A DNA stretch of 64,000 bases from Paraburkholderia sp. BL23I1N1 (GTDB lineage Bacteria; Pseudomonadota; Gammaproteobacteria; Burkholderiales; Burkholderiaceae). Positions within the stretch are counted from its first letter, which is position 1; each line of letters starts with the position of its first letter. The DNA is taken from NCBI RefSeq assembly GCF_003610295.1, contig NZ_RAPV01000001.1, forward strand, positions 2,728,001-2,792,000. Direction: 5' to 3'. Below, piece after piece: positions 1 to 64,000 of the stretch. The notes beneath the pieces were generated by a model. It saw nothing but the letters and a program-made list of their open reading frames with translations. It was not told the origin of the DNA and searched no databases. A program made the position numbers and the translations under genes.

Positions 1-1
1 C

Positions 2-655
2 AACATTCTTGCGGCGCTCATCGAACGCGGGAAGACCGGGCGCAGCCGGCGCATTGATGTATCGATGCTGGAAAGCATGGTCGAGTGGATGAGCTACCCG
101 TTGTACTACACGATGGACGGCCAGACGCCTCCCGAACGCACTGGCGCCTCGCATGCGACGATTTATCCGTACGGTTCGTTCAAGGCCGGCGACGGCAAAA
201 CGGTGATGCTCGGCCTCCAGAACGAACGGGAATGGAAGAGCTTCTGCGAAACGGTGATCCAGAAGCCGGGCCTCGCGGTCGACGCCCGTTTCTGCTCAAA
301 CAGCCGCCGCGTCGCGAACCGCGCCGAACTCGGCCATCTCATCAAGGAAGCGTTCACCAGCCTGACAGCGCGACAGGTCATTGAACGTCTCGAGGAGGCC
401 AGGATTGCAAACGCCCATATGAACGACATGCAGGCGGTCTGGGCGCACGAGCAACTCGTCGCGAGAAAACGCTGGACCCGGGTCGCTACGCCGGCCGGTG
501 AAATCCCCGCCCTGTATCCCCCCGGCCTCACGCAGGAAGACGGCCCCCGCATGGACCCGGTACCCGCGCTTGGCCAACACACCGACATGATTTTGCAGGA
601 GCTTGGGTACGCCGAGGACCGCATTCAGGAGTTGCACCGGACCGGCACAGTCTGA
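2..655 (+). CDS. CaiB/BaiF family (class III) CoA-transferase, C-terminal part
   Basis: This is the C-terminal 217 codons of a class III CoA-transferase; the reading frame is open to the first base, so the start and the N-terminal catalytic Asp lie outside the window. The pattern GRGKTGR..RIDVSMLES near the start and the DARF..N..R region about 40 residues later are family hallmarks. The protein ends with the usual segment carrying the substrate-proximal 'GQHTDMILQELGY'. Family members move CoA between a donor thioester and a carboxylic acid. The next gene with a related theme is the CitE-like lyase on the opposite strand. The CoA acceptor cannot be told from sequence. The ATG at 65 is internal, not the start. 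Confidence 0.9.
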   Translation, partial: NILAALIERGKTGRSRRIDVSMLESMVEWMSYPLYYTMDGQTPPERTGASHATIYPYGSFKAGDGKTVMLGLQNEREWKSFCETVIQKPGLAVDARFCSNSRRVANRAELGHLIKEAFTSLTARQVIERLEEARIANAHMNDMQAVWAHEQLVARKRWTRVATPAGEIPALYPPGLTQEDGPRMDPVPALGQHTDMILQELGYAEDRIQELHRTGTV

Positions 656-832
656 GCTGGTCGCCGGTCGTCCCCGATTGCGCTTTCGATGGGCGGGATA
701 ACCGGCACGAACAGGAACGATTGCGGCGAGAAAGCAGCATTGCTCAAGTCGTCGCGTTGATGCGGAACGGGCTGCGCCCGCTTCGCTGCCAACAACGTAA
801 CAGCCCCCTCTCCGCCGGGGATGGCGATGTGC

Positions 833-1570
833 CTATTCCGACGGCTGATTCGCGGCTGCGGTCCACGCCGCGATGAACGTATCGGCAATCGTGATTGCCA
901 GTTTCTCCCCGGACGACCATTTCCTGGTCTCCAGGTGCATCGGAACGGCTACCGCGCCGTGAATCGCCACAACAAAGCTGTCGGTGGCTAACTTTAGCGG
1001 CATCGGGTAGCACGGCAGCGTATCGAAGAAATCACGGACAGCGGCTCGATACTGCTCGTACGCACGAATGGCCACTTCGGATTGTCCAAATGGGGCGCCA
1101 TCGCCAGACTTCGACATCTCGCCGGTTCGGGGCGAACCAGAGAGCAGGATCTCGTATTGCTCGAAGTGCGCGCGCCAATGACGCAGCATGGTGACTAACA
1201 ATTTGCGAAGGCGCGCGGCAGGGTCCGTCCCGCGCTGTGCCACCGCGGCAATCTCGGCGATTGCGTCCGCCAGATCCGTTTCCCTGCTAGCGACAAACAG
1301 CGCTTGCCGGTCGGCGAAGTAGTGATAGACGATAGTTGGGGCGTAACCAGCATCAGCGGCAATGCCTCGCAACGACACCTTGGCGTAGTCCCGCGTCGCA
1401 AAAACGCGTCGGCCGGCCTCGATCAGCGCCTGGCGCACCGCTGCTTTTTCTGTGGGCGAGCGTGCACGCTTCTTCGATATCCGCGTGATCCCTTCCCCGC
1501 GCTGGCCTGCCTCCTCCTGCACAACCACGTCTGCTGGCAACTTTTTCGTTGTACCTCTCATGTATCGCAT
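833..1570 (-). CDS. TetR family transcriptional regulator
   Basis: A 245-residue TetR-type repressor. The N-terminal helix-turn-helix is clear at about residues 50-90 (AGRRVF, SLRGIAADAGYAP, VYHYFADRQALF), after an unusually long basic leader of about 40 residues. A second ATG three codons downstream (1561) is an equally good start. The C-terminal ligand domain aligns with the TetR protein at 26129-26833: both have YHYF/YQYF, a W-x4-EQ(Y/F) segment, an FG(Q)SEV/FGESPV segment and VVLVP/AVAVP. The two therefore look like paralogues. It sits between a CoA-transferase and a Rieske oxygenase relic, so its target is not evident from position. No clear operator was found in the short gap to 1640. 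Confidence 0.85.
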   Translation of the reverse strand: MRYMRGTTKKLPADVVVQEEAGQRGEGITRISKKRARSPTEKAAVRQALIEAGRRVFATRDYAKVSLRGIAADAGYAPTIVYHYFADRQALFVASRETDLADAIAEIAAVAQRGTDPAARLRKLLVTMLRHWRAHFEQYEILLSGSPRTGEMSKSGDGAPFGQSEVAIRAYEQYRAAVRDFFDTLPCYPMPLKLATDSFVVAIHGAVAVPMHLETRKWSSGEKLAITIADTFIAAWTAAANQPSE

Positions 1571-1640
1571 ACGCCTGTTTCACCGATAACCCCTGAGGCT
1601 TCAGATGACCTTTGAGCCCGTCGGCAACACCGATCCTGCG

Positions 1641-1934
1641 CAGGTTCGGCATTTGCGAGTGGTCGGTCCTTGCACGCCAGAAACCGATACAACGCACCTG
1701 AAATTCTCCGCCATGAATCGCGACTTTCCACTCGACAACGCATCCTTGACCGAAACCATTGCTGAGGAGTTTCAAAGGCCGATTCTGGAGGATAAGGTGC
1801 TGATGGAAGACCAGCAGCGCAACTGGCACGGCGATGGCGAGGGCGTCAAGATGATCGATCTGGCTGTTTTTGATCGGGCTCCGCGTGCGGCGAGGCGGAT
1901 GCTGGAGCGCCTGGTCCAGGCCGAGCAGCAGTAA
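1641..1934 (+). pseudogene. C-terminal relic of a Rieske aromatic oxygenase (VanA-like)
   Basis: The last ~95 codons resemble the C-terminal end of vanillate O-demethylase-type Rieske oxygenase large subunits: 'TPETDTTHLKFSAMNRDF', then 'EDKVLMEDQQRNW', then a final 'DRAPRAARRMLERLVQAEQ'. The Rieske [2Fe-2S] domain and the iron ligands, which lie N-terminal in this family, are absent, and the upstream DNA is the antisense of the TetR gene. I read it as a truncated relic, not a functional gene. Confidence 0.6.
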
Positions 1935-2078
1935 GGCTGCTCAGCATTTTATTCTTCCATAGGAAGACGTCTGGCGTTGCACGAACTTTTTTTCGTGGCA
2001 GCCTTTCGTACGTGCTGCCGCGTGCCGACTACACGATATGGGGCGCCTGATGAAGACGTTCCAAATCGAACCGACATG

Positions 2079-2280
2079 TCAACGCTGAGAACCCGTTTCG
2101 TTCGGCGCCGACTCACACAGCAGCGCGATGCACCGCGTCTTTAGCTGCGGTTCGATAAATCGCTTGCCGGCGACACCGAAGCAGCGTCCGTCTCGCGCTT
2201 GCATTCCAATCGTCGACGCATCGGAAAAAATTGTCGACACCCCGTCCACGGCCACCGCGATTCTGCGGACCCCTGCGCGC
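2079..2280 (-). pseudogene. C-terminal relic of a CitE/HpcH-HpaI lyase
   Basis: A minus-strand reading of about 60 residues (AVDGVSTIFSDAS, then DGRCFGVAGKRFIEPQ) matches the C-terminal part of the CitE-like gene at 2623-3455 (PVDGVSTALDDAA, then GRRFGFGGKLCIHPKQ). The Pro/His of the usual 'IHP' is altered to 'IEP'. The frame continues into unrelated sequence at about 2280, where a plus-strand IS5 relic follows. This appears to be a partial second copy left by a duplication or deletion event. It is not a functional gene. Confidence 0.55.
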
Positions 2281-2306
2281 GGAAAATTTGGTTCCCCGAC
2301 CTCGCC

Positions 2307-2516
2307 ATGAATGTCCCCAATGCCGACCAATTTCTGAAGACAGAGAATGCGCAAGTCGGTGCCAACGGCTACCTGCTCAAGGAAGACACGGTGCTCGATG
2401 CTACGCTGATTGCTGCGCCGATTTCGACGAAGAACCATGACGGAGAGCGCGACGCCAAGATGCATCAGACCAAGAAGGGCAACCACCGGCATTTCAGCAT
2501 GAAGGCTTCGATGGAA
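2307..2516 (+). pseudogene. IS5-family transposase fragment
   Basis: About 70 codons read as the middle of an IS5-group DDE transposase: 'LLKEDTVLDATLIAAPISTKN' followed by '[15 protein letters not shown]' and 'HFSMKA', close to the family consensus VDATLIAAPSSTKN / [20 protein letters not shown]. The first catalytic Asp region (VDAT) is present but the rest of the gene and the terminal inverted repeats were not found. It lies between two CitE copies, which suggests that an IS insertion caused the rearrangement here. Confidence 0.6.
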
Positions 2517-2622
2517 ACCCACGGCCAGTTGCAAACATTGTTGTGAATGGAGCCGCGAACCGCCACGAGCGGGTCGCGGCCTCGCTATCGACACACGTGG
2601 GCAACGAGCCAAGTGCCCTATC

Positions 2623-3455
2623 TCACGTGGCACCCATGATCTGCCTTGCTTTACGAATTACTGGCAAATCCACCATTTTTCCATCGAGTTGGACTGCCGC
2701 ACCCCCGCTCAATTCGATCGCTTCCAGCACACGCCGCGCCCACGTTTGCTCCGCATTGCTCCACGCGTACGCGCAATGCACCGGGTCGATCTGCTTTGGA
2801 TGAATGCACAGCTTGCCACCGAAGCCGAAGCGGCGTCCGCGTCGTGCGTCAGCTTCGATGACGGCGGCGTCGTCAAGTGCAGTGCTCACGCCATCGACCG
2901 GTGCCGCAAGATTCGCGAGCCTTGACGCCAGCACGATCTGTGAGCGGAATGCGTTCAGCACTTCGTCATCGCCTTCGATCCCGAGGTCCATCTGAAAATC
3001 CAGCGTGCCGAATACCATGCGGGTGACGTGCGGCGAGCCGCATAGCTCGCTCACATTCGCGATGCCACGCGCGGTTTCGATGATCGGCAGCACGGTTAAG
3101 CCGCCATGTGCGTGCGCGAGCACCGCTTCTATCTGCGTCCGCATTTCGGCTTTCGGCAACACGATACCGGCAACGCCGGCGTGACCGGCGAGCGCGGCCA
3201 CGTCGTCGGCGAACCACGGTGTATCGAAGGCGTTGATACGTACCATCACGCATCGCGCCTCACCGGACGCACCAGCCACGGTCAACGCGTCGAGCACGCG
3301 AACCACCGCCGTGCGCGCAGCGGGTTTGTCCTCGGGGGCACAGCGTCTTCGAGGTCGAGAATCACTGCATCGGCACCCGCGGCGCGCGCCTTGTCGAACC
3401 GCTCGTGCCGGTTGCCCGGCACGAACAGATACGATCGCGGCAACCCGGCGCTCAC
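2623..3455 (-). pseudogene. CitE/HpcH-HpaI family acyl-CoA lyase, single-base frameshift
   Basis: A member of the citrate-lyase-beta / malyl-CoA / citramalyl-CoA lyase family (TIM barrel, Mg-dependent C-C cleavage of a 3-hydroxyacyl-CoA). The main frame from about residue 40 on is intact: 'APEDKPAART', 'VRINAFDTPWF', 'IVLPKAE', 'PIIETARGI', 'GTLDFQMDLG', 'GGKLCIHPKQ'. The true N-terminus (GLPRSYLFVPGNRHERF, then ADAVILDLEDAV) is in another frame and begins at a GTG (3455) whose GTGA overlaps the stop of the MmgE/PrpD gene, indicating translational coupling. The two frames meet in a run of five G at 3334-3338, where one base is missing. Either the gene is inactivated or this is a sequencing error. 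The coupling suggests a pathway step shared with the MmgE/PrpD protein. Confidence 0.8.
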
Positions 3456-4885
3456 GCAGCCCCCCTGGCTGTCTCGCTGACGTTAGCGGCTGCCTGAGCA
3501 CTCGCATCGAGCTCAGCCACACCGCCCCCCTCGAGCACTCCCGTCACACGTGGCTGCGATACGATCTGCCACGCGCGATCCAGCAGCCGCGACACTTCCT
3601 CTTGCGATGCCGCACCGGAGAACGCCACGAGACGTCGCAGCTTCGTCGCCAGTTCGTCGCGCGACAGCGTGTTGCCCGGATCCCCCTTCGGTTCATCGAC
3701 GCGGCCTGCGAGCGTGCGCCCGTCCCGAGTCGTCACCGTCACCTTGCCGATCCAGCGCGCCGGATACGCGTAGTCGACTTCATCGTCGTAGACCATCGGC
3801 ACCTTGTCGCGAAATGTGGCAATCGTGTCCGCAGAAAAGTCATTTTCGAACTCCGAAACGCCCGCATAGCCGTGATGCACAACAAGACCCAACACCGTGC
3901 CCATGTTGAACTCCGCCTGATGCACGGTGCTCGGCACAACTACCACGCCAAGCACGTCGAGTGCGCCCTGATGCACATGCGCCGTGACGTTCACGATGTC
4001 GTCCGGCGCGAGGGCATGTTGCCGGACCACCGCAAACAATGCGTCGGCGGCCGGGTGCGTGTGGCGGCACGCGGCGTAATACTTGAACGACGTCTCCGCG
4101 GTCGCCCAGCGTGTGCCGAGACCATCGGTGAGACGTGCCGGATCGGCGTCGGTCGACATGCCGGCAGCCACCCCCTTGTCGCCTTCGAGAATTCGCGTCG
4201 CGCCCTTGAAGCCGTCGGCGGCAAATTGCGCGGCCATCAGCCCATTTGCAGCGGCCATCGCCGTATGCAACTGCTTCGAATCGGCCGCGTCGCGCAAGAA
4301 CTCCCATAGTCCGCTCGCCTGCGTGCCCGCCGAGCCGAACGCGTCGACCATCTGTGACGGCGTGAGGCCAAGCAGCCGTCCCGCGGTCGCCGCTGCGGCC
4401 AGCGTGCCGGCAGTGTCGGTCGTGTGAAATACCTTGTAGTGGGAGCGCCCGAGGAACTCACCGATGCGGATACCGGTTTCATAACCCACCACGACAGCAG
4501 CGATAAACCCGCGGCCCGACACATGATGCGCCTGTGCCAACGCGAGCGCGACAGGAAACACGACGGTCGCCGGATGGAACACCGATCCATTGTGCACGTC
4601 GTCCTGTTCGGCAAAGTGCGAAGCCGCCGCGTTCACCATCGCCGCGAAATACGGCGTTGCGCGCGTGCGGTCGATCAAGACTTCCGATGGACCTTCCAAC
4701 CCGCCGCCCGCCCCGCGCGCAAACTGCGCGATCGTTTCGACGGGCCGCGCGCCTTTGCCGGCAAGCGCCGCGCCAAGCCAGTCCACATACAGATTCACAG
4801 TACGTTCGACGACACCCGACGGGATGCTTTCGAAGTCCAGTTGCGCGGCAAATGTCGCGAGGGCGAGGCTTGGGTGATCGGCCAT
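3452..4885 (-). CDS. MmgE/PrpD family protein (2-methylcitrate dehydratase-like)
   Basis: About 477 residues. The N-terminal half is the all-helical MmgE/PrpD domain (VNLYVDWLGAALAGKGARP, then AAMVNAAASHFAEQDDVH, then HPATVVFPVALALAQ, then VVVGYETGIRIGEFLG); the C-terminal half carries FKYYAACRHTHPAADA and the closing mixed domain. The family includes 2-methylcitrate dehydratase, cis-aconitate decarboxylase and many enzymes of unknown substrate. I prefer the ATG at 4885 (MADHPSLALATF), because the longer frame would use a TTG at 4903 without a ribosome site. The stop overlaps the GTG of the CitE-like gene by 4 bases. Two further, more distant family members lie at 38768 and 44668. Confidence 0.88.
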   Translation of the reverse strand: MADHPSLALATFAAQLDFESIPSGVVERTVNLYVDWLGAALAGKGARPVETIAQFARGAGGGLEGPSEVLIDRTRATPYFAAMVNAAASHFAEQDDVHNGSVFHPATVVFPVALALAQAHHVSGRGFIAAVVVGYETGIRIGEFLGRSHYKVFHTTDTAGTLAAAATAGRLLGLTPSQMVDAFGSAGTQASGLWEFLRDAADSKQLHTAMAAANGLMAAQFAADGFKGATRILEGDKGVAAGMSTDADPARLTDGLGTRWATAETSFKYYAACRHTHPAADALFAVVRQHALAPDDIVNVTAHVHQGALDVLGVVVVPSTVHQAEFNMGTVLGLVVHHGYAGVSEFENDFSADTIATFRDKVPMVYDDEVDYAYPARWIGKVTVTTRDGRTLAGRVDEPKGDPGNTLSRDELATKLRRLVAFSGAASQEEVSRLLDRAWQIVSQPRVTGVLEGGGVAELDASAQAAANVSETARGAA

Positions 4886-5129
4886 GAAAGTCTGGATTTC
4901 CAAGTGTTGCGTTAAATTTTTTGAATGGTGTTCAGTCGAAAAGCACGCGCTGGTATCGATTAATCACGCCAGCAGCGCACTGCCGCGCATCGTCGAATAA
5001 CCTTCCCAGAATTTCGCCGACATCTCAGTGCTGCCGCCGGCCACGGACAGCATGGCGACAAAAAATCCCCCGCCCTCCGGAATTCTGGAGAACGACCGAT
5101 CACAAAGATGAGTCTTTTCAAACGGCCTC

Positions 5130-6203
5130 TCAGAAGGAATGCCGTATCCCGATGTTGCCGCCGACGGAGGTGCCTGATACCTCTCTGATAAAGCTTACGT
5201 TGTTCACGGCCAGTCCGGTGTTCATTGCACCGTGATTGTTCACAACCGCGACCTGAGCATAAAGTGACGTTCGCTTGGAAGCATAGTAGTCCGTCCCCAC
5301 GGCGGCTAGCACCGAGTGATTCGATGTGTCGTTTCGGTCACTGGTGTACCACACGCCACCATTCACATCGACAAAAGGCGTGATCTGATATTTGGCTCCG
5401 CCCCCATAGACATTGGCATTGAAAGAGTGAGCCACTTTGTAATTGACAAAGGAAGCCTTGACGATCAAAGGTCCGAACGTATACGCGGCTCCCACGGTTC
5501 GCCCTTCGAACGCAACGGTGGTTGGGACGGGAGTCTGGACTGTGCCTCCACTATTTCCGTCATAGAACGCCGCGTTGATCATGAGCGAGGCATTTTCATA
5601 CTTGAGACTGGTTGACCACTGACGTCCAGCCGAAAAATCGCCCGCCTTCCCACCGAGCGCGAGCATCGCTTGCCCCTGGAAACCCGCAAGCTTTGGGCTC
5701 GTGTACGACACCGCGTTGGAATTGAAGGCGCCGGTGACGGCCACGTTATCGCCATAGAGCACCAAACCGCTGCCGAATTCGGAATGCTGACGGGGATCGG
5801 ATGCGTACAGGGCGGTGAAAAACGGAGAAAATTGCAAGCCAGCCTTGACCATACCAAAGTTTCCCTCGAGCCCAACCCAGGCCTGCCGTCCGAAGAAGTT
5901 TCCATTGGAGCTGTTGAAACCACCATTGGTCATGTTGATACCACTTTCGATCTTAAACTCCGCCTTCATTCCTGAGCCGAGGTCCTCGACACCCTGAATG
6001 CCGAACAACGACGGCCCATTGCCGGCGTCGGCCACGGCGAATGTCTTGCCTGCATTGCCACCCGACGCATTCACCGTCTTGCTGGAAAATTGAATTGCGG
6101 CGCCAGCGATCCCGTATAGCGTAACGCTGGACTGAGCGTGCGATGTACTGGCCATTGCAACGAAGATGGCGCTCGTCGCGAGTTTCATTTTGCTTATCTT
6201 CAT
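5130..6203 (-). CDS. Outer-membrane trimeric porin (Gram-negative porin family)
   Basis: A 357-residue general porin of the beta-proteobacterial OmpC-like type. A signal peptide of about 23 residues (MKISKMKLATSAIFVAMASTSHA) is followed by the mature start QSSVTLYGIAGA. Typical strands and loops include GIQGVEDLGSGMKAEFKIE, FFGRQAWVGLEGNFG and a terminal GNIGIRHSF ending in Phe, the BAM recognition residue. It follows the LDI/SCO cluster on the same strand after a 191-bp AT-rich gap (6204-6394) that probably holds its own promoter. It probably carries small polar or aromatic substrates for the neighbouring catabolic genes. A hairpin with a T-rich tail at about 5070-5092 just downstream could be its terminator. 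Confidence 0.93.
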   Translation of the reverse strand: MKISKMKLATSAIFVAMASTSHAQSSVTLYGIAGAAIQFSSKTVNASGGNAGKTFAVADAGNGPSLFGIQGVEDLGSGMKAEFKIESGINMTNGGFNSSNGNFFGRQAWVGLEGNFGMVKAGLQFSPFFTALYASDPRQHSEFGSGLVLYGDNVAVTGAFNSNAVSYTSPKLAGFQGQAMLALGGKAGDFSAGRQWSTSLKYENASLMINAAFYDGNSGGTVQTPVPTTVAFEGRTVGAAYTFGPLIVKASFVNYKVAHSFNANVYGGGAKYQITPFVDVNGGVWYTSDRNDTSNHSVLAAVGTDYYASKRTSLYAQVAVVNNHGAMNTGLAVNNVSFIREVSGTSVGGNIGIRHSF

Positions 6204-6394
6204 CGTCGATATGTCTCCATTTAATTTATAGTATTACTAATTATTTTATATAAACAGACACTAGCTTTGTACGGCGACTACTCCATCACAAGTCTTTTTC
6301 ATTCCGCTGGAAACTCGTCGACCATTAGCGTGCAAGGTGTTTCGTTCCCGATACTGGTTATTCAACTGGAATTGCGCGCGGTCGATTCTGCGGA

Positions 6395-6874
6395 CTAGTC
6401 ACCGCAGGAGTACACTTCGTAGCCGATCGTTCTTTCACCACCAACTGCGCGGTTGCTTCGGCCGCAGTTTTTCAAAATACTCCTGATGCAGGCAAACACG
6501 CTCATAATGCCCGCCATTGCGAGCATCATGAAGATAGGACTCTGTGCGCCGTCTATGAAGTAAAGCACAACGATCTCGGCAGACAACATTTCCAGCAGAA
6601 AGCCCCCCGTACGGACCATCGTACCGATCGGATTTCTGGCGGTCCGACCAAAATCCGTCGCTACAAGGAAGAAAGGTGCAAGCAGCATGCCAAGGTGTGC
6701 AGCTGGCATCATGGCAATGTGCAGGCGAAAGCTATCGACCAGCGAATTCGACGAGCTACAAACGGCGATCACCGATCCTGTTGGATTCCTCAATATATCG
6801 ACGTAAAATCCCAAAACCATGAATGTCACAGAAAAAGCGGTACAAGACCACGGAGAGGTGACACGCCGTGTCAT
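6395..6874 (-). CDS. Small integral membrane protein of unknown function
   Basis: A 159-residue hydrophobic protein with about four predicted membrane helices: AFSVTFMVLGFYVDIL, LHIAMMPAAHLGMLLAPFFL, FLLEMLSAEIVVLYFI, IFMMLAMAGIMSVFAC. I do not recognise the family. Its ATG overlaps the TGA of the upstream SCO1-like gene (ATGA at 6871-6874), so the two are almost certainly co-translated. The C-terminal ~25 residues are cysteine-containing and polar. Because it follows an SCO1-like protein and an LDI-family enzyme, a role in a membrane-associated redox or uptake step is possible, but nothing in the sequence proves it. Confidence 0.65.
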   Translation of the reverse strand: MTRRVTSPWSCTAFSVTFMVLGFYVDILRNPTGSVIAVCSSSNSLVDSFRLHIAMMPAAHLGMLLAPFFLVATDFGRTARNPIGTMVRTGGFLLEMLSAEIVVLYFIDGAQSPIFMMLAMAGIMSVFACIRSILKNCGRSNRAVGGERTIGYEVYSCGD

Positions 6875-7377
6875 CCCGCCCTCTCTGGCAGAACCAACTG
6901 CTTTAATTTTTCCGCAAGCTCCTGCGCATTACCCGCATCGACAAAATGGGCCAGGTAAGCGCCCTTCCGGTCGAGGAGGAAAGAGAATGCGGTATGCGGC
7001 ACCACATACCCGTCCGGCGCATCAGGATCATCTTTGCGTTCCGCGTAAACTTTGTACGTGCTTTTGACAGCAGTTATATGCTCCCGATCCCCCGTCAAGC
7101 CAAGGAAACGCGGATTAGTCCGTTCGAGGAAGGCTTGCATAACTTCTGGGCTATCGCGCTCGGGGTCGACGGTGATGTAGAGAGGTTGAATCTCGTCAGC
7201 CAGGTCCCCGATCAAATCCAGCGCCTGGGAGATCCGCGCAAGTGCGCGCGGACATACCACTTTACAATGCGTGAAGCCGAAAAACAGTAGCGCATACTTT
7301 CCGTGAAAACTAGCATCAGTCACTGGCTGTCTGAAATGATTGGTGAGCGCAAAGGCGCCCCCTACAGGTGCACTCAT
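6871..7377 (-). CDS. SCO1/SenC/PrrC-family thioredoxin-fold protein, soluble
   Basis: A 168-residue SCO-family protein. The copper or redox motif C-x3-C is at C38 and C42 (FGFTHCKVVCPRAL), and the conserved His of the family is H128 (YVVPHTAFSFLLD). 'LYITVDPERDSPEVMQAF' is also typical. Family members bind copper for cytochrome oxidase CuA assembly or act as thiol reductases. Unlike most, this one has no signal peptide or N-terminal membrane anchor, so it should stay in the cytoplasm. Its ATG is three bases after the stop of the LDI-family gene and its ribosome site (GGAG) lies inside that gene's last codons. No cytochrome oxidase genes are nearby, so a thiol-redox role for the cysteine-dependent LDI neighbour is a reasonable guess. 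Confidence 0.85.
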   Translation of the reverse strand: MSAPVGGAFALTNHFRQPVTDASFHGKYALLFFGFTHCKVVCPRALARISQALDLIGDLADEIQPLYITVDPERDSPEVMQAFLERTNPRFLGLTGDREHITAVKSTYKVYAERKDDPDAPDGYVVPHTAFSFLLDRKGAYLAHFVDAGNAQELAEKLKQLVLPERAG

Positions 7378-7380
7378 CGT

Positions 7381-9000
7381 TCAACTCCACATCAAAATGA
7401 AATTCGTTGTCTCACCCACAGACGCCTCGATCAGCAGCAACTCATCTTGCCATTGAACATGAACAGCATCACAAGCGTCGATTCGACTCGCGTTGCCGGA
7501 CGCAACTTTCATCGCGTTCCTGTATAGCGTCCAATTGCCCGAACGACCACGCGCGTTGCCGATCTCCAGGCGGGCGGTCCGATCGGCCCCAATACTTCTC
7601 AACGTCAAGACCAGCGCGTCGCGTTCCCTCGAGAAGATCGCGCGCAGGACGTCGATCTTTTCGCTCAGCCCGTGTAACGCAGGCTGCTTGAAATGCTCCT
7701 CCTCCCATGGATGGTTGTAAAGCGTGCGCAACCCATCCTTCACGTTAAGACGCGCGTGAGCGATCGACCCGTTTCCGCACCATGGATCCATATAGGTGAG
7801 GTGGCCTTCGTCGTTCCAGCTGACGTCATTGCGCGGATAATAAAGCCCTCCGTCACGCCACGACGGCTGCATGAAACGATCGGCATGAGCGAGGAGTCCG
7901 GCGAGGCGTTCCTTGTCGCCGACCTCGGAAATGAACGGGAGAATGAAGGCGAGATCGTAATAGCCGGTGTTGAAAACATGCCGACGAAAATCTACGCATA
8001 CCTCCGGATCCTTGTCTGATGCAATGGCTGCGTGCACCTGTTCGGCCAATTGCATAGGCCAGATCGAGATTGTCCCATCGGGGCCTTCCCTGAAGACTTC
8101 ATCGAAGTTCCGTGCGTAAAACTCCCGTACGATTACCGGATTCCATGTGTTCATGAATGTCAGGGAATAGGCATCCCAAACGCTCGCATAACCGGGTTCA
8201 AGTTTGAAATCCTCAGTCGGTTTATAGAAGACGACCAACTTACCCTTATCGGTGATCCAACCTTTCTGCTCCCATGCCGACTGGAAGCTTCGCGTGAGAT
8301 CCGTCGTTATATTTGTTCCCCGCCGGATGTCGTTGAGACGCTGGCCAATGATTGCGTACTGATTGCAGACGACGAAGGTCATGTTCGGCTCACACGAAAC
8401 GCCGAGGAACCCAGTCTCCGCCATTTGCCAATAGATCCTCTCGTTGAGAGAGCCAAGGTCGTACTCGAAAGTCAGCGGCCCTCCGCCATAGGGGAAGGGA
8501 TATTCAAGATTGAGACCACCTGGTTTTTCGTAGCGGTCGTCGTCGAACAGGACGGCATGCAGACCGGCCATCACCGCCAATCGACCGCTATACATGATAT
8601 TTTCTTTGACGACGGGATCAATCCAACCTTGACGCGGCCCGCTGAGTGTCTTGTCATACCAGGGCCCAGATGTACTCATGTCTCGCCAATAATTCCAGAC
8701 ATCGACGCGGCGCATCTTCTCAATGAGCTTGATCGACGTTTCGCGAAATGCACCTGGGGCTGCGGGCAGATGGTGATAATGCGCGAGGGCAAGGGCCCAG
8801 TACAGCGCACCGAGTTGCTTGAAAATGGTCCCGCCTGCATGCCATGAATCGGGCCCGCCCATGTACGACCAATCGCCTGAAAACTGGTTGGCAAGGTTAT
8901 GTATATTGCGAATGTGGCCGACCTGCTGATCGTCCAGCACAGCCAAACCGGAAACATCGAAAGGTGCATGATTGACCGCATCGGCGTCATCTCTGGTCAT
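7381..9000 (-). CDS. Linalool dehydratase/isomerase (LDI) family protein, paralogue 1
   Basis: A 539-residue protein of the LDI family, whose characterised member from Castellaniella defragrans interconverts geraniol, linalool and myrcene and acts on other tertiary allylic alcohols. The signature block is VSCEPNMTFVVCNQ: C203 and C212 have the nine-residue spacing of the two catalytic cysteines of LDI (GIVCEPDNYFVQCNS). The upstream block KENIMYSGRLAVMAGL (residues 132-147) matches the LDI 'KENIMYKGHLNLMYGL'. The (alpha/alpha)6 core covers about residues 20-430. The remaining ~110 residues look like an extra beta-rich domain absent from the 397-residue reference. No signal peptide is visible, unlike the periplasmic reference. 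It lies in an ALDH-SDR-LDI-SCO operon, and GGAG precedes the ATG. The exact substrate is unknown. Confidence 0.82.
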   Translation of the reverse strand: MTRDDADAVNHAPFDVSGLAVLDDQQVGHIRNIHNLANQFSGDWSYMGGPDSWHAGGTIFKQLGALYWALALAHYHHLPAAPGAFRETSIKLIEKMRRVDVWNYWRDMSTSGPWYDKTLSGPRQGWIDPVVKENIMYSGRLAVMAGLHAVLFDDDRYEKPGGLNLEYPFPYGGGPLTFEYDLGSLNERIYWQMAETGFLGVSCEPNMTFVVCNQYAIIGQRLNDIRRGTNITTDLTRSFQSAWEQKGWITDKGKLVVFYKPTEDFKLEPGYASVWDAYSLTFMNTWNPVIVREFYARNFDEVFREGPDGTISIWPMQLAEQVHAAIASDKDPEVCVDFRRHVFNTGYYDLAFILPFISEVGDKERLAGLLAHADRFMQPSWRDGGLYYPRNDVSWNDEGHLTYMDPWCGNGSIAHARLNVKDGLRTLYNHPWEEEHFKQPALHGLSEKIDVLRAIFSRERDALVLTLRSIGADRTARLEIGNARGRSGNWTLYRNAMKVASGNASRIDACDAVHVQWQDELLLIEASVGETTNFILMWS

Positions 9001-9033
9001 TGTCTACTCCGTGTCTATCTGTCTTTTTTCTAT

Positions 9034-9780
9034 TCAGATCGTCCGACCACCATCGACCGGCAACTCGATGCCGGTAAGGAAATTGGCGGTTGCGAGATAG
9101 CAAGCGGCTTGCGCAACGTCGTCCGCCTCGCACAAACGCCCTAACGGAATTGTGTCAACGAATTTCTTGCGCGCCTCCGTCGTGTCAGGTACGCCTAAAA
9201 ACGACTCCAACATGCCAGTGGCCCCGATCACCGGGCAGATCGCATTGACTCGAATTTTCCACGGCGCCAATTCGACTGCGAGTGACTTGGAAAGTATATT
9301 GACCGCCCCCTTGGAACCGTTATACCAAGTCAGACCGGGACGAGGGCGAATGCCAGCCACTGAACCAACGTTTATGATTACTCCCCCACCGTTCTCACGC
9401 ATCGCCGGCACCACAGCCTGGGACATGTGGAAAATCGACTTGACGTTGACGTTGAACACGCGGTCGAAAGTCGCTTCGTCCACGTCGAGAAGTGACTGAT
9501 TGCGGTGGGTATATCCAGCATTGTTGACTACGATGTCAGGTACACCGAACGCCTCGCTCACTTTCGCGAGTGCAGCGTCGATTTCCGCACGCGAAGATAC
9601 GTCGACACGAACGGCGATGGCCCGCCCCCGGCCTAAACGCGCGGCTACTTCACTCGCCTTCTCTTCATTCAGGTCGAGCAGCGCGACTTTAGCGCCACCA
9701 TCAGCAAAATGTCGCGCAATAGCCGCGCCAAATCCGCCAGCTGCACCTGTCACGATGGCGATCTTATCTTGCAGACTCAT
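9034..9780 (-). CDS. Short-chain dehydrogenase/reductase (SDR)
   Basis: A 248-residue classical SDR. It shows the cofactor motif TGAAGGFG (residues 11-18), the NNAG motif (86-89), the catalytic triad S140, Y153 and K157 (GSVAGI, then YNGSK) and the C-terminal PVDGG. Asp at the end of the second strand (ALLDLN) suggests NAD preference. It sits between an aldehyde dehydrogenase (31 bp upstream) and the LDI-family gene (33 bp downstream), so it may oxidise the alcohol formed by LDI1 before the aldehyde dehydrogenase acts. A 3-hydroxyacyl role is possible too, but no CoA enzyme is in this operon segment. Confidence 0.9.
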   Translation of the reverse strand: MSLQDKIAIVTGAAGGFGAAIARHFADGGAKVALLDLNEEKASEVAARLGRGRAIAVRVDVSSRAEIDAALAKVSEAFGVPDIVVNNAGYTHRNQSLLDVDEATFDRVFNVNVKSIFHMSQAVVPAMRENGGGVIINVGSVAGIRPRPGLTWYNGSKGAVNILSKSLAVELAPWKIRVNAICPVIGATGMLESFLGVPDTTEARKKFVDTIPLGRLCEADDVAQAACYLATANFLTGIELPVDGGRTI

Positions 9781-9811
9781 AGGGTTGTCTCATATGTAGG
9801 TATGACAGCGC

Positions 9812-11260
9812 TTAACCGTGGTGCTGGACCATGGTTTTCGTCGTAGTGAAATCGTGGAGAGCGGCGAAACCTTTTTCTCGCCCATGGCCACTCTTTCGCG
9901 ACCCGCCGAAAGGTAGCTCGATTCCAGCACCCGCGCCGTAACAATTGATGAAAACCTGTCCTGCCCTCAGACGCTTGCCAACCCGAATCTGACGTGCCCC
10001 ATCGCGGGTCCAGATGCCGGCGGCCAGGCCGTACTCGGTGCTATTGGCCAATTCAATGGCGTCCGCCTCGTCTTCGAAAGGCAGCACACAGAGCACCGGG
10101 CCAAAGACTTCCTCGTGCGCCAACGAGTTGTCGCGCGGTACCGGCCCAAACAGCGTCGGCGTGGTGTAGAAACCATGCGGATCGACACCATCCTCAATCA
10201 GCCCTTGCGCCAGCACCGGTACGCCGGCCCGTACAGCGGCGTCGATGAAGCCCTGCACTCGTGTCTGCTGTTTGTGCGTAATGATCGGTCCGCAATCGCG
10301 CCTCATTTCCGGCGCACCCACCCGCACGCGGACAAAGGCATCGGCCAAACGCTTCACGAAGGTGTCGTAAGCGCTACGCTGAACCAGCACACGGCTTCCA
10401 GCCGAGCAGGTTTGCCCGCTATTCTGGATGATCGCGTTGATGATGACGGGAACGGTGGAGTCGAAGTCGGCATCGGCAAACACAAGTTGCGGCGATTTTC
10501 CTCCCAGTTCCAGCGTGCAGGTAATGTAGTGATCAGCACACAGCTTCTGTATGATCTGCCCTACCTGGGGCGAGCCGGTGAAGGACATGAAATCCACCCC
10601 GCCGTGCGCGGCCAGGGCCGCGCCGGCGGTCGCACCGGCTCCCGTGACGACGTTGATTGCTCCCGGTGGAAAGCCGATCTCTGTTGCAACCTCCGCCAAT
10701 CGCAAAGCGGTAGCGCAAGCGTCCTCGGCAGGCTTAAGCACGGTGGCGTTCCCGGCAGCCAGCGCCGGCGCCAGCGTACGGCCGAACATTTGCGCCGGAT
10801 AGTTCCAGGGCAGGATGTGACCGGTGACACCGTGAGGCTCCCGCAGCACGGACACTTGATAGCCTGTCTGATAGGGAATGGTCTCGCCGTGCAGCTTATC
10901 TGCGGCACCGCCATAGAACTCGAAGTAGCGCGCCAATGCAGCGATGTCTGCTTTTGCGACCTGAATCGGCTTACCCGTATCACGGGATTCCATCGTCGTA
11001 AGTTCGTCGGCGAGATCTGCTATTCGCTGTCCAAAACGACTGAGAAGCCGACCACGTTCACATGCACTGGTGCGTCCCCATGCCCCTACGTCATAGGCTG
11101 CTCGGGCTGCTGCGACGGCCGCGTCGACATCCCGTGCGTCGCTGTCGGCAATCTGGCCGTATGACCGGCCGGTTGCCGGCTCTATGGTTGGCAAAGTCGC
11201 CTCGCTGTGCGGCGCTCGCCACTCGCCATCGATGAAATTTTTGCTGGACTCCAAATTCAT
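9812..11260 (-). CDS. NAD(P)-dependent aldehyde dehydrogenase
   Basis: A 482-residue ALDH-superfamily enzyme. The catalytic residues are E251 in LELGGKSPQLVF and C285 in NSGQTCSAGSR. The cofactor segments PWNYP (151-155), FTGS (227-230) and 'EEVFGPVLCVLPF' are complete. It is the first gene of the minus-strand LDI1 operon and is transcribed away from the LysR gene at 11523. The 262-bp gap to that gene holds a 21-bp palindrome. The likely task is oxidation of an aldehyde made from the LDI product to its acid. The size and motifs resemble betaine- or phenylacetaldehyde-type enzymes, but substrate cannot be set from sequence. Confidence 0.92.
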   Translation of the reverse strand: MNLESSKNFIDGEWRAPHSEATLPTIEPATGRSYGQIADSDARDVDAAVAAARAAYDVGAWGRTSACERGRLLSRFGQRIADLADELTTMESRDTGKPIQVAKADIAALARYFEFYGGAADKLHGETIPYQTGYQVSVLREPHGVTGHILPWNYPAQMFGRTLAPALAAGNATVLKPAEDACATALRLAEVATEIGFPPGAINVVTGAGATAGAALAAHGGVDFMSFTGSPQVGQIIQKLCADHYITCTLELGGKSPQLVFADADFDSTVPVIINAIIQNSGQTCSAGSRVLVQRSAYDTFVKRLADAFVRVRVGAPEMRRDCGPIITHKQQTRVQGFIDAAVRAGVPVLAQGLIEDGVDPHGFYTTPTLFGPVPRDNSLAHEEVFGPVLCVLPFEDEADAIELANSTEYGLAAGIWTRDGARQIRVGKRLRAGQVFINCYGAGAGIELPFGGSRKSGHGREKGFAALHDFTTTKTMVQHHG

Positions 11261-11460
11261 ACTCCTACCCGCACCTGATCCCGCGGAACGTAAAGTGTTC
11301 GAATATCAAACCCAAAAACTGCGCGGCTCGACGGATGGTCTTACATATGGAGGTCACACCCTTACCCCTCTTTGGCGCATGTTGCCTGCGCCTTGATCGC
11401 TTCGAAGACTCACTTCGGGTCGAAGTCAGTAGCAAAGTGACCTCCGACTCCTGTGAAAAT

Positions 11461-11481
11461 ACTAATGGTCAATCTATTAGT
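11461..11481. promoter_or_regulatory. Probable LysR-type operator (LTTR box)
   Basis: A perfect 6-bp inverted repeat, ACTAAT-N9-ATTAGT, lies 42-62 bp upstream of the LysR start and within the divergent promoter region shared with the aldehyde-dehydrogenase operon. It fits the T-N11-A rule for LysR regulators and the usual placement for autoregulation plus activation of a divergent operon. Confidence 0.55.
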
Positions 11482-11522
11482 CGTCCAATATATTCCAGAG
11501 CATCGAATCATTAGATCTGGAT

Positions 11523-12443
11523 ATGAACATGGAGCTACGACACCTGCGATACTTCCTGGCGATTGCTGAGGAATTGCATTTCACTCGGGCGGCAGAACGC
11601 GTGGGCATCGGACAGCCTCCTCTGAGCCAGCAAATCAAGCAGCTTGAAGAGGAGTTGGGGGCCCCTTTATTCCTACGCACGGCCCGCGGAGTGGCCTTGA
11701 CTGCAGCAGGTGAAGCATTCAGGCCGCACGCCGAAGCCGCCATACGCGAAGCTGAGCGTGCGGAGCTTGCGGTCCGGCGCGTCGCATGCGGAGAGCAAGG
11801 CAATATCCACATCGGCTTCACCAGCTCGGCGTCTTTCAACCCGTTGGTACCCGCCATCATCAGCAGTTTCCGCGAAGTCAATCCGGACGTAGAAATTAAC
11901 CTGGTTGAGGAAACTTCCTCATCGTTACTCACCCACCTCGCCAACACCAAGCTCGACATCGCATTTTTGCGAGCAGCCCTTGTCGAAAGAAGTGCATTGA
12001 CCACAGTGGCCCTGCCTGACGAACCTTTATGGATCGCGTTGCCAGCGAGACATCCGCTGGCCGAACGTACCGAGTTGAGATTGGTTGAATTGGCGAGCAC
12101 TCCATTCATCCTGTATCCACGCCGCAACGGAAATCTGCTTTACGACACCATCATCTCGGCATGCCGCAGCGTCGGCTTCAGCCCTAACGTCGTCCAGGAA
12201 GCTCCGCAAATGGCTTCAATGGTTAACTTCGTCGCCGCTGGCGTGGGCGTCGCGCTAGTGCCCCGTTCCATGTGCCAACTGCACGCCGAAGGTGTGTCCT
12301 ATGCGCGTATCTCACCTCCTGCACCCACTGCAATGCTCTGGCTTGCGCATCATCGGACGGACAAAATATCGAGCGTAATCCACGCATTCATGCGTTGCGC
12401 CGAAACTATCTTGCAAGCCCGGTCAACGGGGTTGCCCCGATAA
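11523..12443 (+). CDS. LysR family transcriptional regulator
   Basis: A 306-residue LTTR of the BenM/CatM/CbbR-like size class. The winged helix-turn-helix is at the N-terminus (MELRHLRYFLAIAEELHFTR, then QPPLSQQIKQLEEELGAPLF, then LTAAGEAF), and the effector-binding domain begins near residue 90 (GNIHIGFTSSA) and ends with MVNFVAAGVGVALVP. The second Met (11529, MELRHL) is the more usual start. It is divergent from the ALDH-SDR-LDI1 operon and is its obvious regulator, with a palindromic site between them. Confidence 0.9.
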   Translation: MNMELRHLRYFLAIAEELHFTRAAERVGIGQPPLSQQIKQLEEELGAPLFLRTARGVALTAAGEAFRPHAEAAIREAERAELAVRRVACGEQGNIHIGFTSSASFNPLVPAIISSFREVNPDVEINLVEETSSSLLTHLANTKLDIAFLRAALVERSALTTVALPDEPLWIALPARHPLAERTELRLVELASTPFILYPRRNGNLLYDTIISACRSVGFSPNVVQEAPQMASMVNFVAAGVGVALVPRSMCQLHAEGVSYARISPPAPTAMLWLAHHRTDKISSVIHAFMRCAETILQARSTGLPR

Positions 12444-12890
12444 GGACGTCGGATAATGACGATGACGGGCTATACATATTCCGGATGAAGGAATGGAATG
12501 CAGCGCAGCGGACAAAGTGGCCCCTCGAAGCCGCCTCCGGAAGCTGCCCGTCGCCTCTCTTCATATGTAGTGGGATTCATACCAAGGATTGAGTCGCCCA
12601 ATAAGATCGCGTGATCACATGGAGCCCGGCAATCGAGATGCTTGTTGTTGTCCTCGGGTCGAACATGGAGATAAACGGGCTTGTTTTTTCGATAGGTGAG
12701 GAACAACGCATCTTCTCCTTGCGTTTGAGGATAATCGACCTCGTTACCACATTGCACGTCGACACTGCGTTGCCAAACGTGGTTCACAGGCATCGGACCG
12801 GACCTCTTATGCGCGGGTCCTGTTAGACGGCGTCCTGCTGCGGCAGGACATACTATGGCAAGCAATCCGTCACACTGTTTCCCCATCTCG
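12444..12890. other. Gene-poor stretch, no convincing gene
   Basis: A 447-bp gap between the LysR gene and a small minus-strand gene. Several open frames exist on both strands (for example minus 12470-12955), but none has recognisable motifs or a good ribosome site. I see no IS ends or RNA gene here. Confidence 0.5.
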
Positions 12891-13130
12891 CTACACGTAC
12901 GCACGCATTGCGGCGCATTTTGGGGCCGGCGGGAACACACGCCATGCACCGTCATCGTGCCGGAAAAAAATTTCGATTGGCGTTGCCGATCCGAACGTCT
13001 GGGCCAGCACTACCCGACTTTGATTCAAATTCGCACGCCCGACTCGCGTCACGCGGACCGGATAAGCCGGGGTGGGCGCCAGCCACTTTTCGATAAGCCG
13101 ACGCAAGGACTTCTCTTCTGAATTCATTTC
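12891..13130 (-). CDS. Small conserved hypothetical protein with WLAP...FRH.D..WRVFPP motif (copy 1)
   Basis: A 79-residue protein that I cannot name. The ATG at 13130 is preceded by AGGA at a good distance; a longer start at 13163 is less likely. It aligns with the product of 31107-31397: shared features are SLR.....WLAP.P, a central RV....R segment, then FFRH.DG.WRVFPP and PAMR near the end. The 'RHxDGxWRVFPP' block looks like a compact beta-rich fold. Having two divergent copies in one window indicates a real family rather than a chance frame. Function is unknown. Confidence 0.6.
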   Translation of the reverse strand, partial: EMNSEEKSLRRLIEKWLAPTPAYPVRVTRVGRANLNQSRVVLAQTFGSATPIEIFFRHDDGAWRVFPPAPKCAAMRAYV

Positions 13131-13995
13131 CAATCCTGCAACTGCGAAGTGCAGTCTAAACAAGACTGCGTTCGCAGAGATTGAAGCTACGAGTTCAACT
13201 GTCGTCTAAACCGTCACACCGCCGTGTCGGAGAGCCGGTCGCGTGCGGCGTGCGGCGTGCGGCGTGCGGCGTGCGGCGTGCGGCGTGCGGACCATAAGAA
13301 AACAAAGCACCGTCCGATAGACAGGAGCGTGCGGATGACCGTGCCCAATTGCCGTCGGCGTTCCGGAAAGCAGGTGATGAATCGGAATCCGGCCGTCGTC
13401 GAACATGCTGTTCTTGATGGAATGCTGAGCGATAACCTTGACGAAAATGTCAACGTCGCCCTAGGCCGTTGACTTGCATAGGGCAACGTGATGGCGCCTT
13501 GAATCAGGCTGGTTCCCATAGAGTCCTCCGCTCGATGAAGCGTCTGCATGGCGTCAGTGCCAAGGGGTACGTCAGCAGGCTTGAGAAGCAGTATGGAAGC
13601 GGTGCAGGCAATCCGCCATAGCCACTCGCTAATGGAGCGAATTCCAAAATTGCATGCGCCATCAGGTAAGGTGCGGTTCGCGGATCCTACATGGAGAATT
13701 CGACGACGCATCTGCCTTCGCTCGTTGCCTGGATCTGGCTCCGCGAGCAGGGAGTCGACCAGGTTTCGACACAACTTGTTGGCTGGGTCCATTTAAGAGC
13801 GTTCGTGCTAAAACTGGCGCACTATGGAGCAGCGGATCTGGACTGGCAGTTCCAGCGCTTGCGCTTGGAGCCGCTGCGCGATCTGCTTGTCTGCGCACCT
13901 GGATCGGCAAACCATTGTGCGCAGCCCGCGCGCGCGTCGACCTGCCCCGGTGGCGTTGCGGACGACCCTTTTGCCGGGCCCGCGAAACTGAGCGC
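13131..13995. other. Gene-poor stretch with tandem repeat and possible degraded frames
   Basis: Between the small gene and the outer-membrane factor. It contains the heptamer array at 13241-13290. On the minus strand two overlapping frames (about 13300-13520) carry peptide-like stretches such as MGTSLIQGAITLPY and, one frame off, MFDDGRIPIHHLL. They could be one frameshifted gene, but I do not recognise it. The long plus-strand frame entering from 13654 is an antisense shadow of the outer-membrane factor. Confidence 0.4.
13241..13290 (+). repeat. Heptanucleotide tandem repeat, seven perfect GCGTGCG copies
   Basis: Seven uninterrupted copies of GCGTGCG occupy 13241-13289, with one further G. 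Seven bases is not a multiple of three, so any change of copy number would shift a reading frame passing through it. It lies outside any gene I can call with confidence. Confidence 0.95.
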
Positions 13996-15495
13996 TCAGC
14001 GCAGCTCGAACTCCACCGGCCGGTCGGCGCGATAGCCACCGCCCAGCGCCTTCGCCAGCGCGATCTGCTGGCTGATCCGCTGCCCATCGAGATCGAGCAG
14101 TCCAACGCGCTCGGCAATCCACGGCTGCCGAGCCTCCATGGCGGCGAGCCGGCTCACGAGTCCGCGCTGATAGTGCGCTTCGGCACTGTCCTTCGCAAAT
14201 ACAATGGCCGCCACCTTCTGCTGCTGCAGACGAGCTTCTGCGTCGAGGTCCTGCAAACGGCTGCCTGTCATCGCCACATCGCGCACCGCGTTGAGCACCG
14301 CCTGGTTGTATTGCTCGATCAGCGTGTTGCTCGCCGTGCGCGTGCCGCTGAGGTTCGCGTTCAGGCGGCCGCCGTCGAAAATCGGCAGGTACAGGCCGGG
14401 AATCAGATTGATCTGCTGGCTCGCATGGGTGAAGATATCAGCGAGATGCAATGCGTTGAAGCCGAAAAAAGCCTTGATATCGAAGGTCGGATAGAACGCG
14501 GCTTTGGCCGCGTCGATCCGGTCAAACGACGACTCGACGTACCAGCGCATCGCCTGCAGATCGGGACGGCGTGCGAGCAGTTCGTAGGCAAGCGTCGGCG
14601 GCAGGCTCGCCTGCGATTGCGGCAGCGATACCGGCTCGATATCGGGCAGGTTACCGGCTCCGGCGCCGATGAGCGCGCGCAACGATTCGCGAAACTGCCT
14701 GATCTGGCCTTGCGCGGCAACGATCTGCCGTTGCACGGCGAGTTGTTGCGCGCGTACTTCTTCCGTGCGCGTACGCGCTTCGAGGCCTCGCGCCGCACGC
14801 GCACTGTGCGATTCGACGGCAAACGCCGCGACCTCCTGCGATTGTTCCAACAGATCGATTAACTGATAGGTGGTCTGAATGCCGTAATAGAGCTGCGCCA
14901 CGTCGGTGGAGATTTCTAGCTCGACCGCGGATGTCTCTGCAATCCGCGCGTTGTGCACGCCGAGCGACGCGGCCACTTGCGCGCGCTGCTTGCCCCAGAT
15001 ATCGACGTTCAGGCTGGCGCCGAATCCGACGATACCCTCGGTGTACCAGGGACCGGTCAACCCGAGCGCGGGTTCGTTCAACGCGTATGGCCCGAGAAAA
15101 CCGTTCGCCGAGACATGCTCACGGTCGATCGCGCCCAGCGCGACCACCTGCAGACCTGAGCCGGCCTTCACGAGCTGAACATCCGATTTTGCCTGCGCCA
15201 CCCGCATACGCGCGATCACCATGGTGGGCGCCCCGGCGAGCGAGCGATCGATGAGCGCATCGAGCTGCGGATCGCCATAGCCGGTCCACCAGCGCGCCGA
15301 AGGCCAACCATCGCGCGCCAGATGAATATCGTCGGCGAGACGGATCTGCTCGGGTGCGATGGTCGCGTCTGGCTTGCCATTCTCATGGATCAGCGCGCAG
15401 CCGGCCAGAAAGCAGCCTACCGCGCAGCCTAGTGCGGCGGCCCAGGTGCCGACGCTGCGCAACCCACTCACACCGACGCGGTCAGGCTGGATCAC
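13996..15495 (-). CDS. Outer-membrane factor lipoprotein (NodT/OprM family) of an efflux system
   Basis: A 499-residue TolC-like outer-membrane channel of the NodT lipoprotein branch. The lipobox is LAGC with the acylated cysteine at C33. Two repeated OMF domains follow; the first begins WWTGYGDPQLDALIDRSL and the second includes LARRPDLQAMRWYVESSFDRIDAAKAAFYPTFDI, both characteristic. It is the last gene of the YtcA-HlyD-FUSC-OMF operon and its start overlaps the FUSC stop by 14 bases. With those partners it forms a tripartite pump across both membranes, most likely for aromatic carboxylic acids. Confidence 0.93.
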   Translation of the reverse strand: MIQPDRVGVSGLRSVGTWAAALGCAVGCFLAGCALIHENGKPDATIAPEQIRLADDIHLARDGWPSARWWTGYGDPQLDALIDRSLAGAPTMVIARMRVAQAKSDVQLVKAGSGLQVVALGAIDREHVSANGFLGPYALNEPALGLTGPWYTEGIVGFGASLNVDIWGKQRAQVAASLGVHNARIAETSAVELEISTDVAQLYYGIQTTYQLIDLLEQSQEVAAFAVESHSARAARGLEARTRTEEVRAQQLAVQRQIVAAQGQIRQFRESLRALIGAGAGNLPDIEPVSLPQSQASLPPTLAYELLARRPDLQAMRWYVESSFDRIDAAKAAFYPTFDIKAFFGFNALHLADIFTHASQQINLIPGLYLPIFDGGRLNANLSGTRTASNTLIEQYNQAVLNAVRDVAMTGSRLQDLDAEARLQQQKVAAIVFAKDSAEAHYQRGLVSRLAAMEARQPWIAERVGLLDLDGQRISQQIALAKALGGGYRADRPVEFELR

Positions 15496-17650
15496 GTTCG
15501 TTTGACTCCCGAATGTTGGGCGAAAACCGCGCCTCGCCGTGCCAGTCCGGCAACGCGGATATTTCCCGCATGAGGTTATGCGCGCACGCCATCAGCCATG
15601 CATGCGGCGATGGCCCCTGCTGTGCCTCGCTCGGCTCGTCGAGTGCCGCTTCCTGCTCCAGTGCACGAACGGCCTCCGAGGCTGCCGCCGCACGCGGCGA
15701 GCGCGCCGCCGACGGCTGGGCAGCAAGCCCGTCCGCATAGCGCGCAAGATCGGCCGACGCCTGCAGCAGAACCGCCCGCGCCGCGTCATAGGCAGCGTCG
15801 CGCACGCGCGGATCCCGCACGACGAGCGCATTGTGAAGCGCATTGCCGGCCAGCATGATCTCGCGCGCCTCGCCCAGCACCGTTTGCGCGAGCACCGTCA
15901 ATTGCGCCTGCGGCGCTTCCTGCCAGCTCGGCTCCAGCGCGACACGCGCAAGCATCGCCTCGCAGTCGCCGAGCGACATCCACGTTTGCAGTTGAAGCTG
16001 CGCGTAAGGCAACTGGCCCGCTGCAGCGTCGGCTGCAACCGGCTCGGCAAGCAGCGCGCTCACCGAACGCAACGTGGCCGCCAGCTTCCGCCGCAGCACA
16101 TCGCCCTCGCCCTCGCGCCAGAACGACATCTGGATCGCCGTCGAGACGGCCACGCCCAGCAGGATGCCCACCATGCGGTCGCGGATTTCGGTGAGGTTCG
16201 TGGTGGGCCAGAACCCGGCAAGCAACGCGAGCGAGAACGTGAACACGATCTGAATGCCCGCATAGGCGATACGCTCGGAGCCGGCCGCCACCCATGCCCC
16301 CGCTGCAAACACCGGCAAGCTCATCAGCAGCAGGCCGGTGATGCTGTCGAGGTGCGGGACCACGAACACCACCATGAACAGCGCAAGCGCGCTGCCGGCC
16401 ATCGCTCCGCCGATGCGCAGCATCGCGCGCTGCGTGGACGCACCCAGGCTCGGCAACGCGACGATCACACAGGTAAGCATGATCGTGTGAATGCCCTGCC
16501 AGTCGGCCGCGTTGTAGAACACATAGCAAATCAGCACCGCGAGGAGCGTCTTCAGCGAGAAGCGCACGTAAGCCGGATTGCTCAGTGCGTCCGGCGCCAC
16601 CATCGGCTCCTCGGCCGGCGCGCCGTGCGCGGATGCATCGTGCGCATGGGCGTCACTCAACGCGTGAAGTGCCCGCAGCATCTCTTCAACCGTGGCCGGC
16701 ACGGCCACTGGATCGCGCTGCCCCACGGACGCGGCGCCCACTAAACGATATGGCTGCCCGGCCGCCACCATCGAATCGAGCGCGCGGCAATTTGCACCCA
16801 CCTCGCTCAACACGTTTGCCCCGAACGCCAAGGACGAGGACGCACGGGGGGATTCCGCCTGAAGCTCGCTCGCTGCACGATAAAGACGCGAAACGGTTGC
16901 GATGCAGGCTAGCCGGTAGACCTGCTCCTCGCGAACGCGCGCACTGCGCATCGCCGCGAATTTCAGCAGCTTCTGAAGAGTCAGCGCACCTTGCTGGACC
17001 GAAAGCAGCGAAATCGGCTCGGGCTGCGGGCCGCCGTCGATCACCCAGACCAGTGACGCATCGACGGCCATCAGTTGCCGGTGAATCTCCTCGTTGAGCT
17101 GCAGTTCCGGTTCGGCAGGCAACAGCAGCGAATTGATGAGCAGCGTAAGTGCAATCGGATAGTTCACGGCAACCCATACCCACAGCACCGCGCGAATCAG
17201 AAGTTCCGCCTGGTCGGTCCGGTCCACGAAGGTTTGCACATAGATGATCACGATCGCTACGATGAAGAACACCACCCCGATCTTCAGGACGCGCATCAGA
17301 TAGACGCTGCCCAGAAACAGCAGGCTCGCCACCACGATGCGCACCAGCGGGTAATCGAACGTGAACTTCAGCAGCAGGATCGAGGTGCCGATGGCGAGCG
17401 TCGAGCCAACAATGAACATGATGCCCACCAGCCTCGTGACCACGACGTTCGCCTGCGTCACGTAGAACACGACCAACAGCGAAAGCGGGAGTTCCGGCAC
17501 CTCGAGCGCCATGGACGTCGCAATGACGATCGCGCTCGTGAGCACGCAGCGCAGCATGATGTTGGTGCGTCCCGGATAAGCCGCGAGCTGGCCGCGCAGG
17601 AACGATCCTGCATGAAGCAGGCTGTCCGGTACATAGTCTGCGACTCGCAT
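15482..17650 (-). CDS. FUSC family inner-membrane transporter (AaeB/YccS-like)
   Basis: A 722-residue protein with two hydrophobic blocks (about residues 25-165 and 365-510), each with about six helices, separated by and followed by cytoplasmic regions. This is the layout of the fusaric-acid-resistance (FUSC) family, which includes the p-hydroxybenzoate exporter AaeB. It lies 8 bp after the HlyD gene and overlaps the outer-membrane factor gene, so all three are one operon. Substrate is inferred from family only: weak aromatic acids or similar toxic intermediates, which would suit a catabolic neighbourhood. Confidence 0.92.
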   Translation of the reverse strand: MRVADYVPDSLLHAGSFLRGQLAAYPGRTNIMLRCVLTSAIVIATSMALEVPELPLSLLVVFYVTQANVVVTRLVGIMFIVGSTLAIGTSILLLKFTFDYPLVRIVVASLLFLGSVYLMRVLKIGVVFFIVAIVIIYVQTFVDRTDQAELLIRAVLWVWVAVNYPIALTLLINSLLLPAEPELQLNEEIHRQLMAVDASLVWVIDGGPQPEPISLLSVQQGALTLQKLLKFAAMRSARVREEQVYRLACIATVSRLYRAASELQAESPRASSSLAFGANVLSEVGANCRALDSMVAAGQPYRLVGAASVGQRDPVAVPATVEEMLRALHALSDAHAHDASAHGAPAEEPMVAPDALSNPAYVRFSLKTLLAVLICYVFYNAADWQGIHTIMLTCVIVALPSLGASTQRAMLRIGGAMAGSALALFMVVFVVPHLDSITGLLLMSLPVFAAGAWVAAGSERIAYAGIQIVFTFSLALLAGFWPTTNLTEIRDRMVGILLGVAVSTAIQMSFWREGEGDVLRRKLAATLRSVSALLAEPVAADAAAGQLPYAQLQLQTWMSLGDCEAMLARVALEPSWQEAPQAQLTVLAQTVLGEAREIMLAGNALHNALVVRDPRVRDAAYDAARAVLLQASADLARYADGLAAQPSAARSPRAAAASEAVRALEQEAALDEPSEAQQGPSPHAWLMACAHNLMREISALPDWHGEARFSPNIRESNERDPA

Positions 17651-17658
17651 GGTGCCCC

Positions 17659-18720
17659 TCAGCCGTGTTCCGCTGCGTTGCCACGCCCGGGATTCAGCAC
17701 GGCAACCGCCGACGTGCCGACGCGAAACAGCTCGGGGTTCGGATTCTCCACGCGGATCTTGACCGGAAACCGCTGCGAAACGTGCACCCAGTTGAGGCTG
17801 CGCTGAATGCGCGGCAGGCCGCCCGGCAGCGCCAGCCCGCCCTCGTCCGGCAGCACGCCGTAGCTCACGGAGTCGACCACCCCGCGAAACCGCTGACTCG
17901 TGTCGTTCATCAGATAGACCGTAGCCGGCGTGCCGGTGTGCACGCCTTTGAGTTCGGTCTCGCGGAAGTTCGCCACCACGTACCAGTGACGCGTATCGAT
18001 CAGCGTGAACACCGGCTTGAGCGCGGACGCGAATTGTCCCGTGGAGGTTTTCAGCGACACGACCCGCCCGTCGAACGGCGCGCGCACGGTGGCGTATTCG
18101 AGATTGAGTTCGGCAATCGCGATCTCGGCCATGACCACAGCACGCTGGGCGACGATGGCATCGACGCCGCTCACGGCCGCCGCTGCCTGCTGCGCCTGCA
18201 GCCGTGCGGCGTTCAGTTGCGCGGCGGCCGCGCGCTGGGCGGTGCGCGCGCGGTCGACGTCCTCGGAGGAAACATAGCCCTGCAACAAGAGCGGCTCGGT
18301 CCGGTGCAGGGTATCGTCCGCCTGGACAGCGGCGGCGCGGGCGCTTTCGACCGCGGCCTGCACGGATTTCGCGTTGTACTGCTGCGCATTGACCGTGCGC
18401 TGTGTGAGCTCGATCTGCCGGTCCAGCGCGACAAGGGACGCCTTCGCGCGGGCCAGCGCGTCCTGGTACGGACGCGGATCGATCTGGAGCAGCAAGTCGC
18501 CCTGCTTGACGGCCTGGTTATCGTGCACGGCAAGCGCCACGATGCGGCCATTGACTTCCGGCACGACGTCTGTCGTGTCGGCATAGGCATACGCATCGTC
18601 GGTTCGCGGCGAACGATCGAGCAGCGCGATCACGAAGATCAGCAGCGCGGTCGCGATCAATACCAGCGCGATGGCGGGCCAGGTCTTCTTCTTCGATACT
18701 TTGCCGGCGGTCGTCGTCAT
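17659..18720 (-). CDS. HlyD/AaeA-type periplasmic adaptor (membrane fusion protein)
   Basis: A 353-residue membrane fusion protein. One N-terminal membrane anchor (about residues 13-32, AIALVLIATALLIFVIALL) is followed by the lipoyl-like half (VNGRIVALAVHDNQAVKQGDLLLQID), a helical hairpin of about 100 residues, and the second half with TVRAPFDGRVVSL and NFRETELKGVHTGTPA. This matches EmrA/AaeA adaptors. It follows the YtcA-like gene by 20 bp and precedes FUSC by 8 bp, bridging the inner-membrane transporter and the outer-membrane factor. Confidence 0.93.
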   Translation of the reverse strand: MTTTAGKVSKKKTWPAIALVLIATALLIFVIALLDRSPRTDDAYAYADTTDVVPEVNGRIVALAVHDNQAVKQGDLLLQIDPRPYQDALARAKASLVALDRQIELTQRTVNAQQYNAKSVQAAVESARAAAVQADDTLHRTEPLLLQGYVSSEDVDRARTAQRAAAAQLNAARLQAQQAAAAVSGVDAIVAQRAVVMAEIAIAELNLEYATVRAPFDGRVVSLKTSTGQFASALKPVFTLIDTRHWYVVANFRETELKGVHTGTPATVYLMNDTSQRFRGVVDSVSYGVLPDEGGLALPGGLPRIQRSLNWVHVSQRFPVKIRVENPNPELFRVGTSAVAVLNPGRGNAAEHG

Positions 18721-18740
18721 AAAGCCAAATGCACGATGTT

Positions 18741-19022
18741 TTAGTGAGAGGCGAGCAACCAGACCACAAGCGACAGCACCGCCAATAGAGCCGGATAGAC
18801 CAACGCGGCGGGGCCCACACTATCGCTGCGTTGCGTGCGTTCGAGAATCAGATAGACGATCACCGTGAGCACCACGCCGACGACAATGCAAAACAGCCAG
18901 TCGGGAAAGTAAGCGCCAAGCACGTTGATAGACGGCGCGTCGGTGCAGCCGCTCACGAGCAGGGCAGCGCCGCAGGCCGCTCCCTTCACGCCCATCATCC
19001 ATCCTTCTCTGAGGTACCGCAT
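18741..19022 (-). CDS. YtcA-like small membrane lipoprotein
   Basis: A 93-residue protein with a lipobox-like LVSGC near residue 26, then a conserved 'APSINVLGAYFPDWLFC', and two membrane helices (FCIVVGVVLTVIVYLIL and ALLAVLSLVVWLLA). This is the pattern of the YtcA family, which is regularly encoded immediately upstream of HlyD and FUSC genes, as here. It probably assists the efflux complex. The ATGs at 18998 and 18995 are alternative starts and would shorten the leader to MMGVKGAACGA. Confidence 0.75.
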   Translation of the reverse strand: MRYLREGWMMGVKGAACGAALLVSGCTDAPSINVLGAYFPDWLFCIVVGVVLTVIVYLILERTQRSDSVGPAALVYPALLAVLSLVVWLLASH

Positions 19023-19747
19023 GTCACCGCTCCAAGCTTGTTTTTGTCATTGGCCTGCTCGCTTACGTTGGGTCCTGGCATCTGCGTCACTTGACGCCGA
19101 GCCATGTCCCGAGGGCCAATGCGATGGCATTCTGCCTGATCCTCATCGATAGCAGAACGGAAAACCGCATGCGGAAAACGCATGTCATCCATGCGCTCCA
19201 CAGTCGTGAACTTTCATATCGCCCTGCTACTCGATGCGCTATGACGGGTATCGCAAGAACATCTCCGCGAGAGAAAAGCGTACCTCGACATCCTCTGCAA
19301 TGGCATGGACGTCATAACATCGATTCCCGTCGTGCACCTGGGCGGCGCCGAACGGTTGCGCGAGCAAAGGCGGTCCTTGATTACGCCGACGAAGCGACGG
19401 TCGATAACGATCGGGCTGACTCGAAGGACTCACCTGAAGGTGTCGGGAAGGTTGCCGACTGATAGCGCGCATCGCAAGATGCAGGCCTGCACGATGCTTG
19501 AATACGTATCGGTCCCGGATCCGTGGGACGTTGGCGTCGGGCCGCAACACGCACAATAAGCCGATGTTCGTTTGCCCGAACGGCGCTCTGCTCGGCTTCA
19601 GCGCGGATTCAAATCGGAGCGCCCAGAGAATACCGTCGATATTCGTTTAGCTGGACGGTGCGGCACGCTTAACCGGGATAGGCCAAGGGCGTCCGTCTCG
19701 CGAATCGAAACTGAGTACTGTGTGCGGTCCATTCAATTGAACAAAAC
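19023..19747. other. Intergenic stretch upstream of the efflux operon
   Basis: A 725-bp interval that must contain the efflux operon promoter. No regulator gene is present beside the pump, which is unusual for this class. Open frames such as plus 19091-19462 and minus 19239-19556 show no family motif and poor codon bias, and I do not call them. Confidence 0.5.
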
Positions 19748-20065
19748 TTATTGGCTAGCGCCCTGTCCAATCCCCGCCTTTTTCTGGGCATTTTGCAGAT
19801 TCTGCGGGTAATCGGGATCGCTGCGGTAAGGCTGATAACCCGAATCTTCAAGCTTCTTCAACTCGGCGTTCTTTTTCGCGCGCGCCTCCTTGCGGGCCTG
19901 CTTGCGCTGCGCCTTCGTGGGCTGCGTGGCGGATGCAGCAGCCTTTGCCGCGGCCGTCCCGTTTGTGCCTGATGCTTCGGCGTTTTGCGCAGACGCGGGC
20001 GTAACCGCGCCGACGCCCAAAGAGGCCAAGGCAAAGAGGATCATCATTTGTTTGACGCTGTGCAT
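19748..20065 (-). CDS. Small secreted DUF4148-like protein
   Basis: A 105-residue exported protein. A signal peptide ends at about residue 26 (VTPASA), followed by an Ala-rich linker, a strongly basic block (TKAQRKQARKEARAKK) and a C-terminal motif 'ELKKLEDSGYQP...DPDYPQNLQNAQKKA'. The GY(Q/N)P...YP.(N/D)LQ.A pattern is typical of short DUF4148-type proteins that are common in Burkholderiaceae. Function is unknown; they are often induced by stress. It is monocistronic, with a 252-bp gap to the acyl-CoA ligase gene. Confidence 0.75.
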   Translation of the reverse strand: MHSVKQMMILFALASLGVGAVTPASAQNAEASGTNGTAAAKAAASATQPTKAQRKQARKEARAKKNAELKKLEDSGYQPYRSDPDYPQNLQNAQKKAGIGQGASQ

Positions 20066-20317
20066 TTTCTTTCTCCTGTTCTCTCATGTCGGACGACATG
20101 TCGAAAAGACATTGCGGGACTTCGCAACTATCCGTGCTCACGTCCTCGACCGCTACTGCGCAAGCGTGGCGTGGTACAAGCAGCACCACATCAGGCCGCG
20201 CGATCTGTTCAAAAACTGGCTCTGGCAAACTTTTCGGATTTACGCGCCGGATGCAGGTACGTGTTTCGCCCAGTACTGCAATAAGCGTCTTGCCGAAACC
20301 ATCCACTGACATGCACA

Positions 20318-21847
20318 TTACTCATCGAGCTTGTACAGTTCTTTTCGAAGAATCTTGCCGGTGCTTGTCTTGGGCAAATCATCGACAATCTGATAGAGCC
20401 GCGGAACCTTGTAAGCGGCCAGCCTCTCACGACAGTGCCGCTCGAGATCTGCCACATCAAGCGTTACTCCGGATCTGGCGACGACATATGCCTTCGCCAG
20501 CTCACCCTTGGTCTCGTCTAAGATGCGACCGACGGCCGCCATGGCAACGCCCGGATGCTCAGCAAGCACGCGCTCGAGTTCCGCCGGGTAAATATTGAAC
20601 CCGCCCGTAATGATGAGGTCTTTTGATCGGTCCATGATGAAGATGAACCCGTCTTCATCCATTCGCGCCAGGTCACCCGTGCGCAGCCATCCGTTATCGA
20701 GCAGCGTTTCAGCAGTTGCAACGGAATTCCCGACATATCCTTGCATTGTGACCGGGCCGCGTATCTGCAGTTCACCGACTTCACCCGCGGCGAGGACGCT
20801 TTGGCCGTCGTCGCTGTTGGCAATGCGTGCCTGCAGGTGCGGCAGTGCAGTTCCGATCGATCCGTGCTTCTTTGGTCCGTAGAGCGTTTGTGTAGTGCCC
20901 AAACCGCCGAGTTCGGTCATGCCCCAAAGTTCGATCAGTGGGCATCCGAATGCTGCCTCCACGGCGCGCATCTTCGCTTCCGGCATTGCCTGCCCACCTA
21001 CGGTAGCCCGGATCAGAGACGATAGGTCATATTCTCCGAGCTGCGGGAAATCGAGCATGTACATGTACATCGTCGGAACTCCCTCCAACAATGTCGCGCG
21101 ATAGCGCTGAATGCTTTCGAGCATCCGTGCCGCGTCGAACGTCCGATGCAGCACCAGCGTGCCGCCATACGCGAACATCGTATGCATCACGATGTTGCCG
21201 TAGACATGCGTGCATGGCAGCGCGCTGACAACGATGTCATGCGCGGTGCGCACGTGCATGACGGCAGTCATCGCTGTATTCATGACAATGGCTCTGTGCG
21301 ACAGCAACGCTCCTTTCGGATGCCCGGTCGTACCGGAGGTATAGCCGATCGAGCACGGATCGTCGAGGCTGATGCCTTCCACCGGATACCGCCTCGACGG
21401 GAGCGGCTCCTCTGCAAGAAGCTCAGCGAACGATATCGCGCCGGCAGGTACGTCGTCGCCGAATGCAATCTGCCATTCCAGTCGGGTCCTGTGCGACACC
21501 GCTTGCAAGGCACTGATCTTCTCGGCCGCACCGATCACCGCACGTGCACCGCAATCGTTCATCGCGTACGCGGCTTCGTCGGCAGTCAGCATCGAGTTCA
21601 ACGGATTGACCACCGCGCCAATCTTCACTGCGGCGTAGTACCCGATTATCCACTCGGGGCAATTCTGCGCGTACAGTGTGATGCAATCGCCACGCATGAG
21701 CCCCAGTCGCTCGAGTCCCGCGCACAGTGCAGATGACGCGCTATCGAGTTCGGCAATCGTCCAGCTTCGACTTTCGAATATCAGTGCGACCTTGTCTGGT
21801 TGGCGCTGCGCGCTCCGGGTGATGAATTCGCCGACAGAATTGTGCAT
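20318..21847 (-). CDS. Acyl-CoA synthetase (class I adenylate-forming ligase)
   Basis: A 509-residue AMP-dependent acid:CoA ligase. The phosphate-binding loop is YTSGTTGHPKG (about residues 168-178), followed by LIELWGMTELG (A5), LDNGWLRTGDLARMDEDGFIFIMDRSKDLI (A7/A8, with the hinge Asp) and the catalytic lysine motif PKTSTGKILRKEL at the C-terminus. It is close to medium/long-chain or short branched acyl ligases (FadD3/DitJ-like size). In context it could activate the acid produced by the aldehyde dehydrogenase to the CoA thioester used by the enoyl-CoA hydratase at 28621. Confidence 0.9.
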   Translation of the reverse strand: MHNSVGEFITRSAQRQPDKVALIFESRSWTIAELDSASSALCAGLERLGLMRGDCITLYAQNCPEWIIGYYAAVKIGAVVNPLNSMLTADEAAYAMNDCGARAVIGAAEKISALQAVSHRTRLEWQIAFGDDVPAGAISFAELLAEEPLPSRRYPVEGISLDDPCSIGYTSGTTGHPKGALLSHRAIVMNTAMTAVMHVRTAHDIVVSALPCTHVYGNIVMHTMFAYGGTLVLHRTFDAARMLESIQRYRATLLEGVPTMYMYMLDFPQLGEYDLSSLIRATVGGQAMPEAKMRAVEAAFGCPLIELWGMTELGGLGTTQTLYGPKKHGSIGTALPHLQARIANSDDGQSVLAAGEVGELQIRGPVTMQGYVGNSVATAETLLDNGWLRTGDLARMDEDGFIFIMDRSKDLIITGGFNIYPAELERVLAEHPGVAMAAVGRILDETKGELAKAYVVARSGVTLDVADLERHCRERLAAYKVPRLYQIVDDLPKTSTGKILRKELYKLDE

Positions 21848-22009
21848 GTGAACTCCCTGCGCCGAAGGTCCGGCATTGGTGTATACGGCGCATGCGCGGA
21901 GGGGCGTGGCCTGGTGGCCGTCGGGCCCTCTCCCGCATTTGCATTCACGCGGACGATCAGATGGAAGTCCGGCGAATTTGACTTGAATGGTGACAACGGC
22001 GCGAACGAA

Positions 22010-23146
22010 TCAAAAGTTGTGTCTTATGCCGAACAGGAAGCCCGATTGCCCTTGTCCAGGCGCTGGATCCGCACCGGTCGCATTCGTACCACTGACCGCA
22101 ACGGCCGCTTGTCCCTGATTCCATACATGGCCGCCTGTGACATAAACCGACGTTTGCTTGGAGAGGAGATAGGACAGGCGCAGCGCGACTACCCTGGACG
22201 TGTTGTCCGTTTCCTTGTATGTCAACTGTCCGCCCTGCACGACAAATATGAGTGCCGGTGTGAACCAATAGCTGACACCGGCGTATACCGCATCGCTCTG
22301 CCGTTCGGTTGGGTTTCCGTCATTGATTCGCCGTACGAAGCCGCCGCCGATCGTCGCCTGCCCGATCTTTACGTATGCGTTAAGCGTTGCGCGGGAATCG
22401 TGCAGCTTGCTGCTGGTCAGTCTGGCCGCTGCTCCAGGTCCACCGTAGATTCGCTCGTAGGAGGTCGATACCCCGCCCCAACCCGCATCATACTTTAGCA
22501 TTGCTGAATAATCCCTGCACGCATTGGCATCGTCCGGCGAACGCCCCCCGCAATTCGAGCCGGCCGGGGCCGCCGCACTATCGCGCCCGAAGCTATACGT
22601 TGCGCCAAAGTCGAGGCCTTTGTACCGTACGCGATACACGATCGAATTGTCGACCCGCGCGTTCGCGAGGTACGGATCGACCGCAGCCCACGTGTAAGCA
22701 TTGGGACCCATGACGTCTGAGCCGGCGAAAACGAGGTAGCTCATCGTGTATTGACGCCCGAACGAAAGGCTACCCCAGTCGCCCGAAATACCGACGAACG
22801 CCTGGCGCCCGAATAGTCGTCCGCCTTGATTCAACGTGCATTGCGATGGAGAGAAACCGCTCTCGAGCGTGAAAATGGTCCGATTTCCGCCGCCGAGATC
22901 TTCCGTTCCGGTCAGCCCCCATCGGGAAGGATAGTTGCCCGAAAGCGAAGGCATCCGCCATACCGACGTACGCGCGACACCGACGTTGTTTACGTACTCG
23001 ATACCTGAATCGATGATTCCGTAGAGCGTCACGGACGACTGGGCATGCGCGACCCCGCCGGTAGCCAGCAGCAGCGTGAGCGCGCACCGAATCTTGCGTG
23101 CGCGTGCGTCGGCCTCGCACATGCTGTGAATTGCGTGGACCTTCAT
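22010..23146 (-). CDS. Outer-membrane trimeric porin (Gram-negative porin family)
   Basis: A 378-residue porin. The leader is long (about 35 residues, ending GGVAHA), after which the mature protein begins QSSVTLYGIIDSGIEYVNNVG. Conserved blocks are GLTGTEDLGGGNRTIFTLESGF, LFGRQAFVGISGDWGSLSFGRQY and a terminal FGIRHNF with the last Phe. The ribosome site GGAGGAG is very strong. It is flanked by the acyl-CoA ligase and the alcohol dehydrogenase on the same strand, so it is likely part of the second LDI-associated catabolic group and brings in its substrate. Confidence 0.93.
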   Translation of the reverse strand: MKVHAIHSMCEADARARKIRCALTLLLATGGVAHAQSSVTLYGIIDSGIEYVNNVGVARTSVWRMPSLSGNYPSRWGLTGTEDLGGGNRTIFTLESGFSPSQCTLNQGGRLFGRQAFVGISGDWGSLSFGRQYTMSYLVFAGSDVMGPNAYTWAAVDPYLANARVDNSIVYRVRYKGLDFGATYSFGRDSAAAPAGSNCGGRSPDDANACRDYSAMLKYDAGWGGVSTSYERIYGGPGAAARLTSSKLHDSRATLNAYVKIGQATIGGGFVRRINDGNPTERQSDAVYAGVSYWFTPALIFVVQGGQLTYKETDNTSRVVALRLSYLLSKQTSVYVTGGHVWNQGQAAVAVSGTNATGADPAPGQGQSGFLFGIRHNF

Positions 23147-23324
23147 ATGTCTCCTCCGGGAATCCCGTCCGATTTTAGAAGTACTATTTGATGGACGGCG
23201 AGTGACGGGTCAATTGTGCTTCTCCTCCATTCCGCGACGAAGACCGACCTCACGCCGGCGCGACCGAAATCGCACTCGGCGTTCCTGCCAAGCGGCCTTC
23301 AATGTTGAGATGCGGATCTGCCCC

Positions 23325-24428
23325 TCACGGAATAACGATCGCCTTCAATACTTCGCCCTGCTCCGATGCTTGAACGGCCTCGTTGATTTGCGAAAGTGGG
23401 TACTTTTTGATCAGCCGATCGAACGGAAAGCGCCCCTGCTTCCATAGATCGATGAGTTGCGGAATGAAGATGTCCGGGATGCTGTCGCCCTCGATGATTC
23501 CCCTGACGTTCCGCCCAAACAGGATGGAATTCAGATCGAGCACGACCTCAGTCCCCAGTGGAGCGACACCGATCACGCCACAGGTGCCGGTCAGCCGCAG
23601 GCAATCGACAGCCTGACGCACAACCTTCGGAATCCCTGTGCATTCCAGCGAATATTGAACGCCTTCTCCCGCAGTAAGCGACTTGATTCTCTCTACAGGA
23701 TGGCCGTCGGCGGCGTTGATCGTGTGTGTTGCCCCCAACTCCTCGGCGAGCGCGAGCCTGCTGGCGTTGAGATCGACTGCGACGATCGTCGTGCATCCCA
23801 CCACTCGCCCTGCCATGATCGCGGACAGCCCGACCGACCCGGCACCAAACACCGCAATGCTCGACCCGGCGCCAGGCTTGAGTGCGTTCATCACGGCCCC
23901 CGCACCGGTCTGGATGCCGCAGCCAAGCGGCCCCATGATCTCGATCGGTACATCGTGGCGCACTTTGACGACGTTGCGCTCGGTCGCAAGAGCGAATTCA
24001 CCGAACGATGACTGGGCAAAGAAGTACCCCGCGAGCTTTTCGCCGTGCGCCGAACAGCAGGGCGACGAACCATCAGGCCGCGCACCTGAAAAGTTGCGTG
24101 CGTAAAGATCCGGGCAGTAGCCGTACAGTCCCTTCTGGCAGTTCGCGCACACACCACAACTCGCATAGGTAAGCACGACGTGATCACCCGGCGCGACCTT
24201 CGTGACGGCCGCGCCCACCTGCACCACGACGCCGGCCCCTTCGTGGCCGAGTACAGCCGGCAATGGCGTCGGGAAGTACTGGTCGCGCACGACCATGTCG
24301 GTGTGACATATGCCGGTACCGCGTATCTCGACAAGCACCTCGTGCTCGCGCGGCGCATCGAGCTGGATCTCTTCGAGTTCGAACAGGCCCGACTTCTCCC
24401 TTACTACAGCAGCTCTGATAGCTCGCAT
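23325..24428 (-). CDS. Zinc-dependent MDR alcohol dehydrogenase (benzyl alcohol / geraniol dehydrogenase-like)
   Basis: A 367-residue medium-chain dehydrogenase. The catalytic zinc ligands are C41 (GTGICHTD) and H62 (GHEGAG); the structural zinc site is C91, C94, C97 and C105; the cofactor fold has GAGSVGLSAI and an acidic residue after the second strand (AVDLN), favouring NAD. The sequence most resembles aryl/allylic alcohol dehydrogenases, the group containing geraniol dehydrogenase GeoA. I place the start at the ATG 24428, which has GGAG eight bases upstream. A longer frame to 24734 adds a non-homologous Arg-rich leader and is rejected. It lies 35 bp after the aldehyde dehydrogenase gene, so the pair forms an alcohol-to-acid oxidation unit. 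Confidence 0.92.
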   Translation of the reverse strand: MRAIRAAVVREKSGLFELEEIQLDAPREHEVLVEIRGTGICHTDMVVRDQYFPTPLPAVLGHEGAGVVVQVGAAVTKVAPGDHVVLTYASCGVCANCQKGLYGYCPDLYARNFSGARPDGSSPCCSAHGEKLAGYFFAQSSFGEFALATERNVVKVRHDVPIEIMGPLGCGIQTGAGAVMNALKPGAGSSIAVFGAGSVGLSAIMAGRVVGCTTIVAVDLNASRLALAEELGATHTINAADGHPVERIKSLTAGEGVQYSLECTGIPKVVRQAVDCLRLTGTCGVIGVAPLGTEVVLDLNSILFGRNVRGIIEGDSIPDIFIPQLIDLWKQGRFPFDRLIKKYPLSQINEAVQASEQGEVLKAIVIP

Positions 24429-24463
24429 GGTGGTGTTCTCCAATTTTTGCGCCGTGGTCTGCT

Positions 24464-25906
24464 TCACGCCATCGGCAACTTGCGCCGGATGGTCTGCAAG
24501 TTGGCGTACTCCGAGAGTCCGTGCAGTGAATTCTCGATGCCCATTCCCGACTGCTTGTGACCGCCGAACGCAACATGCGGTGAAAACGCGTGTGCCTGGT
24601 TGATCCAGACGGTCCCTGATTCCAGACGTGCGGCGATCCGTTGTGCGGCCTCGGTGTCGCGACTCCAGACCGACGCGGCAAGGCCGTAAATGGTGCGGTT
24701 CGCACGCTCGACGACGTCGTCGACGTCGCGCCATTTCAGTAATGGCAGCACCGGCCCGAATGCTTCCTCGGTTACGCAGCGCGCATCCTCGGGCGGATTG
24801 TCGATCAGCGTCACGGGAATGAAATAGCCTGGCTTCTCGTATACATCGCCGCCGAGCAGGAACGTGTGCCCCTGGGACTTCGAGTCGGCAATCAGATCAC
24901 GCACCTTCTCGTATTGCATCCGGTTTTGCAGCGGCCCGAGTTCGACGCCGGGTTCGAGCCCCAGGCCCATCTTCACGCCCTTCGCATAGGCGACGAGTTC
25001 GGCCGTGACGTCGTCGTAAATGGATTCGTGAACGTAGAGTCGCTTGCATGCGACGCAAAATTGCGCGCTATTTGCGAACGATGCCCAAAAAAGATCCTTT
25101 GCGATCGCCTTTGGATCGATATCGGGTAACACGATGCCCGGGTCATTCCCGCCCAGTTCCAGCGTCAGCCGCTTCAGGTTGCTCGCAGCGCTTTGCATCA
25201 CTTTCTTGCCGGTTGCCGTGGAGCCAGTGAACGAGATCTTGCCGATCTGCGGATGCTCGCTGAGCCAGCGACCCAGATCGTCACCTCCCGACACGATGTT
25301 CAATACGCCGGGCGGCAACACTTCCTGCGCTAGTTCGCCAAACCAGAGCGTGCACAGCGGCGTATAGGGCGATGGCTTGAGTACCATCGTATTGCCTGCA
25401 ACCAGCGCGGGCGCAATCTTCCAGATTGCCAGCAGAAGCGGGAAATTCCACGGTGTGATGCCACCGACCACACCGATAGGTGTATGCCGCGTGACGATCT
25501 CCTCGTTGCCGTCCGTTTCGAACACCTCGTCATCAAGCCGCTGCTTTGCGATTTCCCGACACCAGTGAACAGATCCGCCAATTTCCCATTCGGCCGCTGT
25601 ACGACTCTTGCCCTGCTCCGTGCTCAGCAACTGCACGAATGCCTCACAGTTGCGCTCGATAAGATCGCCGAGCCCAGCAACTGCCCGCTGGCGCTCCTCG
25701 ATCGGCATCGCGCTCCACGCCGGAAAGGCGCGGCGAGCGGCCGAAACGGCCGCTTCGAGGTCGTCTCTCGAACCTAACGGGTAGCGGCAAAATTCCTGTT
25801 CAGTGGCGGGGTTGATTACCGCACCAGTTTCTGTAGACGAAATTCGTTTGCCATCGATCGTTATCGCATAGGTCAGTTGCGCAAGCTCTGCAGCGGAAAG
25901 CTTCAT
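24464..25906 (-). CDS. Aldehyde dehydrogenase
   Basis: A 480-residue ALDH-superfamily enzyme with E250 (LTLELGGNDPGIVL) and C284 (ANSAQFCVACKRLYV) as catalytic residues. Family segments TPWNFP, FTGSTATGKKV and EEAFGPVLPLLKW are present. It is related to the semialdehyde/aliphatic branch (AldA/GabD-like). The residues before the catalytic cysteine are NSAQF instead of the usual NAGQV/NSGQT, a small active-site oddity. It heads a two-gene operon with the zinc alcohol dehydrogenase and is divergent from the TetR gene. A palindromic site lies 61 bp upstream. Confidence 0.92.
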   Translation of the reverse strand: MKLSAAELAQLTYAITIDGKRISSTETGAVINPATEQEFCRYPLGSRDDLEAAVSAARRAFPAWSAMPIEERQRAVAGLGDLIERNCEAFVQLLSTEQGKSRTAAEWEIGGSVHWCREIAKQRLDDEVFETDGNEEIVTRHTPIGVVGGITPWNFPLLLAIWKIAPALVAGNTMVLKPSPYTPLCTLWFGELAQEVLPPGVLNIVSGGDDLGRWLSEHPQIGKISFTGSTATGKKVMQSAASNLKRLTLELGGNDPGIVLPDIDPKAIAKDLFWASFANSAQFCVACKRLYVHESIYDDVTAELVAYAKGVKMGLGLEPGVELGPLQNRMQYEKVRDLIADSKSQGHTFLLGGDVYEKPGYFIPVTLIDNPPEDARCVTEEAFGPVLPLLKWRDVDDVVERANRTIYGLAASVWSRDTEAAQRIAARLESGTVWINQAHAFSPHVAFGGHKQSGMGIENSLHGLSEYANLQTIRRKLPMA

Positions 25907-25966
25907 TTACTCCATCCTCGGTTGAATGCGTAGTCGCTGTGGGGTTCAGCACTCGCGTTCGCTCGA

Positions 25967-25987
25967 CTAATTTAACGCGATTAGTTA
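25967..25987. promoter_or_regulatory. Predicted TetR operator A, upstream of aldehyde dehydrogenase
   Basis: CTAATTTAACGCGATTAG (25967-25984) is an inverted repeat with arms CTAAT/ATTAG. It lies 61 bp upstream of the aldehyde dehydrogenase start, between that gene and the divergent TetR gene. It matches a second site at 26975-26995 at 16 of 21 positions, including the core AACGCG. Confidence 0.6.
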
Positions 25988-26128
25988 CACTATCGCATCG
26001 GTTCCCGCGCCGGTCAAGAAAGTCTCTGCTAGTGGTTTTCCCGCGCGATCTCCGACGAGCCGGCGCCAGACACAATGGTCCACGGGTCTGCGCTATACTT
26101 CCCTGACGCCTTTCGTTGAACATCCAAG

Positions 26129-26833
26129 TTGAGCAAACGTATCCCTGGAAGCGGCAGCCTGAGTCGCGCAAAGACACCCGAAGACAAGGCACAGGTCAGG
26201 CGGGCATTCATCAACGCCGGCCGCCGCCTTCTGGCGCAAGAGCACCCATCCCAAGTTTCGCTTCGACGCATAGCGGCCGAGGCCGGCTATTCGCCGGCGT
26301 CCATTTACCAGTACTTCAACGATCACCGGGCGCTCTTCGTAGCCGTTCGTGAAAACGATCTGACTGCTGCTGCCGAGTATTTCGAGAAGGTTGCATCGGG
26401 CGCGACGGATCCGATCGAGCGCGTGCGCCAGGTGGCGATACGGTCGGTCGACTATTGGCTCAGCCGCCCCGAACAGTTCGACTTCCTTTTTTCCATGGTG
26501 GGAAAAAGTCCTGGCACAGCGGAAGATGGCGACATGCGCTTCGGAGAATCGCCCGTCGTATTGCGCGCACTCAACGTGTATTACCACGCCGTGGACGCGC
26601 TATTCGATACGCTCGCGGAGCCACCATTGCCTAATCGGCTTGCGGGGGACACGCTGATCGCCGCAATCTATGGGGTAGTACTCGTGCCTCGCACAACCCC
26701 GACGAAGCGTTGGTCCGACACCTACAAGATGGTCGAATTAACCGTCAACGCGATCATCGACAGTTGGCTGGCCAGCGGCGTCCATAACGGTAACGCCGAA
26801 GTCAGGAGCCCGGCGAAACGCAAGCCGCGCTAG
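26129..26833 (+). CDS. TetR family transcriptional regulator
   Basis: A 234-residue TetR protein. The helix-turn-helix is at about residues 24-70 (RRAFINAGRRLL, then SLRRIAAEAGYSPASIYQYF, then HRALFVAV). The only start in frame is a TTG at 26129, just after an in-frame stop and without a clear ribosome site, implying low expression. It is homologous along its length to the TetR protein at 833-1570. It is divergent from ALDH-ADH and upstream of the LDI2-ECH operon; matching palindromes in both promoters point to control of both. The effector is probably an alcohol, aldehyde or CoA intermediate of that pathway. Confidence 0.88.
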   Translation: MSKRIPGSGSLSRAKTPEDKAQVRRAFINAGRRLLAQEHPSQVSLRRIAAEAGYSPASIYQYFNDHRALFVAVRENDLTAAAEYFEKVASGATDPIERVRQVAIRSVDYWLSRPEQFDFLFSMVGKSPGTAEDGDMRFGESPVVLRALNVYYHAVDALFDTLAEPPLPNRLAGDTLIAAIYGVVLVPRTTPTKRWSDTYKMVELTVNAIIDSWLASGVHNGNAEVRSPAKRKPR

Positions 26834-26974
26834 GCGCCTCCCGCCTTACTCCGGTGCCTATTCCAGCGCGCCACGGAATCCAATCCCCATTCCCGATCAG
26901 TTAGCTCTGCCGGAGCGAGCATGCAGCCGCCATGCCCATCTCTGCATTGACAGAAGCGACAGCATTGTGTACTT

Positions 26975-26995
26975 TTAATTGAACGCGTTTATTAA
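26975..26995. promoter_or_regulatory. Predicted TetR operator B, upstream of LDI2
   Basis: An inverted repeat TTAAT-N11-ATTAA with the core GAACGCG lies 65 bp upstream of the LDI2 start. It matches operator A at 25967-25987 at 16 of 21 positions and sits at nearly the same distance from its gene. The surrounding 226-bp gap after the TetR gene holds no other feature that I can see. Confidence 0.6.
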
Positions 26996-27059
26996 TTGAC
27001 ATCCACTGGTCACATGACAACCAGAAGCGAGCCTTGCAGCCCAGATCTTCAGGAGACAA

Positions 27060-28631
27060 ATGAGCAACGAAACGATACGCTGCCAATCAGCGACGGTGCC
27101 AATGCTGGATGAACTTCAGGCTGGCCATTTGCAGCACATCCTCAATCTTGCCGCCAGACTGCCTGACGACTGGTCCGGCATGCAAGGCAAAACCTCGCTA
27201 CAGGAGGACTTCGGCTCGCTCCGGTTCCAGCTCGCCTACATGTCGTACGCACTGGCGCTGACCCATGTACACCGCCTGCCCGCGGCGCCCGCTGTGTTTC
27301 GCCCCGCATTCGATGCACTCGTGCAGAAGATGTTGTCGCCAGACGTCTGGACATATTGGCATTACGTGAGCACCGGCAACGGTCCCTTCAATAGCTCGCT
27401 TGGCGAATTGCCGCCGCAATGGGACCCCGTCGCTACCGACAACATCATGTATAGCGCCTATGTGCAATCGATGGCCCTTCTGTATCACTACCTGTTCCGC
27501 GACCCAAAATATGCGGCACCGGGCGCGCTGACCTTCTCGGTCAATCCTCTGTTCTGGGCCTCGGGCGGCAAGCATTTCTCTTACGACGAGCGTTCGCTGA
27601 ATGGACATCTCTACTGGAATATGGTCGAGCGCGGCTACCTTGGCATCGCCTGCGAACCGAACTGCGTGTTTCAGGTGTGTAACCAGATACCCATTCTCGG
27701 CTTTCGTCTTCACGACATGGTCTACGGTGGATCGCTGGCGAAAGAAGTGACCGATGGGTATCTGCGAGCCTGGTCCGATTTCGGCGTGCTGGACGGTACG
27801 GGTCACTTCAACATGATGATCCAGGAGAAGGAGCGCAGAGTGATCACACCACCGAACGGTGCGCCATGGACCGATTTCTGGACGGCATCGATGATGCACG
27901 CGTGGAATCCGGCCTTCGTCGAGGAGCACTATCCACGGCAAATCACGAAGTGGTCGATTGAAGGACCGGACGGCTCGCTGACCATCCGGCCATCGCCACC
28001 GCTGTCGCCCAGCAGTGCCGCGGCACCGTCGGCGCGCGACTTCGGATGGGCGGCAGTGTGCGCCTCCGAGGTCGGCGACCACGACACGTTGGGACGTTTG
28101 CTTGCCTACGCGGACCACTTCCTTCAGCCCATATGGAGGGACGGCGGGTATTTCTATCCCCGCCGCGACGAAGCGCTCGACGGCGCCGGGCGGCCGATCG
28201 CAATGGATCCGCATACCGGCAACGCCTTGCTGTCCTATGCGCGGCTGAATGTTCCCCATGGTCTGCGCAAGCTTTATGACGATCCCTGGACGACCACCGC
28301 TCATTTCGATGAGCCGGCGCTCGTCGAAATGAGCCCTGCTCTCGACGTTCGCAGCGCCTGGTTCAACAAAGACGAGTCACTCCTGACACTGAGGCTTGGC
28401 CCGCCATCCGGGCTGGCACCTGTGGCTACGCTTTCGATCGGCAATCATTGGAATCGCGGCAACTGGAAGTTCAGTATCAATGGCGTGCTGGTCGCATCCG
28501 GCAGTGCGCGTGAGGTGACAAGCCACACAGGCATCAACCTACGTCGAGCAGACGACACCTTGCTCATTGAATTACCGCTAAGCGGATTTCTGACCATCAC
28601 CATCCAATGGGACAGCACAAGTGACAAATAG
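27060..28631 (+). CDS. Linalool dehydratase/isomerase (LDI) family protein, paralogue 2
   Basis: A 523-residue paralogue of the protein at 7381-9000, similar over the full length. The cysteine pair is C198 and C207 in GIACEPNCVFQVCNQ, with the same nine-residue spacing as in characterised LDI; a third cysteine, C202, lies between them. The block DNIMYSAYVQSMALLYHYLF (residues 127-146) replaces the LDI ENIMY block, with Asp for Glu. The C-terminal ~120 residues (from about 405) form a beta-rich extension absent from the reference enzyme. There is no signal peptide. AGGAG precedes the ATG. The stop overlaps the start of the enoyl-CoA hydratase by 11 bases. Likely role: dehydration or isomerisation of a tertiary alcohol. 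Confidence 0.82.
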   Translation: MSNETIRCQSATVPMLDELQAGHLQHILNLAARLPDDWSGMQGKTSLQEDFGSLRFQLAYMSYALALTHVHRLPAAPAVFRPAFDALVQKMLSPDVWTYWHYVSTGNGPFNSSLGELPPQWDPVATDNIMYSAYVQSMALLYHYLFRDPKYAAPGALTFSVNPLFWASGGKHFSYDERSLNGHLYWNMVERGYLGIACEPNCVFQVCNQIPILGFRLHDMVYGGSLAKEVTDGYLRAWSDFGVLDGTGHFNMMIQEKERRVITPPNGAPWTDFWTASMMHAWNPAFVEEHYPRQITKWSIEGPDGSLTIRPSPPLSPSSAAAPSARDFGWAAVCASEVGDHDTLGRLLAYADHFLQPIWRDGGYFYPRRDEALDGAGRPIAMDPHTGNALLSYARLNVPHGLRKLYDDPWTTTAHFDEPALVEMSPALDVRSAWFNKDESLLTLRLGPPSGLAPVATLSIGNHWNRGNWKFSINGVLVASGSAREVTSHTGINLRRADDTLLIELPLSGFLTITIQWDSTSDK

Positions 28632-29460
28632 CCAATACTCCGAACTGGAGCATTCCACAAGCCCCGCAGTTGCTGCATTGCCTCTCGAGACGATCCTCTA
28701 CGAAAAGAGAGACGGCATCGCTTATGTGACGCTCAACCGGCCAAAGGCGCTCAACGCTCTCAACAAGCGAGCTCTCGCCGATCTGCGAACGGCGTTCGAG
28801 GACGCTCGGGATGATTCCGAGGTGCAGGGTATCATCCTGACCGGCGCGGGCGATAGATCGTTCATCGCTGGCGCGGATATCAGCGAGTTCGTCGATATCT
28901 CCACAATAGAGGCGGAACAGTCGTCCCGGAACGGACAAGGCGTTCTAGATCTCATCGAGACACTTGGCAAGCCGGTCATTGCAGCCGTCAACGGGCTAGC
29001 TCTCGGCGGCGGTTGCGAAACGGCAATGGCATGCACGATCCGGCTGGCGACAGAGAACGCGAAGTTTGGCCAACCCGAAGTCAAGTTGGGACTCATTCCC
29101 GGCTTTGGAGGAACACAACGCCTTCCACGGTTGGTCGGAAAGGGCCTGGCCCTGCAACTGATCCTCACAGGCGCCATGATCGACGCGCAAGAGGCCTATC
29201 GGATCGGGTTAGTCAACGAGATCGTTTCCAGTGCGAATCTCATCTCCCGTGCCGAAGCGATCCTTAGGCAGATCGCGGCTAATGCGCCGATCGCCATCAA
29301 ATTCGCCATCGAGGCAGTGAACTCCGGAATGAACGCGAGCCAATCGGAAGGCTTGCGCATTGAGAGTTCATTGTTCGCGATATGCGCTGCGACCGAAGAC
29401 AAGACGGAAGGAACCTTGGCCTTCCTGGAGAAGCGCTCGCCCAGGTTCCAAGGGAAATGA
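28621..29460 (+). CDS. Enoyl-CoA hydratase/isomerase family protein
   Basis: A 279-residue crotonase-fold protein starting at GTG 28621, inside the end of the LDI2 gene. The oxyanion-hole and acid/base features of true hydratases are present: SFIAGADISEF, NGLALGGGCE with E133, and GQPEVKLGLIPGFGGTQRL with E153. The N-terminal ~20 residues before ILYEKRDGIAYVTLNRP are an extension. Both catalytic glutamates are kept, so hydratase activity is likely. Together with the acyl-CoA ligase at 20318 it could act after acid activation, for example on a 3-methyl-branched enoyl-CoA. Confidence 0.92.
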   Translation: MTNSQYSELEHSTSPAVAALPLETILYEKRDGIAYVTLNRPKALNALNKRALADLRTAFEDARDDSEVQGIILTGAGDRSFIAGADISEFVDISTIEAEQSSRNGQGVLDLIETLGKPVIAAVNGLALGGGCETAMACTIRLATENAKFGQPEVKLGLIPGFGGTQRLPRLVGKGLALQLILTGAMIDAQEAYRIGLVNEIVSSANLISRAEAILRQIAANAPIAIKFAIEAVNSGMNASQSEGLRIESSLFAICAATEDKTEGTLAFLEKRSPRFQGK

Positions 29461-29862
29461 CATCAACTCAGGGCCCGATGCCTTGCGCTATCGTCCGCGA
29501 CGGCCGATGATCCGACGCTTGCGTGTTTTTTCGAACTGCGGCTGTACGCAGTGCAGTCGCGACGTTCAGCACGCCAATAGTGGCGTTGGAGGGCCATTCC
29601 AGCGTGGAAATGCCGAAGAACCGCCGCCCCCCACGATCGCTCTATACGCACGGCGGTCCACGCCAACACAGGCAGCGTCCGACGCCGCGGTTGACCTGAT
29701 TGCGATATCCGGTTCCTCTCCGGGTGGTTTCAATCGACGCATCAACGAGACGCATCGATTCGCCGCAAAACAGCGGTCCGTAGGCGGCACTACGTCCCTA
29801 CCTTACGTCGACCCAGCGTTGCATTTGCGCGACAAACGCCAGGTTTTAGAGCAAAGCGCAAC
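29461..29862. other. Gene-free stretch before the island boundary
   Basis: No frame here has family motifs or coding bias. It separates the LDI2-ECH operon from the first att-like module. Confidence 0.5.
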
Positions 29863-30097
29863 TGAGTACGTTGACGAGTACACAATCAAGATAAACCCGA
29901 GTAAATATCATTAAAAATCAATTGCCTACAAAGAAAACGTGAGTCCTCTCCTGGACACGATAAAAATAGTTCCAGATCAGTTTGCTGGATGATGTTCGCG
30001 ATCAAGCTCGCTCTTGCGGGCTTTTTTGCTTCTCGGGCGCCTGAAACGTGCTCGCGTTCCGCGATAAGCCGACGTCGAATGAGTACGTTTTTGAGTA
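29863..30097 (+). repeat. Att-like module, copy 1 (left boundary of the ~20-kb island)
   Basis: Two TGAGTAC-type boxes (29863, and CGAGTAC at 29875) precede a sequence resembling a tRNA 3' end (GAGTCCTCTCCTGGACACGA at 29941), then an imperfect terminator hairpin (30004-30028, AAGCTCGC/GCGGGCTT plus T-run), then two more TGAGTAC boxes (30079, 30091). A second copy at 50097-50331 has all four boxes at identical relative offsets (0, 12, 216, 228) and a better preserved core. Homology continues with divergence to about 30260. The layout resembles phage/island attachment sites with arm-type integrase boxes, but no integrase gene is seen. Confidence 0.7.
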
Positions 30098-30387
30098 CAT
30101 GAAAGTTCGAGTTCGTGGAAATGTACTGGCAGCACACGTCGCCTCTCTGCCGAGGGGTGTGCACCGCGCGCAGAGCCCCAGGTGCGCGCTCCATTACTAC
30201 GCCGCTTAAGCCACAAACCATGGTCGTGAAAGACCGCTGACGAGTTGCTAGCCGAAGCGATCGCAGCAACTCACTGGATACCACTACTGCATCCAACCTC
30301 TTTTCTTCCCCTCGATTACGCCCCACGAGGTGCAATACGGAGGGGGCCGAGACGCGTTCGCAAGGCATGATGCGCAGCCTGCGGAGC

Positions 30388-30651
30388 TTACTTCAGGCTG
30401 CCCGACGGGAATTGCTTCAGGCGCTCAGTCCGCGTATTACCGAAAACCTCCGCCGGCGCCCCCTCTTCTTCGACGCGCCCCTGATGCAAGAACAGCACGT
30501 GGTTCGATACGTTTCGCACGAAGCCCATTTCGTGCGTGACGACAATCATCGTGCGGCCTTCTCCAGCCAATCTCTGCATGACCTTCAGCACTTCGCCGAC
30601 GAGCTCCGGGTCGAGTGCCGACGTCGGCTCGTCGAACAGCGTGCGCGCCAA
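30388..30651 (-). pseudogene. C-terminal fragment of a polar amino-acid ABC transporter ATPase (GlnQ/HisP-like)
   Basis: The fragment starts just before Walker B ([19 protein letters not shown]) and includes the H-loop (VTHEMGF) and the C-terminal part, but lacks Walker A and the ABC signature. It aligns closely with the end of the intact ATPase at 42868-43734. Upstream the sequence switches abruptly, at about 30655, to an unrelated relic, so this is a recombination product. Confidence 0.85.
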
Positions 30652-30656
30652 GTACC

Positions 30657-30940
30657 TTGACTATCCGGTGCTCGATGATGGCCCCGCAAAACTGCTTCGA
30701 TGCGTCGTCCGTGCAGGACAGGTCGAAGATAAAAACGATATGCGCACCCGTTGTTGCAACGGCAGCCCTCCTTGATCGTGAGAGCGCCCGGGCCCGCTCA
30801 TAGACGGCATGCCGCACGCCAAGTGCAGTCGTCTCTCCATACACCTGCTCGATCTCGCGCAGATTTGCGATCGTTGCGACGACGCAGAGCTCCCCGACCC
30901 ATCCGGCAGGCTCCGCTTGCGCGTCGGTTCGAGTGGACAT
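30657..30940 (-). pseudogene. N-terminal relic of an unidentified signalling-type protein
   Basis: A minus-strand frame (MSTRTDAQAEPAGWVGELC, then ANLREIEQVYGETTALG, then TGAHIVFIFDLS) reads as genuine coding sequence and has the look of a degenerate GGDEF-like domain, as found at the start of some Burkholderia EAL proteins. It stops where the ABC ATPase fragment begins, so the gene is truncated. The identification is tentative. Confidence 0.35.
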
Positions 30941-31106
30941 CGACCACAGGTAAGACCGTGGACGATCTTCCGTCTGTCGCTGATCATCGAAACTCTCCTT
31001 GCACGCTTCGCAAACTATCACCGGCCCCCCGCCCGGCAGGCCGGCTCGACGCGGCTCTGAGCAGCTCGTGAGCAGGATCTTTGGATGCCACAATCACCTC
31101 GGTATA

Positions 31107-31397
31107 CTAAAGGTCCACACGTACTTTTCGCTGCACGCCTCGGGCATACGAAACTTCAGCGATGCGCATGGCAGGCCTCTCAGGATCGGGTGGAAAAACG
31201 CGCCATTTTCCGTCCCGATGACGAAAAAAGAACATCGCCTTCGACCCGCTTCCATTGTCTGCGACGACGCACACATATCGCCCCCTGCTGGATCGTCCGT
31301 AGTGGCTGACCCGAAACCCTCTCTTCGGGTCGGGCGCCAACCAGTCCTGCACCATACTTCTCAGCGACGTTCCCCCAATCGCCATAGTCTTCCTCAT
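31107..31397 (-). CDS. Small conserved hypothetical protein with WLAP...FRHRDGKWRVFPP motif (copy 2)
   Basis: A 96-residue protein (start 31397, or 31385 with AGGA six bases upstream). It shares SLR...Q/EKWLAPDP, RV....R and the block FFFRHRDGKWRVFPPDPERPAMR with the product of 12891-13130. The family is unknown to me. The block with alternating aromatic and basic residues suggests a compact beta fold. It lies in decayed island DNA between an lpdA pseudogene and transporter fragments, yet its own frame is intact. The longer frame to 31847 runs into the antisense of lpdA and is rejected. Confidence 0.6.
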   Translation of the reverse strand: MRKTMAIGGTSLRSMVQDWLAPDPKRGFRVSHYGRSSRGRYVCVVADNGSGSKAMFFFRHRDGKWRVFPPDPERPAMRIAEVSYARGVQRKVRVDL

Positions 31398-31489
31398 TCC
31401 GTGAAGGTTACGGTTCCGCGATCCTGACGAGCGAAGGTAGTGACTGGCTCGCGGCAACACGCGTTCGGCAGCCCCACCCAGACCTCGAT

Positions 31490-32862
31490 TTACTTCCGAC
31501 TTGCCCTTTTCCGCTTCGACGGCAAATCGGTACAAACGCCTTCGTACAGCTCGGCCGCCATGCCGATCGATTCGCCGAGCGTCGGGTGCGGATGGATCGT
31601 CTTGCCGATGTCCTCCGCGTCCGCGTCCATCCCGACCGCGAGGCGCACTTCGCTGAAAAGCTCGCCCGCATTCAGGCCCACGATGCCGCCGCCGATCACG
31701 CGATGGGTTTCCTCGTCGAGGATCAGCTTCGTGAAACCCTCGTCGCGGCCGTTCGAGATCGCGCGGCCCGATGCCGCCCACGGGAACACGGCCTTGGCGT
31801 ACTTCATGCCTTCGGCCTTGCACTGCTCTTCGGTCTTGCCGGCCCACGCGACTTCCGGATCGGTGTAGGCCACCGACGGGATCTGGAGTGCGTCGAAGTA
31901 GGCCTTCTCACCGTGCGTCGCCTCCGCAGCGACGCGACGCTCGTGCACAGTCTTGTGCGCGAGCACCGGCTGGCCGACGATGTCGCCGATCGCGAAGATG
32001 TGCGGGACGTTCGTGCGCATCTGCCTGTCGACCTCGATGAAGCCGCGATTCGTGACGGCGACGCCGGCCTTTTCTGCGCCGATCTTCTTGCCGTTCGGGC
32101 TGCGCCCGACGGCGACCAGCACGAGGTCGTAGCGCTGCGGCTCTGTCGGCGCCTTCTCGCCCTCGAACTTCACGTAGATGCCGTCCGCCTTCGCTTCCAC
32201 GCCGCCCCCCTTGGTCTACAGCATCACGTTGCCGAAGCGTTTCGCGTTGTACTTCTCCCAGACCTCGACGAGGTCCGCGCCGTTCATCAGGTTGTCGAGC
32301 ATTTCGACCACGTCGATCTCGGCGCCGAGCGTCGTATAGACGGTGGCCATTTCTAGGCCGATGATGCCGCCGATTACGAGCATCCGCTTCGGCTGTTGGC
32401 GCAGCTCGAGCGCGCCAGTCGGATCGACGATGCGCGGGTCTTCCCGCAGGAACGGCAGCTTCACCGACTGCGAGCCGGCCGCGATGATCGCCTGCTTGAA
32501 GCGGGCGACCTTCTTGCCGCCCTCGCCCTGCACTTCCATGTGATACGGATCGACGAACGCACCGACGCCCGTCACGACTTCGACCTTGCGCGCCTTCGCC
32601 TGCCGGCGAGGCCGGGCTTCAGCTTCCTGACGACGCCGGACTTGAAGTCACGCAGCTTGTAGAGATTGATCTCGAGCTTGCGAAACGAGATGCCGTGCGA
32701 CGCGAGCGCTTCCGCTTCCTCGACGAGGAGCGCCGTGTGCAGCGACGCCTTCGACAGAATACAAACAACGTTCAGGCACTTGCAGCCCAACGCCGAATAC
32801 CGTTCGCCGAGCGCTATCTTCATGCCGGGATCGGCGGCGCAGAATGCGACCGAGTAGGCTAC
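31490..32862 (-). pseudogene. lpdA: Dihydrolipoamide dehydrogenase pseudogene (nonsense and frameshift mutations)
   Basis: Three pieces of one E3 gene are visible. The N-terminal piece (from about 32862, AYSVAF.AADPGMKIALGERY, then CLNVVCILSK, altered from CLNVGCIPSK) lacks the first FAD-binding strand. The middle piece (32216-32575) has VDPYHMEVQGEGG and GGIIGLEMATVYTTLGAEIDVVE. The C-terminal piece (31490-32200) has IFAIGDIVGQPVLAHKTVHE and HPHPTLGES. A one-base deletion near 32608 separates the first two, and an in-frame TAG at 32216-32218 separates the last two. It cannot give an active protein. The functional copy is presumably elsewhere in the genome. Confidence 0.92.
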
Positions 32863-32980
32863 TCAGAAAGGGGGAAATCCGATTAGTCTCGCGACATGCT
32901 CCACTTTTCCGGGACCTGAAACGTCTGCACCATACTCTCTCATTGCCATGTCGTGAGCTCCGAGGCATGCCTACACGCCC

Positions 32981-34405
32981 TCATGACGACTCTTCAAATG
33001 CACTGAGCTCCGCGAGCGTTATCGGCTTTAGTGGCGGCCGCACGCGTTGGAAACCAACCGCAGCAACAGAGCGACATTGTGCAGACGCAAGCAAATTAGC
33101 AACGGTGTAGCCGCATTGACGACCCTGACACGGGCCCATACCCGCGCGCGTGAACGCCTTTAGCTGGTTCGGCCCCGGCTGGCCGAGTTCCGCAGCCAGC
33201 CGCACATCGCCAGCCGTTACCTCTTCACAGCGACAGACAATCGTCTCATCGGGCGGCGTGAAAATCTCCGTACGCGGCCGATAGATCGAATCAAGCAGAG
33301 GCCGCATCGCCAGCTCATGTGCGAGCCGCCGACGCAGCGGCGCTGCAAGCTCGCTTGCGCGCCCGGCTGAGAGTACGCCCGAGGAAAGCGCGACGCCTAT
33401 AGCAGCAAGTTCACCGCGTGTGCACGCAGCTTTTGCGCCGCCGATTCCAGCGCCGTCGCCTGCGACAAAGAGACCAGTCATGCTGGTTTCACCCCATGTA
33501 TCGACTTCGGGCTCAAAGCAAAGTTGTGCTTCGTTCCATCGATGGCTGCATCCCATCGCCTGAGTGAAGTGGATAGACGGCACCACGCCTTCATGAACCA
33601 GAAGAATGTCGGCAGCCACATCGCCCGACAACCCATTCTCGGTGCGATAGACAATCTGTTCAAGACGGCCGATACCCAAAGCGCGAAGGCTACTGACGTT
33701 TCGAACAATGGGGAACCCCTTCCCGCGCAGTCTTGCCGACCACAGTAGCCCTTTAAGGAGATCATGCCAGCCGTCAACTGCGCCACGTAGAGTCGGAATG
33801 CCCCGACGCAGGGCGCCGCGGGGAGTCGTGTCAAGCCAACCTGCAATCCTACCGCCGGCGTCGAGCAGCTGCGTCATGTAAAGCAGTGGCAATGGCCCAC
33901 TACCGGCTATCCAGACGGGTTGATCGGGTATCTGGTGAGCGTTTTTATGCAGAATCTGCGCGGCGCCGACTGTCATCACACCCGGAAGCGTCCAACCTGG
34001 GAAAGGCATGGGCCGTTCCTGTGCGCCCGTCGCTAGCAACACATGGCGAGCGCGAATACTTTCAGCTCCATCCGCGCGGCTCAAAAAGACGATCGATTCC
34101 ATGGAACCGGCCGGTTTTCCTAGGCCAGACGTTCGCTCGATCTGCCATACACGCGTCTCCGGCAGGTAGTGCGCACCGCATTCGCGAAAGTTCTGCACCA
34201 CCGCCGCGCCTGCGCTGTACGCAGCGCCTAACCCTTGATGAACACCTCGCCGGACGCTTTCTTCGACGGCGCGCCATATCTGACCGCCCGGTGCAGGCTG
34301 TTCGTCCACGAGGATCGTGGTCATTCCAAGACGAGCAGAACGTATTGCGGCACTCATGCCGGCAGGTCCTGCACCTACAATCAGAATATCGAACCTTCGC
34401 ATCAC
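32981..34405 (-). CDS. FAD/NAD-linked oxidoreductase subunit with C-terminal BFD-type [2Fe-2S] domain (HcnB/OoxA-like)
   Basis: A 474-residue flavoprotein. The N-terminal FAD site is ILIVGAGPAGMSAAIRSARLG, with EQPAPGGQIWR typical of this family, and a second dinucleotide fold follows (VWIAGSGPLPLLY). The C-terminus has a bacterioferritin-associated-ferredoxin-like cluster site, C391-x-C393 (CRCEEVTAGDV) and C426-x4-C431 (GPCQGRQCG). This is the alpha subunit type of opine oxidase (OoxA), D-hydroxyproline dehydrogenase and hydrogen cyanide synthase (HcnB). Its ATG overlaps the preceding gene (34402) by 4 bases. The three genes at 32981-35881 form one complex. Confidence 0.9.
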   Translation of the reverse strand: MMRRFDILIVGAGPAGMSAAIRSARLGMTTILVDEQPAPGGQIWRAVEESVRRGVHQGLGAAYSAGAAVVQNFRECGAHYLPETRVWQIERTSGLGKPAGSMESIVFLSRADGAESIRARHVLLATGAQERPMPFPGWTLPGVMTVGAAQILHKNAHQIPDQPVWIAGSGPLPLLYMTQLLDAGGRIAGWLDTTPRGALRRGIPTLRGAVDGWHDLLKGLLWSARLRGKGFPIVRNVSSLRALGIGRLEQIVYRTENGLSGDVAADILLVHEGVVPSIHFTQAMGCSHRWNEAQLCFEPEVDTWGETSMTGLFVAGDGAGIGGAKAACTRGELAAIGVALSSGVLSAGRASELAAPLRRRLAHELAMRPLLDSIYRPRTEIFTPPDETIVCRCEEVTAGDVRLAAELGQPGPNQLKAFTRAGMGPCQGRQCGYTVANLLASAQCRSVAAVGFQRVRPPLKPITLAELSAFEESS

Positions 34406-34758
34406 AAATGCACCTCGCCACCAGGAAGATCGCCACTACCGTCGTCTGACTCAGCGACCGCCACACTGAGATTGCGGCGACCGTGTTGGCGTTGGATGCG
34501 CATCCCGTCGCGCACGATCGTCAGACAGGTCTGCGTGGACGCTACACCATCGACGACAGCAAGGCATTCGAAGCACACACCCATCATGCAAAAAGGTCCG
34601 CGTGGACTGCCGCTTCGCGGCGTGGTGCGAGCGACGGGGTTGTCCTCGCGCACGAGGACTGCCGCCACGGATTCGCCTCGCTCGGCAGTCACACGCCTGC
34701 CGTCGATCGATACCATGACCACGGCGTCCTCGGCGGGACTAGATAACTTGCGAAACAT
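34402..34758 (-). CDS. Small [2Fe-2S] ferredoxin-like subunit (HcnA/HypO gamma-type)
   Basis: A 118-residue plant-type ferredoxin domain with cluster cysteines C57, C62, C65 and C78 (FCMMGVCFEC, then TC). The start ATG 34758 overlaps the end of the upstream oxidase subunit gene by 20 bases; a longer frame to 35061 would run far into that gene and is not used. The stop overlaps the start of the HcnB-like gene. It should pass electrons between the two flavin subunits of the heterotrimeric dehydrogenase. Confidence 0.88.
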   Translation of the reverse strand: MFRKLSSPAEDAVVMVSIDGRRVTAERGESVAAVLVREDNPVARTTPRSGSPRGPFCMMGVCFECLAVVDGVASTQTCLTIVRDGMRIQRQHGRRNLSVAVAESDDGSGDLPGGEVHL

Positions 34759-35881
34759 CAAAGCGCCTATGATGGAAGAACTCGAAGTTTTCTGGCAGTA
34801 CGTTGCGCGCGAGAGCATCCGCAACTGGTCCAGCATGAACCGCCGCGAGGGTGATGCCGGAATGACAGAGCGCGATCCAAGCACCAGGATACGTTGAAGA
34901 TTGTGCGTACACAGGATGCTCGTCCGGGGTGATGATGCGCAGACATGCCCAATGCCTGACAAGGCGAGCCATAGCAAGGTCCGGTAAAATCCGTAGGGCG
35001 CGCTTTGCCATCCTGGCAGCGGTGAAGGTAGTGGTACCGAGATCCATACCGACTTCCTCATGACTTACGCCTATCATTACTGTACCGTCGCGAGTCTGGC
35101 GAATGCCGCTAGCGGGGAGGCGCAGAATTGGGTCGAGCCGTTCAGTTACCAGCAACTGGCCACGCTGGGGACGCAACGGTACGTCGAGCGCCACCATTGC
35201 CCCCAGGGCTGTGGAACCAAGCCCGGCCGCAATGATCAACTGTCCCGTTTCGAAACAACGCGGACCTGTCGGGGTTTGCACATGAACACGAAAACTACCG
35301 TCATGACATGGCTCAATCTTCGACACCGTGTGATTGCCAGCTAGAGTGCCGCCGCGTAACCCAATGGCTTGCTGCAGCGCCCGCAACAGATTAAGCGGAT
35401 TGCAATGGCCATCGCCAACGCCAATTCCAGCCCCCACCACTTCCCGCCCGAGCCGTGTACCTGGCAGCAGCTTTTCTAGTACAGAACGATCGATCATGCG
35501 CGAACACGGGTCGATTTTCTGGCTTTGCGCATTCCAGCTCGCGAGGAATTCGGCTTCCTCTTCAAAATCCGCTTCGCTTAGGCAAAAGCGCAAGCATCCA
35601 TCGTTTTCATACTCGACATCAGTGCCAGTTTCATCGTGCAGCGCTGTTGCGAAAACGGACCAAAGTGCGACGCTCTCGCGTGACAGCTGCTGGTAGCGGG
35701 GCGCGCCATATCCCTTCCCGTACGCGCCGACAAGACCGAAATTCGCTTTCGACGCGCGCGGGTCGCAATCACCCCCGTCGAGCACAAGCGCACGCCTCCC
35801 TCGCCCCAGCATCCCGTGCGCCAATGCGCAGCCGACAACACCGCCGCCGACTATGACGACGTCATGGTTTTCGCGTATCAA
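34739..35881 (-). CDS. FAD-dependent amino/imino-acid dehydrogenase subunit (DAO family; HcnC/OoxB-like)
   Basis: A 380-residue member of the D-amino-acid oxidase / glycine oxidase (DAO) family. The FAD-binding start is VVIVGGGVVGCALAHGML, with the second FAD contact at ASKANFGLVGA, and the C-terminal AWIALCHSGITLAAVHAGPVAD completes the flavin site. It is the catalytic (beta) subunit type that oxidises the C-N bond in opines, D-hydroxyproline or glycine. It is the first gene of the three-gene operon. A polar amino-acid ABC transporter and an opine-dehydrogenase-family gene in the same island support an amine or imino-acid substrate. Confidence 0.9.
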   Translation of the reverse strand: MIRENHDVVIVGGGVVGCALAHGMLGRGRRALVLDGGDCDPRASKANFGLVGAYGKGYGAPRYQQLSRESVALWSVFATALHDETGTDVEYENDGCLRFCLSEADFEEEAEFLASWNAQSQKIDPCSRMIDRSVLEKLLPGTRLGREVVGAGIGVGDGHCNPLNLLRALQQAIGLRGGTLAGNHTVSKIEPCHDGSFRVHVQTPTGPRCFETGQLIIAAGLGSTALGAMVALDVPLRPQRGQLLVTERLDPILRLPASGIRQTRDGTVMIGVSHEEVGMDLGTTTFTAARMAKRALRILPDLAMARLVRHWACLRIITPDEHPVYAQSSTYPGAWIALCHSGITLAAVHAGPVADALARNVLPENFEFFHHRRFDVSQVI

Positions 35882-37041
35882 GCCCGCCTCTTTTCCTGAA
35901 TGATTTGGTTAACTCTATGATCGTCGCCGCAAGGCGTCAAAGTCGAATTTGAAGTACAAGGTATTCCCAGTGGTTATGTTCAAACGCGCACACCGCCGGT
36001 AGGCGACAGATCTCCACGAAAAGCCGTGATCGATTTATCGAGCAACGCCCGCCCATCGGATTTTTCGACGAGGTGGTAGCCATCGCTGAGGGCACGGGCC
36101 GACTCTCAGGCAAACAAACCAGCGTGGACGACACGCTAAACCATGCGTGCCTATGGCATACGAGAATAGAGTGCGACGATGGCTTCCATCATGACAACAA
36201 CTCGGCAGCACGGGCGCTCGCAAAAGCCCCAAGCTCAGCAACGAGACCCCCATGCCATGACTGGTCCCAATGCACAACTTCATTGCCACGGCGATACGGT
36301 CAATGCGCTGTGTTACGCGGCCGTGGCTGACCGAGAATTGATACCGCCTATCGTCAACGAGCACGTGACGTGCGCTGACCGGCGATTCGAACACAAAGCG
36401 GCCAACGTGCCGCCGACGCGAAAATCCGACACGAGTTGGGCGATCCTCCATACATTAAACTGATGGAAAGCGCTCACGTTTTATTGCGACGACGGACAAC
36501 TCAAATTCGACAATCTGCCGGTCGAACGTGCATTGCGCTGCGTTGCAATCAGGCCCCGCGACTACCTGCTCAGCGGCACTGATTCAGCGGCCAACGACTA
36601 TCTGCTGCGGCGTTCGGCCGCGGTCAAGAAAATATGCTTCAGTCTGAGTTGCGCCATCTCGCAGAAAAAAGGGTAACTTGATCAAGCAGGGCTTCGGCTG
36701 GGGGAGCATCGCGGGGGCATTCGCGAGGCGACAGTGTGCACGTTGAAGAAGGTAGACAGGATGTTCGCGCTCAACGTAGCCCCTACGATCTCGTGTTCAT
36801 GCGATCCAAGACACAGGTCAGCATATAGTAGCGACCAATGACAACTATAATAAAGCTGACCCAGAATCCGGGCCGTTCGCTTTAAACTGGAAGTTTCCGG
36901 CGAGGACAACAGACGATCCTGAGCGCTAAAAGAAAAGTCGAACGGGCACTGAACGTTGCAATTGTCCAATGCAAAAAACCGCAGCGAGATCCGAAAACGG
37001 CGAAAGGCGGATCCGTTAAGATGACCCATCTCAGCGTTCTG
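35882..37041. other. Decayed island DNA between oxidase operon and LysR gene
   Basis: A 1.16-kb interval without an intact gene. It holds an IS66 relic (36482-36655) and, at 35936, a short frame VKVEFEVQGIPSGYV that resembles two other short relics at 43980 and 46478. The oxidase operon promoter must lie near 35882-35935. Confidence 0.5.
36482..36655 (+). pseudogene. IS66-family transposase C-terminal fragment
   Basis: The plus-strand reading YCDDGQLKFDN, VERALRCVA, RPRDYLLSGTDSAAND matches the C-terminal DDE region of IS66 transposases (consensus YCDDGRLEIDNN.AERALR.VALGRKNYLFAGSD..GE). The rest of the gene is absent. Confidence 0.75.
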
Positions 37042-37974
37042 CTAGGATTGCTTTGCGGCCGACTCGCCAAATATCTCCGCCCACGCCTCTTCTGCAATCT
37101 TTTTGGCGCATCGTTCATATTCCTGCACAAGCTCGATGTTTTTCGCCGACCTCGCATGACAGAAATGAAAATACTCAGGAATATCGGGCTTGAATCGCCT
37201 TATATCTAAACGACCTTGCATGTCGATGACAGATAGCGGGTGTACCAATGAAATCCCGAGTCCGGCCGAGACGAATTCACACAGAGTCGGCGTGGTCTCG
37301 CTTTCCAGCACGACGTTGAGATCGACCCCGTAAGAGTGGATAGCGTCATTGAAAGCATTGGTCGTCCGGTTATCAGCCGCATATCCGATGAAAGGGATTC
37401 CCTCGACGTGCTCCGGGCTGACGAATTCGCGTCTGCTCAGGGGGTGCCCTTTCGGCATGATGCAAACTAACGGGCTCTCCATAATAGGAGTCACCACCGA
37501 ATTTGGGCTACTCATCAAGCTCGTTGTGAATCCAACATCCATCTGACGCGTGGCGACGCGGTCCGACACAATGTTGGACGCTCGCATATGGATCGTCGGA
37601 CGAACGTCTGGACACCGAGAGAGGAACATCATCGTCGCTCGCCTGATGAATGATCCGGATAATTCCGGAAGCACTCCGATAGCAAAGTGACTCATCTCCT
37701 TCCGCTGGATGATGGCGATCGCCTCTTCAATCTGTCTCAGGCCCGCAAACACTCGATCGACCTCGCCATACAAGCGCATGCCTTGCGCCGTCGCAGCAAG
37801 TCGGCCTTTGACTCGTTCGAACAATTCAAGACCGGTCTCCTCCTCAAGGTGGACTAGCAGCTTGCTCACGGCAGGTTGGGTCACGTGAAGAACCTCGGCT
37901 GCTCGACTCACCGTGCCTTGCTCGATGAGAGCTTTAAATGCCTCTATCTGCCGTAGTTGAAGTTGTCTTTTCAT
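37042..37974 (-). CDS. LysR family transcriptional regulator
   Basis: A 310-residue LTTR. The DNA-binding domain is LRQIEAFKALIEQGTVSRAAEVL, then TQPAVSKLLVHLEEETGLELF, and the effector domain begins at about residue 92 (HFAIGVLPELSGSF) with CEFVSAGLGISLVHPLSV near the end. This branch includes regulators of opine and amino-acid catabolism (OccR/NocR-like) as well as others. It lies between the flavin dehydrogenase operon and the MmgE/PrpD-transporter group, all on the minus strand, and is the only regulator in the island, so it is the likely controller of both. Confidence 0.9.
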   Translation of the reverse strand: MKRQLQLRQIEAFKALIEQGTVSRAAEVLHVTQPAVSKLLVHLEEETGLELFERVKGRLAATAQGMRLYGEVDRVFAGLRQIEEAIAIIQRKEMSHFAIGVLPELSGSFIRRATMMFLSRCPDVRPTIHMRASNIVSDRVATRQMDVGFTTSLMSSPNSVVTPIMESPLVCIMPKGHPLSRREFVSPEHVEGIPFIGYAADNRTTNAFNDAIHSYGVDLNVVLESETTPTLCEFVSAGLGISLVHPLSVIDMQGRLDIRRFKPDIPEYFHFCHARSAKNIELVQEYERCAKKIAEEAWAEIFGESAAKQS

Positions 37975-38767
37975 ATGCCGCCGCTTTTAAAATCTCATTC
38001 CTGCTTTAGTAGGTCGCTGGCGAAACAGCGTACTGGCACCCGCCGTTGCACCCACGTCGCCACTGTACACGACGTCGCAGCTTGGAAAACGCCAGTTCTC
38101 ACCCATATACGCGAGGATTATGGGGCCGACCCTCGCCAACAAAGTCGAAGTTGCATCGGCCGCTTTGCAGGAGGTCAACAGGGCTCGCGCTCATGACATC
38201 GGGCGCGAAACATTCCCTGAAAGGACACGTCCAGCGGTAGCATCGATTAAAGCCCGGATCCGCCCTTTTGAAGCTCTGAAGAATGCTTGCTCTGACGGTC
38301 GCGGCGTCCCCCCCGAATGGTTGAGCGTCCTTGCTCGCAGTCACTTCCATATGCGACCCATTTTCAGCTCGTTGGATGCCGGGTAAAGCGCATGAGTCGA
38401 ACGCGCCAAAGAAGGCGTTAGAACAGCAGTTCCGGACATTGTCCAGCCGAAGATCGTCGCCATCGACCGGGACCGGGGATACAAGGTTTCGCAGCCGAAG
38501 GCACGGATATCCGACATCCGGTTCGGGCGGGCATCAGCGGCGCCTGGCGCGGAATTACCCTGCGCCTTCGCGCCGACCATCTGTACGCAGGCAAGCCTCA
38601 GCGACAGAGCCCACGGCCACGTCGGACAATGCAACTCCCGAGCTGTATGCGCGGTAACGGTAGCCACAGCTTGCGGACGACCCTCCACAAGCTGAGACTA
38701 TCTATTCGTTTCCTTACATCGACGATCCGTGACTTTCCGAACTACGCGGGCTACGCGAATACCGTTC
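37975..38767. other. Gene-poor stretch; one unassigned coding-like segment
   Basis: 793 bp between the LysR gene and MmgE/PrpD gene 2. On the plus strand at about 38390-38700 a frame reads VERAKEGVRTAVPDIVQPK, then VAIDRDRGYKVSQPKARISD, with good codon bias but no start codon. It looks like the remnant of a real gene that I cannot identify. Confidence 0.35.
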
Positions 38768-40138
38768 TTAAACGAACTGGATCTCCGACAAGCTTTCCGT
38801 CAAACCACACATGTCGCCTCGTCTGGCGTCCAAAATGGCCCTGACCACAATGTTCTGCTGCTCGGGAGTGGCAACGAAACGCGTGGCCTGTCGAAACTTG
38901 TCCTCAAGTTTATCCCACGGAAGACCGTTATCCTTCGGGAAGGTTACAGGTGAAACAAAGCGCTGATCCTCGCATGTGACCGTGACACGGGCCGGCAGCA
39001 TGCCGCTTTCCGTATAGATCTTGTCCAGCTCCGGACTTAGCGAAAGTTCCACCTTGTGTGAAAGCGCAGTGACAGAGGGATTGTTTAGGACATCGCCAGT
39101 CAGTGGCAACAGAGCCTCGTGACCGTAGTGCGCGACCAACGCGAGACAGTAGGGATGACTATACTGAATATCCATTATATCTCGAGGTTCTTTCCGGTTC
39201 GAAATGCGTAAGGCCGGCCCGTATGTTTCGACCTCAATCCTGTCGATATTTCGGCCCACTAACCGATGTTCTTTGATCAGCTCGATTAATGCATCAAGCG
39301 CACCGTGCAGATGCCTGCAACAGCAATATGGCTTAAAGCCCGTCGTGCGAATGTACTGGTAGGAACCGAGGTCTAGATCGTCCGCGAAATTGTAGTAACG
39401 CGTTGCGTCCAAGATATTGCGGGCGCCGTGGAATCCGTTCTGCGCTGACGCAAGCGACTCCAGGCCGGTCACAACAGCCCACGTGATGCCCTCCTTGACA
39501 TGGTTTGGCTCGGGATGCGGTTTTCGGGGAGCGGGAGCGCTCGCCAACGACTGATTGGGTGCACTTTCCCCAGCAATCGCCAAAGCGTGTTCAATCACCT
39601 CGCGGGAGGACCGGCGAAGCGCCGCAGCCGTCGCGACGACCGCATAAGGCGCCCACGTACCACTACTTCCGTAGGCGCGCGCAGCGCTAATCGCTGTACC
39701 AACTTCATAACCGATGACAATCGCATTTAATAGCTCTCCAAAGGTAGCTTTCGTCTCTTTGGCAACGGCGATGGCTGTTGGAATAACAGCAGCTCCAGGA
39801 TGGCCCCGAGATGCCGGCGTGTCATCGTCGAGGTCTAGCGCAGAACCAGCGGCACTGTTTGCCCAAGCAGCTCCAATGACGGAACTGGTCTCTCCCGTGA
39901 ACCAGATAGGAATGTCGCCAGGAGGTCGCGTTTCGTGAGCCGTCTTTCGGATCGCAAGGGCCCCCGCCTGCCCAACTCCAGCGCCAACAGCACTGAGCAG
40001 ATCCAGGATACATTTGAGCGCAAACTCCAGCGACTCTTCTGGAGCTCGATTTTCCCGCGCCTCCACGATATAAGCGGAGAATTTTTGAACAATCCCGCCT
40101 TGAGGATAACGCTCGTCGTCGATTACATTACTCGTCAT
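38768..40138 (-). CDS. MmgE/PrpD family protein, island copy 1
   Basis: A 456-residue MmgE/PrpD-fold protein. Typical segments are CILDLLSAVGAGVG, AAWANSAAGSALDLDDD, GHPGAAVIPTAIAVAKE, IVIGYEVGTAISAAR and FKPYCCCRHLHGALDAL. It is clearly paralogous to the protein at 44668-46116 (same CCCRH and same IPxWFTG loop) and only distantly related to the one at 3452. The frequent AT-rich codons contrast with region 1. The substrate is unknown; the family dehydrates, isomerises or decarboxylates small polycarboxylates. It is downstream of the ABC transporter operon after a 312-bp gap. Confidence 0.88.
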   Translation of the reverse strand: MTSNVIDDERYPQGGIVQKFSAYIVEARENRAPEESLEFALKCILDLLSAVGAGVGQAGALAIRKTAHETRPPGDIPIWFTGETSSVIGAAWANSAAGSALDLDDDTPASRGHPGAAVIPTAIAVAKETKATFGELLNAIVIGYEVGTAISAARAYGSSGTWAPYAVVATAAALRRSSREVIEHALAIAGESAPNQSLASAPAPRKPHPEPNHVKEGITWAVVTGLESLASAQNGFHGARNILDATRYYNFADDLDLGSYQYIRTTGFKPYCCCRHLHGALDALIELIKEHRLVGRNIDRIEVETYGPALRISNRKEPRDIMDIQYSHPYCLALVAHYGHEALLPLTGDVLNNPSVTALSHKVELSLSPELDKIYTESGMLPARVTVTCEDQRFVSPVTFPKDNGLPWDKLEDKFRQATRFVATPEQQNIVVRAILDARRGDMCGLTESLSEIQFV

Positions 40139-40450
40139 GGTGCCTCGATAACATCAATTGAACACTTTCGAACTTGATAGTTGGCTGCAAGTGACACGTT
40201 AATTCGCAATACCGCGATGTCCTCTCACGATCCAGTTTTGCTGTCGGCATGCCGTAGTCAACGCAGCCAGAGACTCTTCAAACACCAAGCCGTCGGCCAT
40301 GAGAAAAAAACAGTGCGCAAGGGCCAATTACCCTTGTGTACCCGGACCGAGCCGCCCATAACGGGACAATGTCGGTTCGTGCCGTCAGGCCACTTGTACG
40401 TCGTCGAACTGTTGATGCGTTCATGGGCGACAGACACCGTGCCGAAATGC
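40139..40450. other. Gap between MmgE/PrpD gene and ABC permease
   Basis: 312 bp with no convincing gene. A plus-strand frame through 40181-40663 is the antisense of the permease end. Confidence 0.5.
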
Positions 40451-41179
40451 TTAATGCATGGCCGCTGCAGCAGAAGATCCGAACGTGCGGCGATCGCGTT
40501 TCTTCGGACTAATCCGCCTTTCGATCATGAATATGACTCTGCTGATAAGAAAGTTCATGCTGAGATATATGAAGCCGGCTATGAGAAAGACCTCTACGGG
40601 GCGGTAGCTGTTAGAGATGATTTGCTTAGCCACTCCTGTCACTTCGACTATGGTGATTGTTGACGCAAGTGACGTTGACTTGATCATAATCATAAGTTCG
40701 CTTCCATAAGCTGGGAGTGCTTGCCGCATTGCAATCGGGAAGACAATTCTGCGGAATAAAAGAACGCTCGACATGCCAATTGACCGCGCCGCTTCAATTT
40801 GTCCCCATGGTACTGACTGAACACCACCGCGAATGATTTCGCTGGTGTAGGCCGCAGTGTTCAGCGACAGAGCCAAAATCGCACAAAACCACGCATCGCG
40901 AAATAGCGCCCACAGGCCGAGGTGTTCCAAGACAATTCTAAACTGCCCCGATCCATAATAAATCAGGAACATTTGCACCAGAAGCGGCGTGGACCGCACC
41001 ACATATACGTAACCATAACCGAGAGAAGCCAAAAGTCTACTGTTCGAAAGCCGAGCCAATGCAACTGGGACCGCAAGCAGGAAACCAACAAAAAGCGACA
41101 CGGAAGCCAATGCAACGGTCGCAGGAACCGCCGCAAGAAGCTTTGGAAACGACTCATATATCAGCTGAAAATCCATCAC
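40451..41179 (-). CDS. Polar amino-acid/opine ABC transporter permease (HisM/OccM-like)
   Basis: A 242-residue permease of the HisMQ family with five or so membrane helices. The cytoplasmic EAA loop is GQIEAARSIGMSSVLLFRRIVFPIAMRQALPAYGSE, needed to contact the ATPase. Its ATG overlaps the TGA of the preceding permease (41176-41179). It forms the membrane pore with that permease, served by the binding protein at 41942 and the ATPase at 42868. Uptake of a basic or opine-type amino acid is suggested by the neighbouring oxidase and dehydrogenase genes. Confidence 0.92.
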   Translation of the reverse strand: MMDFQLIYESFPKLLAAVPATVALASVSLFVGFLLAVPVALARLSNSRLLASLGYGYVYVVRSTPLLVQMFLIYYGSGQFRIVLEHLGLWALFRDAWFCAILALSLNTAAYTSEIIRGGVQSVPWGQIEAARSIGMSSVLLFRRIVFPIAMRQALPAYGSELMIMIKSTSLASTITIVEVTGVAKQIISNSYRPVEVFLIAGFIYLSMNFLISRVIFMIERRISPKKRDRRTFGSSAAAAMH

Positions 41180-41892
41180 CGACTCCTTACGCCGCGGTTA
41201 GCCCACTTCTCTGCTCTCAGAAATCCCTGGTTAGAAATCGAAGAAAGCAAAAGGAAAATCACGAAGGCGGCCAGATAAAACGTGAACGGTTCTTTGAAAG
41301 ATCCAGCTCCGATGGCAGCTGTGCGCATGATTTCAACCAACCCAACAACGGAAATGAGCGAGGTATCCTTTAACGCCAGTTGCCAGACATTCCCCAGACC
41401 GGGCAACGCGAATCTCGCCGCCTGTGGAATAAGAATCCGACGAAGTAGCACTGCCCGCTCCATTCCCATTGCCACTGCCGCTTCAATTTGTCCTGTTGGA
41501 ATGGCTATGACCGCCGCCCGTATGACCTCTGTCGCATAGGCTCCGGCACTGATGCCGATGCAGAGCACACCGACTGCGAACACCGGCAGTTCTATATAAC
41601 CTTCGAATCCGAAAACAGCGTTCGCGACATACCGGAGCAACGTACCCCCACCAAAGAACACCAGAAAAATTATCAGCAGCTCGGGAATTCCGCGTACGAC
41701 CGTCGTATACACGTCAGCTAGAAAACGCAGCAAACTGAAGCGAGAGAGTTTTGCCGCGGCAAAAACCGATCCGAGCAAAATGCCGACGAGAAATGAACAC
41801 GCCGCGACGGCAACCGTCATAACGGTGCCACGCGCAAATTCATCAACCCACGCTGTGCTTCCCCATGCAAGCACTGAAATATCCATTTTCAT
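41176..41892 (-). CDS. Polar amino-acid/opine ABC transporter permease (HisQ/OccQ-like)
   Basis: A 238-residue permease of the same family as the next gene. The EAA loop is GQIEAAVAMGMERAVLLRRILIPQAARFALPGLGNVWQ, and further helices include ISVVGLVEIMRTAAIG. An N-terminal periplasmic segment precedes the first helix (TVMTVAVAACSFLVGILLGSV). It lies 49 bp after the binding-protein gene and is translationally coupled to the second permease. Confidence 0.92.
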   Translation of the reverse strand: MKMDISVLAWGSTAWVDEFARGTVMTVAVAACSFLVGILLGSVFAAAKLSRFSLLRFLADVYTTVVRGIPELLIIFLVFFGGGTLLRYVANAVFGFEGYIELPVFAVGVLCIGISAGAYATEVIRAAVIAIPTGQIEAAVAMGMERAVLLRRILIPQAARFALPGLGNVWQLALKDTSLISVVGLVEIMRTAAIGAGSFKEPFTFYLAAFVIFLLLSSISNQGFLRAEKWANRGVRSR

Positions 41893-41941
41893 TCCCCATC
41901 AAATTGAGTTCGGCTATGCATAAACGACCGTATTCACTTAC

Positions 41942-42799
41942 CTATTCCTTCGGCGAATTGTCGAAGCCGAACCACTTGATGGCAAGTCTGCGCAGGCTGC
42001 CATCCGAAACTGCTTCCCCGATCGCCTTGTCGAACATGGCGCGTAGTTGATCGTCATTTTTGCGAAATCCAGCGGCCACTCGGCTGCCGAACGGCCCGTT
42101 CGTCATACTGGGGCCAAATATCCGCAGGTTCTTGCCGTCAGGCTTGTCCATCAACGGCTTGAGGAAATTGAAGGAAACCATTCCCGCATCGATTCTCCCC
42201 GCCGTCAAGTCGAGCATCATGTTATCCGTGGTGTCATATGTCGAAAGTCTCACGGTCGGCATGAACTTCTTCATGAATGTCTCGAAGTTGCTGCCCACCT
42301 GTACCCCAACGGTTTTTCCTTTCAGAGCGGAGGTGATTTTTTTTATCGCTGACTCCTCATCAGCATCAAATTTGTCCAAATTCAGATTTGATGGCGATAT
42401 CTTGACAGCGATTAGATCGCTCGCCGATGTGGCGACGAAAACCATCGGAGTGGTTACGTACGGTCTGGAAAATGAGATAACCTTTTCTCGCGAAGGTGTG
42501 ATCCCTATTGCAGCCATAATTGAATCAAACCGACCGGACAAGAGAGAGGGAATTAGGCTGTCATAGGCCTGATCGACGATTTCGCACTGCAATCCCATCC
42601 GTCGGCACAAGTCGCTAGCTACATCGATCTCAAAGCCAACCATCTTGCCGCTCGTGTCCTTGAAGGCATACGGAGCATACGAAGCTTCGGTACCAATCGT
42701 GATTCTCTTGTACTCCTTGGCCATAACAGGGTCGCAGAGCATCAATGCAGCAGACAGCATTCCAATAAGCGCGCCGATTTTTAGGAACTTCATGAACAT
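41942..42799 (-). CDS. Periplasmic amino-acid/opine-binding protein (SBP family 3)
   Basis: A 285-residue class 3 solute-binding protein. The signal peptide ends at about residue 27 (LMLCDPVMA), and the mature start KEYKRITIGTEASYAPYAFKD is the family signature. Later motifs are GFEIDVASDLCRRMGLQCEIV, FDSIMAAIGITPSREKVISFS and GRIDAGMVS. It should deliver a polar amino acid or opine to the permease pair. Gene order ATPase-SBP-permease-permease with short gaps indicates one operon starting at 43734. Confidence 0.92.
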   Translation of the reverse strand: MFMKFLKIGALIGMLSAALMLCDPVMAKEYKRITIGTEASYAPYAFKDTSGKMVGFEIDVASDLCRRMGLQCEIVDQAYDSLIPSLLSGRFDSIMAAIGITPSREKVISFSRPYVTTPMVFVATSASDLIAVKISPSNLNLDKFDADEESAIKKITSALKGKTVGVQVGSNFETFMKKFMPTVRLSTYDTTDNMMLDLTAGRIDAGMVSFNFLKPLMDKPDGKNLRIFGPSMTNGPFGSRVAAGFRKNDDQLRAMFDKAIGEAVSDGSLRRLAIKWFGFDNSPKE

Positions 42800-42867
42800 C
42801 TCCTGGACTATGTCCTATCTTCTTCGTTTTGCGATTCTCTGGATTTCAATATCGCGTTTGAAGCCGG

Positions 42868-43734
42868 TTAAAGTACACGCGAGAGAAACTCACGACATCT
42901 CGGCGATGCAGGATTTTTGAAAACCTCTTCTGGCGTCCCTTCTTCCTCAATGCGTCCCCTTTCAAGAAAGATCATCTTGTTGGAGACATCACGAGCAAAA
43001 CCCATCTCATGAGTAACGACTATCATAGTGCGCCCCTCTTCCGCCAACTTCCTGATGACTTTCAGCACTTCTCCCACCAATTCGGGATCGAGTGCGGAGG
43101 TCGGCTCGTCGAAAAGGAGCGCAGCCGGCTGCATCGCGAGCGCACGCGCGATGCTTACTCGCTGCTGCTGCCCACCAGACAACTCGGATGGGTAACAGGC
43201 GTGCTTGTCCGCAACGCCAACTTTCCCAAGGAAATCCATTGCCCTATCGTGCACTTCGTTCTTTGGCAGCTTCAGCACATGGACTGGCCCTTCCATCACA
43301 TTTTGCAGCACGGTCATATGGGACCACAGATTGAAGCCCTGGAAAACCATACCGAGCTGCATGCGCATCTGGTCAATTTTCTTGTGATCCATCCCGACGA
43401 CGCGACCGGTTGTGTCGGTTTCCACGCTGATCTCGCGCTGCCCCACCGCGATGCGGCCTTTGGTAGGGACCTCCAGGAGATTCATGCATCGCAAAAACGT
43501 ACTTTTCCCCGACCCAGAACTGCCAATTAACGAGATAACGTCGCCCCGCTCAGCCTGAAGCGAGACCCCTTTGAGCACTTCGTGAACGCCGTAACTTTTG
43601 AATATGCCATCGGCTATGAGCGCCGGTGTTTTATGGCCCACCATGCCGATCGTGGCTCCGCCCGCCTCTGGGGTCATTGACACCGCATGACCCGCAGATT
43701 GGTACGCCGATCGAAGCGCATTGACCACCTTCAT
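42868..43734 (-). CDS. Polar amino-acid/opine ABC transporter ATP-binding protein (HisP/OccP-like)
   Basis: A 288-residue ATPase. Walker A is GSSGSGKST, the signature is LSGGQQQR, Walker B is [13 protein letters not shown], and the H-loop is VTHEMGF. The N-terminal ~30 residues before [13 protein letters not shown] are an extension not usual in HisP. It is the first gene of the transporter operon. A C-terminal fragment of a close relative lies at 30388-30651 near the island boundary. Confidence 0.94.
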
Positions 43735-44549
43735 CTCATCTCCTCATGACTGAACATCTCAGGCTTGACATTTATGTCATCCTGAGAAGAATTATCGTTA
43801 TAGATATTCATTAAACGTTGTACTGCCTTGCGCTGTCCGGCCTTCAATGAACGCGATGGAAGCGCTAAGCACACTCGACGGACGAATCAAGGCGACCGGC
43901 CGGTCGTTCGCTCGATTTACGCCCGTCTCAGCGCCCAGAGATTGCGGGTAAGCTCAGAATACGTACGCCCAAATTGGGTGTCAAAGTCGAGTTGAGACAC
44001 GATAGTATTCCTTCGGGTTATACATACCTCGCGTCACATCGGTCGTAGTTGCGGGTCGCACGAGCGCGTGTTGCGGTCGCGCCGCAAGAGTCCGGTCGCG
44101 TGGCCGCTCCGGATTTGGGCACACCGTCGCACGCCTCGGAAAATGGCCGCCTCCGGGCGCCAACACATCACAGAACCTTCCGTGATAGCGCCCCTTTTAC
44201 TCTTCGGTCCATTTAACGATCGCTTGAGGAGTCGAATCGTTCCAAGGTTTTCATTTGCGTTCGGCCGATCGGCATGGCGCCCGCAATTTGACTGCGAATG
44301 TCATAAGCCACCGTTGATTCCCCTCTTGACGGGCGAAGTTAGGCGCTGGCTTGCCTCGGCTGCCAGCGCTGCGGCAATAATGCGGCGATGCGCTGGCCCT
44401 CGTGGGCAAGCGCGTGAGGATGTCCTTGAGATTGCGTGCGGTCTTGCCTATTGAGTGCGCGGAGCGTAGTAAGCCACCGGCCGATACGCGCGTCTCCGCC
44501 AGCGTTAAAGTGCACAAAGCTCGCACGCCTGTAGCCCCAGGCGGCATAC
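43735..44549. other. Gap upstream of the ABC transporter operon
   Basis: An AT-rich interval of about 0.8 kb that must hold the transporter promoter. It contains at 43980 a short VKVELRHDSIPSGYT frame like those at 35936 and 46478, and no intact gene. Confidence 0.5.
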
Positions 44550-44642
44550 CTATTTGCCCCTGAGATGCCCCTCTAACGTAAATACATCCGGTGTGTAGTC
44601 GAGCTTCTTCTTGTTGTCCTCGCCGATCCGCACGCATTTCAT
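44550..44642 (-). pseudogene. IS66-family transposase zinc-finger relic
   Basis: A 30-codon frame reading VRIGEDNKKKLDYTPDVFTLEGHLRGK matches the start of the zinc-binding segment of IS66 transposases (consensus RIGEDVSEKLDYTP.VF.VERHIRGKW). The frame then stops. With the C-terminal piece at 36482, this is a second IS66 relic in the island. Confidence 0.7.
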
Positions 44643-44667
44643 CACCGAAACGATGATGAGGTTAACC

Positions 44668-46116
44668 TCAATCGTTGAAGTTATCCCCCCCAGAAATCAT
44701 ATTATTGGAGCTTCTTAGGCATCCGGCACGCGCAATATTATTTTCGAGCGAAGTACTCATACAGACCTTTAACGGCTCCAGGTCAGCTTTTGAGCGCAGT
44801 TCTTCAACTGCGGCGAGCAGTTGCTCTTGCTGAACACCAGTGGCGTGAAACCGCGTCGCCGCAACGTACTTTGCCTTGAGTTCTTCCCAGGAGAGGGAGT
44901 CACCGGCTTCGCCGCGTGGCTCGGTAACCTCCGATACATACCGACGCCCCCCGCACACGATTGTGACTCGCGCGAGTGTTCTGGCAGGGAATTGTTTATC
45001 AAATTCGGCGTCGACCGTTAGCGAAACCTTCTTGGCGAGTGCGCTCACTCCCTCGTAAGTTAAGCAGTCTATCGTGAGGGGCAACAGCGACTCTCGCCCC
45101 GCGAGGGCGGCGAGGGCCACGCAATAAGGGATGCTGTACTGAACATCAACAAGGGTAGCTGGGCAGGTCTGATTCGCGATGCGCAGCGCCCCGCCGTACG
45201 TCTCGATGTCGATCGCCTCAATCGCCTTCGCGTCGAGTTGATATTGCTCGATCAGCCTCAGAGTCGCTTCCAAGGGCGGGTGAACGTGCCGACAGCAGCA
45301 ATAGAGCTTGTAGTAGGCGTTGCAGATATGTAGAGACTCCCCGAGGGGCGATACGTCGGCAAACCTATAGAGCAGACCGCTGTCAAGTATATTCCGGGGA
45401 CCGGTGAACCCGCCTTCTGCAAGGTCGAGCGCGAGCATCCCGGTCACTACGGACCATGGTATTCCCTCCTTAATGTCGCTGCTCTCCGGTGTTGGGAAGG
45501 AGAGCGGTGGCGCGCTCATGAACAACGAATTGGGCCCGCTTTCGCCTGCGATAGCCAACGCGTGCTCGACTACGCTGCACGGGACACACCTCAAGGCCGC
45601 GGCTGTTGCGACAACTGCGTAGGAAGACCACGTACCTGTCGTACCATATGTTGTACGGGCCGCAGCGATCGATACGCCGACTTCATAACCGATGACGATT
45701 GACGCAATCAAATCTTCCAGCCCGGCTCTCATTTCAGCCGCAACCGCAAAGGCCACCGGAATGACCGCCGCGCCCGGGTGCCCGCGCGCGCGTCGATGCC
45801 CGTCGTCGAGATCTAGCATCGACGCGGCCGCGCTATTCGCCCACGCAGCACCGACGGCCGAACTGCTCGTTCCCGTGAACCACATCGGTATATCGCCCGA
45901 TCCCAGATATTTACATGCTGTCGCGCGAATCGCGACAACGCCTGGCTCGTTAGCCCCTGCCCCCACCGCGCATAAGAGGTCGAGGATGCGTTTTAGCGCA
46001 GATTCCCTGGCAACCCCGGACACCCGCTTACCGCGAGCTTCGACGACATAAGATGCAATACGATGAATCGTGCTTTGCTGCAGAGCAAGCTCGTCATCAG
46101 GCGAAGGATTGTTCAT
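44668..46116 (-). CDS. MmgE/PrpD family protein, island copy 2
   Basis: A 482-residue paralogue of the protein at 38768-40138: shared features are IPMWFTG, AAWANSAAASMLDLDDG, GHPGAAVIPVAFAVAAE, IVIGYEVGVSIAAAR, YKLYCCCRHVHPPLEA and IPYCVALAALAGRESLLPL. It is about 25 residues longer at the C-terminus, where the last ~18 residues may be readthrough into relic DNA next to the IS66 fragment. It is transcribed towards the ABC transporter operon, with a large gap between them. Substrate is unknown. Confidence 0.87.
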   Translation of the reverse strand: MNNPSPDDELALQQSTIHRIASYVVEARGKRVSGVARESALKRILDLLCAVGAGANEPGVVAIRATACKYLGSGDIPMWFTGTSSSAVGAAWANSAAASMLDLDDGHRRARGHPGAAVIPVAFAVAAEMRAGLEDLIASIVIGYEVGVSIAAARTTYGTTGTWSSYAVVATAAALRCVPCSVVEHALAIAGESGPNSLFMSAPPLSFPTPESSDIKEGIPWSVVTGMLALDLAEGGFTGPRNILDSGLLYRFADVSPLGESLHICNAYYKLYCCCRHVHPPLEATLRLIEQYQLDAKAIEAIDIETYGGALRIANQTCPATLVDVQYSIPYCVALAALAGRESLLPLTIDCLTYEGVSALAKKVSLTVDAEFDKQFPARTLARVTIVCGGRRYVSEVTEPRGEAGDSLSWEELKAKYVAATRFHATGVQQEQLLAAVEELRSKADLEPLKVCMSTSLENNIARAGCLRSSNNMISGGDNFND

Positions 46117-47235
46117 GACGCTCGAGAATTATGTGACGACCAAACGTGTGTAACGCACAGATCTATGTTGAAAATGATTGCACCGCGTGCGACCGCCCAA
46201 GGATCCGATGGAACCCCTGGTCGTCGCCACGGATACGACGGACGGGTCGCAACGTCTCCAAGGGGACTCGAAGCTTTGTCAATAAGCATGCGAGTACCTG
46301 TCCTGAAAAATCAGAATGCCGCTTTTCGCAAGTAACCCGAACCGACCATCTCTGGGAACAGCTAGGCTGATCTGCGACGCCCGACCGTCCTTAATAGCAA
46401 TTGTGCGCTGATGCTACTGCCGATCCTCCCGATGCTACCTCGAGTGACGAGACATGTTAGGCGCGCCTCATCGAAAAATCAAAGTCCGCTTTTAAAACGT
46501 CAACATTCCAGAAGGTTATAGCGCTGCATTGCTTTCTCCCGAGCATTTTACGAAATGCAGGGTCTGTCGGCGAGTACATCGTCTCAGCATAAACGCCAGA
46601 AAGAGACGGGATATGTCGATGCACAATGACCGGGTCTGGGCGCGCAAGGAAGAGAGCTTGACCATACGCAAAACATCGCACTACGGACGGGATCCGCTTT
46701 TGTCCGGGACCGAAGCCCCTATCCACGCGCACCGTACCGAATGATGCACTGAGCTCGACGTCCAGCGCGGGAGATCACGGAGCTGCAAAACGTTGCTGAA
46801 ACGTTGAAGACAAATGGCTTGGAGCAAAGGTGCGACGTGAACTGCCTGAGTTGCTCGCTTCCCTAAAAAGGAACTCTGCACCCATAACCTCCCAGAATAC
46901 ATCCACGATCAAACCCGACTTTGACACGAGATTTTTGCCTCTCTATTCTGAACCCCATTAACTTTTCTTCTCACTGGATAAGACGGAACGTGCCTTTGCT
47001 GCCGCAGTTTGATGCGGCCAATGTTTTCGCACGTATGAGCATCGCATTGAGCATCAAAACCCACCACACTCGATGTAGTTTTGCAGATCGATGCAATCTC
47101 ATATGCGAAGAACGTCTAGGTGACGTTTCGTTTGCCCTCTCCTAAAAACGATGGGTTCGGGCTTGGGCTGAGAAATTTAGTACATAACCGCCTAGGTCGT
47201 GCACGGCCAGTGGACTATTTCAAGGTAGTAGGCAC
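46117..47235. other. Gene-free AT-rich stretch
   Basis: A 1.1-kb interval without an intact gene. At 46478 a short frame IKVRF (stop) NVNIPEGYSAALL resembles the relics at 35936 and 43980. The promoters for the MmgE/PrpD gene (minus) and the opine-dehydrogenase gene (plus) must lie at the two ends. Confidence 0.5.
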
Positions 47236-48309
47236 ATGCAAGTGACAATCGTGGGAGCCGGTGCAATCGCTTTGGGTTATGCGGCGTATCTCATCCAGAA
47301 CGGACATAAACCGAAAGTTTGGTCTCCATCGGGAGCCCGGACTGCAGACTTCGTTACTGGACTGCCCCTTCACGTGAAGGGTGCGGTCGACGGGCAGTTC
47401 TACTTGGAAGTCTGCGGGAAAGCGGAAGATGTTGGCGACGCCGATGTCATTATTTTGGCATTGCCGGCCTACGGATACCGATTCGTCCTCGACAGCATCA
47501 TCCCTTATATCCGCGCACACCATAGCGTAATCATCAGCGCTCATCTCTCATTTGCCGCTCTCTACATTTCCCAGCGCCTTGTGGCGCGGGGGCTCGTCAT
47601 CCCGATAGCAGCTTGGAGCACCACGGTGCTAACGTCCAAAACTCAGTCTGCGAGAGCTATCACGGTAGGCACGATCCGCGCCAAGGTCGACATGGCCGCA
47701 TTTCCACCCCGCCATAGCCACCGGATTCATACCACTTGCGTTTCACTCTTCGGAGACCGGTTCGCACTGAAGGACGACATGCTGACGCTGACCCTCAGCA
47801 ACATTAATCCGCAAGATCACATGGGTATTGCGCTAGCCAACTTGACCCGCATTGAGAAGGGCGAAAGCTGGAGCCAAAACTCCAATCTGACACCAACAGT
47901 CGGGAGACTCCTTGAGGCTCTAGACCAGGAGAGACTTACCATTGCAACAGCATTCGGAAAGTCAGTGAGAACAACCTTTGATCATTGCAGGCTGTCTTTT
48001 GGCGTGGTTGGTGACTCACTTTCGGAAATATCGGAGCAACTTGTCCGGCAAGGGAGTGATCCGCCCGGCCCGAGAGACATCGCCACACGCTACGTGCTCG
48101 AAGACGTGCCGTTCGGGTTGGTACCGACACTTCGACTCGCCGAACTGGCTGGGGTGAGAGCGCCCTTGCACGAGGGCGGCGTGGCAATTCTCGGCGCTTG
48201 TTACGGTCGGGACTTTGTGGCGGACAACGACATTCTTCCCGAGATTGGACCGCTTCAAATCGACACCCTCAAGAGGCTTGTAGTCGACGGCTACGCCGTT
48301 CCAACCTAG
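47236..48309 (+). CDS. NAD(P)-dependent octopine/nopaline (opine) dehydrogenase family protein
   Basis: A 357-residue protein with an N-terminal Rossmann fold (VTIVGAGAIALGYAAYL, residues 3-19) and the C-terminal opine-dehydrogenase domain. The segment NINPQDHMGIALANLTRIEKGE places H195 where the catalytic His of octopine dehydrogenases lies. Family enzymes reductively condense, or oxidatively split, an amino acid and a 2-oxo acid; many bacterial members act in opine or metallophore metabolism. It shares the island with an opine-oxidase-like trimer and an amino-acid ABC transporter. It is alone on the plus strand, about 0.3 kb before a porin gene. Confidence 0.82.
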   Translation: MQVTIVGAGAIALGYAAYLIQNGHKPKVWSPSGARTADFVTGLPLHVKGAVDGQFYLEVCGKAEDVGDADVIILALPAYGYRFVLDSIIPYIRAHHSVIISAHLSFAALYISQRLVARGLVIPIAAWSTTVLTSKTQSARAITVGTIRAKVDMAAFPPRHSHRIHTTCVSLFGDRFALKDDMLTLTLSNINPQDHMGIALANLTRIEKGESWSQNSNLTPTVGRLLEALDQERLTIATAFGKSVRTTFDHCRLSFGVVGDSLSEISEQLVRQGSDPPGPRDIATRYVLEDVPFGLVPTLRLAELAGVRAPLHEGGVAILGACYGRDFVADNDILPEIGPLQIDTLKRLVVDGYAVPT

Positions 48310-48424
48310 ATGCCATTTACGTCCGGCGCTGCGCTCGAGGGGCGTCCGAGTCCGACGCCACCGACGCAATAAAAGCAGAAGTACTATGCCGAAAATCCAG
48401 ACTTGGAGTTTATGAGAAACCAAA

Positions 48425-48523
48425 ATGAAGATTAAAACGCTGCTGGTCGCCCTGTGCGCAACGGCCATTCCGTATGACCTAATTGCGAAGAAGTACTTCA
48501 CGTTCGATATTTACGGCGGTTAA
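48425..48523 (+). CDS. Possible 32-residue exported peptide or truncated secreted-protein start
   Basis: A short frame from ATG 48425 begins like a signal peptide (MKIKTLLVALCATAIPY) and ends after FTFDIYGG at a TAA at 48521. It could be a real small peptide, or the cut-off beginning of a porin or binding-protein gene. There is no clear cleavage site or good ribosome site. It lies in the gap before the porin gene. Confidence 0.3.
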   Translation: MKIKTLLVALCATAIPYDLIAKKYFTFDIYGG

Positions 48524-48620
48524 TCGACGTCAACTGCCCAGCAAAACAGACCGCGTGCCCGACCCAGGGGTGCGCACAAAGTAGTAATCGGGACTCACAA
48601 TATAAACTTCGGAGACCTTA

Positions 48621-49772
48621 ATGAAAATGAAACTTCTTGCAGCTTTCGTGATGTCGGCCGCCGCAGCTCCCACAATGGCCCAAAGTACCGTGACGCTCTA
48701 TGGTCTGATCGATGAAGGAATCAACTATACGAATAACGTCGGTGGCAACAAGCTTTTCGAGCTCCAGAGCGGTACGGTCCAAGGGAGTCGTTGGGGCTTG
48801 AAGGGAGCAGAGGATCTCGGCGGCGATCTCAAGGCAGTTTTCCAGCTGGAGAGCGGCTTTAATGTCAATAATGGCAAGCTCGGTCAGGGTGGCCTGATGT
48901 TTGGGCGACAGGCGTGGGTGGGCATCGCATCCAACCAATACGGGACGGTTACTCTCGGTCGACAGTACGACTCCGTCGTCAACTATCTGGCTCAAACGAC
49001 GGCGAATGGCACATGGGGCGGGGGCATGTTCTCCCATCCCTACGACAACGACAACACGGACAACACCTTCCGCGTCAACAATACTGTCAAGTACACAAGC
49101 CCTGAGATTGCTGGCTTTAAATTTGGCGGCACGTACAGCTTCAGCAACGACACCAACTTCGCCAACAATCGCGCGTACAGCATGGGCGTCCAATACGTTA
49201 TAGGTGGACTGCTGCTGGAAGCCGCCTATCTGCAGGCGAACAACCAGTCGTCCACCGCCGGTGGTGCAATCGGGAACAATCCCGCTGCGGATGAAAATTT
49301 CCTGGGGAACAAGCTGCGCATCTTCGGCGCAGGGGCAACCTACACGTTTGGTTCGGCAAACGTGGGCATCTCGTATTCGAATACCTTCGTCGCCAATCCG
49401 GTGTCTTCCGGATACGTCGGCAAGATTACGCCAGCCTCGGGCACGCTTTCCAACCTGCGTTACCAGAATTTCGAAATCAACGGCAAGTACCAGTTCACGC
49501 CAGCCTTCTTCGTCGGCGCGATGTATACGTACACCCCGAGCGGTTTCAATGCCACCACTGGAAAGCTAAAGCCGAATTACGAAACTGCGGGGCTGATGGC
49601 TGATTACTCACTGTCAAAGCGCACGGACGTATATGTACAGAGTGCGTATCAGCATGTCGGTGGTGACCGTACTGGCAGCGCCCTCGACTTCGCCTTTGTG
49701 CCGGTGGCCGATGACGTATCGTCGAATCGCAATCAGGTGGTCGCGCGCGTCGGCCTGCGTCACAAGTTCTAA
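48621..49772 (+). CDS. Outer-membrane trimeric porin (Gram-negative porin family)
   Basis: A 383-residue porin. The signal peptide ends at residue 20 (AAAAPTMA), and the mature start is QSTVTLYGLIDEGINYTNNVGG. Hallmarks are WGLKGAEDLGGDLKAVFQLESGF, LMFGRQAWVGIASNQYGTVTLGRQYD and a terminal ARVGLRHKF. It is followed by a strong terminator at 49893. As the last intact gene in the island it probably serves uptake of the island's substrate across the outer membrane. Confidence 0.95.
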   Translation: MKMKLLAAFVMSAAAAPTMAQSTVTLYGLIDEGINYTNNVGGNKLFELQSGTVQGSRWGLKGAEDLGGDLKAVFQLESGFNVNNGKLGQGGLMFGRQAWVGIASNQYGTVTLGRQYDSVVNYLAQTTANGTWGGGMFSHPYDNDNTDNTFRVNNTVKYTSPEIAGFKFGGTYSFSNDTNFANNRAYSMGVQYVIGGLLLEAAYLQANNQSSTAGGAIGNNPAADENFLGNKLRIFGAGATYTFGSANVGISYSNTFVANPVSSGYVGKITPASGTLSNLRYQNFEINGKYQFTPAFFVGAMYTYTPSGFNATTGKLKPNYETAGLMADYSLSKRTDVYVQSAYQHVGGDRTGSALDFAFVPVADDVSSNRNQVVARVGLRHKF

Positions 49773-49892
49773 GTGGCTCAGACCTTGTCAGGAATTGGCT
49801 GAACGCTGGATTCCGTAGTAAGGCGGTGGACCACTGGTTCCCAAGTCCATCGCAACCGAAACGCAGAACAGGGGTTGTGCTCCTCGGAGTTG

Positions 49893-49919
49893 GGCACCCG
49901 CATTGCGGGTGCCATTTTT
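49893..49919 (+). terminator. Rho-independent terminator of the porin gene
   Basis: A perfect 9-bp stem GGCACCCGC / GCGGGTGCC with loop ATT is followed by ATTTTTT. It lies 121 bp after the porin stop. Confidence 0.9.
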
Positions 49920-50096
49920 TCACCGTATCAAGCTAAAGCTCGCCGGTATCGCGTTGAGTTTTGCCTTCGACGAGCTTTGCTTGTGAACGCTGGTCTAAAT
50001 CCGACACTAAACGACGGCGTTCACACCTACTGATGGTCGATCTGTCGTCGCATTTGCGCCACACCTACATATTAGATTTTTTAAGCTGGCGGCGAA

Positions 50097-50331
50097 TGAG
50101 TACATCGATGAGTACACGAGGAGACCAACGCCAGACAAATAACATTAGATATCAAATACATAGATGTGAAGTCCAGGTCCTCGCCTGGGCACCATAAAAA
50201 TAGGTCCAGATCAGTTGCTGGATCTGATGTTAATGAAAAGCCCGCTTTGCGGGCTTTTTGTTTTTGGGGACGCTTGGAAGATGCTCCCATCCCACGATAA
50301 GCCGACGTCGAATGAGTACGTTTTTGAGTAC
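50097..50331 (+). repeat. Att-like module, copy 2 (right boundary of the ~20-kb island)
   Basis: TGAGTAC boxes occur at 50097, 50109, 50313 and 50325, at the same relative spacing as in copy 1. Between them lies a tRNA-3'-end-like sequence ending GCCTGGGCACCA (50183-50194) followed by ATAAAAATAGGTCCAGATCAG, and a perfect terminator AAAAGCCCGC-TTT-GCGGGCTTTTT (50236-50259). This copy is better preserved than copy 1. The ACCA end suggests that the site derives from the 3' end of a tRNA or tmRNA gene, a usual island attachment site, but the rest of the RNA gene is not recognisable. Confidence 0.7.
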
Positions 50332-51502
50332 ATGAGAGTTCGAGTCCATGGAAGCGTACTCACCGCGCGCCGAGCATCTTTCCCGACAGCCGCGCGCCAT
50401 ATACGGAGACGGAGCCAAGTTGGTTCTCCACCACTATGCCGCGTAGGCCGACACGCCGCGCTTCGCGAGAACTCGCTGACGAACTGCTGCGCCGGCCAGG
50501 CGATCTCGACAATGCGTTCCTTTATCTCGCCACAATCGCAGCCGTCGACCACTGCTGCCCCTCCGACCAAGGTCGGCGAATATCTTGCAGGTCGGCCCTT
50601 GCGCTTCGTCGCGTAATGCTTCGACATGTTCTTTGCGAGATACCATTGGCTCATAAGCATCGCAAACGGCCCCTCTCCTCCAACTGCGGGCACTCAAGGG
50701 GAGACACTCCATGAACGATGTCGAAGACGCCGCCGACCACCTGCTACCGCGTCAGCGGTTTCGTACAACAGATCCTATCGCCGCTGCCCATCGTCATCTC
50801 CCCGGAATCGCAACCGGGGCGGCGGCCCTTTTGCGGGCGTCGAAACGGGGACGCACCTTGCGGCCCCAAAGACGGAAACGCGTTGCCCACCGATCGTTCG
50901 CAGTCTAGACGCGTGTAGCCAGATCGATGGCAATGACCGTGGGGTCCATTTGATTCTCCTTGGCGGCAGGACTGCCGAATCCGCAATGTCGCACGTTCCG
51001 GAAGCGAGACCGCGGCGCCGGACAGACCGTTAAGGCGGGAGGCGACCATTCCATCTAAAAAGTCCAAACCCGGACATTTAAATCTGGCCTCGACAATTGG
51101 TATGTTTGCAGGCGTTGTGTTTTTCGCGCATCCGGCGACGGCAGTTCAATGCTTCCGGCCGGATTCCGCGCAACAGAAACAGCCACGTGTGCGACGCAAC
51201 GGTTCCTGTTGGTTTTTTCTTGGCAAAACATTATTCAGGCGTCGATAAACGCTGACATTGGCCATTCCCTTTGTCGCTCAACGCCTCGCCGTAGGTGCCA
51301 AAAATGTCGATTGTTGCGACGATCAAGTCATGCGGATGAACTGCGCGTCCATCTGGCCGTCGGGACCGGGCACGCGCCATCCGTTCGCCTGACCGGCTGG
51401 GTACGTGCTGGCAGAAGCGAATCAGGCCGATGACGGGTCACTTTGTCCTTTTTGCGAATGGACCTCCAATACGGCAATGGCGCGCCGCTGGGCGGCCACC
51501 TG
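50332..51502. other. Gene-free stretch beyond the island boundary
   Basis: A 1.17-kb interval. Weak homology to the DNA after copy 1 continues to about 50500. A possible IS110 start is at 50905-50949. I see no intact gene. Confidence 0.5.
50905..50949 (-). pseudogene. Possible N-terminal relic of an IS110-family transposase
   Basis: After a perfect AGGAG ribosome site, a frame reads MDPTVIAIDLATRV and then stops. It resembles IS110-type starts (TVIAIDLAKNVFQ), which include the first catalytic Asp. Only 14 residues survive, so the call is weak. Confidence 0.35.
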
Positions 51503-52133
51503 CTATTTTAGCGAGGCCGCCGCTTCTGCCGCTCGTTGAACTACCGCCACGTTCTCGCGAACGACCTGGTCCATACGGCCCACGGCCTCGTTGACCTGCC
51601 TGATTCCCCCGCGCTGCTCTTCTGAAGCGTCGAAGAAATTGTCGTTGATCTCAACCACGCGCTTGACCGCTCCCCGAACGTCCACCATGGCCTGCATGAC
51701 GCGGTCAGCATGCACGTCCCCCCCCCCCCGGAAATCGCCTCCGCCGAGACCCGGACCAGAACCTTGATTTCCTTCGCTGCGATAGCTGCGCGCTGCGCGA
51801 GGTTACGGACTTCTCCGGCGACAACCGCGAACTCCCGCCCATGCTCGCCCGCACGCCCAGCCTCAACAGCCGCATTCAGAGCCAGAATGTTCGTCTGAAA
51901 AGCGATGCCTTCGATGAGCGCGGTAATTTCCACGATCTTCGCCGACCTCACGGAGATGTTGTCCATAGTGCTTCTCATCTGCTCGACCGCGGCCATACTG
52001 GTATCGGCCGCGAGCGATGTCGCGTTGGCCAACTCCGCTGCCTGCCGCACACGATCCGAGTTACGTCGAACTGACAATATAAGTTCACCCATGCTTGCCG
52101 CGGTTTCTTCGAGCGACGCGGCTTGCCGGGGCG
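51503..52133 (-). pseudogene. Methyl-accepting chemotaxis protein, signalling-domain relic with frameshift
   Basis: The cytoplasmic signalling domain is recognisable from [15 protein letters not shown] through the hairpin tip [42 protein letters not shown] to AISGGG, after which the frame breaks in a run of 12 C (12 G on the coding strand) at 51718-51729. The continuation ([21 protein letters not shown], then [15 protein letters not shown]) is in another frame. The sensor, membrane and HAMP parts are missing. The 5' end is joined directly to a pntA fragment. Confidence 0.88.
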
Positions 52134-52363
52134 CGCACCTTGAGCACGATGTCGCTTCGAGTCCAGAGTTCGGCAGCCGACGCCACGACTTCGGCACCGG
52201 CCGCACGGTAGGCGTCATCGTCAAAGTTCGCGGCGGCGCCCGCACCGCTTTGCACGGCCACCGGGAACCCCAGCTTGATCAGTTTCTCGACCACCTCGGG
52301 TACCGTCGCTACGCGTCGCTCTCCGGTGGCCACTTCCAGAGGAATGCCAATCAGTAATGTCAT
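52134..52363 (-). pseudogene. pntA: N-terminal fragment of NAD(P) transhydrogenase alpha subunit
   Basis: About 76 codons from ATG 52363 match the start of PntA: LLIGIPLEVATGERRVATVPEVVEKL, then [24 protein letters not shown], ending at IVLKVRAP. The sequence then passes into the chemotaxis-receptor relic, so most of the gene is lost and the two genes were joined by a deletion. Confidence 0.88.
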
Positions 52364-52564
52364 AGGGCAAATTGATTGCTTACATTGGTACGTTCGTCGC
52401 GAGGATGCTCGGCCTGTGTTTTAGATTACCAGGCTCAATAATCACTGAAGCTTCCCTTGCAGGATGGGGTTGAGCGAGTCGACCGCCCGTTCAGGCATTA
52501 GAAAGCGCAGTCGTGCGATGCACGCCTCGCGGCAATGGCGAAGACAGGCCAGCCGCGCGATCGG

Positions 52565-52861
52565 TCAGTCGTCCGCGCAGAAAATTGTCGGCGTGATATT
52601 GGTAAAGTTCTTCACGTCGCCGATCACCTCGGCAGTTTTGGCGGATGAAAGGACCATATTGATCCCGACCTCATCGCTGAAACGCAGTATCGCTACGCAT
52701 GCGAAGGGCTGCGGCTTTGGTGATGGAAACAGCACCTCGGCCGATTGCAGACCGAACTCACTCCAAGCCGCGCGGACAAGCGGGGCATGGGTCGAAAGGT
52801 AATACTCGCGGTCAAACGTCGCACCTTCTGCGCTCGGGTAGCTCACGATCAGGGTAGTCAT
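52565..52861 (-). CDS. EthD-domain small protein
   Basis: A 98-residue ferredoxin-like-fold protein of the EthD family: MTTLIVSYPSAEGATFDREYYLSTHAPLV is the family start, and F.SDEVG..MV and DVKNFTNITPTI close it. EthD proteins accompany oxidative degradation operons; their biochemical role is usually unknown. I use ATG 52861; an in-frame TTG at 52867 is also possible. It is followed upstream by membrane-protein, cytochrome and flavin-oxidase genes on the same strand and is probably the last gene of that set. Confidence 0.8.
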   Translation of the reverse strand: MTTLIVSYPSAEGATFDREYYLSTHAPLVRAAWSEFGLQSAEVLFPSPKPQPFACVAILRFSDEVGINMVLSSAKTAEVIGDVKNFTNITPTIFCADD

Positions 52862-52900
52862 ATTCAATTCCGTGTTGAGATGTGTTTGAGAGTTATTGTT

Positions 52901-53635
52901 TCAGGTGGTTGCGCCAACGCCTTGCAAGCCTGCCGGCAACGTTCGTGCGCGGCGCAGCAACTGCCAGCCGAACAACAACATCCACAGCGGCAGAACCAGC
53001 ACCACGACCATCTCGCTCGCATTCGAAAGCGCGTCGAGATCCGGAAAAAAACCGAACAAAAAGAAGACCCCGAAAGCCCAGCCGACGATTTTCAGCAGAA
53101 TCGCCCCCTTCCAACCCGCCTTTTTGAGCACGTTGGCGGCAATCGGTGTCCAGAAGAGCACGAGGGGACCCTCAATCCACCAGAGGCCGTTTTGCGTCCC
53201 ATTGGCTATCGCCGTCCATACCGCCGCCGCGGCGTTTCTCGTGGAATCGTCGCCGCCCGCATATAGATGTGCCAGTGGGTGAAGAATTGCAAACTGCATG
53301 ACAGCGCCGGTCACGCCCACCACGACGTACAGCACGACGGCCATCGCCACCATGTTGCCGAGTGCGCCCAACTCCTCACGAAATGCGTGCACAAAGTATC
53401 CACCGATGGCGAGGAAGGGCAGGTAGAAGCCGAACACGTCGGCAGCCATGCACCAGCGGAACAGGTCGCGGGTGTTCGGAGGCAATGCCAGCATCGACGC
53501 ACCGTGCAGCACCATATCCGCATCCGGGCCGGTCACCGCCACCGACAATCCAACATTCGCGTACGCCAGCAGGCCGCCGATGATGGCACTCCAGGCAGTG
53601 AAGCGCATTACCCTGCGCGAGGTCTGATTCATCAC
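52901..53635 (-). CDS. Integral membrane protein of unknown function
   Basis: A 244-residue protein with about six membrane helices: WSAIIGGLLAYANVGLSV, FGFYLPFLAIGGYFVHAF, MVAMAVVLYVVVGVTGAVMQ, WWIEGPLVLFWTPI, LKIVGWAFGVFFLFGFFPD and MVVVLVLPLWMLLFGWQLL. No known motif is visible. It sits 39 bp upstream of the EthD gene and is probably co-transcribed with the membrane protein, cytochrome c and flavin amine oxidase genes. A role in transport or in anchoring the electron-transfer chain can only be guessed. Confidence 0.7.
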   Translation of the reverse strand: MMNQTSRRVMRFTAWSAIIGGLLAYANVGLSVAVTGPDADMVLHGASMLALPPNTRDLFRWCMAADVFGFYLPFLAIGGYFVHAFREELGALGNMVAMAVVLYVVVGVTGAVMQFAILHPLAHLYAGGDDSTRNAAAAVWTAIANGTQNGLWWIEGPLVLFWTPIAANVLKKAGWKGAILLKIVGWAFGVFFLFGFFPDLDALSNASEMVVVLVLPLWMLLFGWQLLRRARTLPAGLQGVGATT

Positions 53636-53716
53636 AAATCTCCCTGAGAAACGTTCAGCGTTGCCCGCGTTGGACGTCCAGTTGCATCGGAGCGCGGCAA
53701 CAGCGAGGGCTTTTGC

Positions 53717-54394
53717 TCAATTACCGTATGGAACGGGGTTATTTGACGCGACACTCCCGCTTCGGGCACGCTCCAGGGCGCAATAGCCGTAATAGATCGC
53801 CGGCATGAAGTAGGCCCACGTGCACAGCGCAAGCGTGAAGAAATTGAGCACGACGTTGGTTTCCTCTCCAGGGATCTTGTAGAAGTCGTAAATGCCGGCA
53901 ATCGTGAGTGATGTCACCAGCGCCCCTGCTACCCCCAACGCTTCAAGCATTGCGCCGATGTTCAGCAATCGCTTGACGAAATAAGCGAGATAGATCGACA
54001 GCCAGATCCACATCGCCAGATAGTAGTAAGGCAAAACGCCGTCGATGAAATCCGCCCCCACGAGGACGAATGTGAGCGCAAAGGAAGCGACGAATACCGC
54101 GACGTCCTGGCGAATTGACGGCTTGTAGCCGTGCGTAATCGCCATCAGACCCGCGACGGCAATGATCGGCATACCGAATCCGCGAGAAAACGCATCGAAA
54201 AAGTGCGCTGCCTCATAGGAAACTGCATTGCCGGTGGCAAAAAATCCAATGGCGTTCGTAGCCGAGGTACCGACGATCCACATCTCCAGCCCGAGAAGAT
54301 AGTTTCGTTTCCTGACGATCTTCCAGCCGTAGAAAAATGAGCTCACCGCCAGCAAGGCACTAGAAAGCATAAGAACTAAAGATCTGAGGTCCAT
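53717..54394 (-). CDS. Integral membrane protein of unknown function
   Basis: A 225-residue protein with about seven helices, starting MDLRSLVLMLSSALLAVSSFFYGW. The ATG at 54394 has GGGAG upstream and is preferred; a frame from 54448 would overlap the cytochrome gene by 20 bases. Helices include GMPIIAVAGLMAITHG, VFVASFALTFVLVGADF, YYLAMWIWLSIYLAYFV and ALVTSLTIAGIYDFY. I do not recognise the family. Its position directly after the cytochrome c gene suggests that it belongs to the same respiratory or transport unit. Confidence 0.68.
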   Translation of the reverse strand: MDLRSLVLMLSSALLAVSSFFYGWKIVRKRNYLLGLEMWIVGTSATNAIGFFATGNAVSYEAAHFFDAFSRGFGMPIIAVAGLMAITHGYKPSIRQDVAVFVASFALTFVLVGADFIDGVLPYYYLAMWIWLSIYLAYFVKRLLNIGAMLEALGVAGALVTSLTIAGIYDFYKIPGEETNVVLNFFTLALCTWAYFMPAIYYGYCALERARSGSVASNNPVPYGN

Positions 54395-54428
54395 CGCTAA
54401 ACTCCCAATTCCGGTTGCATCTGATTGG

Positions 54429-55085
54429 TCAATTTTTTTTCGGGTCAAGGCTTGCCAGATAGCTGGCGATGGCCTTGCGGTCTTCCGGGGAAAAGCCCGT
54501 CACAAGGTTTTTCATGACGCCGGTGGGCTCGCTGCGGGCGCTGGAAGCGAACTCGTCGAACTGCGCGAGCAGATAGTCGTATCCCTGACCAGCCAAACGC
54601 GGAAACTGGTCGTGACCCGTCAATTGGGCACCGTGACATGCAACACAGTTGCCCGCGGCCACCAGGTGCCGCCCCTTCTCGCGGAGTTGTGCATCCGGCT
54701 TGAAGTAGCGATTCGCGATAGGGGTCACACCGGCAAAATATTCCGCCAGCGCTTTGATCTGCGGATCGCTCATCGTCATCGCGAGAGGCCCCATGTTCGG
54801 GTTGCGCCGCGCCTCACTAGCGAAGTTGTGAAGCTGGGTTTCCAGGTAAGGCGCTGGCTGCCCCGCCAGGCTCGGATACCCCTGATGGAGCGAATTGCCT
54901 TTGACTCCGTGACAGCCCATACAGACATCGGTCACATGCGGCCAGGCGCCGCCATCAGCCAGGTAAGCCGTGGTCGACGTCGTGATATAGCTCTGAAGCC
55001 GGTAAAGACCCAGCAGATCGGCACCGAAAATGGCCAGCAGCAAGACAACAACTAGAGGAATGCCAATCAATAGGTTTTTTTTCAT
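54429..55085 (-). CDS. Diheme cytochrome c (c4-like), membrane-anchored or secreted
   Basis: A 218-residue protein from ATG 55085 (MKKNLLIGIP), with an N-terminal hydrophobic segment of about 20 residues. Two heme-binding sites are C55-x2-C58-H59 (CMGCH) and C147-x2-C150-H151 (CVACH). Each is followed by the c4-type 'PSLAGQPAPYLETQLHNF' and 'PRLAGQGYDYLLAQFDEF', and methionine ligands are probably in NMGPLAMTMSD and GVMKNLV. It follows the Tat-exported flavin amine oxidase gene by 10 bp and is the natural electron acceptor for it, as cytochromes are for nicotine-degrading amine dehydrogenases of this family. Confidence 0.9.
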   Translation of the reverse strand: MKKNLLIGIPLVVVLLLAIFGADLLGLYRLQSYITTSTTAYLADGGAWPHVTDVCMGCHGVKGNSLHQGYPSLAGQPAPYLETQLHNFASEARRNPNMGPLAMTMSDPQIKALAEYFAGVTPIANRYFKPDAQLREKGRHLVAAGNCVACHGAQLTGHDQFPRLAGQGYDYLLAQFDEFASSARSEPTGVMKNLVTGFSPEDRKAIASYLASLDPKKN

Positions 55086-55095
55086 CGTTGCCTTC

Positions 55096-56580
55096 CTACG
55101 CCTGACGCAGGACATTCAGCGCCTGAAGCGCGCCATGGCGGCCCGAGCGCACGGCGCCATCCATGTAGCCGGCCCAGATGTTCGCAGTCTCCGTCCCCGA
55201 CCAGATCAGCTTCCCGCACGACGGGCGCAGCGCCTCGCCGTGAGCACTCCAGAAGCCCGGCGGAATGGCGGAAACGCAGGTCAAGGTCCAGCGATCCACC
55301 CGGCCCCAGTCCTGATCGTGGTAGGCGATGGGCGACAGTGCTTCGTCACCCCATGCCTGCGCGTAGAACTGCTTATGCATGGCCATTGCCGCGTCCCGCT
55401 CGGACGGGACCATCGCATTCTGGATGAACGCGTTGATGACCCCGATCTCGCAGGCGGGAGGGGAATTGTCGTAGGCCCAGAGGATCGGGCCATTGACCTG
55501 GAAGATGCTGCCATTCATGCCCTTGTCGCGCCAGAATGGACGCCGATAGACCATGGCCGTCTTCCGCGCCGGGGAATGCGCGGGCCAGGCGCGCTGCAGG
55601 GCAGCGCGCTTTTCTGGCAGGGGTGGATCGAATTGCACCTGATGACACAAAGCCGGATGGATGGCCATGATTACGGTCCGTGCCCGCACTTCGCCAAGGT
55701 CTGTGTGCAGGGTGACGACGTCGCCGTCCCATCCGGAAATCTGGTAGACCGGAGAAGACAGGCGCACCCTGTCACCCAGTTGCTCGGCCATCTTGATGCT
55801 GAGAATTTGCGAGCCGCCGATGAAGCGGGTCTCCTGGGCGCTGTGCTTGATGCTGTCGAGCTGCGAGTAATCGCAATCGGCTGAATTAACCATCGAAAGG
55901 AAGTGCAGCATCCCCATCTTTGCTGGCGCCGCGCCGCCCGAAAGAGTAATGCTGCCATTCCATGCAACCTGGTCTTCAGGCTTGATATCCTGCTTTTCCA
56001 GCCAGTCACCTACCGAGAGCTTGTCCAGTTCGCCGGCCTTCGGGGACGTCCACGGTGCGCCACAAGGCACGTCGCGCGAGAGCCTGCTGAGCTCTGCCCC
56101 GATCGCCTCGTCGGTGCCGAACGTGCCCTTCAGATCGACTGTCACGCGACCGTCGCCGCCCAGAATGACCGTATTGCCGTCATAGTAAGTCGGGAAGGTC
56201 CCGACACCCAGTTCGCGTGCGAGATCCGCGACGGCGGTCTGGCCAGGCCCGATCCATTGCCCGCCGACTTCCGAAACGTACCCGCCGGGGATGCTGTAGT
56301 TGAACGTTCGCCCTCCCACGCGATCCCGTGCTTCCAGCACCAGAAAGGATTCGCAGCCCGCCTGGCGCAGATCTCGCGCGGCGGTCAGTCCGGCCAGCCC
56401 CGCTCCTATGATGGCGACGTCGAGAACGCCGTCCGCGCCTGGCGCGGCCTTGGTGACTGCGGCATACGCCTGTTGGGTGCCCATGGCGAGCGTACCCACG
56501 GCAGCCGAGGCACCGGCATATTTGAGCCATTGCCTGCGCTGCAGGTTTGCAGTGCCGTCAGGGGAAGATTTTTTTGCCAT
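55096..56580 (-). CDS. Tat-exported flavin amine oxidase/dehydrogenase
   Basis: A 494-residue flavin monoamine oxidase-family protein. The leader has a twin-arginine motif (R15-R16, RRQWLKYAGASAAV) and ends near AYAAVTKAA. FAD binding is at VAIIGAGLAGLTAARDL and 'LVLEARDRVGGRTF', with ... 'GGQWIGPGQTAV' typical of the putrescine/nicotine oxidase branch and the C-terminal IWSGTETANIWAGYMDGAVRSG closing the flavin site. A periplasmic amine dehydrogenase passing electrons to the diheme cytochrome c encoded next is the likely arrangement. Amine substrate is unknown. It heads the operon, with a TetR-type palindrome about 195 bp upstream. Confidence 0.88.
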   Translation of the reverse strand: MAKKSSPDGTANLQRRQWLKYAGASAAVGTLAMGTQQAYAAVTKAAPGADGVLDVAIIGAGLAGLTAARDLRQAGCESFLVLEARDRVGGRTFNYSIPGGYVSEVGGQWIGPGQTAVADLARELGVGTFPTYYDGNTVILGGDGRVTVDLKGTFGTDEAIGAELSRLSRDVPCGAPWTSPKAGELDKLSVGDWLEKQDIKPEDQVAWNGSITLSGGAAPAKMGMLHFLSMVNSADCDYSQLDSIKHSAQETRFIGGSQILSIKMAEQLGDRVRLSSPVYQISGWDGDVVTLHTDLGEVRARTVIMAIHPALCHQVQFDPPLPEKRAALQRAWPAHSPARKTAMVYRRPFWRDKGMNGSIFQVNGPILWAYDNSPPACEIGVINAFIQNAMVPSERDAAMAMHKQFYAQAWGDEALSPIAYHDQDWGRVDRWTLTCVSAIPPGFWSAHGEALRPSCGKLIWSGTETANIWAGYMDGAVRSGRHGALQALNVLRQA

Positions 56581-56774
56581 AGTGTCTCTGTCTACGTGAT
56601 GAAGGTCCCCGCTGCTCGCAGGTCACCGAACCTGCCCCGCTCAGGCGCCAGACCCAATATCCGGTCGATACACGGTGCTGCGCAGCTGCTTTGCATTCCT
56701 TATTCATAACCATGCGCGAGCCTCTTCGGAGACCGTGAGATCGGCTGCTTCAGCGGCTCTTTAATTGTACATAC

Positions 56775-56789
56775 AACCAAACATAGGTC
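56775..56789. promoter_or_regulatory. Predicted TetR operator upstream of the amine-oxidase operon
   Basis: AACCAAACATAGGTC and the following ATAC-AA bases match the site at 60556-60570 (TACCAAACATAGGTA), with a shared 12-base core CCAAACATAGGT. The gap 56581-56983 holds nothing else but this site and a hairpin at 56946. Confidence 0.5.
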
Positions 56790-56945
56790 ATGATACCAAG
56801 ATAAAGTCAAAAAAAATAAAGGGTTTTCCTCTGTATCTTCAAACATGTCTCGCGATGTTTCACTTTCGCACGCCCCACCGGGCACCGAAACACCGCGTCA
56901 TAGAAAATTTCGACGATCCTGGCAAGTGAGCGGGATTACACCAGC

Positions 56946-56969
56946 GTGCGCCCGGCATCACGGGCGCAC
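56946..56969 (-). terminator. Stem-loop just downstream of etfA
   Basis: A 9-bp perfect stem GTGCGCCCG / CGGGCGCAC with a 6-base loop lies 15 bp after the etfA stop. There is no T-run on the minus strand, so it may be a processing or protection hairpin rather than a classical terminator. Confidence 0.5.
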
Positions 56970-56983
56970 CTCCGGCTGGGCGC

Positions 56984-57916
56984 TCAGATTGACGACGCCA
57001 GCTCCGGCACGACAGTGAACAGATCGCCCACGAGGCCGTAGTCGGCCACGTTGAAGATCGGTGCTTCTTCGTCCTTGTTGATCGCCACGATCACCTTCGA
57101 GTCCTTCATGCCCGCCAGGTGCTGGATCGCGCCCGAGATGCCCGCCGCGATGTACAGCTGCGGAGCCACGATCTTGCCGGTTTGACCGACCTGATAATCG
57201 TTCGGCACGTAGCCGGCATCTACCGCAGCACGCGAAGCGCCAAGAGCCGCGTTGAGCTTGTCCGCCAGCGGCTCCAGAACCTTCGTGTAGTTCCCGCCGC
57301 TGCCCAGACCCCGGCCACCCGAAACGATGATCTTCGCGCTCGTGAGTTCTGGACGGTCGAGCTTCGTGACTTCGCGGCCGACGAATTGCGAGAGGCCACT
57401 GTCTGCTGCCGCGTCGAGCTTTTCAACCGCTGCGCTGCCACCTTCTGCTGCGACTGCATCGAATGCCGTGGTACGGACCGTGATCACCTTGATGGGGTCT
57501 TGCGACTGAACCGTCGCAATCGCGTTACCTGCATAGATCGGACGCTCGAACGTGCCCGATGAATCGATTGCGGTGATGTCGCTGATCTGCGCGACGTCGA
57601 GCTTCGCTGCGATACGCGGCGTGACGTTCTTGCCCGCTGCCGTGGCCGGCGCGAGGATGTGCGAGTAGTTCTTCGCGATGCTCAGGACCGTCGCTTCGAC
57701 GTTTTCGGCGAGGCCCACTTCGAGTTGCGGTGCGTCGGCCAGCAGCACCTTCGAAACGCCGGCGATCTTCGCTGCTGCGTCGGCGGCGGCCTGGGCGTTG
57801 TGGCCCGCGATCAGCACATGCACGTCGCCGCCGATCTTCTGTGCGGCAGCCACGGTGTTCAGCGTCGCAGCCTTGATGGTTGCGTTCTCGTGTTCGGAAA
57901 TAACCAGATTCGTCAT
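56984..57916 (-). CDS. etfA: Electron transfer flavoprotein alpha subunit
   Basis: A 310-residue ETF alpha subunit. The N-terminal domain starts [22 protein letters not shown]; the C-terminal FAD-binding domain has [58 protein letters not shown] and [26 protein letters not shown] use ATG 57916; the longer frame to 57934 overlaps etfB. It pairs with EtfB to carry electrons from acyl-CoA dehydrogenases, such as the one at 59190, to ETF:quinone oxidoreductase. A copy beside a catabolic acyl-CoA dehydrogenase suggests a pathway-dedicated set. Confidence 0.95.
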
Positions 57917-57930
57917 TTCTCTCTCGCTCC

Positions 57931-58680
57931 TCACAACACCTTGGCTTCGGTCTTCAGCTTCTCGACCAGCGTCTTCACGTCGGCGACCTTCACGCCTGCG
58001 CTACGCCTGGGCAGCTCGGCAACCTTCAGGGTCTTCAGACGCGGCGTGACATCTACACCCAGATCCGAAGGTTTGATCGTTTCCAGCGGCTTCCTCTTCG
58101 CCTTCATGATGTTCGGCAGCGTGACGTAGCGCGGCTCGTTCAGGCGCAGGTCGGTGGTCACAACGGCGGGCAGCTTGAGCGACAGCGTTTCCGCACCGCC
58201 ATCGACTTCACGCGCGACCGTGGCCTTACCATCGGCGACGGTGATCTTCGAAGCGAAGGTGGCCTGCGGCAGGTTTGCCAAAGCGGCGAGCATCTGGCCG
58301 GTCTGGTTCGAATCGTCGTCGATAGCCTGCTTGGCGAGGATCACGAGCTGCGGCTGCTCTTTATCGGCGAGCGCTTTCAAAAGCTTCGCCACGGCAAGCG
58401 GCGGCAGGTCTTCATTCGACTCGATGAGGATCGCGCGATCCGCTCCGATCGCGAGCGCCGTGCGCAGCGTTTCCTGAGCTTGCGCGACACCAGCGGAAAC
58501 GGCGATGACCTCCGTCGCCACGCCTGCCTCCTTCAGACGCACCGCCTCTCCCACGGCGATTTCGTCGAACGGGTTCATCGACATCTTCACATTAGCGATA
58601 TCGACACCCGTTTCGTCAGACTTCACGCCGACCTTCACATTGGCATCCACGACCCGCTTCACCGCCACCAACAGTTTCAT
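57931..58680 (-). CDS. etfB: Electron transfer flavoprotein beta subunit
   Basis: A 249-residue ETF beta subunit from ATG 58680 ([17 protein letters not shown]). Family segments are [54 protein letters not shown] (the AMP/ETF signature) and [23 protein letters not shown]. Its ATG overlaps the TGA of the upstream DUF4148 relic (ATGA), so translation was once coupled to that gene. etfA follows after 14 bp. Confidence 0.95.
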
Positions 58681-59104
58681 TGCTGCTCCTCGTTCAATCC
58701 ATTTGTGCTGCTTACGCTCGTCGCCGGAATGATCCCTTTTGCCTTCCACACCTGTTCCATGCGCAGGAAGTTTTCCCGGTTAGGCGTCCTCGTCGCGGCA
58801 CTGGGCGGATAGTCAACCCAGCGCGGCAGACGCATCCCCTCCTCTCCGGCCTGCAGGAGCTCGGCCCGGACTTGCGCCCGGGTTTTGCCCGCGCCGGGCT
58901 GACGTCCGTGACCGGGCGCCCGTCCAATCGAGCCGCATTGGTCTGCGCACCCGGATCATCCGGCACTCGATTCGAGACGGACACGGAATGCGACGTCGTC
59001 TGCTCGGGCGTGCGAACGCCGCCGCCACGCGCCTAAGCCGAAACGGCGACGGCCGTTAGCGCAGCCGCGAGAACTGCACGACTCAATATGGCGGTAGCGT
59101 TCAC
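58677..59104 (-). pseudogene. Broken DUF4148-type secreted protein gene, coupled to etfB
   Basis: From GTG 59104 the frame gives a good signal peptide (AILSRAVLAAALTAVAVSA), then an in-frame TAG at 59035-59033, exactly where a signal-peptidase site followed by Gln would be expected (CAG to TAG). The same frame continues (TSHSVSVSNRVPDDPGAQ). Near 58870 the coding frame shifts by one and continues as GKTRAQVRAELLQAGEEGM, then [16 protein letters not shown], the DUF4148 signature, to a TGA overlapping the etfB start. Two lesions make this a pseudogene. Confidence 0.7.
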
Positions 59105-59189
59105 GTCGCACTTCCAATCAATAAACGAATTCGAGCCAAGATAGACGGTGCATCAACGCGAGGCCAATACAGCGGCGCCGACGGTCTGG

Positions 59190-60479
59190 TTACTCCTTCG
59201 TCCACCCGTTCTGATAGAGCTTTCCTGCCAGGACACCCAGACGCAACGTGAGGTGGTAGTTCTCGCCGTCTTCGATCAGCGCGGAGCGCACATCGCGGAA
59301 CAGCTTCTCGATCGGGAATTCGCGGGTAGTGCCGTTGCCACCGAAAAGCTGAAACGCCTCGTGCGTGATCTTCATCGCTTCTTCGGTCACGCTGACCTTG
59401 GCCTGGGCAGTCGCATACGGATGACTCTTTGGAGACAGACGCGAGAATGCGAGGCTGCGTCGCGCAATCGCACGCGCCATCTCGAGGCGCCGCAGCATCT
59501 CGCCCACGCGCAGTTGCGTCATCTGGTGGTCGATCAACAGCGCCCCTCCTTGCTTGCGCTCGTGGCAATACGCCAGCGCGAGTTCGAACGCGGCGCGGGC
59601 CACGCCCACGAACACCTGGCACATGTGCGTCCCGGCGAACGACCAGATAGAGGCAAGATTGCCCAGATATTCGTCCTGCAGTGCTATGGCGAAGCGCTTG
59701 GGCACCTTCACATTGTCGAAGTAGATCTCGCCCTGCGGCAGCGAGCGCTGGCCAATCTTGTCGAGCGGCTTGCCGCGCGAGATACCCGGCAGATCGAGCG
59801 GAAGAATCATGCCGATGCCGTTCGTGAATGCACTTTGTTCCCCGGTGCCATAGAACCCATCGCCATAATCCGCCGCCATGTACGCGAGCGCCACCTGCGC
59901 GACTGAGCCGTTCGAGATCCACGCGGAACTCTGCCCGTTGATGACGATTTCATCCGTACCCACCCTTGCCGTGAGGTTACCCACCGGCTGCTTGCCGCCC
60001 GCGCTGATCTCATCGCGGTAGAGGATCGCGGCATCGGTGCCACGGTCGGGCTGAGTGTTCATCCAGCAACCAATCTTGCCGGTGCACATGTCGATGAGCT
60101 CCTGATTACCGATCGACTGCGCCATCATCAACGGAGCGGGCGCCACGCCGATCGAAACGGCAAGCCCTGCATCACCCCAGCCGAGTTCTTCGCCGATCAA
60201 CGATTCAATGCGCACCGCCATGTCTGGCGGAAGCTGCGCAAGCAACTGCGGATCAAGGCCGAGTTTCGCGCTCTCCATCATGGCCGCCCAGTACGGCGAG
60301 CCGGGCGCGATCACTTCCTCCGGCGTCATGCGGTCGAGTTCGCGGCCGACGGGTTTCAGCACGTCGCGCGCAAAACGGTGAACCGTATCCTGGATCGCAC
60401 GCTCCTCCTCGCTCATCGGCGTTTCGAAGCCGCTCAATCCGGCCAGCGGCAACCCTACAGACGTGTGCAGTCGAATCAT
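59190..60479 (-). CDS. Acyl-CoA dehydrogenase family protein
   Basis: A 429-residue acyl-CoA dehydrogenase-fold flavoprotein. The N-terminal helical domain includes EEERAIQDTVHRFARDVL; the middle beta domain has CWMNTQPDRGTDA and ITARVG; the C-terminal domain ends with THEAFQLFGGNGTTREFPIEKLFRDVRSALIEDG, the FAD- and dimer-interface signature. The beta1 motif before GTDA is 'NTQPDRGTD' rather than the common 'TEP.AGSD'. It is probably coupled to the nearby EtfAB. The acyl substrate is unknown. A TetR-type palindrome lies 77 bp upstream. Confidence 0.9.
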   Translation of the reverse strand: MIRLHTSVGLPLAGLSGFETPMSEEERAIQDTVHRFARDVLKPVGRELDRMTPEEVIAPGSPYWAAMMESAKLGLDPQLLAQLPPDMAVRIESLIGEELGWGDAGLAVSIGVAPAPLMMAQSIGNQELIDMCTGKIGCWMNTQPDRGTDAAILYRDEISAGGKQPVGNLTARVGTDEIVINGQSSAWISNGSVAQVALAYMAADYGDGFYGTGEQSAFTNGIGMILPLDLPGISRGKPLDKIGQRSLPQGEIYFDNVKVPKRFAIALQDEYLGNLASIWSFAGTHMCQVFVGVARAAFELALAYCHERKQGGALLIDHQMTQLRVGEMLRRLEMARAIARRSLAFSRLSPKSHPYATAQAKVSVTEEAMKITHEAFQLFGGNGTTREFPIEKLFRDVRSALIEDGENYHLTLRLGVLAGKLYQNGWTKE

Positions 60480-60555
60480 TTCGGTATTCCTCCTCTCGTG
60501 GATGCATGTCGACCGGACTGCCTCGCAGCCCAGTCATCCAGCTTGTAGATCAACG

Positions 60556-60570
60556 TACCAAACATAGGTA
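60556..60570. promoter_or_regulatory. Predicted TetR operator between acyl-CoA dehydrogenase and TetR genes
   Basis: TACCAAACATAGGTA is a palindrome with 4-bp arms TACC/GGTA and a 7-bp spacer. It lies 77 bp upstream of the acyl-CoA dehydrogenase start and just past the 3' end of the TetR gene. The core recurs at 56775-56789. Confidence 0.55.
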
Positions 60571-60647
60571 ACAATACAAAACAAAAGGTGAAAAAAAAAG
60601 ACAGGGTATTCCCCCGTCCTTTCTTAGCCGGCATGGCACCGTGGCTG

Positions 60648-61334
60648 CTAGGCCGTCTCGGCGTCCACCGTCTTCCCCCACACCAGGTTACGCGCGGTCT
60701 CGAAGTACATCGCCTCGAACCCTCGCATGTACGCGCGCTTGCTGCGCGTGGTGCCCAGATGAAGTGTCATGCCGTCGACCATCGAAATGAGCAGCACGGC
60801 AATATGTGCACTCTCGGCCGCCCCACGCTCCGGATTCACGGCGCGAATGAGCTTGGCAAGTTCGCTCGTCAAGGTGTCGTACCACTCGTCCCGCATCTGT
60901 CCGCATTCGGGATCGGTAGACGCAAACGAAAAGAAATGCCACCACAGCGGGATGTTCTTCGCGTCCTTCGCGTCCTGTAGCCCCAGATCGAGAATGGCTT
61001 CGATCGCCGCGCGCGGCGAGGCATTGCTCTGGAGCGCCTGTTTTAGCGCATCGAGATACGTGTCGATTACAGGCGCCATGACCGCCCGTAGGACGGCAGG
61101 CCGCGTCGGGAAGTAGTATTGGAGGTTGCTGACACTGATTCCCGCTTTCAGGGCGACGGCGCGCAGCGAGAAGTCCATGGGGCCACTCTCGAGCAGGAGC
61201 TTCCTTGCCACACGAATAATGGCATTGCGCGTACGTACGCCCTGGGCTCGCAAACCGTCGGGTGCGGTTCCCGTGGAGGGTGCTGCGCCCGACGTGCGCC
61301 GCTTACGGGTGCTTGGCTCTTTTGGCACTGTCAT
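60648..61334 (-). CDS. TetR family transcriptional regulator
   Basis: A 228-residue TetR protein. A basic N-terminal tail (about 30 residues) precedes the helix-turn-helix (RNAIIRVARKLLLESGPMDFSLRAVALKAGISVSNLQYYF, about residues 36-75). The ligand domain has WWHFFSFASTDPECGQMRDEWYD and a C-terminal dimer helix. It lies upstream of, and co-directional with, the acyl-CoA dehydrogenase gene. The two CCAAACATAGGT sites in this region suggest control of the acyl-CoA dehydrogenase-ETF and amine-oxidase operons. The effector is probably a CoA ester or amine of the pathway. Confidence 0.9.
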   Translation of the reverse strand: MTVPKEPSTRKRRTSGAAPSTGTAPDGLRAQGVRTRNAIIRVARKLLLESGPMDFSLRAVALKAGISVSNLQYYFPTRPAVLRAVMAPVIDTYLDALKQALQSNASPRAAIEAILDLGLQDAKDAKNIPLWWHFFSFASTDPECGQMRDEWYDTLTSELAKLIRAVNPERGAAESAHIAVLLISMVDGMTLHLGTTRSKRAYMRGFEAMYFETARNLVWGKTVDAETA

Positions 61335-61580
61335 CGCTTTCCGCCTTGAGTGAGGTAGACGCCTCGCCGAGGAGAGGCAACGCGGTCACACGAACCGCTT
61401 CCTAGGTAAACATGACTATACCTTACACGAGGCTGAACATCCATATGGCGCACCGCAGGGTTCGAGCCCCCTCCTCATCGCCTCGATTTACAGGAGCCAA
61501 TCGTCGAGCCACTCGCCCAATGCCCCAATCGGGCCAGGTCGAGGTACGTTCGCTGCAGGCGTCCCCTGGCGCTACGCGCG

Positions 61581-63092
61581 TTATGCACGCAACACCTGCG
61601 CCGCGCGCACCTTGTCGTTCACGCGGTCGTCCAGCGCGTTCGTCACGCCCAACGCCCCATTGATGACGCACCATCGCAACGGCTCGGGCAGCGTGGATGG
61701 CGTCTTGTGATCCAGCGCCAAAAGGAGCGGATTTTCGGTGCCGTGAATGCGCCCGGCAATCATGTTGCCCACCATCGACTGCGCGGCCACACCATGCCCG
61801 GAGCACCCGGCGCTGTAGAAGATGTTCCGATGTACCCCCGTTGCCCCGACGACTGGCAGCGCGTCATTGGCCAGGCTGATATAGCCGCTCCAGCACGCCC
61901 GCAGCGCGATGCCTTTGAGGGTCGGGAAGCGGTCATGCAGAGCCGTGCGCAGCTCGCGATACGACTCGTAGTCGGGCACGTTCGGCGTTTTGGAGCCGTA
62001 TGGGTAGTGGATACGCTTCGTCGTCACCACGAGTGTGTTGTCGACGGTCAGGCGGTGGCTTTCCATGGTCCAGTGTGCCGTCACGATGCCTTCGCGTCGC
62101 GGCCAGCCCAACGCCTTGCGCTGGGCATCGGAAAGCGGCTCGGTCTCGATCGCCGAAACTCGCAACGGCACGACCTTGTCTGCAAGCAGGCCGAGCTGCG
62201 GCGTATAGGCGTTGGTCGCCAGCATCAGAGCCGGGGCGCTCGCACTGCCTCGCGGGGTTTGCACCTTGATGACCGGTCCCTCCGTGTAAGAGAGCAGCGG
62301 CGTATTCTCGTAGATTTTGACGCCCGAGCGCAGCGCCGCGCGCCTGAGCCCCATCACGTACTTGCCGGGATGGAGCGTGCCGCCGCGCGACACGTAGTTG
62401 CCAAACAGAAACGCCGGCGGAATGCCACGAGCACGCATCTCAGCCTGATCGAGAAACTCTGATTGAAAGCCCAACCCGGCGCCGGTTCGCATGTCCTCGC
62501 GCACCTTCTCTTCCTGCGCAGGATCAATGCCTGCACGGATAATGCCGGTCTGGTTGTAGTCGCAGTCAATCTCGTACTCTTTGAGCTTGCCCTCCACGAA
62601 AGGGACGGCGTCCTCGTAGTAGCGGACGATCTCCTTCCCTTTTTCGTTGCCTATGCTCTTGAGAAAAAGATCGTACTCGAGCGCGAGTGCGCCGGCCAGA
62701 TAGCCCGCGTTGCGTCCACTTGCACCAAAGCCGGCAAACTCGCGCTCGAGTACGATCACTTTCGCTCCGTGCCTGACCAGTTCCAGCGCAGCCGACAGCC
62801 CGGCAAACCCGGCGCCGACGATGACCACATCCGCGCTCGCGTCGCCCACGAGTTCCGGCTGCATGTCGCCCGGCCTTTCAACCCAGCCGCCAAGCGCGCG
62901 GTACTTCTCCATGTCAGCGGTCATTCTGGCCTCCTCCACGGGTCCAGGCGATTCGACGCGTGAGCATTGCGTGGCCGCCACTGCCGGCACCACCACGGCT
63001 GCGGCCGCCGCGCCCTTGATGAAGGTGCGGCGGCTGACTCCGGAACGCGAGCCGTCTTGTTGTCCTGCCTGTGCTTCCGTTGTCTCGCTCAT
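61581..63092 (-). CDS. Tat-exported FAD-dependent oxidoreductase (DAO/OrdL family)
   Basis: A 503-residue flavoprotein of the DAO superfamily. The leader has a twin-arginine motif (R21-R22, SRRTFIKGAAAAAVVV). FAD binding begins at DVVIVGAGFAGLSAALELV with FGASGRNAGYLAG as the second contact; the C-terminal ACWSGYISLANDALPVVG and FYSAGCSGHGVAAQSMVG complete the site. It resembles gamma-glutamylputrescine/sarcosine-type amine oxidases, which are normally cytoplasmic, so the export signal is notable. It lies 10 bp after the thiolase gene, probably in the same operon. Substrate: an N-alkyl amine or amino acid, not further defined. Confidence 0.88.
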   Translation of the reverse strand: MSETTEAQAGQQDGSRSGVSRRTFIKGAAAAAVVVPAVAATQCSRVESPGPVEEARMTADMEKYRALGGWVERPGDMQPELVGDASADVVIVGAGFAGLSAALELVRHGAKVIVLEREFAGFGASGRNAGYLAGALALEYDLFLKSIGNEKGKEIVRYYEDAVPFVEGKLKEYEIDCDYNQTGIIRAGIDPAQEEKVREDMRTGAGLGFQSEFLDQAEMRARGIPPAFLFGNYVSRGGTLHPGKYVMGLRRAALRSGVKIYENTPLLSYTEGPVIKVQTPRGSASAPALMLATNAYTPQLGLLADKVVPLRVSAIETEPLSDAQRKALGWPRREGIVTAHWTMESHRLTVDNTLVVTTKRIHYPYGSKTPNVPDYESYRELRTALHDRFPTLKGIALRACWSGYISLANDALPVVGATGVHRNIFYSAGCSGHGVAAQSMVGNMIAGRIHGTENPLLLALDHKTPSTLPEPLRWCVINGALGVTNALDDRVNDKVRAAQVLRA

Positions 63093-63102
63093 GCTCGCTC
63101 CA

Positions 63103-64000
63103 TCAAGTCTTGCTCAGAATGTGTACGGCAAGCGCCGCCTCTTCGATGCCCTGAAATCCGCCGCCGTTTTCCTGAATTGCGTGCCGCGCGCCGGATACCT
63201 GACGCGCGCCCGCTTCGCCGCGCAGCTGAGTCACCAGTTCGTATAGCTGACCGATTCCCGTCGCACCCAGTGGATGACCTTTCGATTCGAGGCCACCGGA
63301 TGTGTTGATTGGAATGCGCCCCCCGAGGGTGAACTCGCCGTGCTCGGCTGCGGGGCCGCCCTGGCCGATCGGGACCAGTTGCAGATTTTCGGCCTGGATG
63401 ATTTCCCCCATTGCCGACGCGTCGTGCACTTCTGCGACATCTATGTCCTCGGGGCCGAGGCCTGCCTGTTGATAGGCCTGCAGCGCCGCGAGGCGGCCGA
63501 TATTCTTCTCCGGCTCGTCGGCTCGTCGATGCGTGAAGCTGCGGATCACGCTCGCCGCAATCCGGATGCAACGCTCGTGGTCGGCGCCGATGCGCCGCAG
63601 TCCCTCCTTGGTGCAGAGGATCGCCGCTGCCGCACCGTCCGTGACCGGCGCGCACATCGGCAGCGTGATCGGATACGTGATCGGCGGTGCCGCAAGCACT
63701 TCATCGATCGTGAACGGCTGGCGGAACTGCGAATACGGGTTGTGCACCGAATGCAGATGGTTCTTCGACGACACGGCGGCGATCTGGCGTTGCGTGGTGC
63801 CGTAGATCTTCATGTGATACCGGCACAGCGCGGCGTAGACCGACATGAAGCGGCTATAGGGCCGATCGGACTCTGATCCGGGCGGCGGCTCCATGCCTTC
63901 GCCGAGCTTCATCAGGCTGGCGAAGTTCTCGTCGACGCGCGACACGTCCCAGCCCGCCTCGAAGAGAGCGAATGATTTCGCCTTGTCCGCTACGTTCATC
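63103..64000 (-). CDS. Thiolase/acetyl-CoA acetyltransferase family protein, partial
   Basis: The C-terminal ~298 residues of a thiolase-superfamily protein; the gene continues beyond the end of the window, so the nucleophilic cysteine is not seen. The catalytic His and closing loop are present (NTSGGLESKGHPLGATGIGQLYELV), as is EVHDASAMGEI typical of the SCP2-thiolase-like branch. The terminal 'GGGFQGIEEAALAVHIL' replaces the usual NGGG.P/CG. It is upstream of the Tat FAD oxidoreductase on the same strand. The C-C cleavage or condensation it catalyses probably belongs to the same catabolic route as the acyl-CoA dehydrogenase. Confidence 0.88.
   Translation of the reverse strand, partial: MNVADKAKSFALFEAGWDVSRVDENFASLMKLGEGMEPPPGSESDRPYSRFMSVYAALCRYHMKIYGTTQRQIAAVSSKNHLHSVHNPYSQFRQPFTIDEVLAAPPITYPITLPMCAPVTDGAAAAILCTKEGLRRIGADHERCIRIAASVIRSFTHRRADEPEKNIGRLAALQAYQQAGLGPEDIDVAEVHDASAMGEIIQAENLQLVPIGQGGPAAEHGEFTLGGRIPINTSGGLESKGHPLGATGIGQLYELVTQLRGEAGARQVSGARHAIQENGGGFQGIEEAALAVHILSKT

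Follow-up and report, generated by a model that had tools for sequence, protein, structure and literature searches.

The 64,000-nucleotide window (the whole stretch of DNA analysed) encodes two predicted cytoplasmic relatives of linalool dehydratase/isomerase (LDI), the enzyme that interconverts myrcene, linalool, and geraniol. In many bacteria, a conserved soluble SCO1/SenC-like (Sco) protein is encoded beside long LDI genes, which suggests a redox or copper partner needed for function. Our preferred reading, held tentatively and with somewhat less than even confidence, is that a dedicated cytoplasmic Sco maintains the catalytic cysteine pair of an LDI-like isomerase in its active state, and that this isomerase feeds the catabolism of allylic tertiary alcohols.

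Two open reading frames that an earlier note on this DNA had assigned to the LDI family were confirmed at the following positions:

7381..9000, minus strand: LDI-1, long LDI-family protein of 539 residues (predicted barrel ~19-437, beta tail ~441-538)
27060..28631, plus strand: LDI-2, long LDI-family protein of 523 residues (predicted barrel ~12-416, beta tail ~420-517)

Family membership was checked with the Pfam profile PF18566 (Ldi), which scored 320.4 bits for LDI-1 and 378.3 bits for LDI-2 against a cut-off of 26.1, far above chance; no NCBIfam model matched LDI-1, LDI-2, or the Sco protein. AlphaFold2 models (mean pLDDT 93.7 for LDI-1 and 91.2 for LDI-2) and their structure matches predicted an (alpha/alpha)6 barrel for both, as expected from the earlier note. 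Most matches stopped near residue 420-437 (two reached 433-453), short of the tail, and matches to GH127 structures were set aside on their low TM-scores. The two copies share 37% identity, and a third LDI-2-like fragment, truncated, lies ~46 kb beyond the window (G000:C1:2838286-2838603; 105 residues at 90%, 309 bp at 93.5%). PF18566 was found in 0 of the 58 relatives searched, among them all 34 same-genus members of that set, and a literature search for PF18566 found 0 papers.

LDI-1 and LDI-2 exceed the 397-residue Castellaniella defragrans LDI precursor by 142 and 126 residues, respectively, and the models contain strands alone in 441-538 of LDI-1 and 420-517 of LDI-2, in agreement with the proposed beta-rich tail. 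The suggestion that the extended form is special to these two proteins was ruled out. Of 237 homologues, a set made up of both window proteins plus the best matches listed in searches with each, 232 are at least 480 residues long, which makes the short C. defragrans enzyme the apparent exception. The supposition that the extended cytoplasmic form is uncharacterized is also doubtful: the linalool isomerase (Lis) of Thauera linaloolentis, a long cytosolic relative that may or may not share the tail, has already been assayed, according to the available part of its report (PMC4791888). The proposed absence of a signal peptide was consistent with a hydropathy scan (cut-off 2.0) that detected no strongly hydrophobic N terminus in LDI-1 (1.03), LDI-2 (0.35), or any of the 237 homologues, which is weak evidence since the true signal peptide of C. 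defragrans LDI also falls below the cut-off (1.67). Both window proteins are less hydrophobic at the N terminus than that enzyme.

The cysteine pair singled out in the earlier note aligned with C170 and C179 of C. defragrans LDI and was invariant in 237/237 homologues; the ENIMY and DNIMY blocks were also found in the window proteins. The cysteine codons are located as follows:

8392..8394, minus strand: Cys203 of LDI-1, aligned with LDI Cys170
8365..8367, minus strand: Cys212 of LDI-1, aligned with LDI Cys179
27651..27653, plus strand: Cys198 of LDI-2, aligned with LDI Cys170
27678..27680, plus strand: Cys207 of LDI-2, aligned with LDI Cys179

At the position of the active-site residue His128 of LDI, the alignment places Arg140 in LDI-1 and Tyr134 in LDI-2, and across 82 aligned proteins this position is Tyr in 68, His in 10, and Arg in 4. 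The capping C48-C101 disulfide is missing from the window proteins, with a gap or non-Cys residue at both positions. The lack of both features counts against an LDI-like isomerase. The N-terminal stretch carrying active-site residues Asp38 and Tyr44 of LDI aligned poorly with the window proteins, where Asp43-Trp44 may be the counterpart. Among the 82 aligned proteins, Met47, Met136, and His74 were each found in 82 and His76 in 80. Met47 was present in 60/61 of a sample of this LDI family, compared to 0/60 of another long LDI subfamily, and is also absent from C. defragrans LDI. LDI-1 and LDI-2 fall into two separate family groups that differ at the His128 position, making it plausible that the two differ in substrate or chemistry.

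The earlier note had also placed the diverged copies in two separate clusters of catabolic genes, which was borne out by the following neighbours:

9034..9780, minus strand: short-chain dehydrogenase, 33 bp upstream of LDI-1 (PF13561/PF00106)
9812..11260, minus strand: aldehyde dehydrogenase (ALDH), first gene of the LDI-1 run (PF00171, 515 bits)
11523..12443, plus strand: LysR-type regulator, divergent from the LDI-1 run (PF03466 and PF00126)
20318..21847, minus strand: acyl-CoA ligase of the LDI-2 cluster (PF00501, 298 bits; 710 bits to a profile of LDI-neighbouring CoA ligases)
23325..24425, minus strand: zinc alcohol dehydrogenase (ADH) of the benzyl-alcohol-dehydrogenase type in the LDI-2 cluster, start chosen by hand (PDB 5tnx, 430.8 bits; benzyl alcohol dehydrogenase 1f8f, 381.9 bits; 575 bits to a profile of ADHs near LDI elsewhere)
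24464..25906, minus strand: ALDH of the LDI-2 cluster (PF00171, 510 bits; 714 bits to a profile of LDI-neighbouring ALDHs)
26129..26833, plus strand: TetR-type regulator upstream of LDI-2 (PF00440)
28621..29460, plus strand: enoyl-CoA hydratase (ECH) overlapping the end of LDI-2, start codon called mechanically (PF00378, 238 bits)

By their family assignments, the ADH, ALDH, and CoA-ligase genes around LDI-2 suggest catabolism of an allylic tertiary alcohol. We compared genes near and far from LDI at 62 related loci, using neighbouring ORFs that were called by a simple procedure based on length and GC3, some of which are spurious. ADH genes were clearly enriched (18 near versus 3 far) and ALDH genes weakly (14 versus 9), with no enrichment of CoA ligases (13 versus 13) or ECH (1 versus 2), and at least two of ADH, ALDH, and CoA ligase occurred within 10 kb at 21/80 loci. 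The unenriched CoA ligase and ECH and the weakly enriched ALDH count against the pathway. Long LDIs might not use allylic tertiary alcohols at all, their barrel and cysteine pair having been recruited for another hydro-lyase or isomerase, a reading that we consider improbable.

One gene next to LDI-1 had been missed by the earlier note:

6871..7377, minus strand: soluble SCO1/SenC-like protein of 168 residues, 3 bp downstream of LDI-1

This protein matched PF02630 at 147.5 bits (cut-off 22.8) and keeps the CxxxC motif and distal histidine (C38, C42, and H128). Across 80 related loci (80 of the 114 relatives listed), a Sco gene lies within 300 bp of LDI on the same strand in 67 (60 downstream and 7 upstream) and anywhere in the retrieved stretch in 72, and the host genome carries a linked-type Sco for 77. 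Of the 62 loci with both flanks, 58 have Sco within the inner 4.5 kb and none has it at 4.5-9 kb. Chance adjacency was rejected, as PF02630 has 5 matches across the 9.1 Mb of this genome, yet 67/80 loci have the genes side by side. Among the hosts of the eight loci with no Sco in the stretch, five genomes have the linked type elsewhere, in two of them next to a further LDI, in two on the same contig at a distance of 10-19 kb, and in one on a different contig. It was absent from three LDI-bearing metagenome bins, which may be incomplete, and LDI-2 has no adjacent Sco gene; both observations count against Sco as a partner. In a search of 398 genomes, long LDI and the linked Sco type occurred in the same two genomes, adjacent in both, one of which (G713) is apparently the L029 assembly of the 80-locus set, where the two counts overlap. 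Distances between LDIs correlated with those between Scos (66 of 73 pairs after thinning; Mantel r 0.45, 0/2000 permutations as high; host ancestry uncontrolled). Among the papers searched, none joins the two families.

The Sco proteins linked to LDI form a distinct, soluble, and apparently cytoplasmic group, as judged from their sequences. All 72 linked Scos carry CxxxCP, a pattern search finds the motif histidine in 71 (in the remaining one, L083, a His is retained on visual inspection), and 0/72 have a hydrophobic N-terminal stretch that could serve as a membrane anchor. They lie on one side of a branch (SH-aLRT 99%) that separates them from 18 ordinary Sco controls. With profiles built from these same loci, and thus partly circular scores (the Pfam match and genome search are not circular), the window Sco scored 252 bits, compared to 136 and 129 bits for the two ordinary lipobox Scos of the genome. 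A 200-bit line for the linked type was set after the first scores were seen; later scoring placed 73 linked proteins at 206-269 bits and ordinary Scos at 187.4 at most. The six next Sco matches in the 398-genome search (174-190 bits) were considered as linked-type proteins without LDI and rejected, as all six have a hydrophobic N terminus and score below every linked Sco.

In our preferred reading, LDI-1 and LDI-2 would act in the cytoplasm on a tertiary allylic alcohol and, by analogy with LDI and Lis, move the hydroxyl to yield a primary allylic alcohol, a reaction of the type linalool to geraniol or 2-methyl-3-buten-2-ol to prenol. Acid-base catalysis would be carried out by C203/C212 in LDI-1 and C198/C207 in LDI-2. 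Local dehydrogenases could oxidise the primary alcohol to the aldehyde and then the acid, which CoA ligase and enoyl-CoA hydratase would hand on to beta-oxidation. The linked soluble Sco would be a dedicated LDI partner that, most likely, keeps or restores the catalytic cysteines reduced and active in an aerobic cytoplasm, and a single Sco gene may serve both copies; we infer the physical interaction and the direction of electron flow. According to the available sections of the respective reports, LDI Cys170/179 must remain reduced and the enzyme requires DTT (PMC6600392), Lis requires a reductant (PMC4791888), and Sco proteins are capable of thiol-disulfide oxidoreductase action (PMC6696091). 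Against a redox role, thioredoxin and glutathione are already present in the cytoplasm, and the need for a special reductase is therefore not evident.

The main rival is that Sco is a copper chaperone and long LDI a copper enzyme, which we consider rather unlikely. Cu(I) would be held either by a sulphur-rich pocket of C203, C212, Met136, and Met47 or by His74-x-His76, and its role could be to bind the alkene or to polarise the hydroxyl. Linked Scos keep CxxxCP and the histidine, corresponding to the CysXXXCysXnHis copper motif described in the available part of PMC6696091, and since metal binding requires this histidine and thiol exchange does not, its retention fits copper better than redox. 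Also in favour are the near-invariant Met47, Met136, His74, and His76, together with the lack of Met47 in the other long subfamily and in C. defragrans LDI. Some linked Scos (8/72) have an added N-terminal CC motif, but terminal CC motifs occur as redox arms too. Against copper, the available excerpts on LDI itself describe no metal, His74 and His76 are predicted by helix order to lie at a helix end away from the cysteine pair, and the 25 commonest of 113 neighbour families (123 of 269 neighbour ORFs scanned) include no copper-handling family. In its strongest form, long LDIs would be the first cytoplasmic enzymes copper-loaded by Sco, with Cu(I) on two Cys and two Met binding the allylic-alcohol alkene in a metal-olefin isomerase, ancestor or descendant of metal-free LDI, a proposal that we regard as highly speculative and decidedly improbable.

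Alternatively, the pairing may be functional but indirect, with Sco acting as a peroxidase-like or sensing thiol protein against oxidative stress, or as an assembly factor for LDI oligomers, without acting on the LDI cysteines. Thioredoxin folds fill many roles, and yeast Sco proteins are tied to oxidative stress defence in the part of the source available (PMC6307045), but the Sco linkage is specific to LDI while other neighbours vary, and we give this explanation little credence.

LDI is of industrial interest for converting tertiary alcohols to alkenes and is oxygen-sensitive and reductant-dependent, as stated in the sections available (PMC6600392). If our preferred reading of Sco as a redox partner holds, the widespread long LDI, which occurs together with a conserved helper gene across many genera of aerobic type, would offer a route to a sturdier enzyme through co-expression of Sco, and the two copies in the window would permit testing one helper for two enzymes.

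Compared to known systems, the window LDIs share with C. defragrans LDI (LinD; PDB 5hlr/5g1u/5i3t) the (alpha/alpha)6 barrel, the CEP-x6-C block with both cysteines, the NIMY block, Met124, and Phe176. That 397-residue enzyme is an exported, periplasmic pentamer acting on linalool, myrcene, and geraniol, with a C48-C101 disulfide cap and no tail, whereas C48/C101 and His128 are missing from the window LDIs, in which Met47 and His-x-His are found instead. In the genome that carries the C. defragrans LDI sequence, every Sco scores in the ordinary range (138.9 bits at most) and lies on another contig. T. linaloolentis 47Lol Lis, as described in the available part of PMC4791888, resembles the long LDIs in its reductant dependence and cytosolic catalytic part of ~505 residues (140-644 of 644) but differs in the four transmembrane helices that precede it; a protein search with 1481 matches found none named Lis among the 120 listed. 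The other long PF18566 subfamily (L090 type) shares the Cys-block cysteines, Glu204, and tail motifs including Pro440, Ala454, and Leu463, but has Phe at Met136 and no Met47; in the one genome of this type that was inspected (G420), the best Sco (162 bits) lies on another contig and has a lipobox-like N terminus. To our knowledge, a soluble, apparently cytoplasmic Sco that is associated with a metabolic enzyme instead of cytochrome oxidase would be unusual. Canonical Sco chaperones (SCO1/SenC, PF02630; PDB 4wbj ScoI, 2ggt human SCO1) are membrane-anchored, face the periplasm, bind copper, and serve cytochrome oxidase. The linked Sco shares with them the thioredoxin-type family match, CxxxCP, the VDPxRD block, and the motif histidine, but it lacks a membrane anchor, a lipobox, and the CPDxC motif form of the control Scos, and forms its own group linked to LDI.

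The SCO1/SenC-like gene of the window (6871..7377, minus strand) lies 3 bp downstream of LDI-1 (7381..9000, minus strand), one of two long linalool dehydratase/isomerase (LDI)-family proteins; the other is LDI-2 (27060..28631, plus strand). We examined 80 related loci from named genomes of Actinomycetota and Pseudomonadota, together with two Gemmatimonadetes bins; at 67 of them a same-strand Sco-like match lay within 300 bp of the LDI gene, 60 times downstream of it and 7 times upstream. At other loci the gap was larger: Sco was about 520 bp downstream of LDI at two, 1.3-1.6 kb upstream at two and 8.2 kb upstream at one. Eight had no Sco-like match anywhere in the examined stretch. In five of these eight, the linked type occurs elsewhere in the genome (in two it adjoins a different LDI copy, as in the window), so 77 of the 80 loci lie in genomes with a linked Sco; it was not found in the three metagenome bins among the eight. 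Where both flanks were complete (n = 62), Sco fell in the inner zone at 58 loci and in the outer zone at none. Among 398 genomes, linked-type Sco and full-length long LDI were both confined to one pair of genomes, and the two genes are neighbors in each. LDI and Sco distances were correlated (r 0.45, with 0 of 2000 permutations as high), a value that does not control for host ancestry. We consider it highly probable that LDI and the linked Sco work together.

By sequence, the linked Sco is a distinct type. All 73 linked proteins (72 and the window's own) scored 206-269 bits with one model, against at most 187.4 bits for every other Sco examined, and in a tree with 18 controls a single branch (SH-aLRT 99) set all of them apart. 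CxxxCP and VDPxRD occurred in 72/72 and the His pattern in 71/72. Sco proteins are usually membrane-attached (PMC6696091), whereas a hydrophobic N-terminal stretch was present in 0/72 linked Scos. The two ordinary Scos of the window's genome have lipoboxes, and Sco matches in six other genomes of the 398 (174-190 bits) all have a hydrophobic N-terminus. In genomes with a short LDI the best Sco reached 139 (G386) and 138 (G646) bits, and in one with the L090 type, another long subfamily, 162 bits (G420). Eight linked Scos (L008, L013, L014, L017, L030, L036, L065, L072) carry an N-terminal CC motif, their gene lying upstream of LDI in all except L013; in L010 the motif is C-terminal.

The cysteine pair that the earlier note had read in both window proteins was confirmed by alignment with Castellaniella defragrans LDI (sequence taken from genome L089, in which the known fragments of that enzyme's chain are encoded): Cys170 and Cys179 are conserved, as are Glu171, Met124 and Phe176. 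Capping cysteines 48 and 101 are absent, His128 is replaced by Arg140 in LDI-1 and Tyr134 in LDI-2, and D38 and Y44 align unreliably. PMC12455561 names H128, Y44, D38, C179 and C170 as key residues. We class both as LDI-like PF18566 members rather than as LDI itself, since they lack its His128, disulfide and export signal.

A soluble Sco linked to an enzyme whose catalysis involves a pair of cysteines would most likely reduce that pair or load copper onto it. Sco proteins bind copper via CysXXXCysXnHis, and they can also carry out thiol-disulfide chemistry (PMC6696091); the retained Sco histidine and an extra invariant Met47 in long LDI favor copper. However, LDI requires DTT and its catalytic cysteines must remain reduced (PMC6600392), and linalool isomerase of Thauera linaloolentis requires a reductant (PMC4791888), with no metal described in the portions of these sources available; reduction of the pair by Sco is therefore rated somewhat above copper loading. 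No paper joining 'linalool dehydratase' with 'Sco1' or 'SenC' was found in literature lying mostly outside subscription journals; 'linalool dehydratase' and 'copper' co-occur, as a term match, in four papers.

The long form is common within the family: 232 of 237 homologues listed (the best 120 of 565 and best 120 of 393 matches from two LDI searches) are at least 480 aa. The L090 type is a second long subfamily conserving both cysteines and the tail motifs (two-sequence profile, 1481 matches, best 120 listed). Per genome, long LDI is rare, with 2/398 in the phylum sample and none in 58 relatives searched; an order sample of 399 genomes yielded this genome and two others, one carrying a short LDI like that of C. 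defragrans and the other an L090-type protein.

The suggestion of two diverged copies was borne out. At the His128 position, 82 long proteins carry Tyr (68), His (10) or Arg (4); a branch with SH-aLRT 81 set off the Tyr proteins, LDI-2 among them, and LDI-1 grouped with His/Arg proteins on a long branch of uncertain placement. Given these separate groups and different residues, the two copies diverged long ago and did not arise by recent duplication. Another genome has, among the matches listed, one protein closely similar to each (P0062, P0125). A truncated LDI-2-like fragment (L003, G000:C1:2838286-2838603; 90% identical across 105 aa and 93.5% across 309 bp) directly adjoins the end of a transposase, presumably IS6-like, and suggests a lost further copy.

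Other features of the window are:
13996-18720 (minus strand), efflux set between the LDI clusters: outer-membrane efflux protein, FUSC-family protein, HlyD-type adaptor
31490-32200, dihydrolipoamide-dehydrogenase-like ORF, C-terminal part only (Pyr_redox_dim and the end of Pyr_redox_2), possibly a remnant
32981-48309, apparently a cluster for opine-type catabolism: FAD oxidoreductase (SO_alpha_A3 and BFD domains), DAO oxidoreductase, LysR regulator, amino-acid ABC transporter, two MmgE/PrpD proteins, octopine/nopaline dehydrogenase-domain protein (PF02317)

In the closely spaced LDI-1 run, an aldehyde dehydrogenase comes first, then a short-chain dehydrogenase, LDI-1 and Sco. LDI-2 is accompanied by an enoyl-CoA hydratase, with a benzyl-alcohol-type dehydrogenase (ADH), an aldehyde dehydrogenase (ALDH, 24464) and a CoA ligase opposite. 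These three scored 575, 714 and 710 bits against profiles of such genes near LDI elsewhere, the ALDH and CoA-ligase profile sets including the window genes themselves. At least two of the three occurred at 21/80 loci, and near-versus-far enrichment was clear only for ADH. In both Panacagrimonas loci (L039, L042), LDI has a flavin monooxygenase-like gene upstream, whose product could be a source of the tertiary alcohol. In the C. defragrans pathway, LDI acts first, then an alcohol dehydrogenase and an aldehyde dehydrogenase (PMC4109377), so the window clusters would fit the same logic for a putative substrate.
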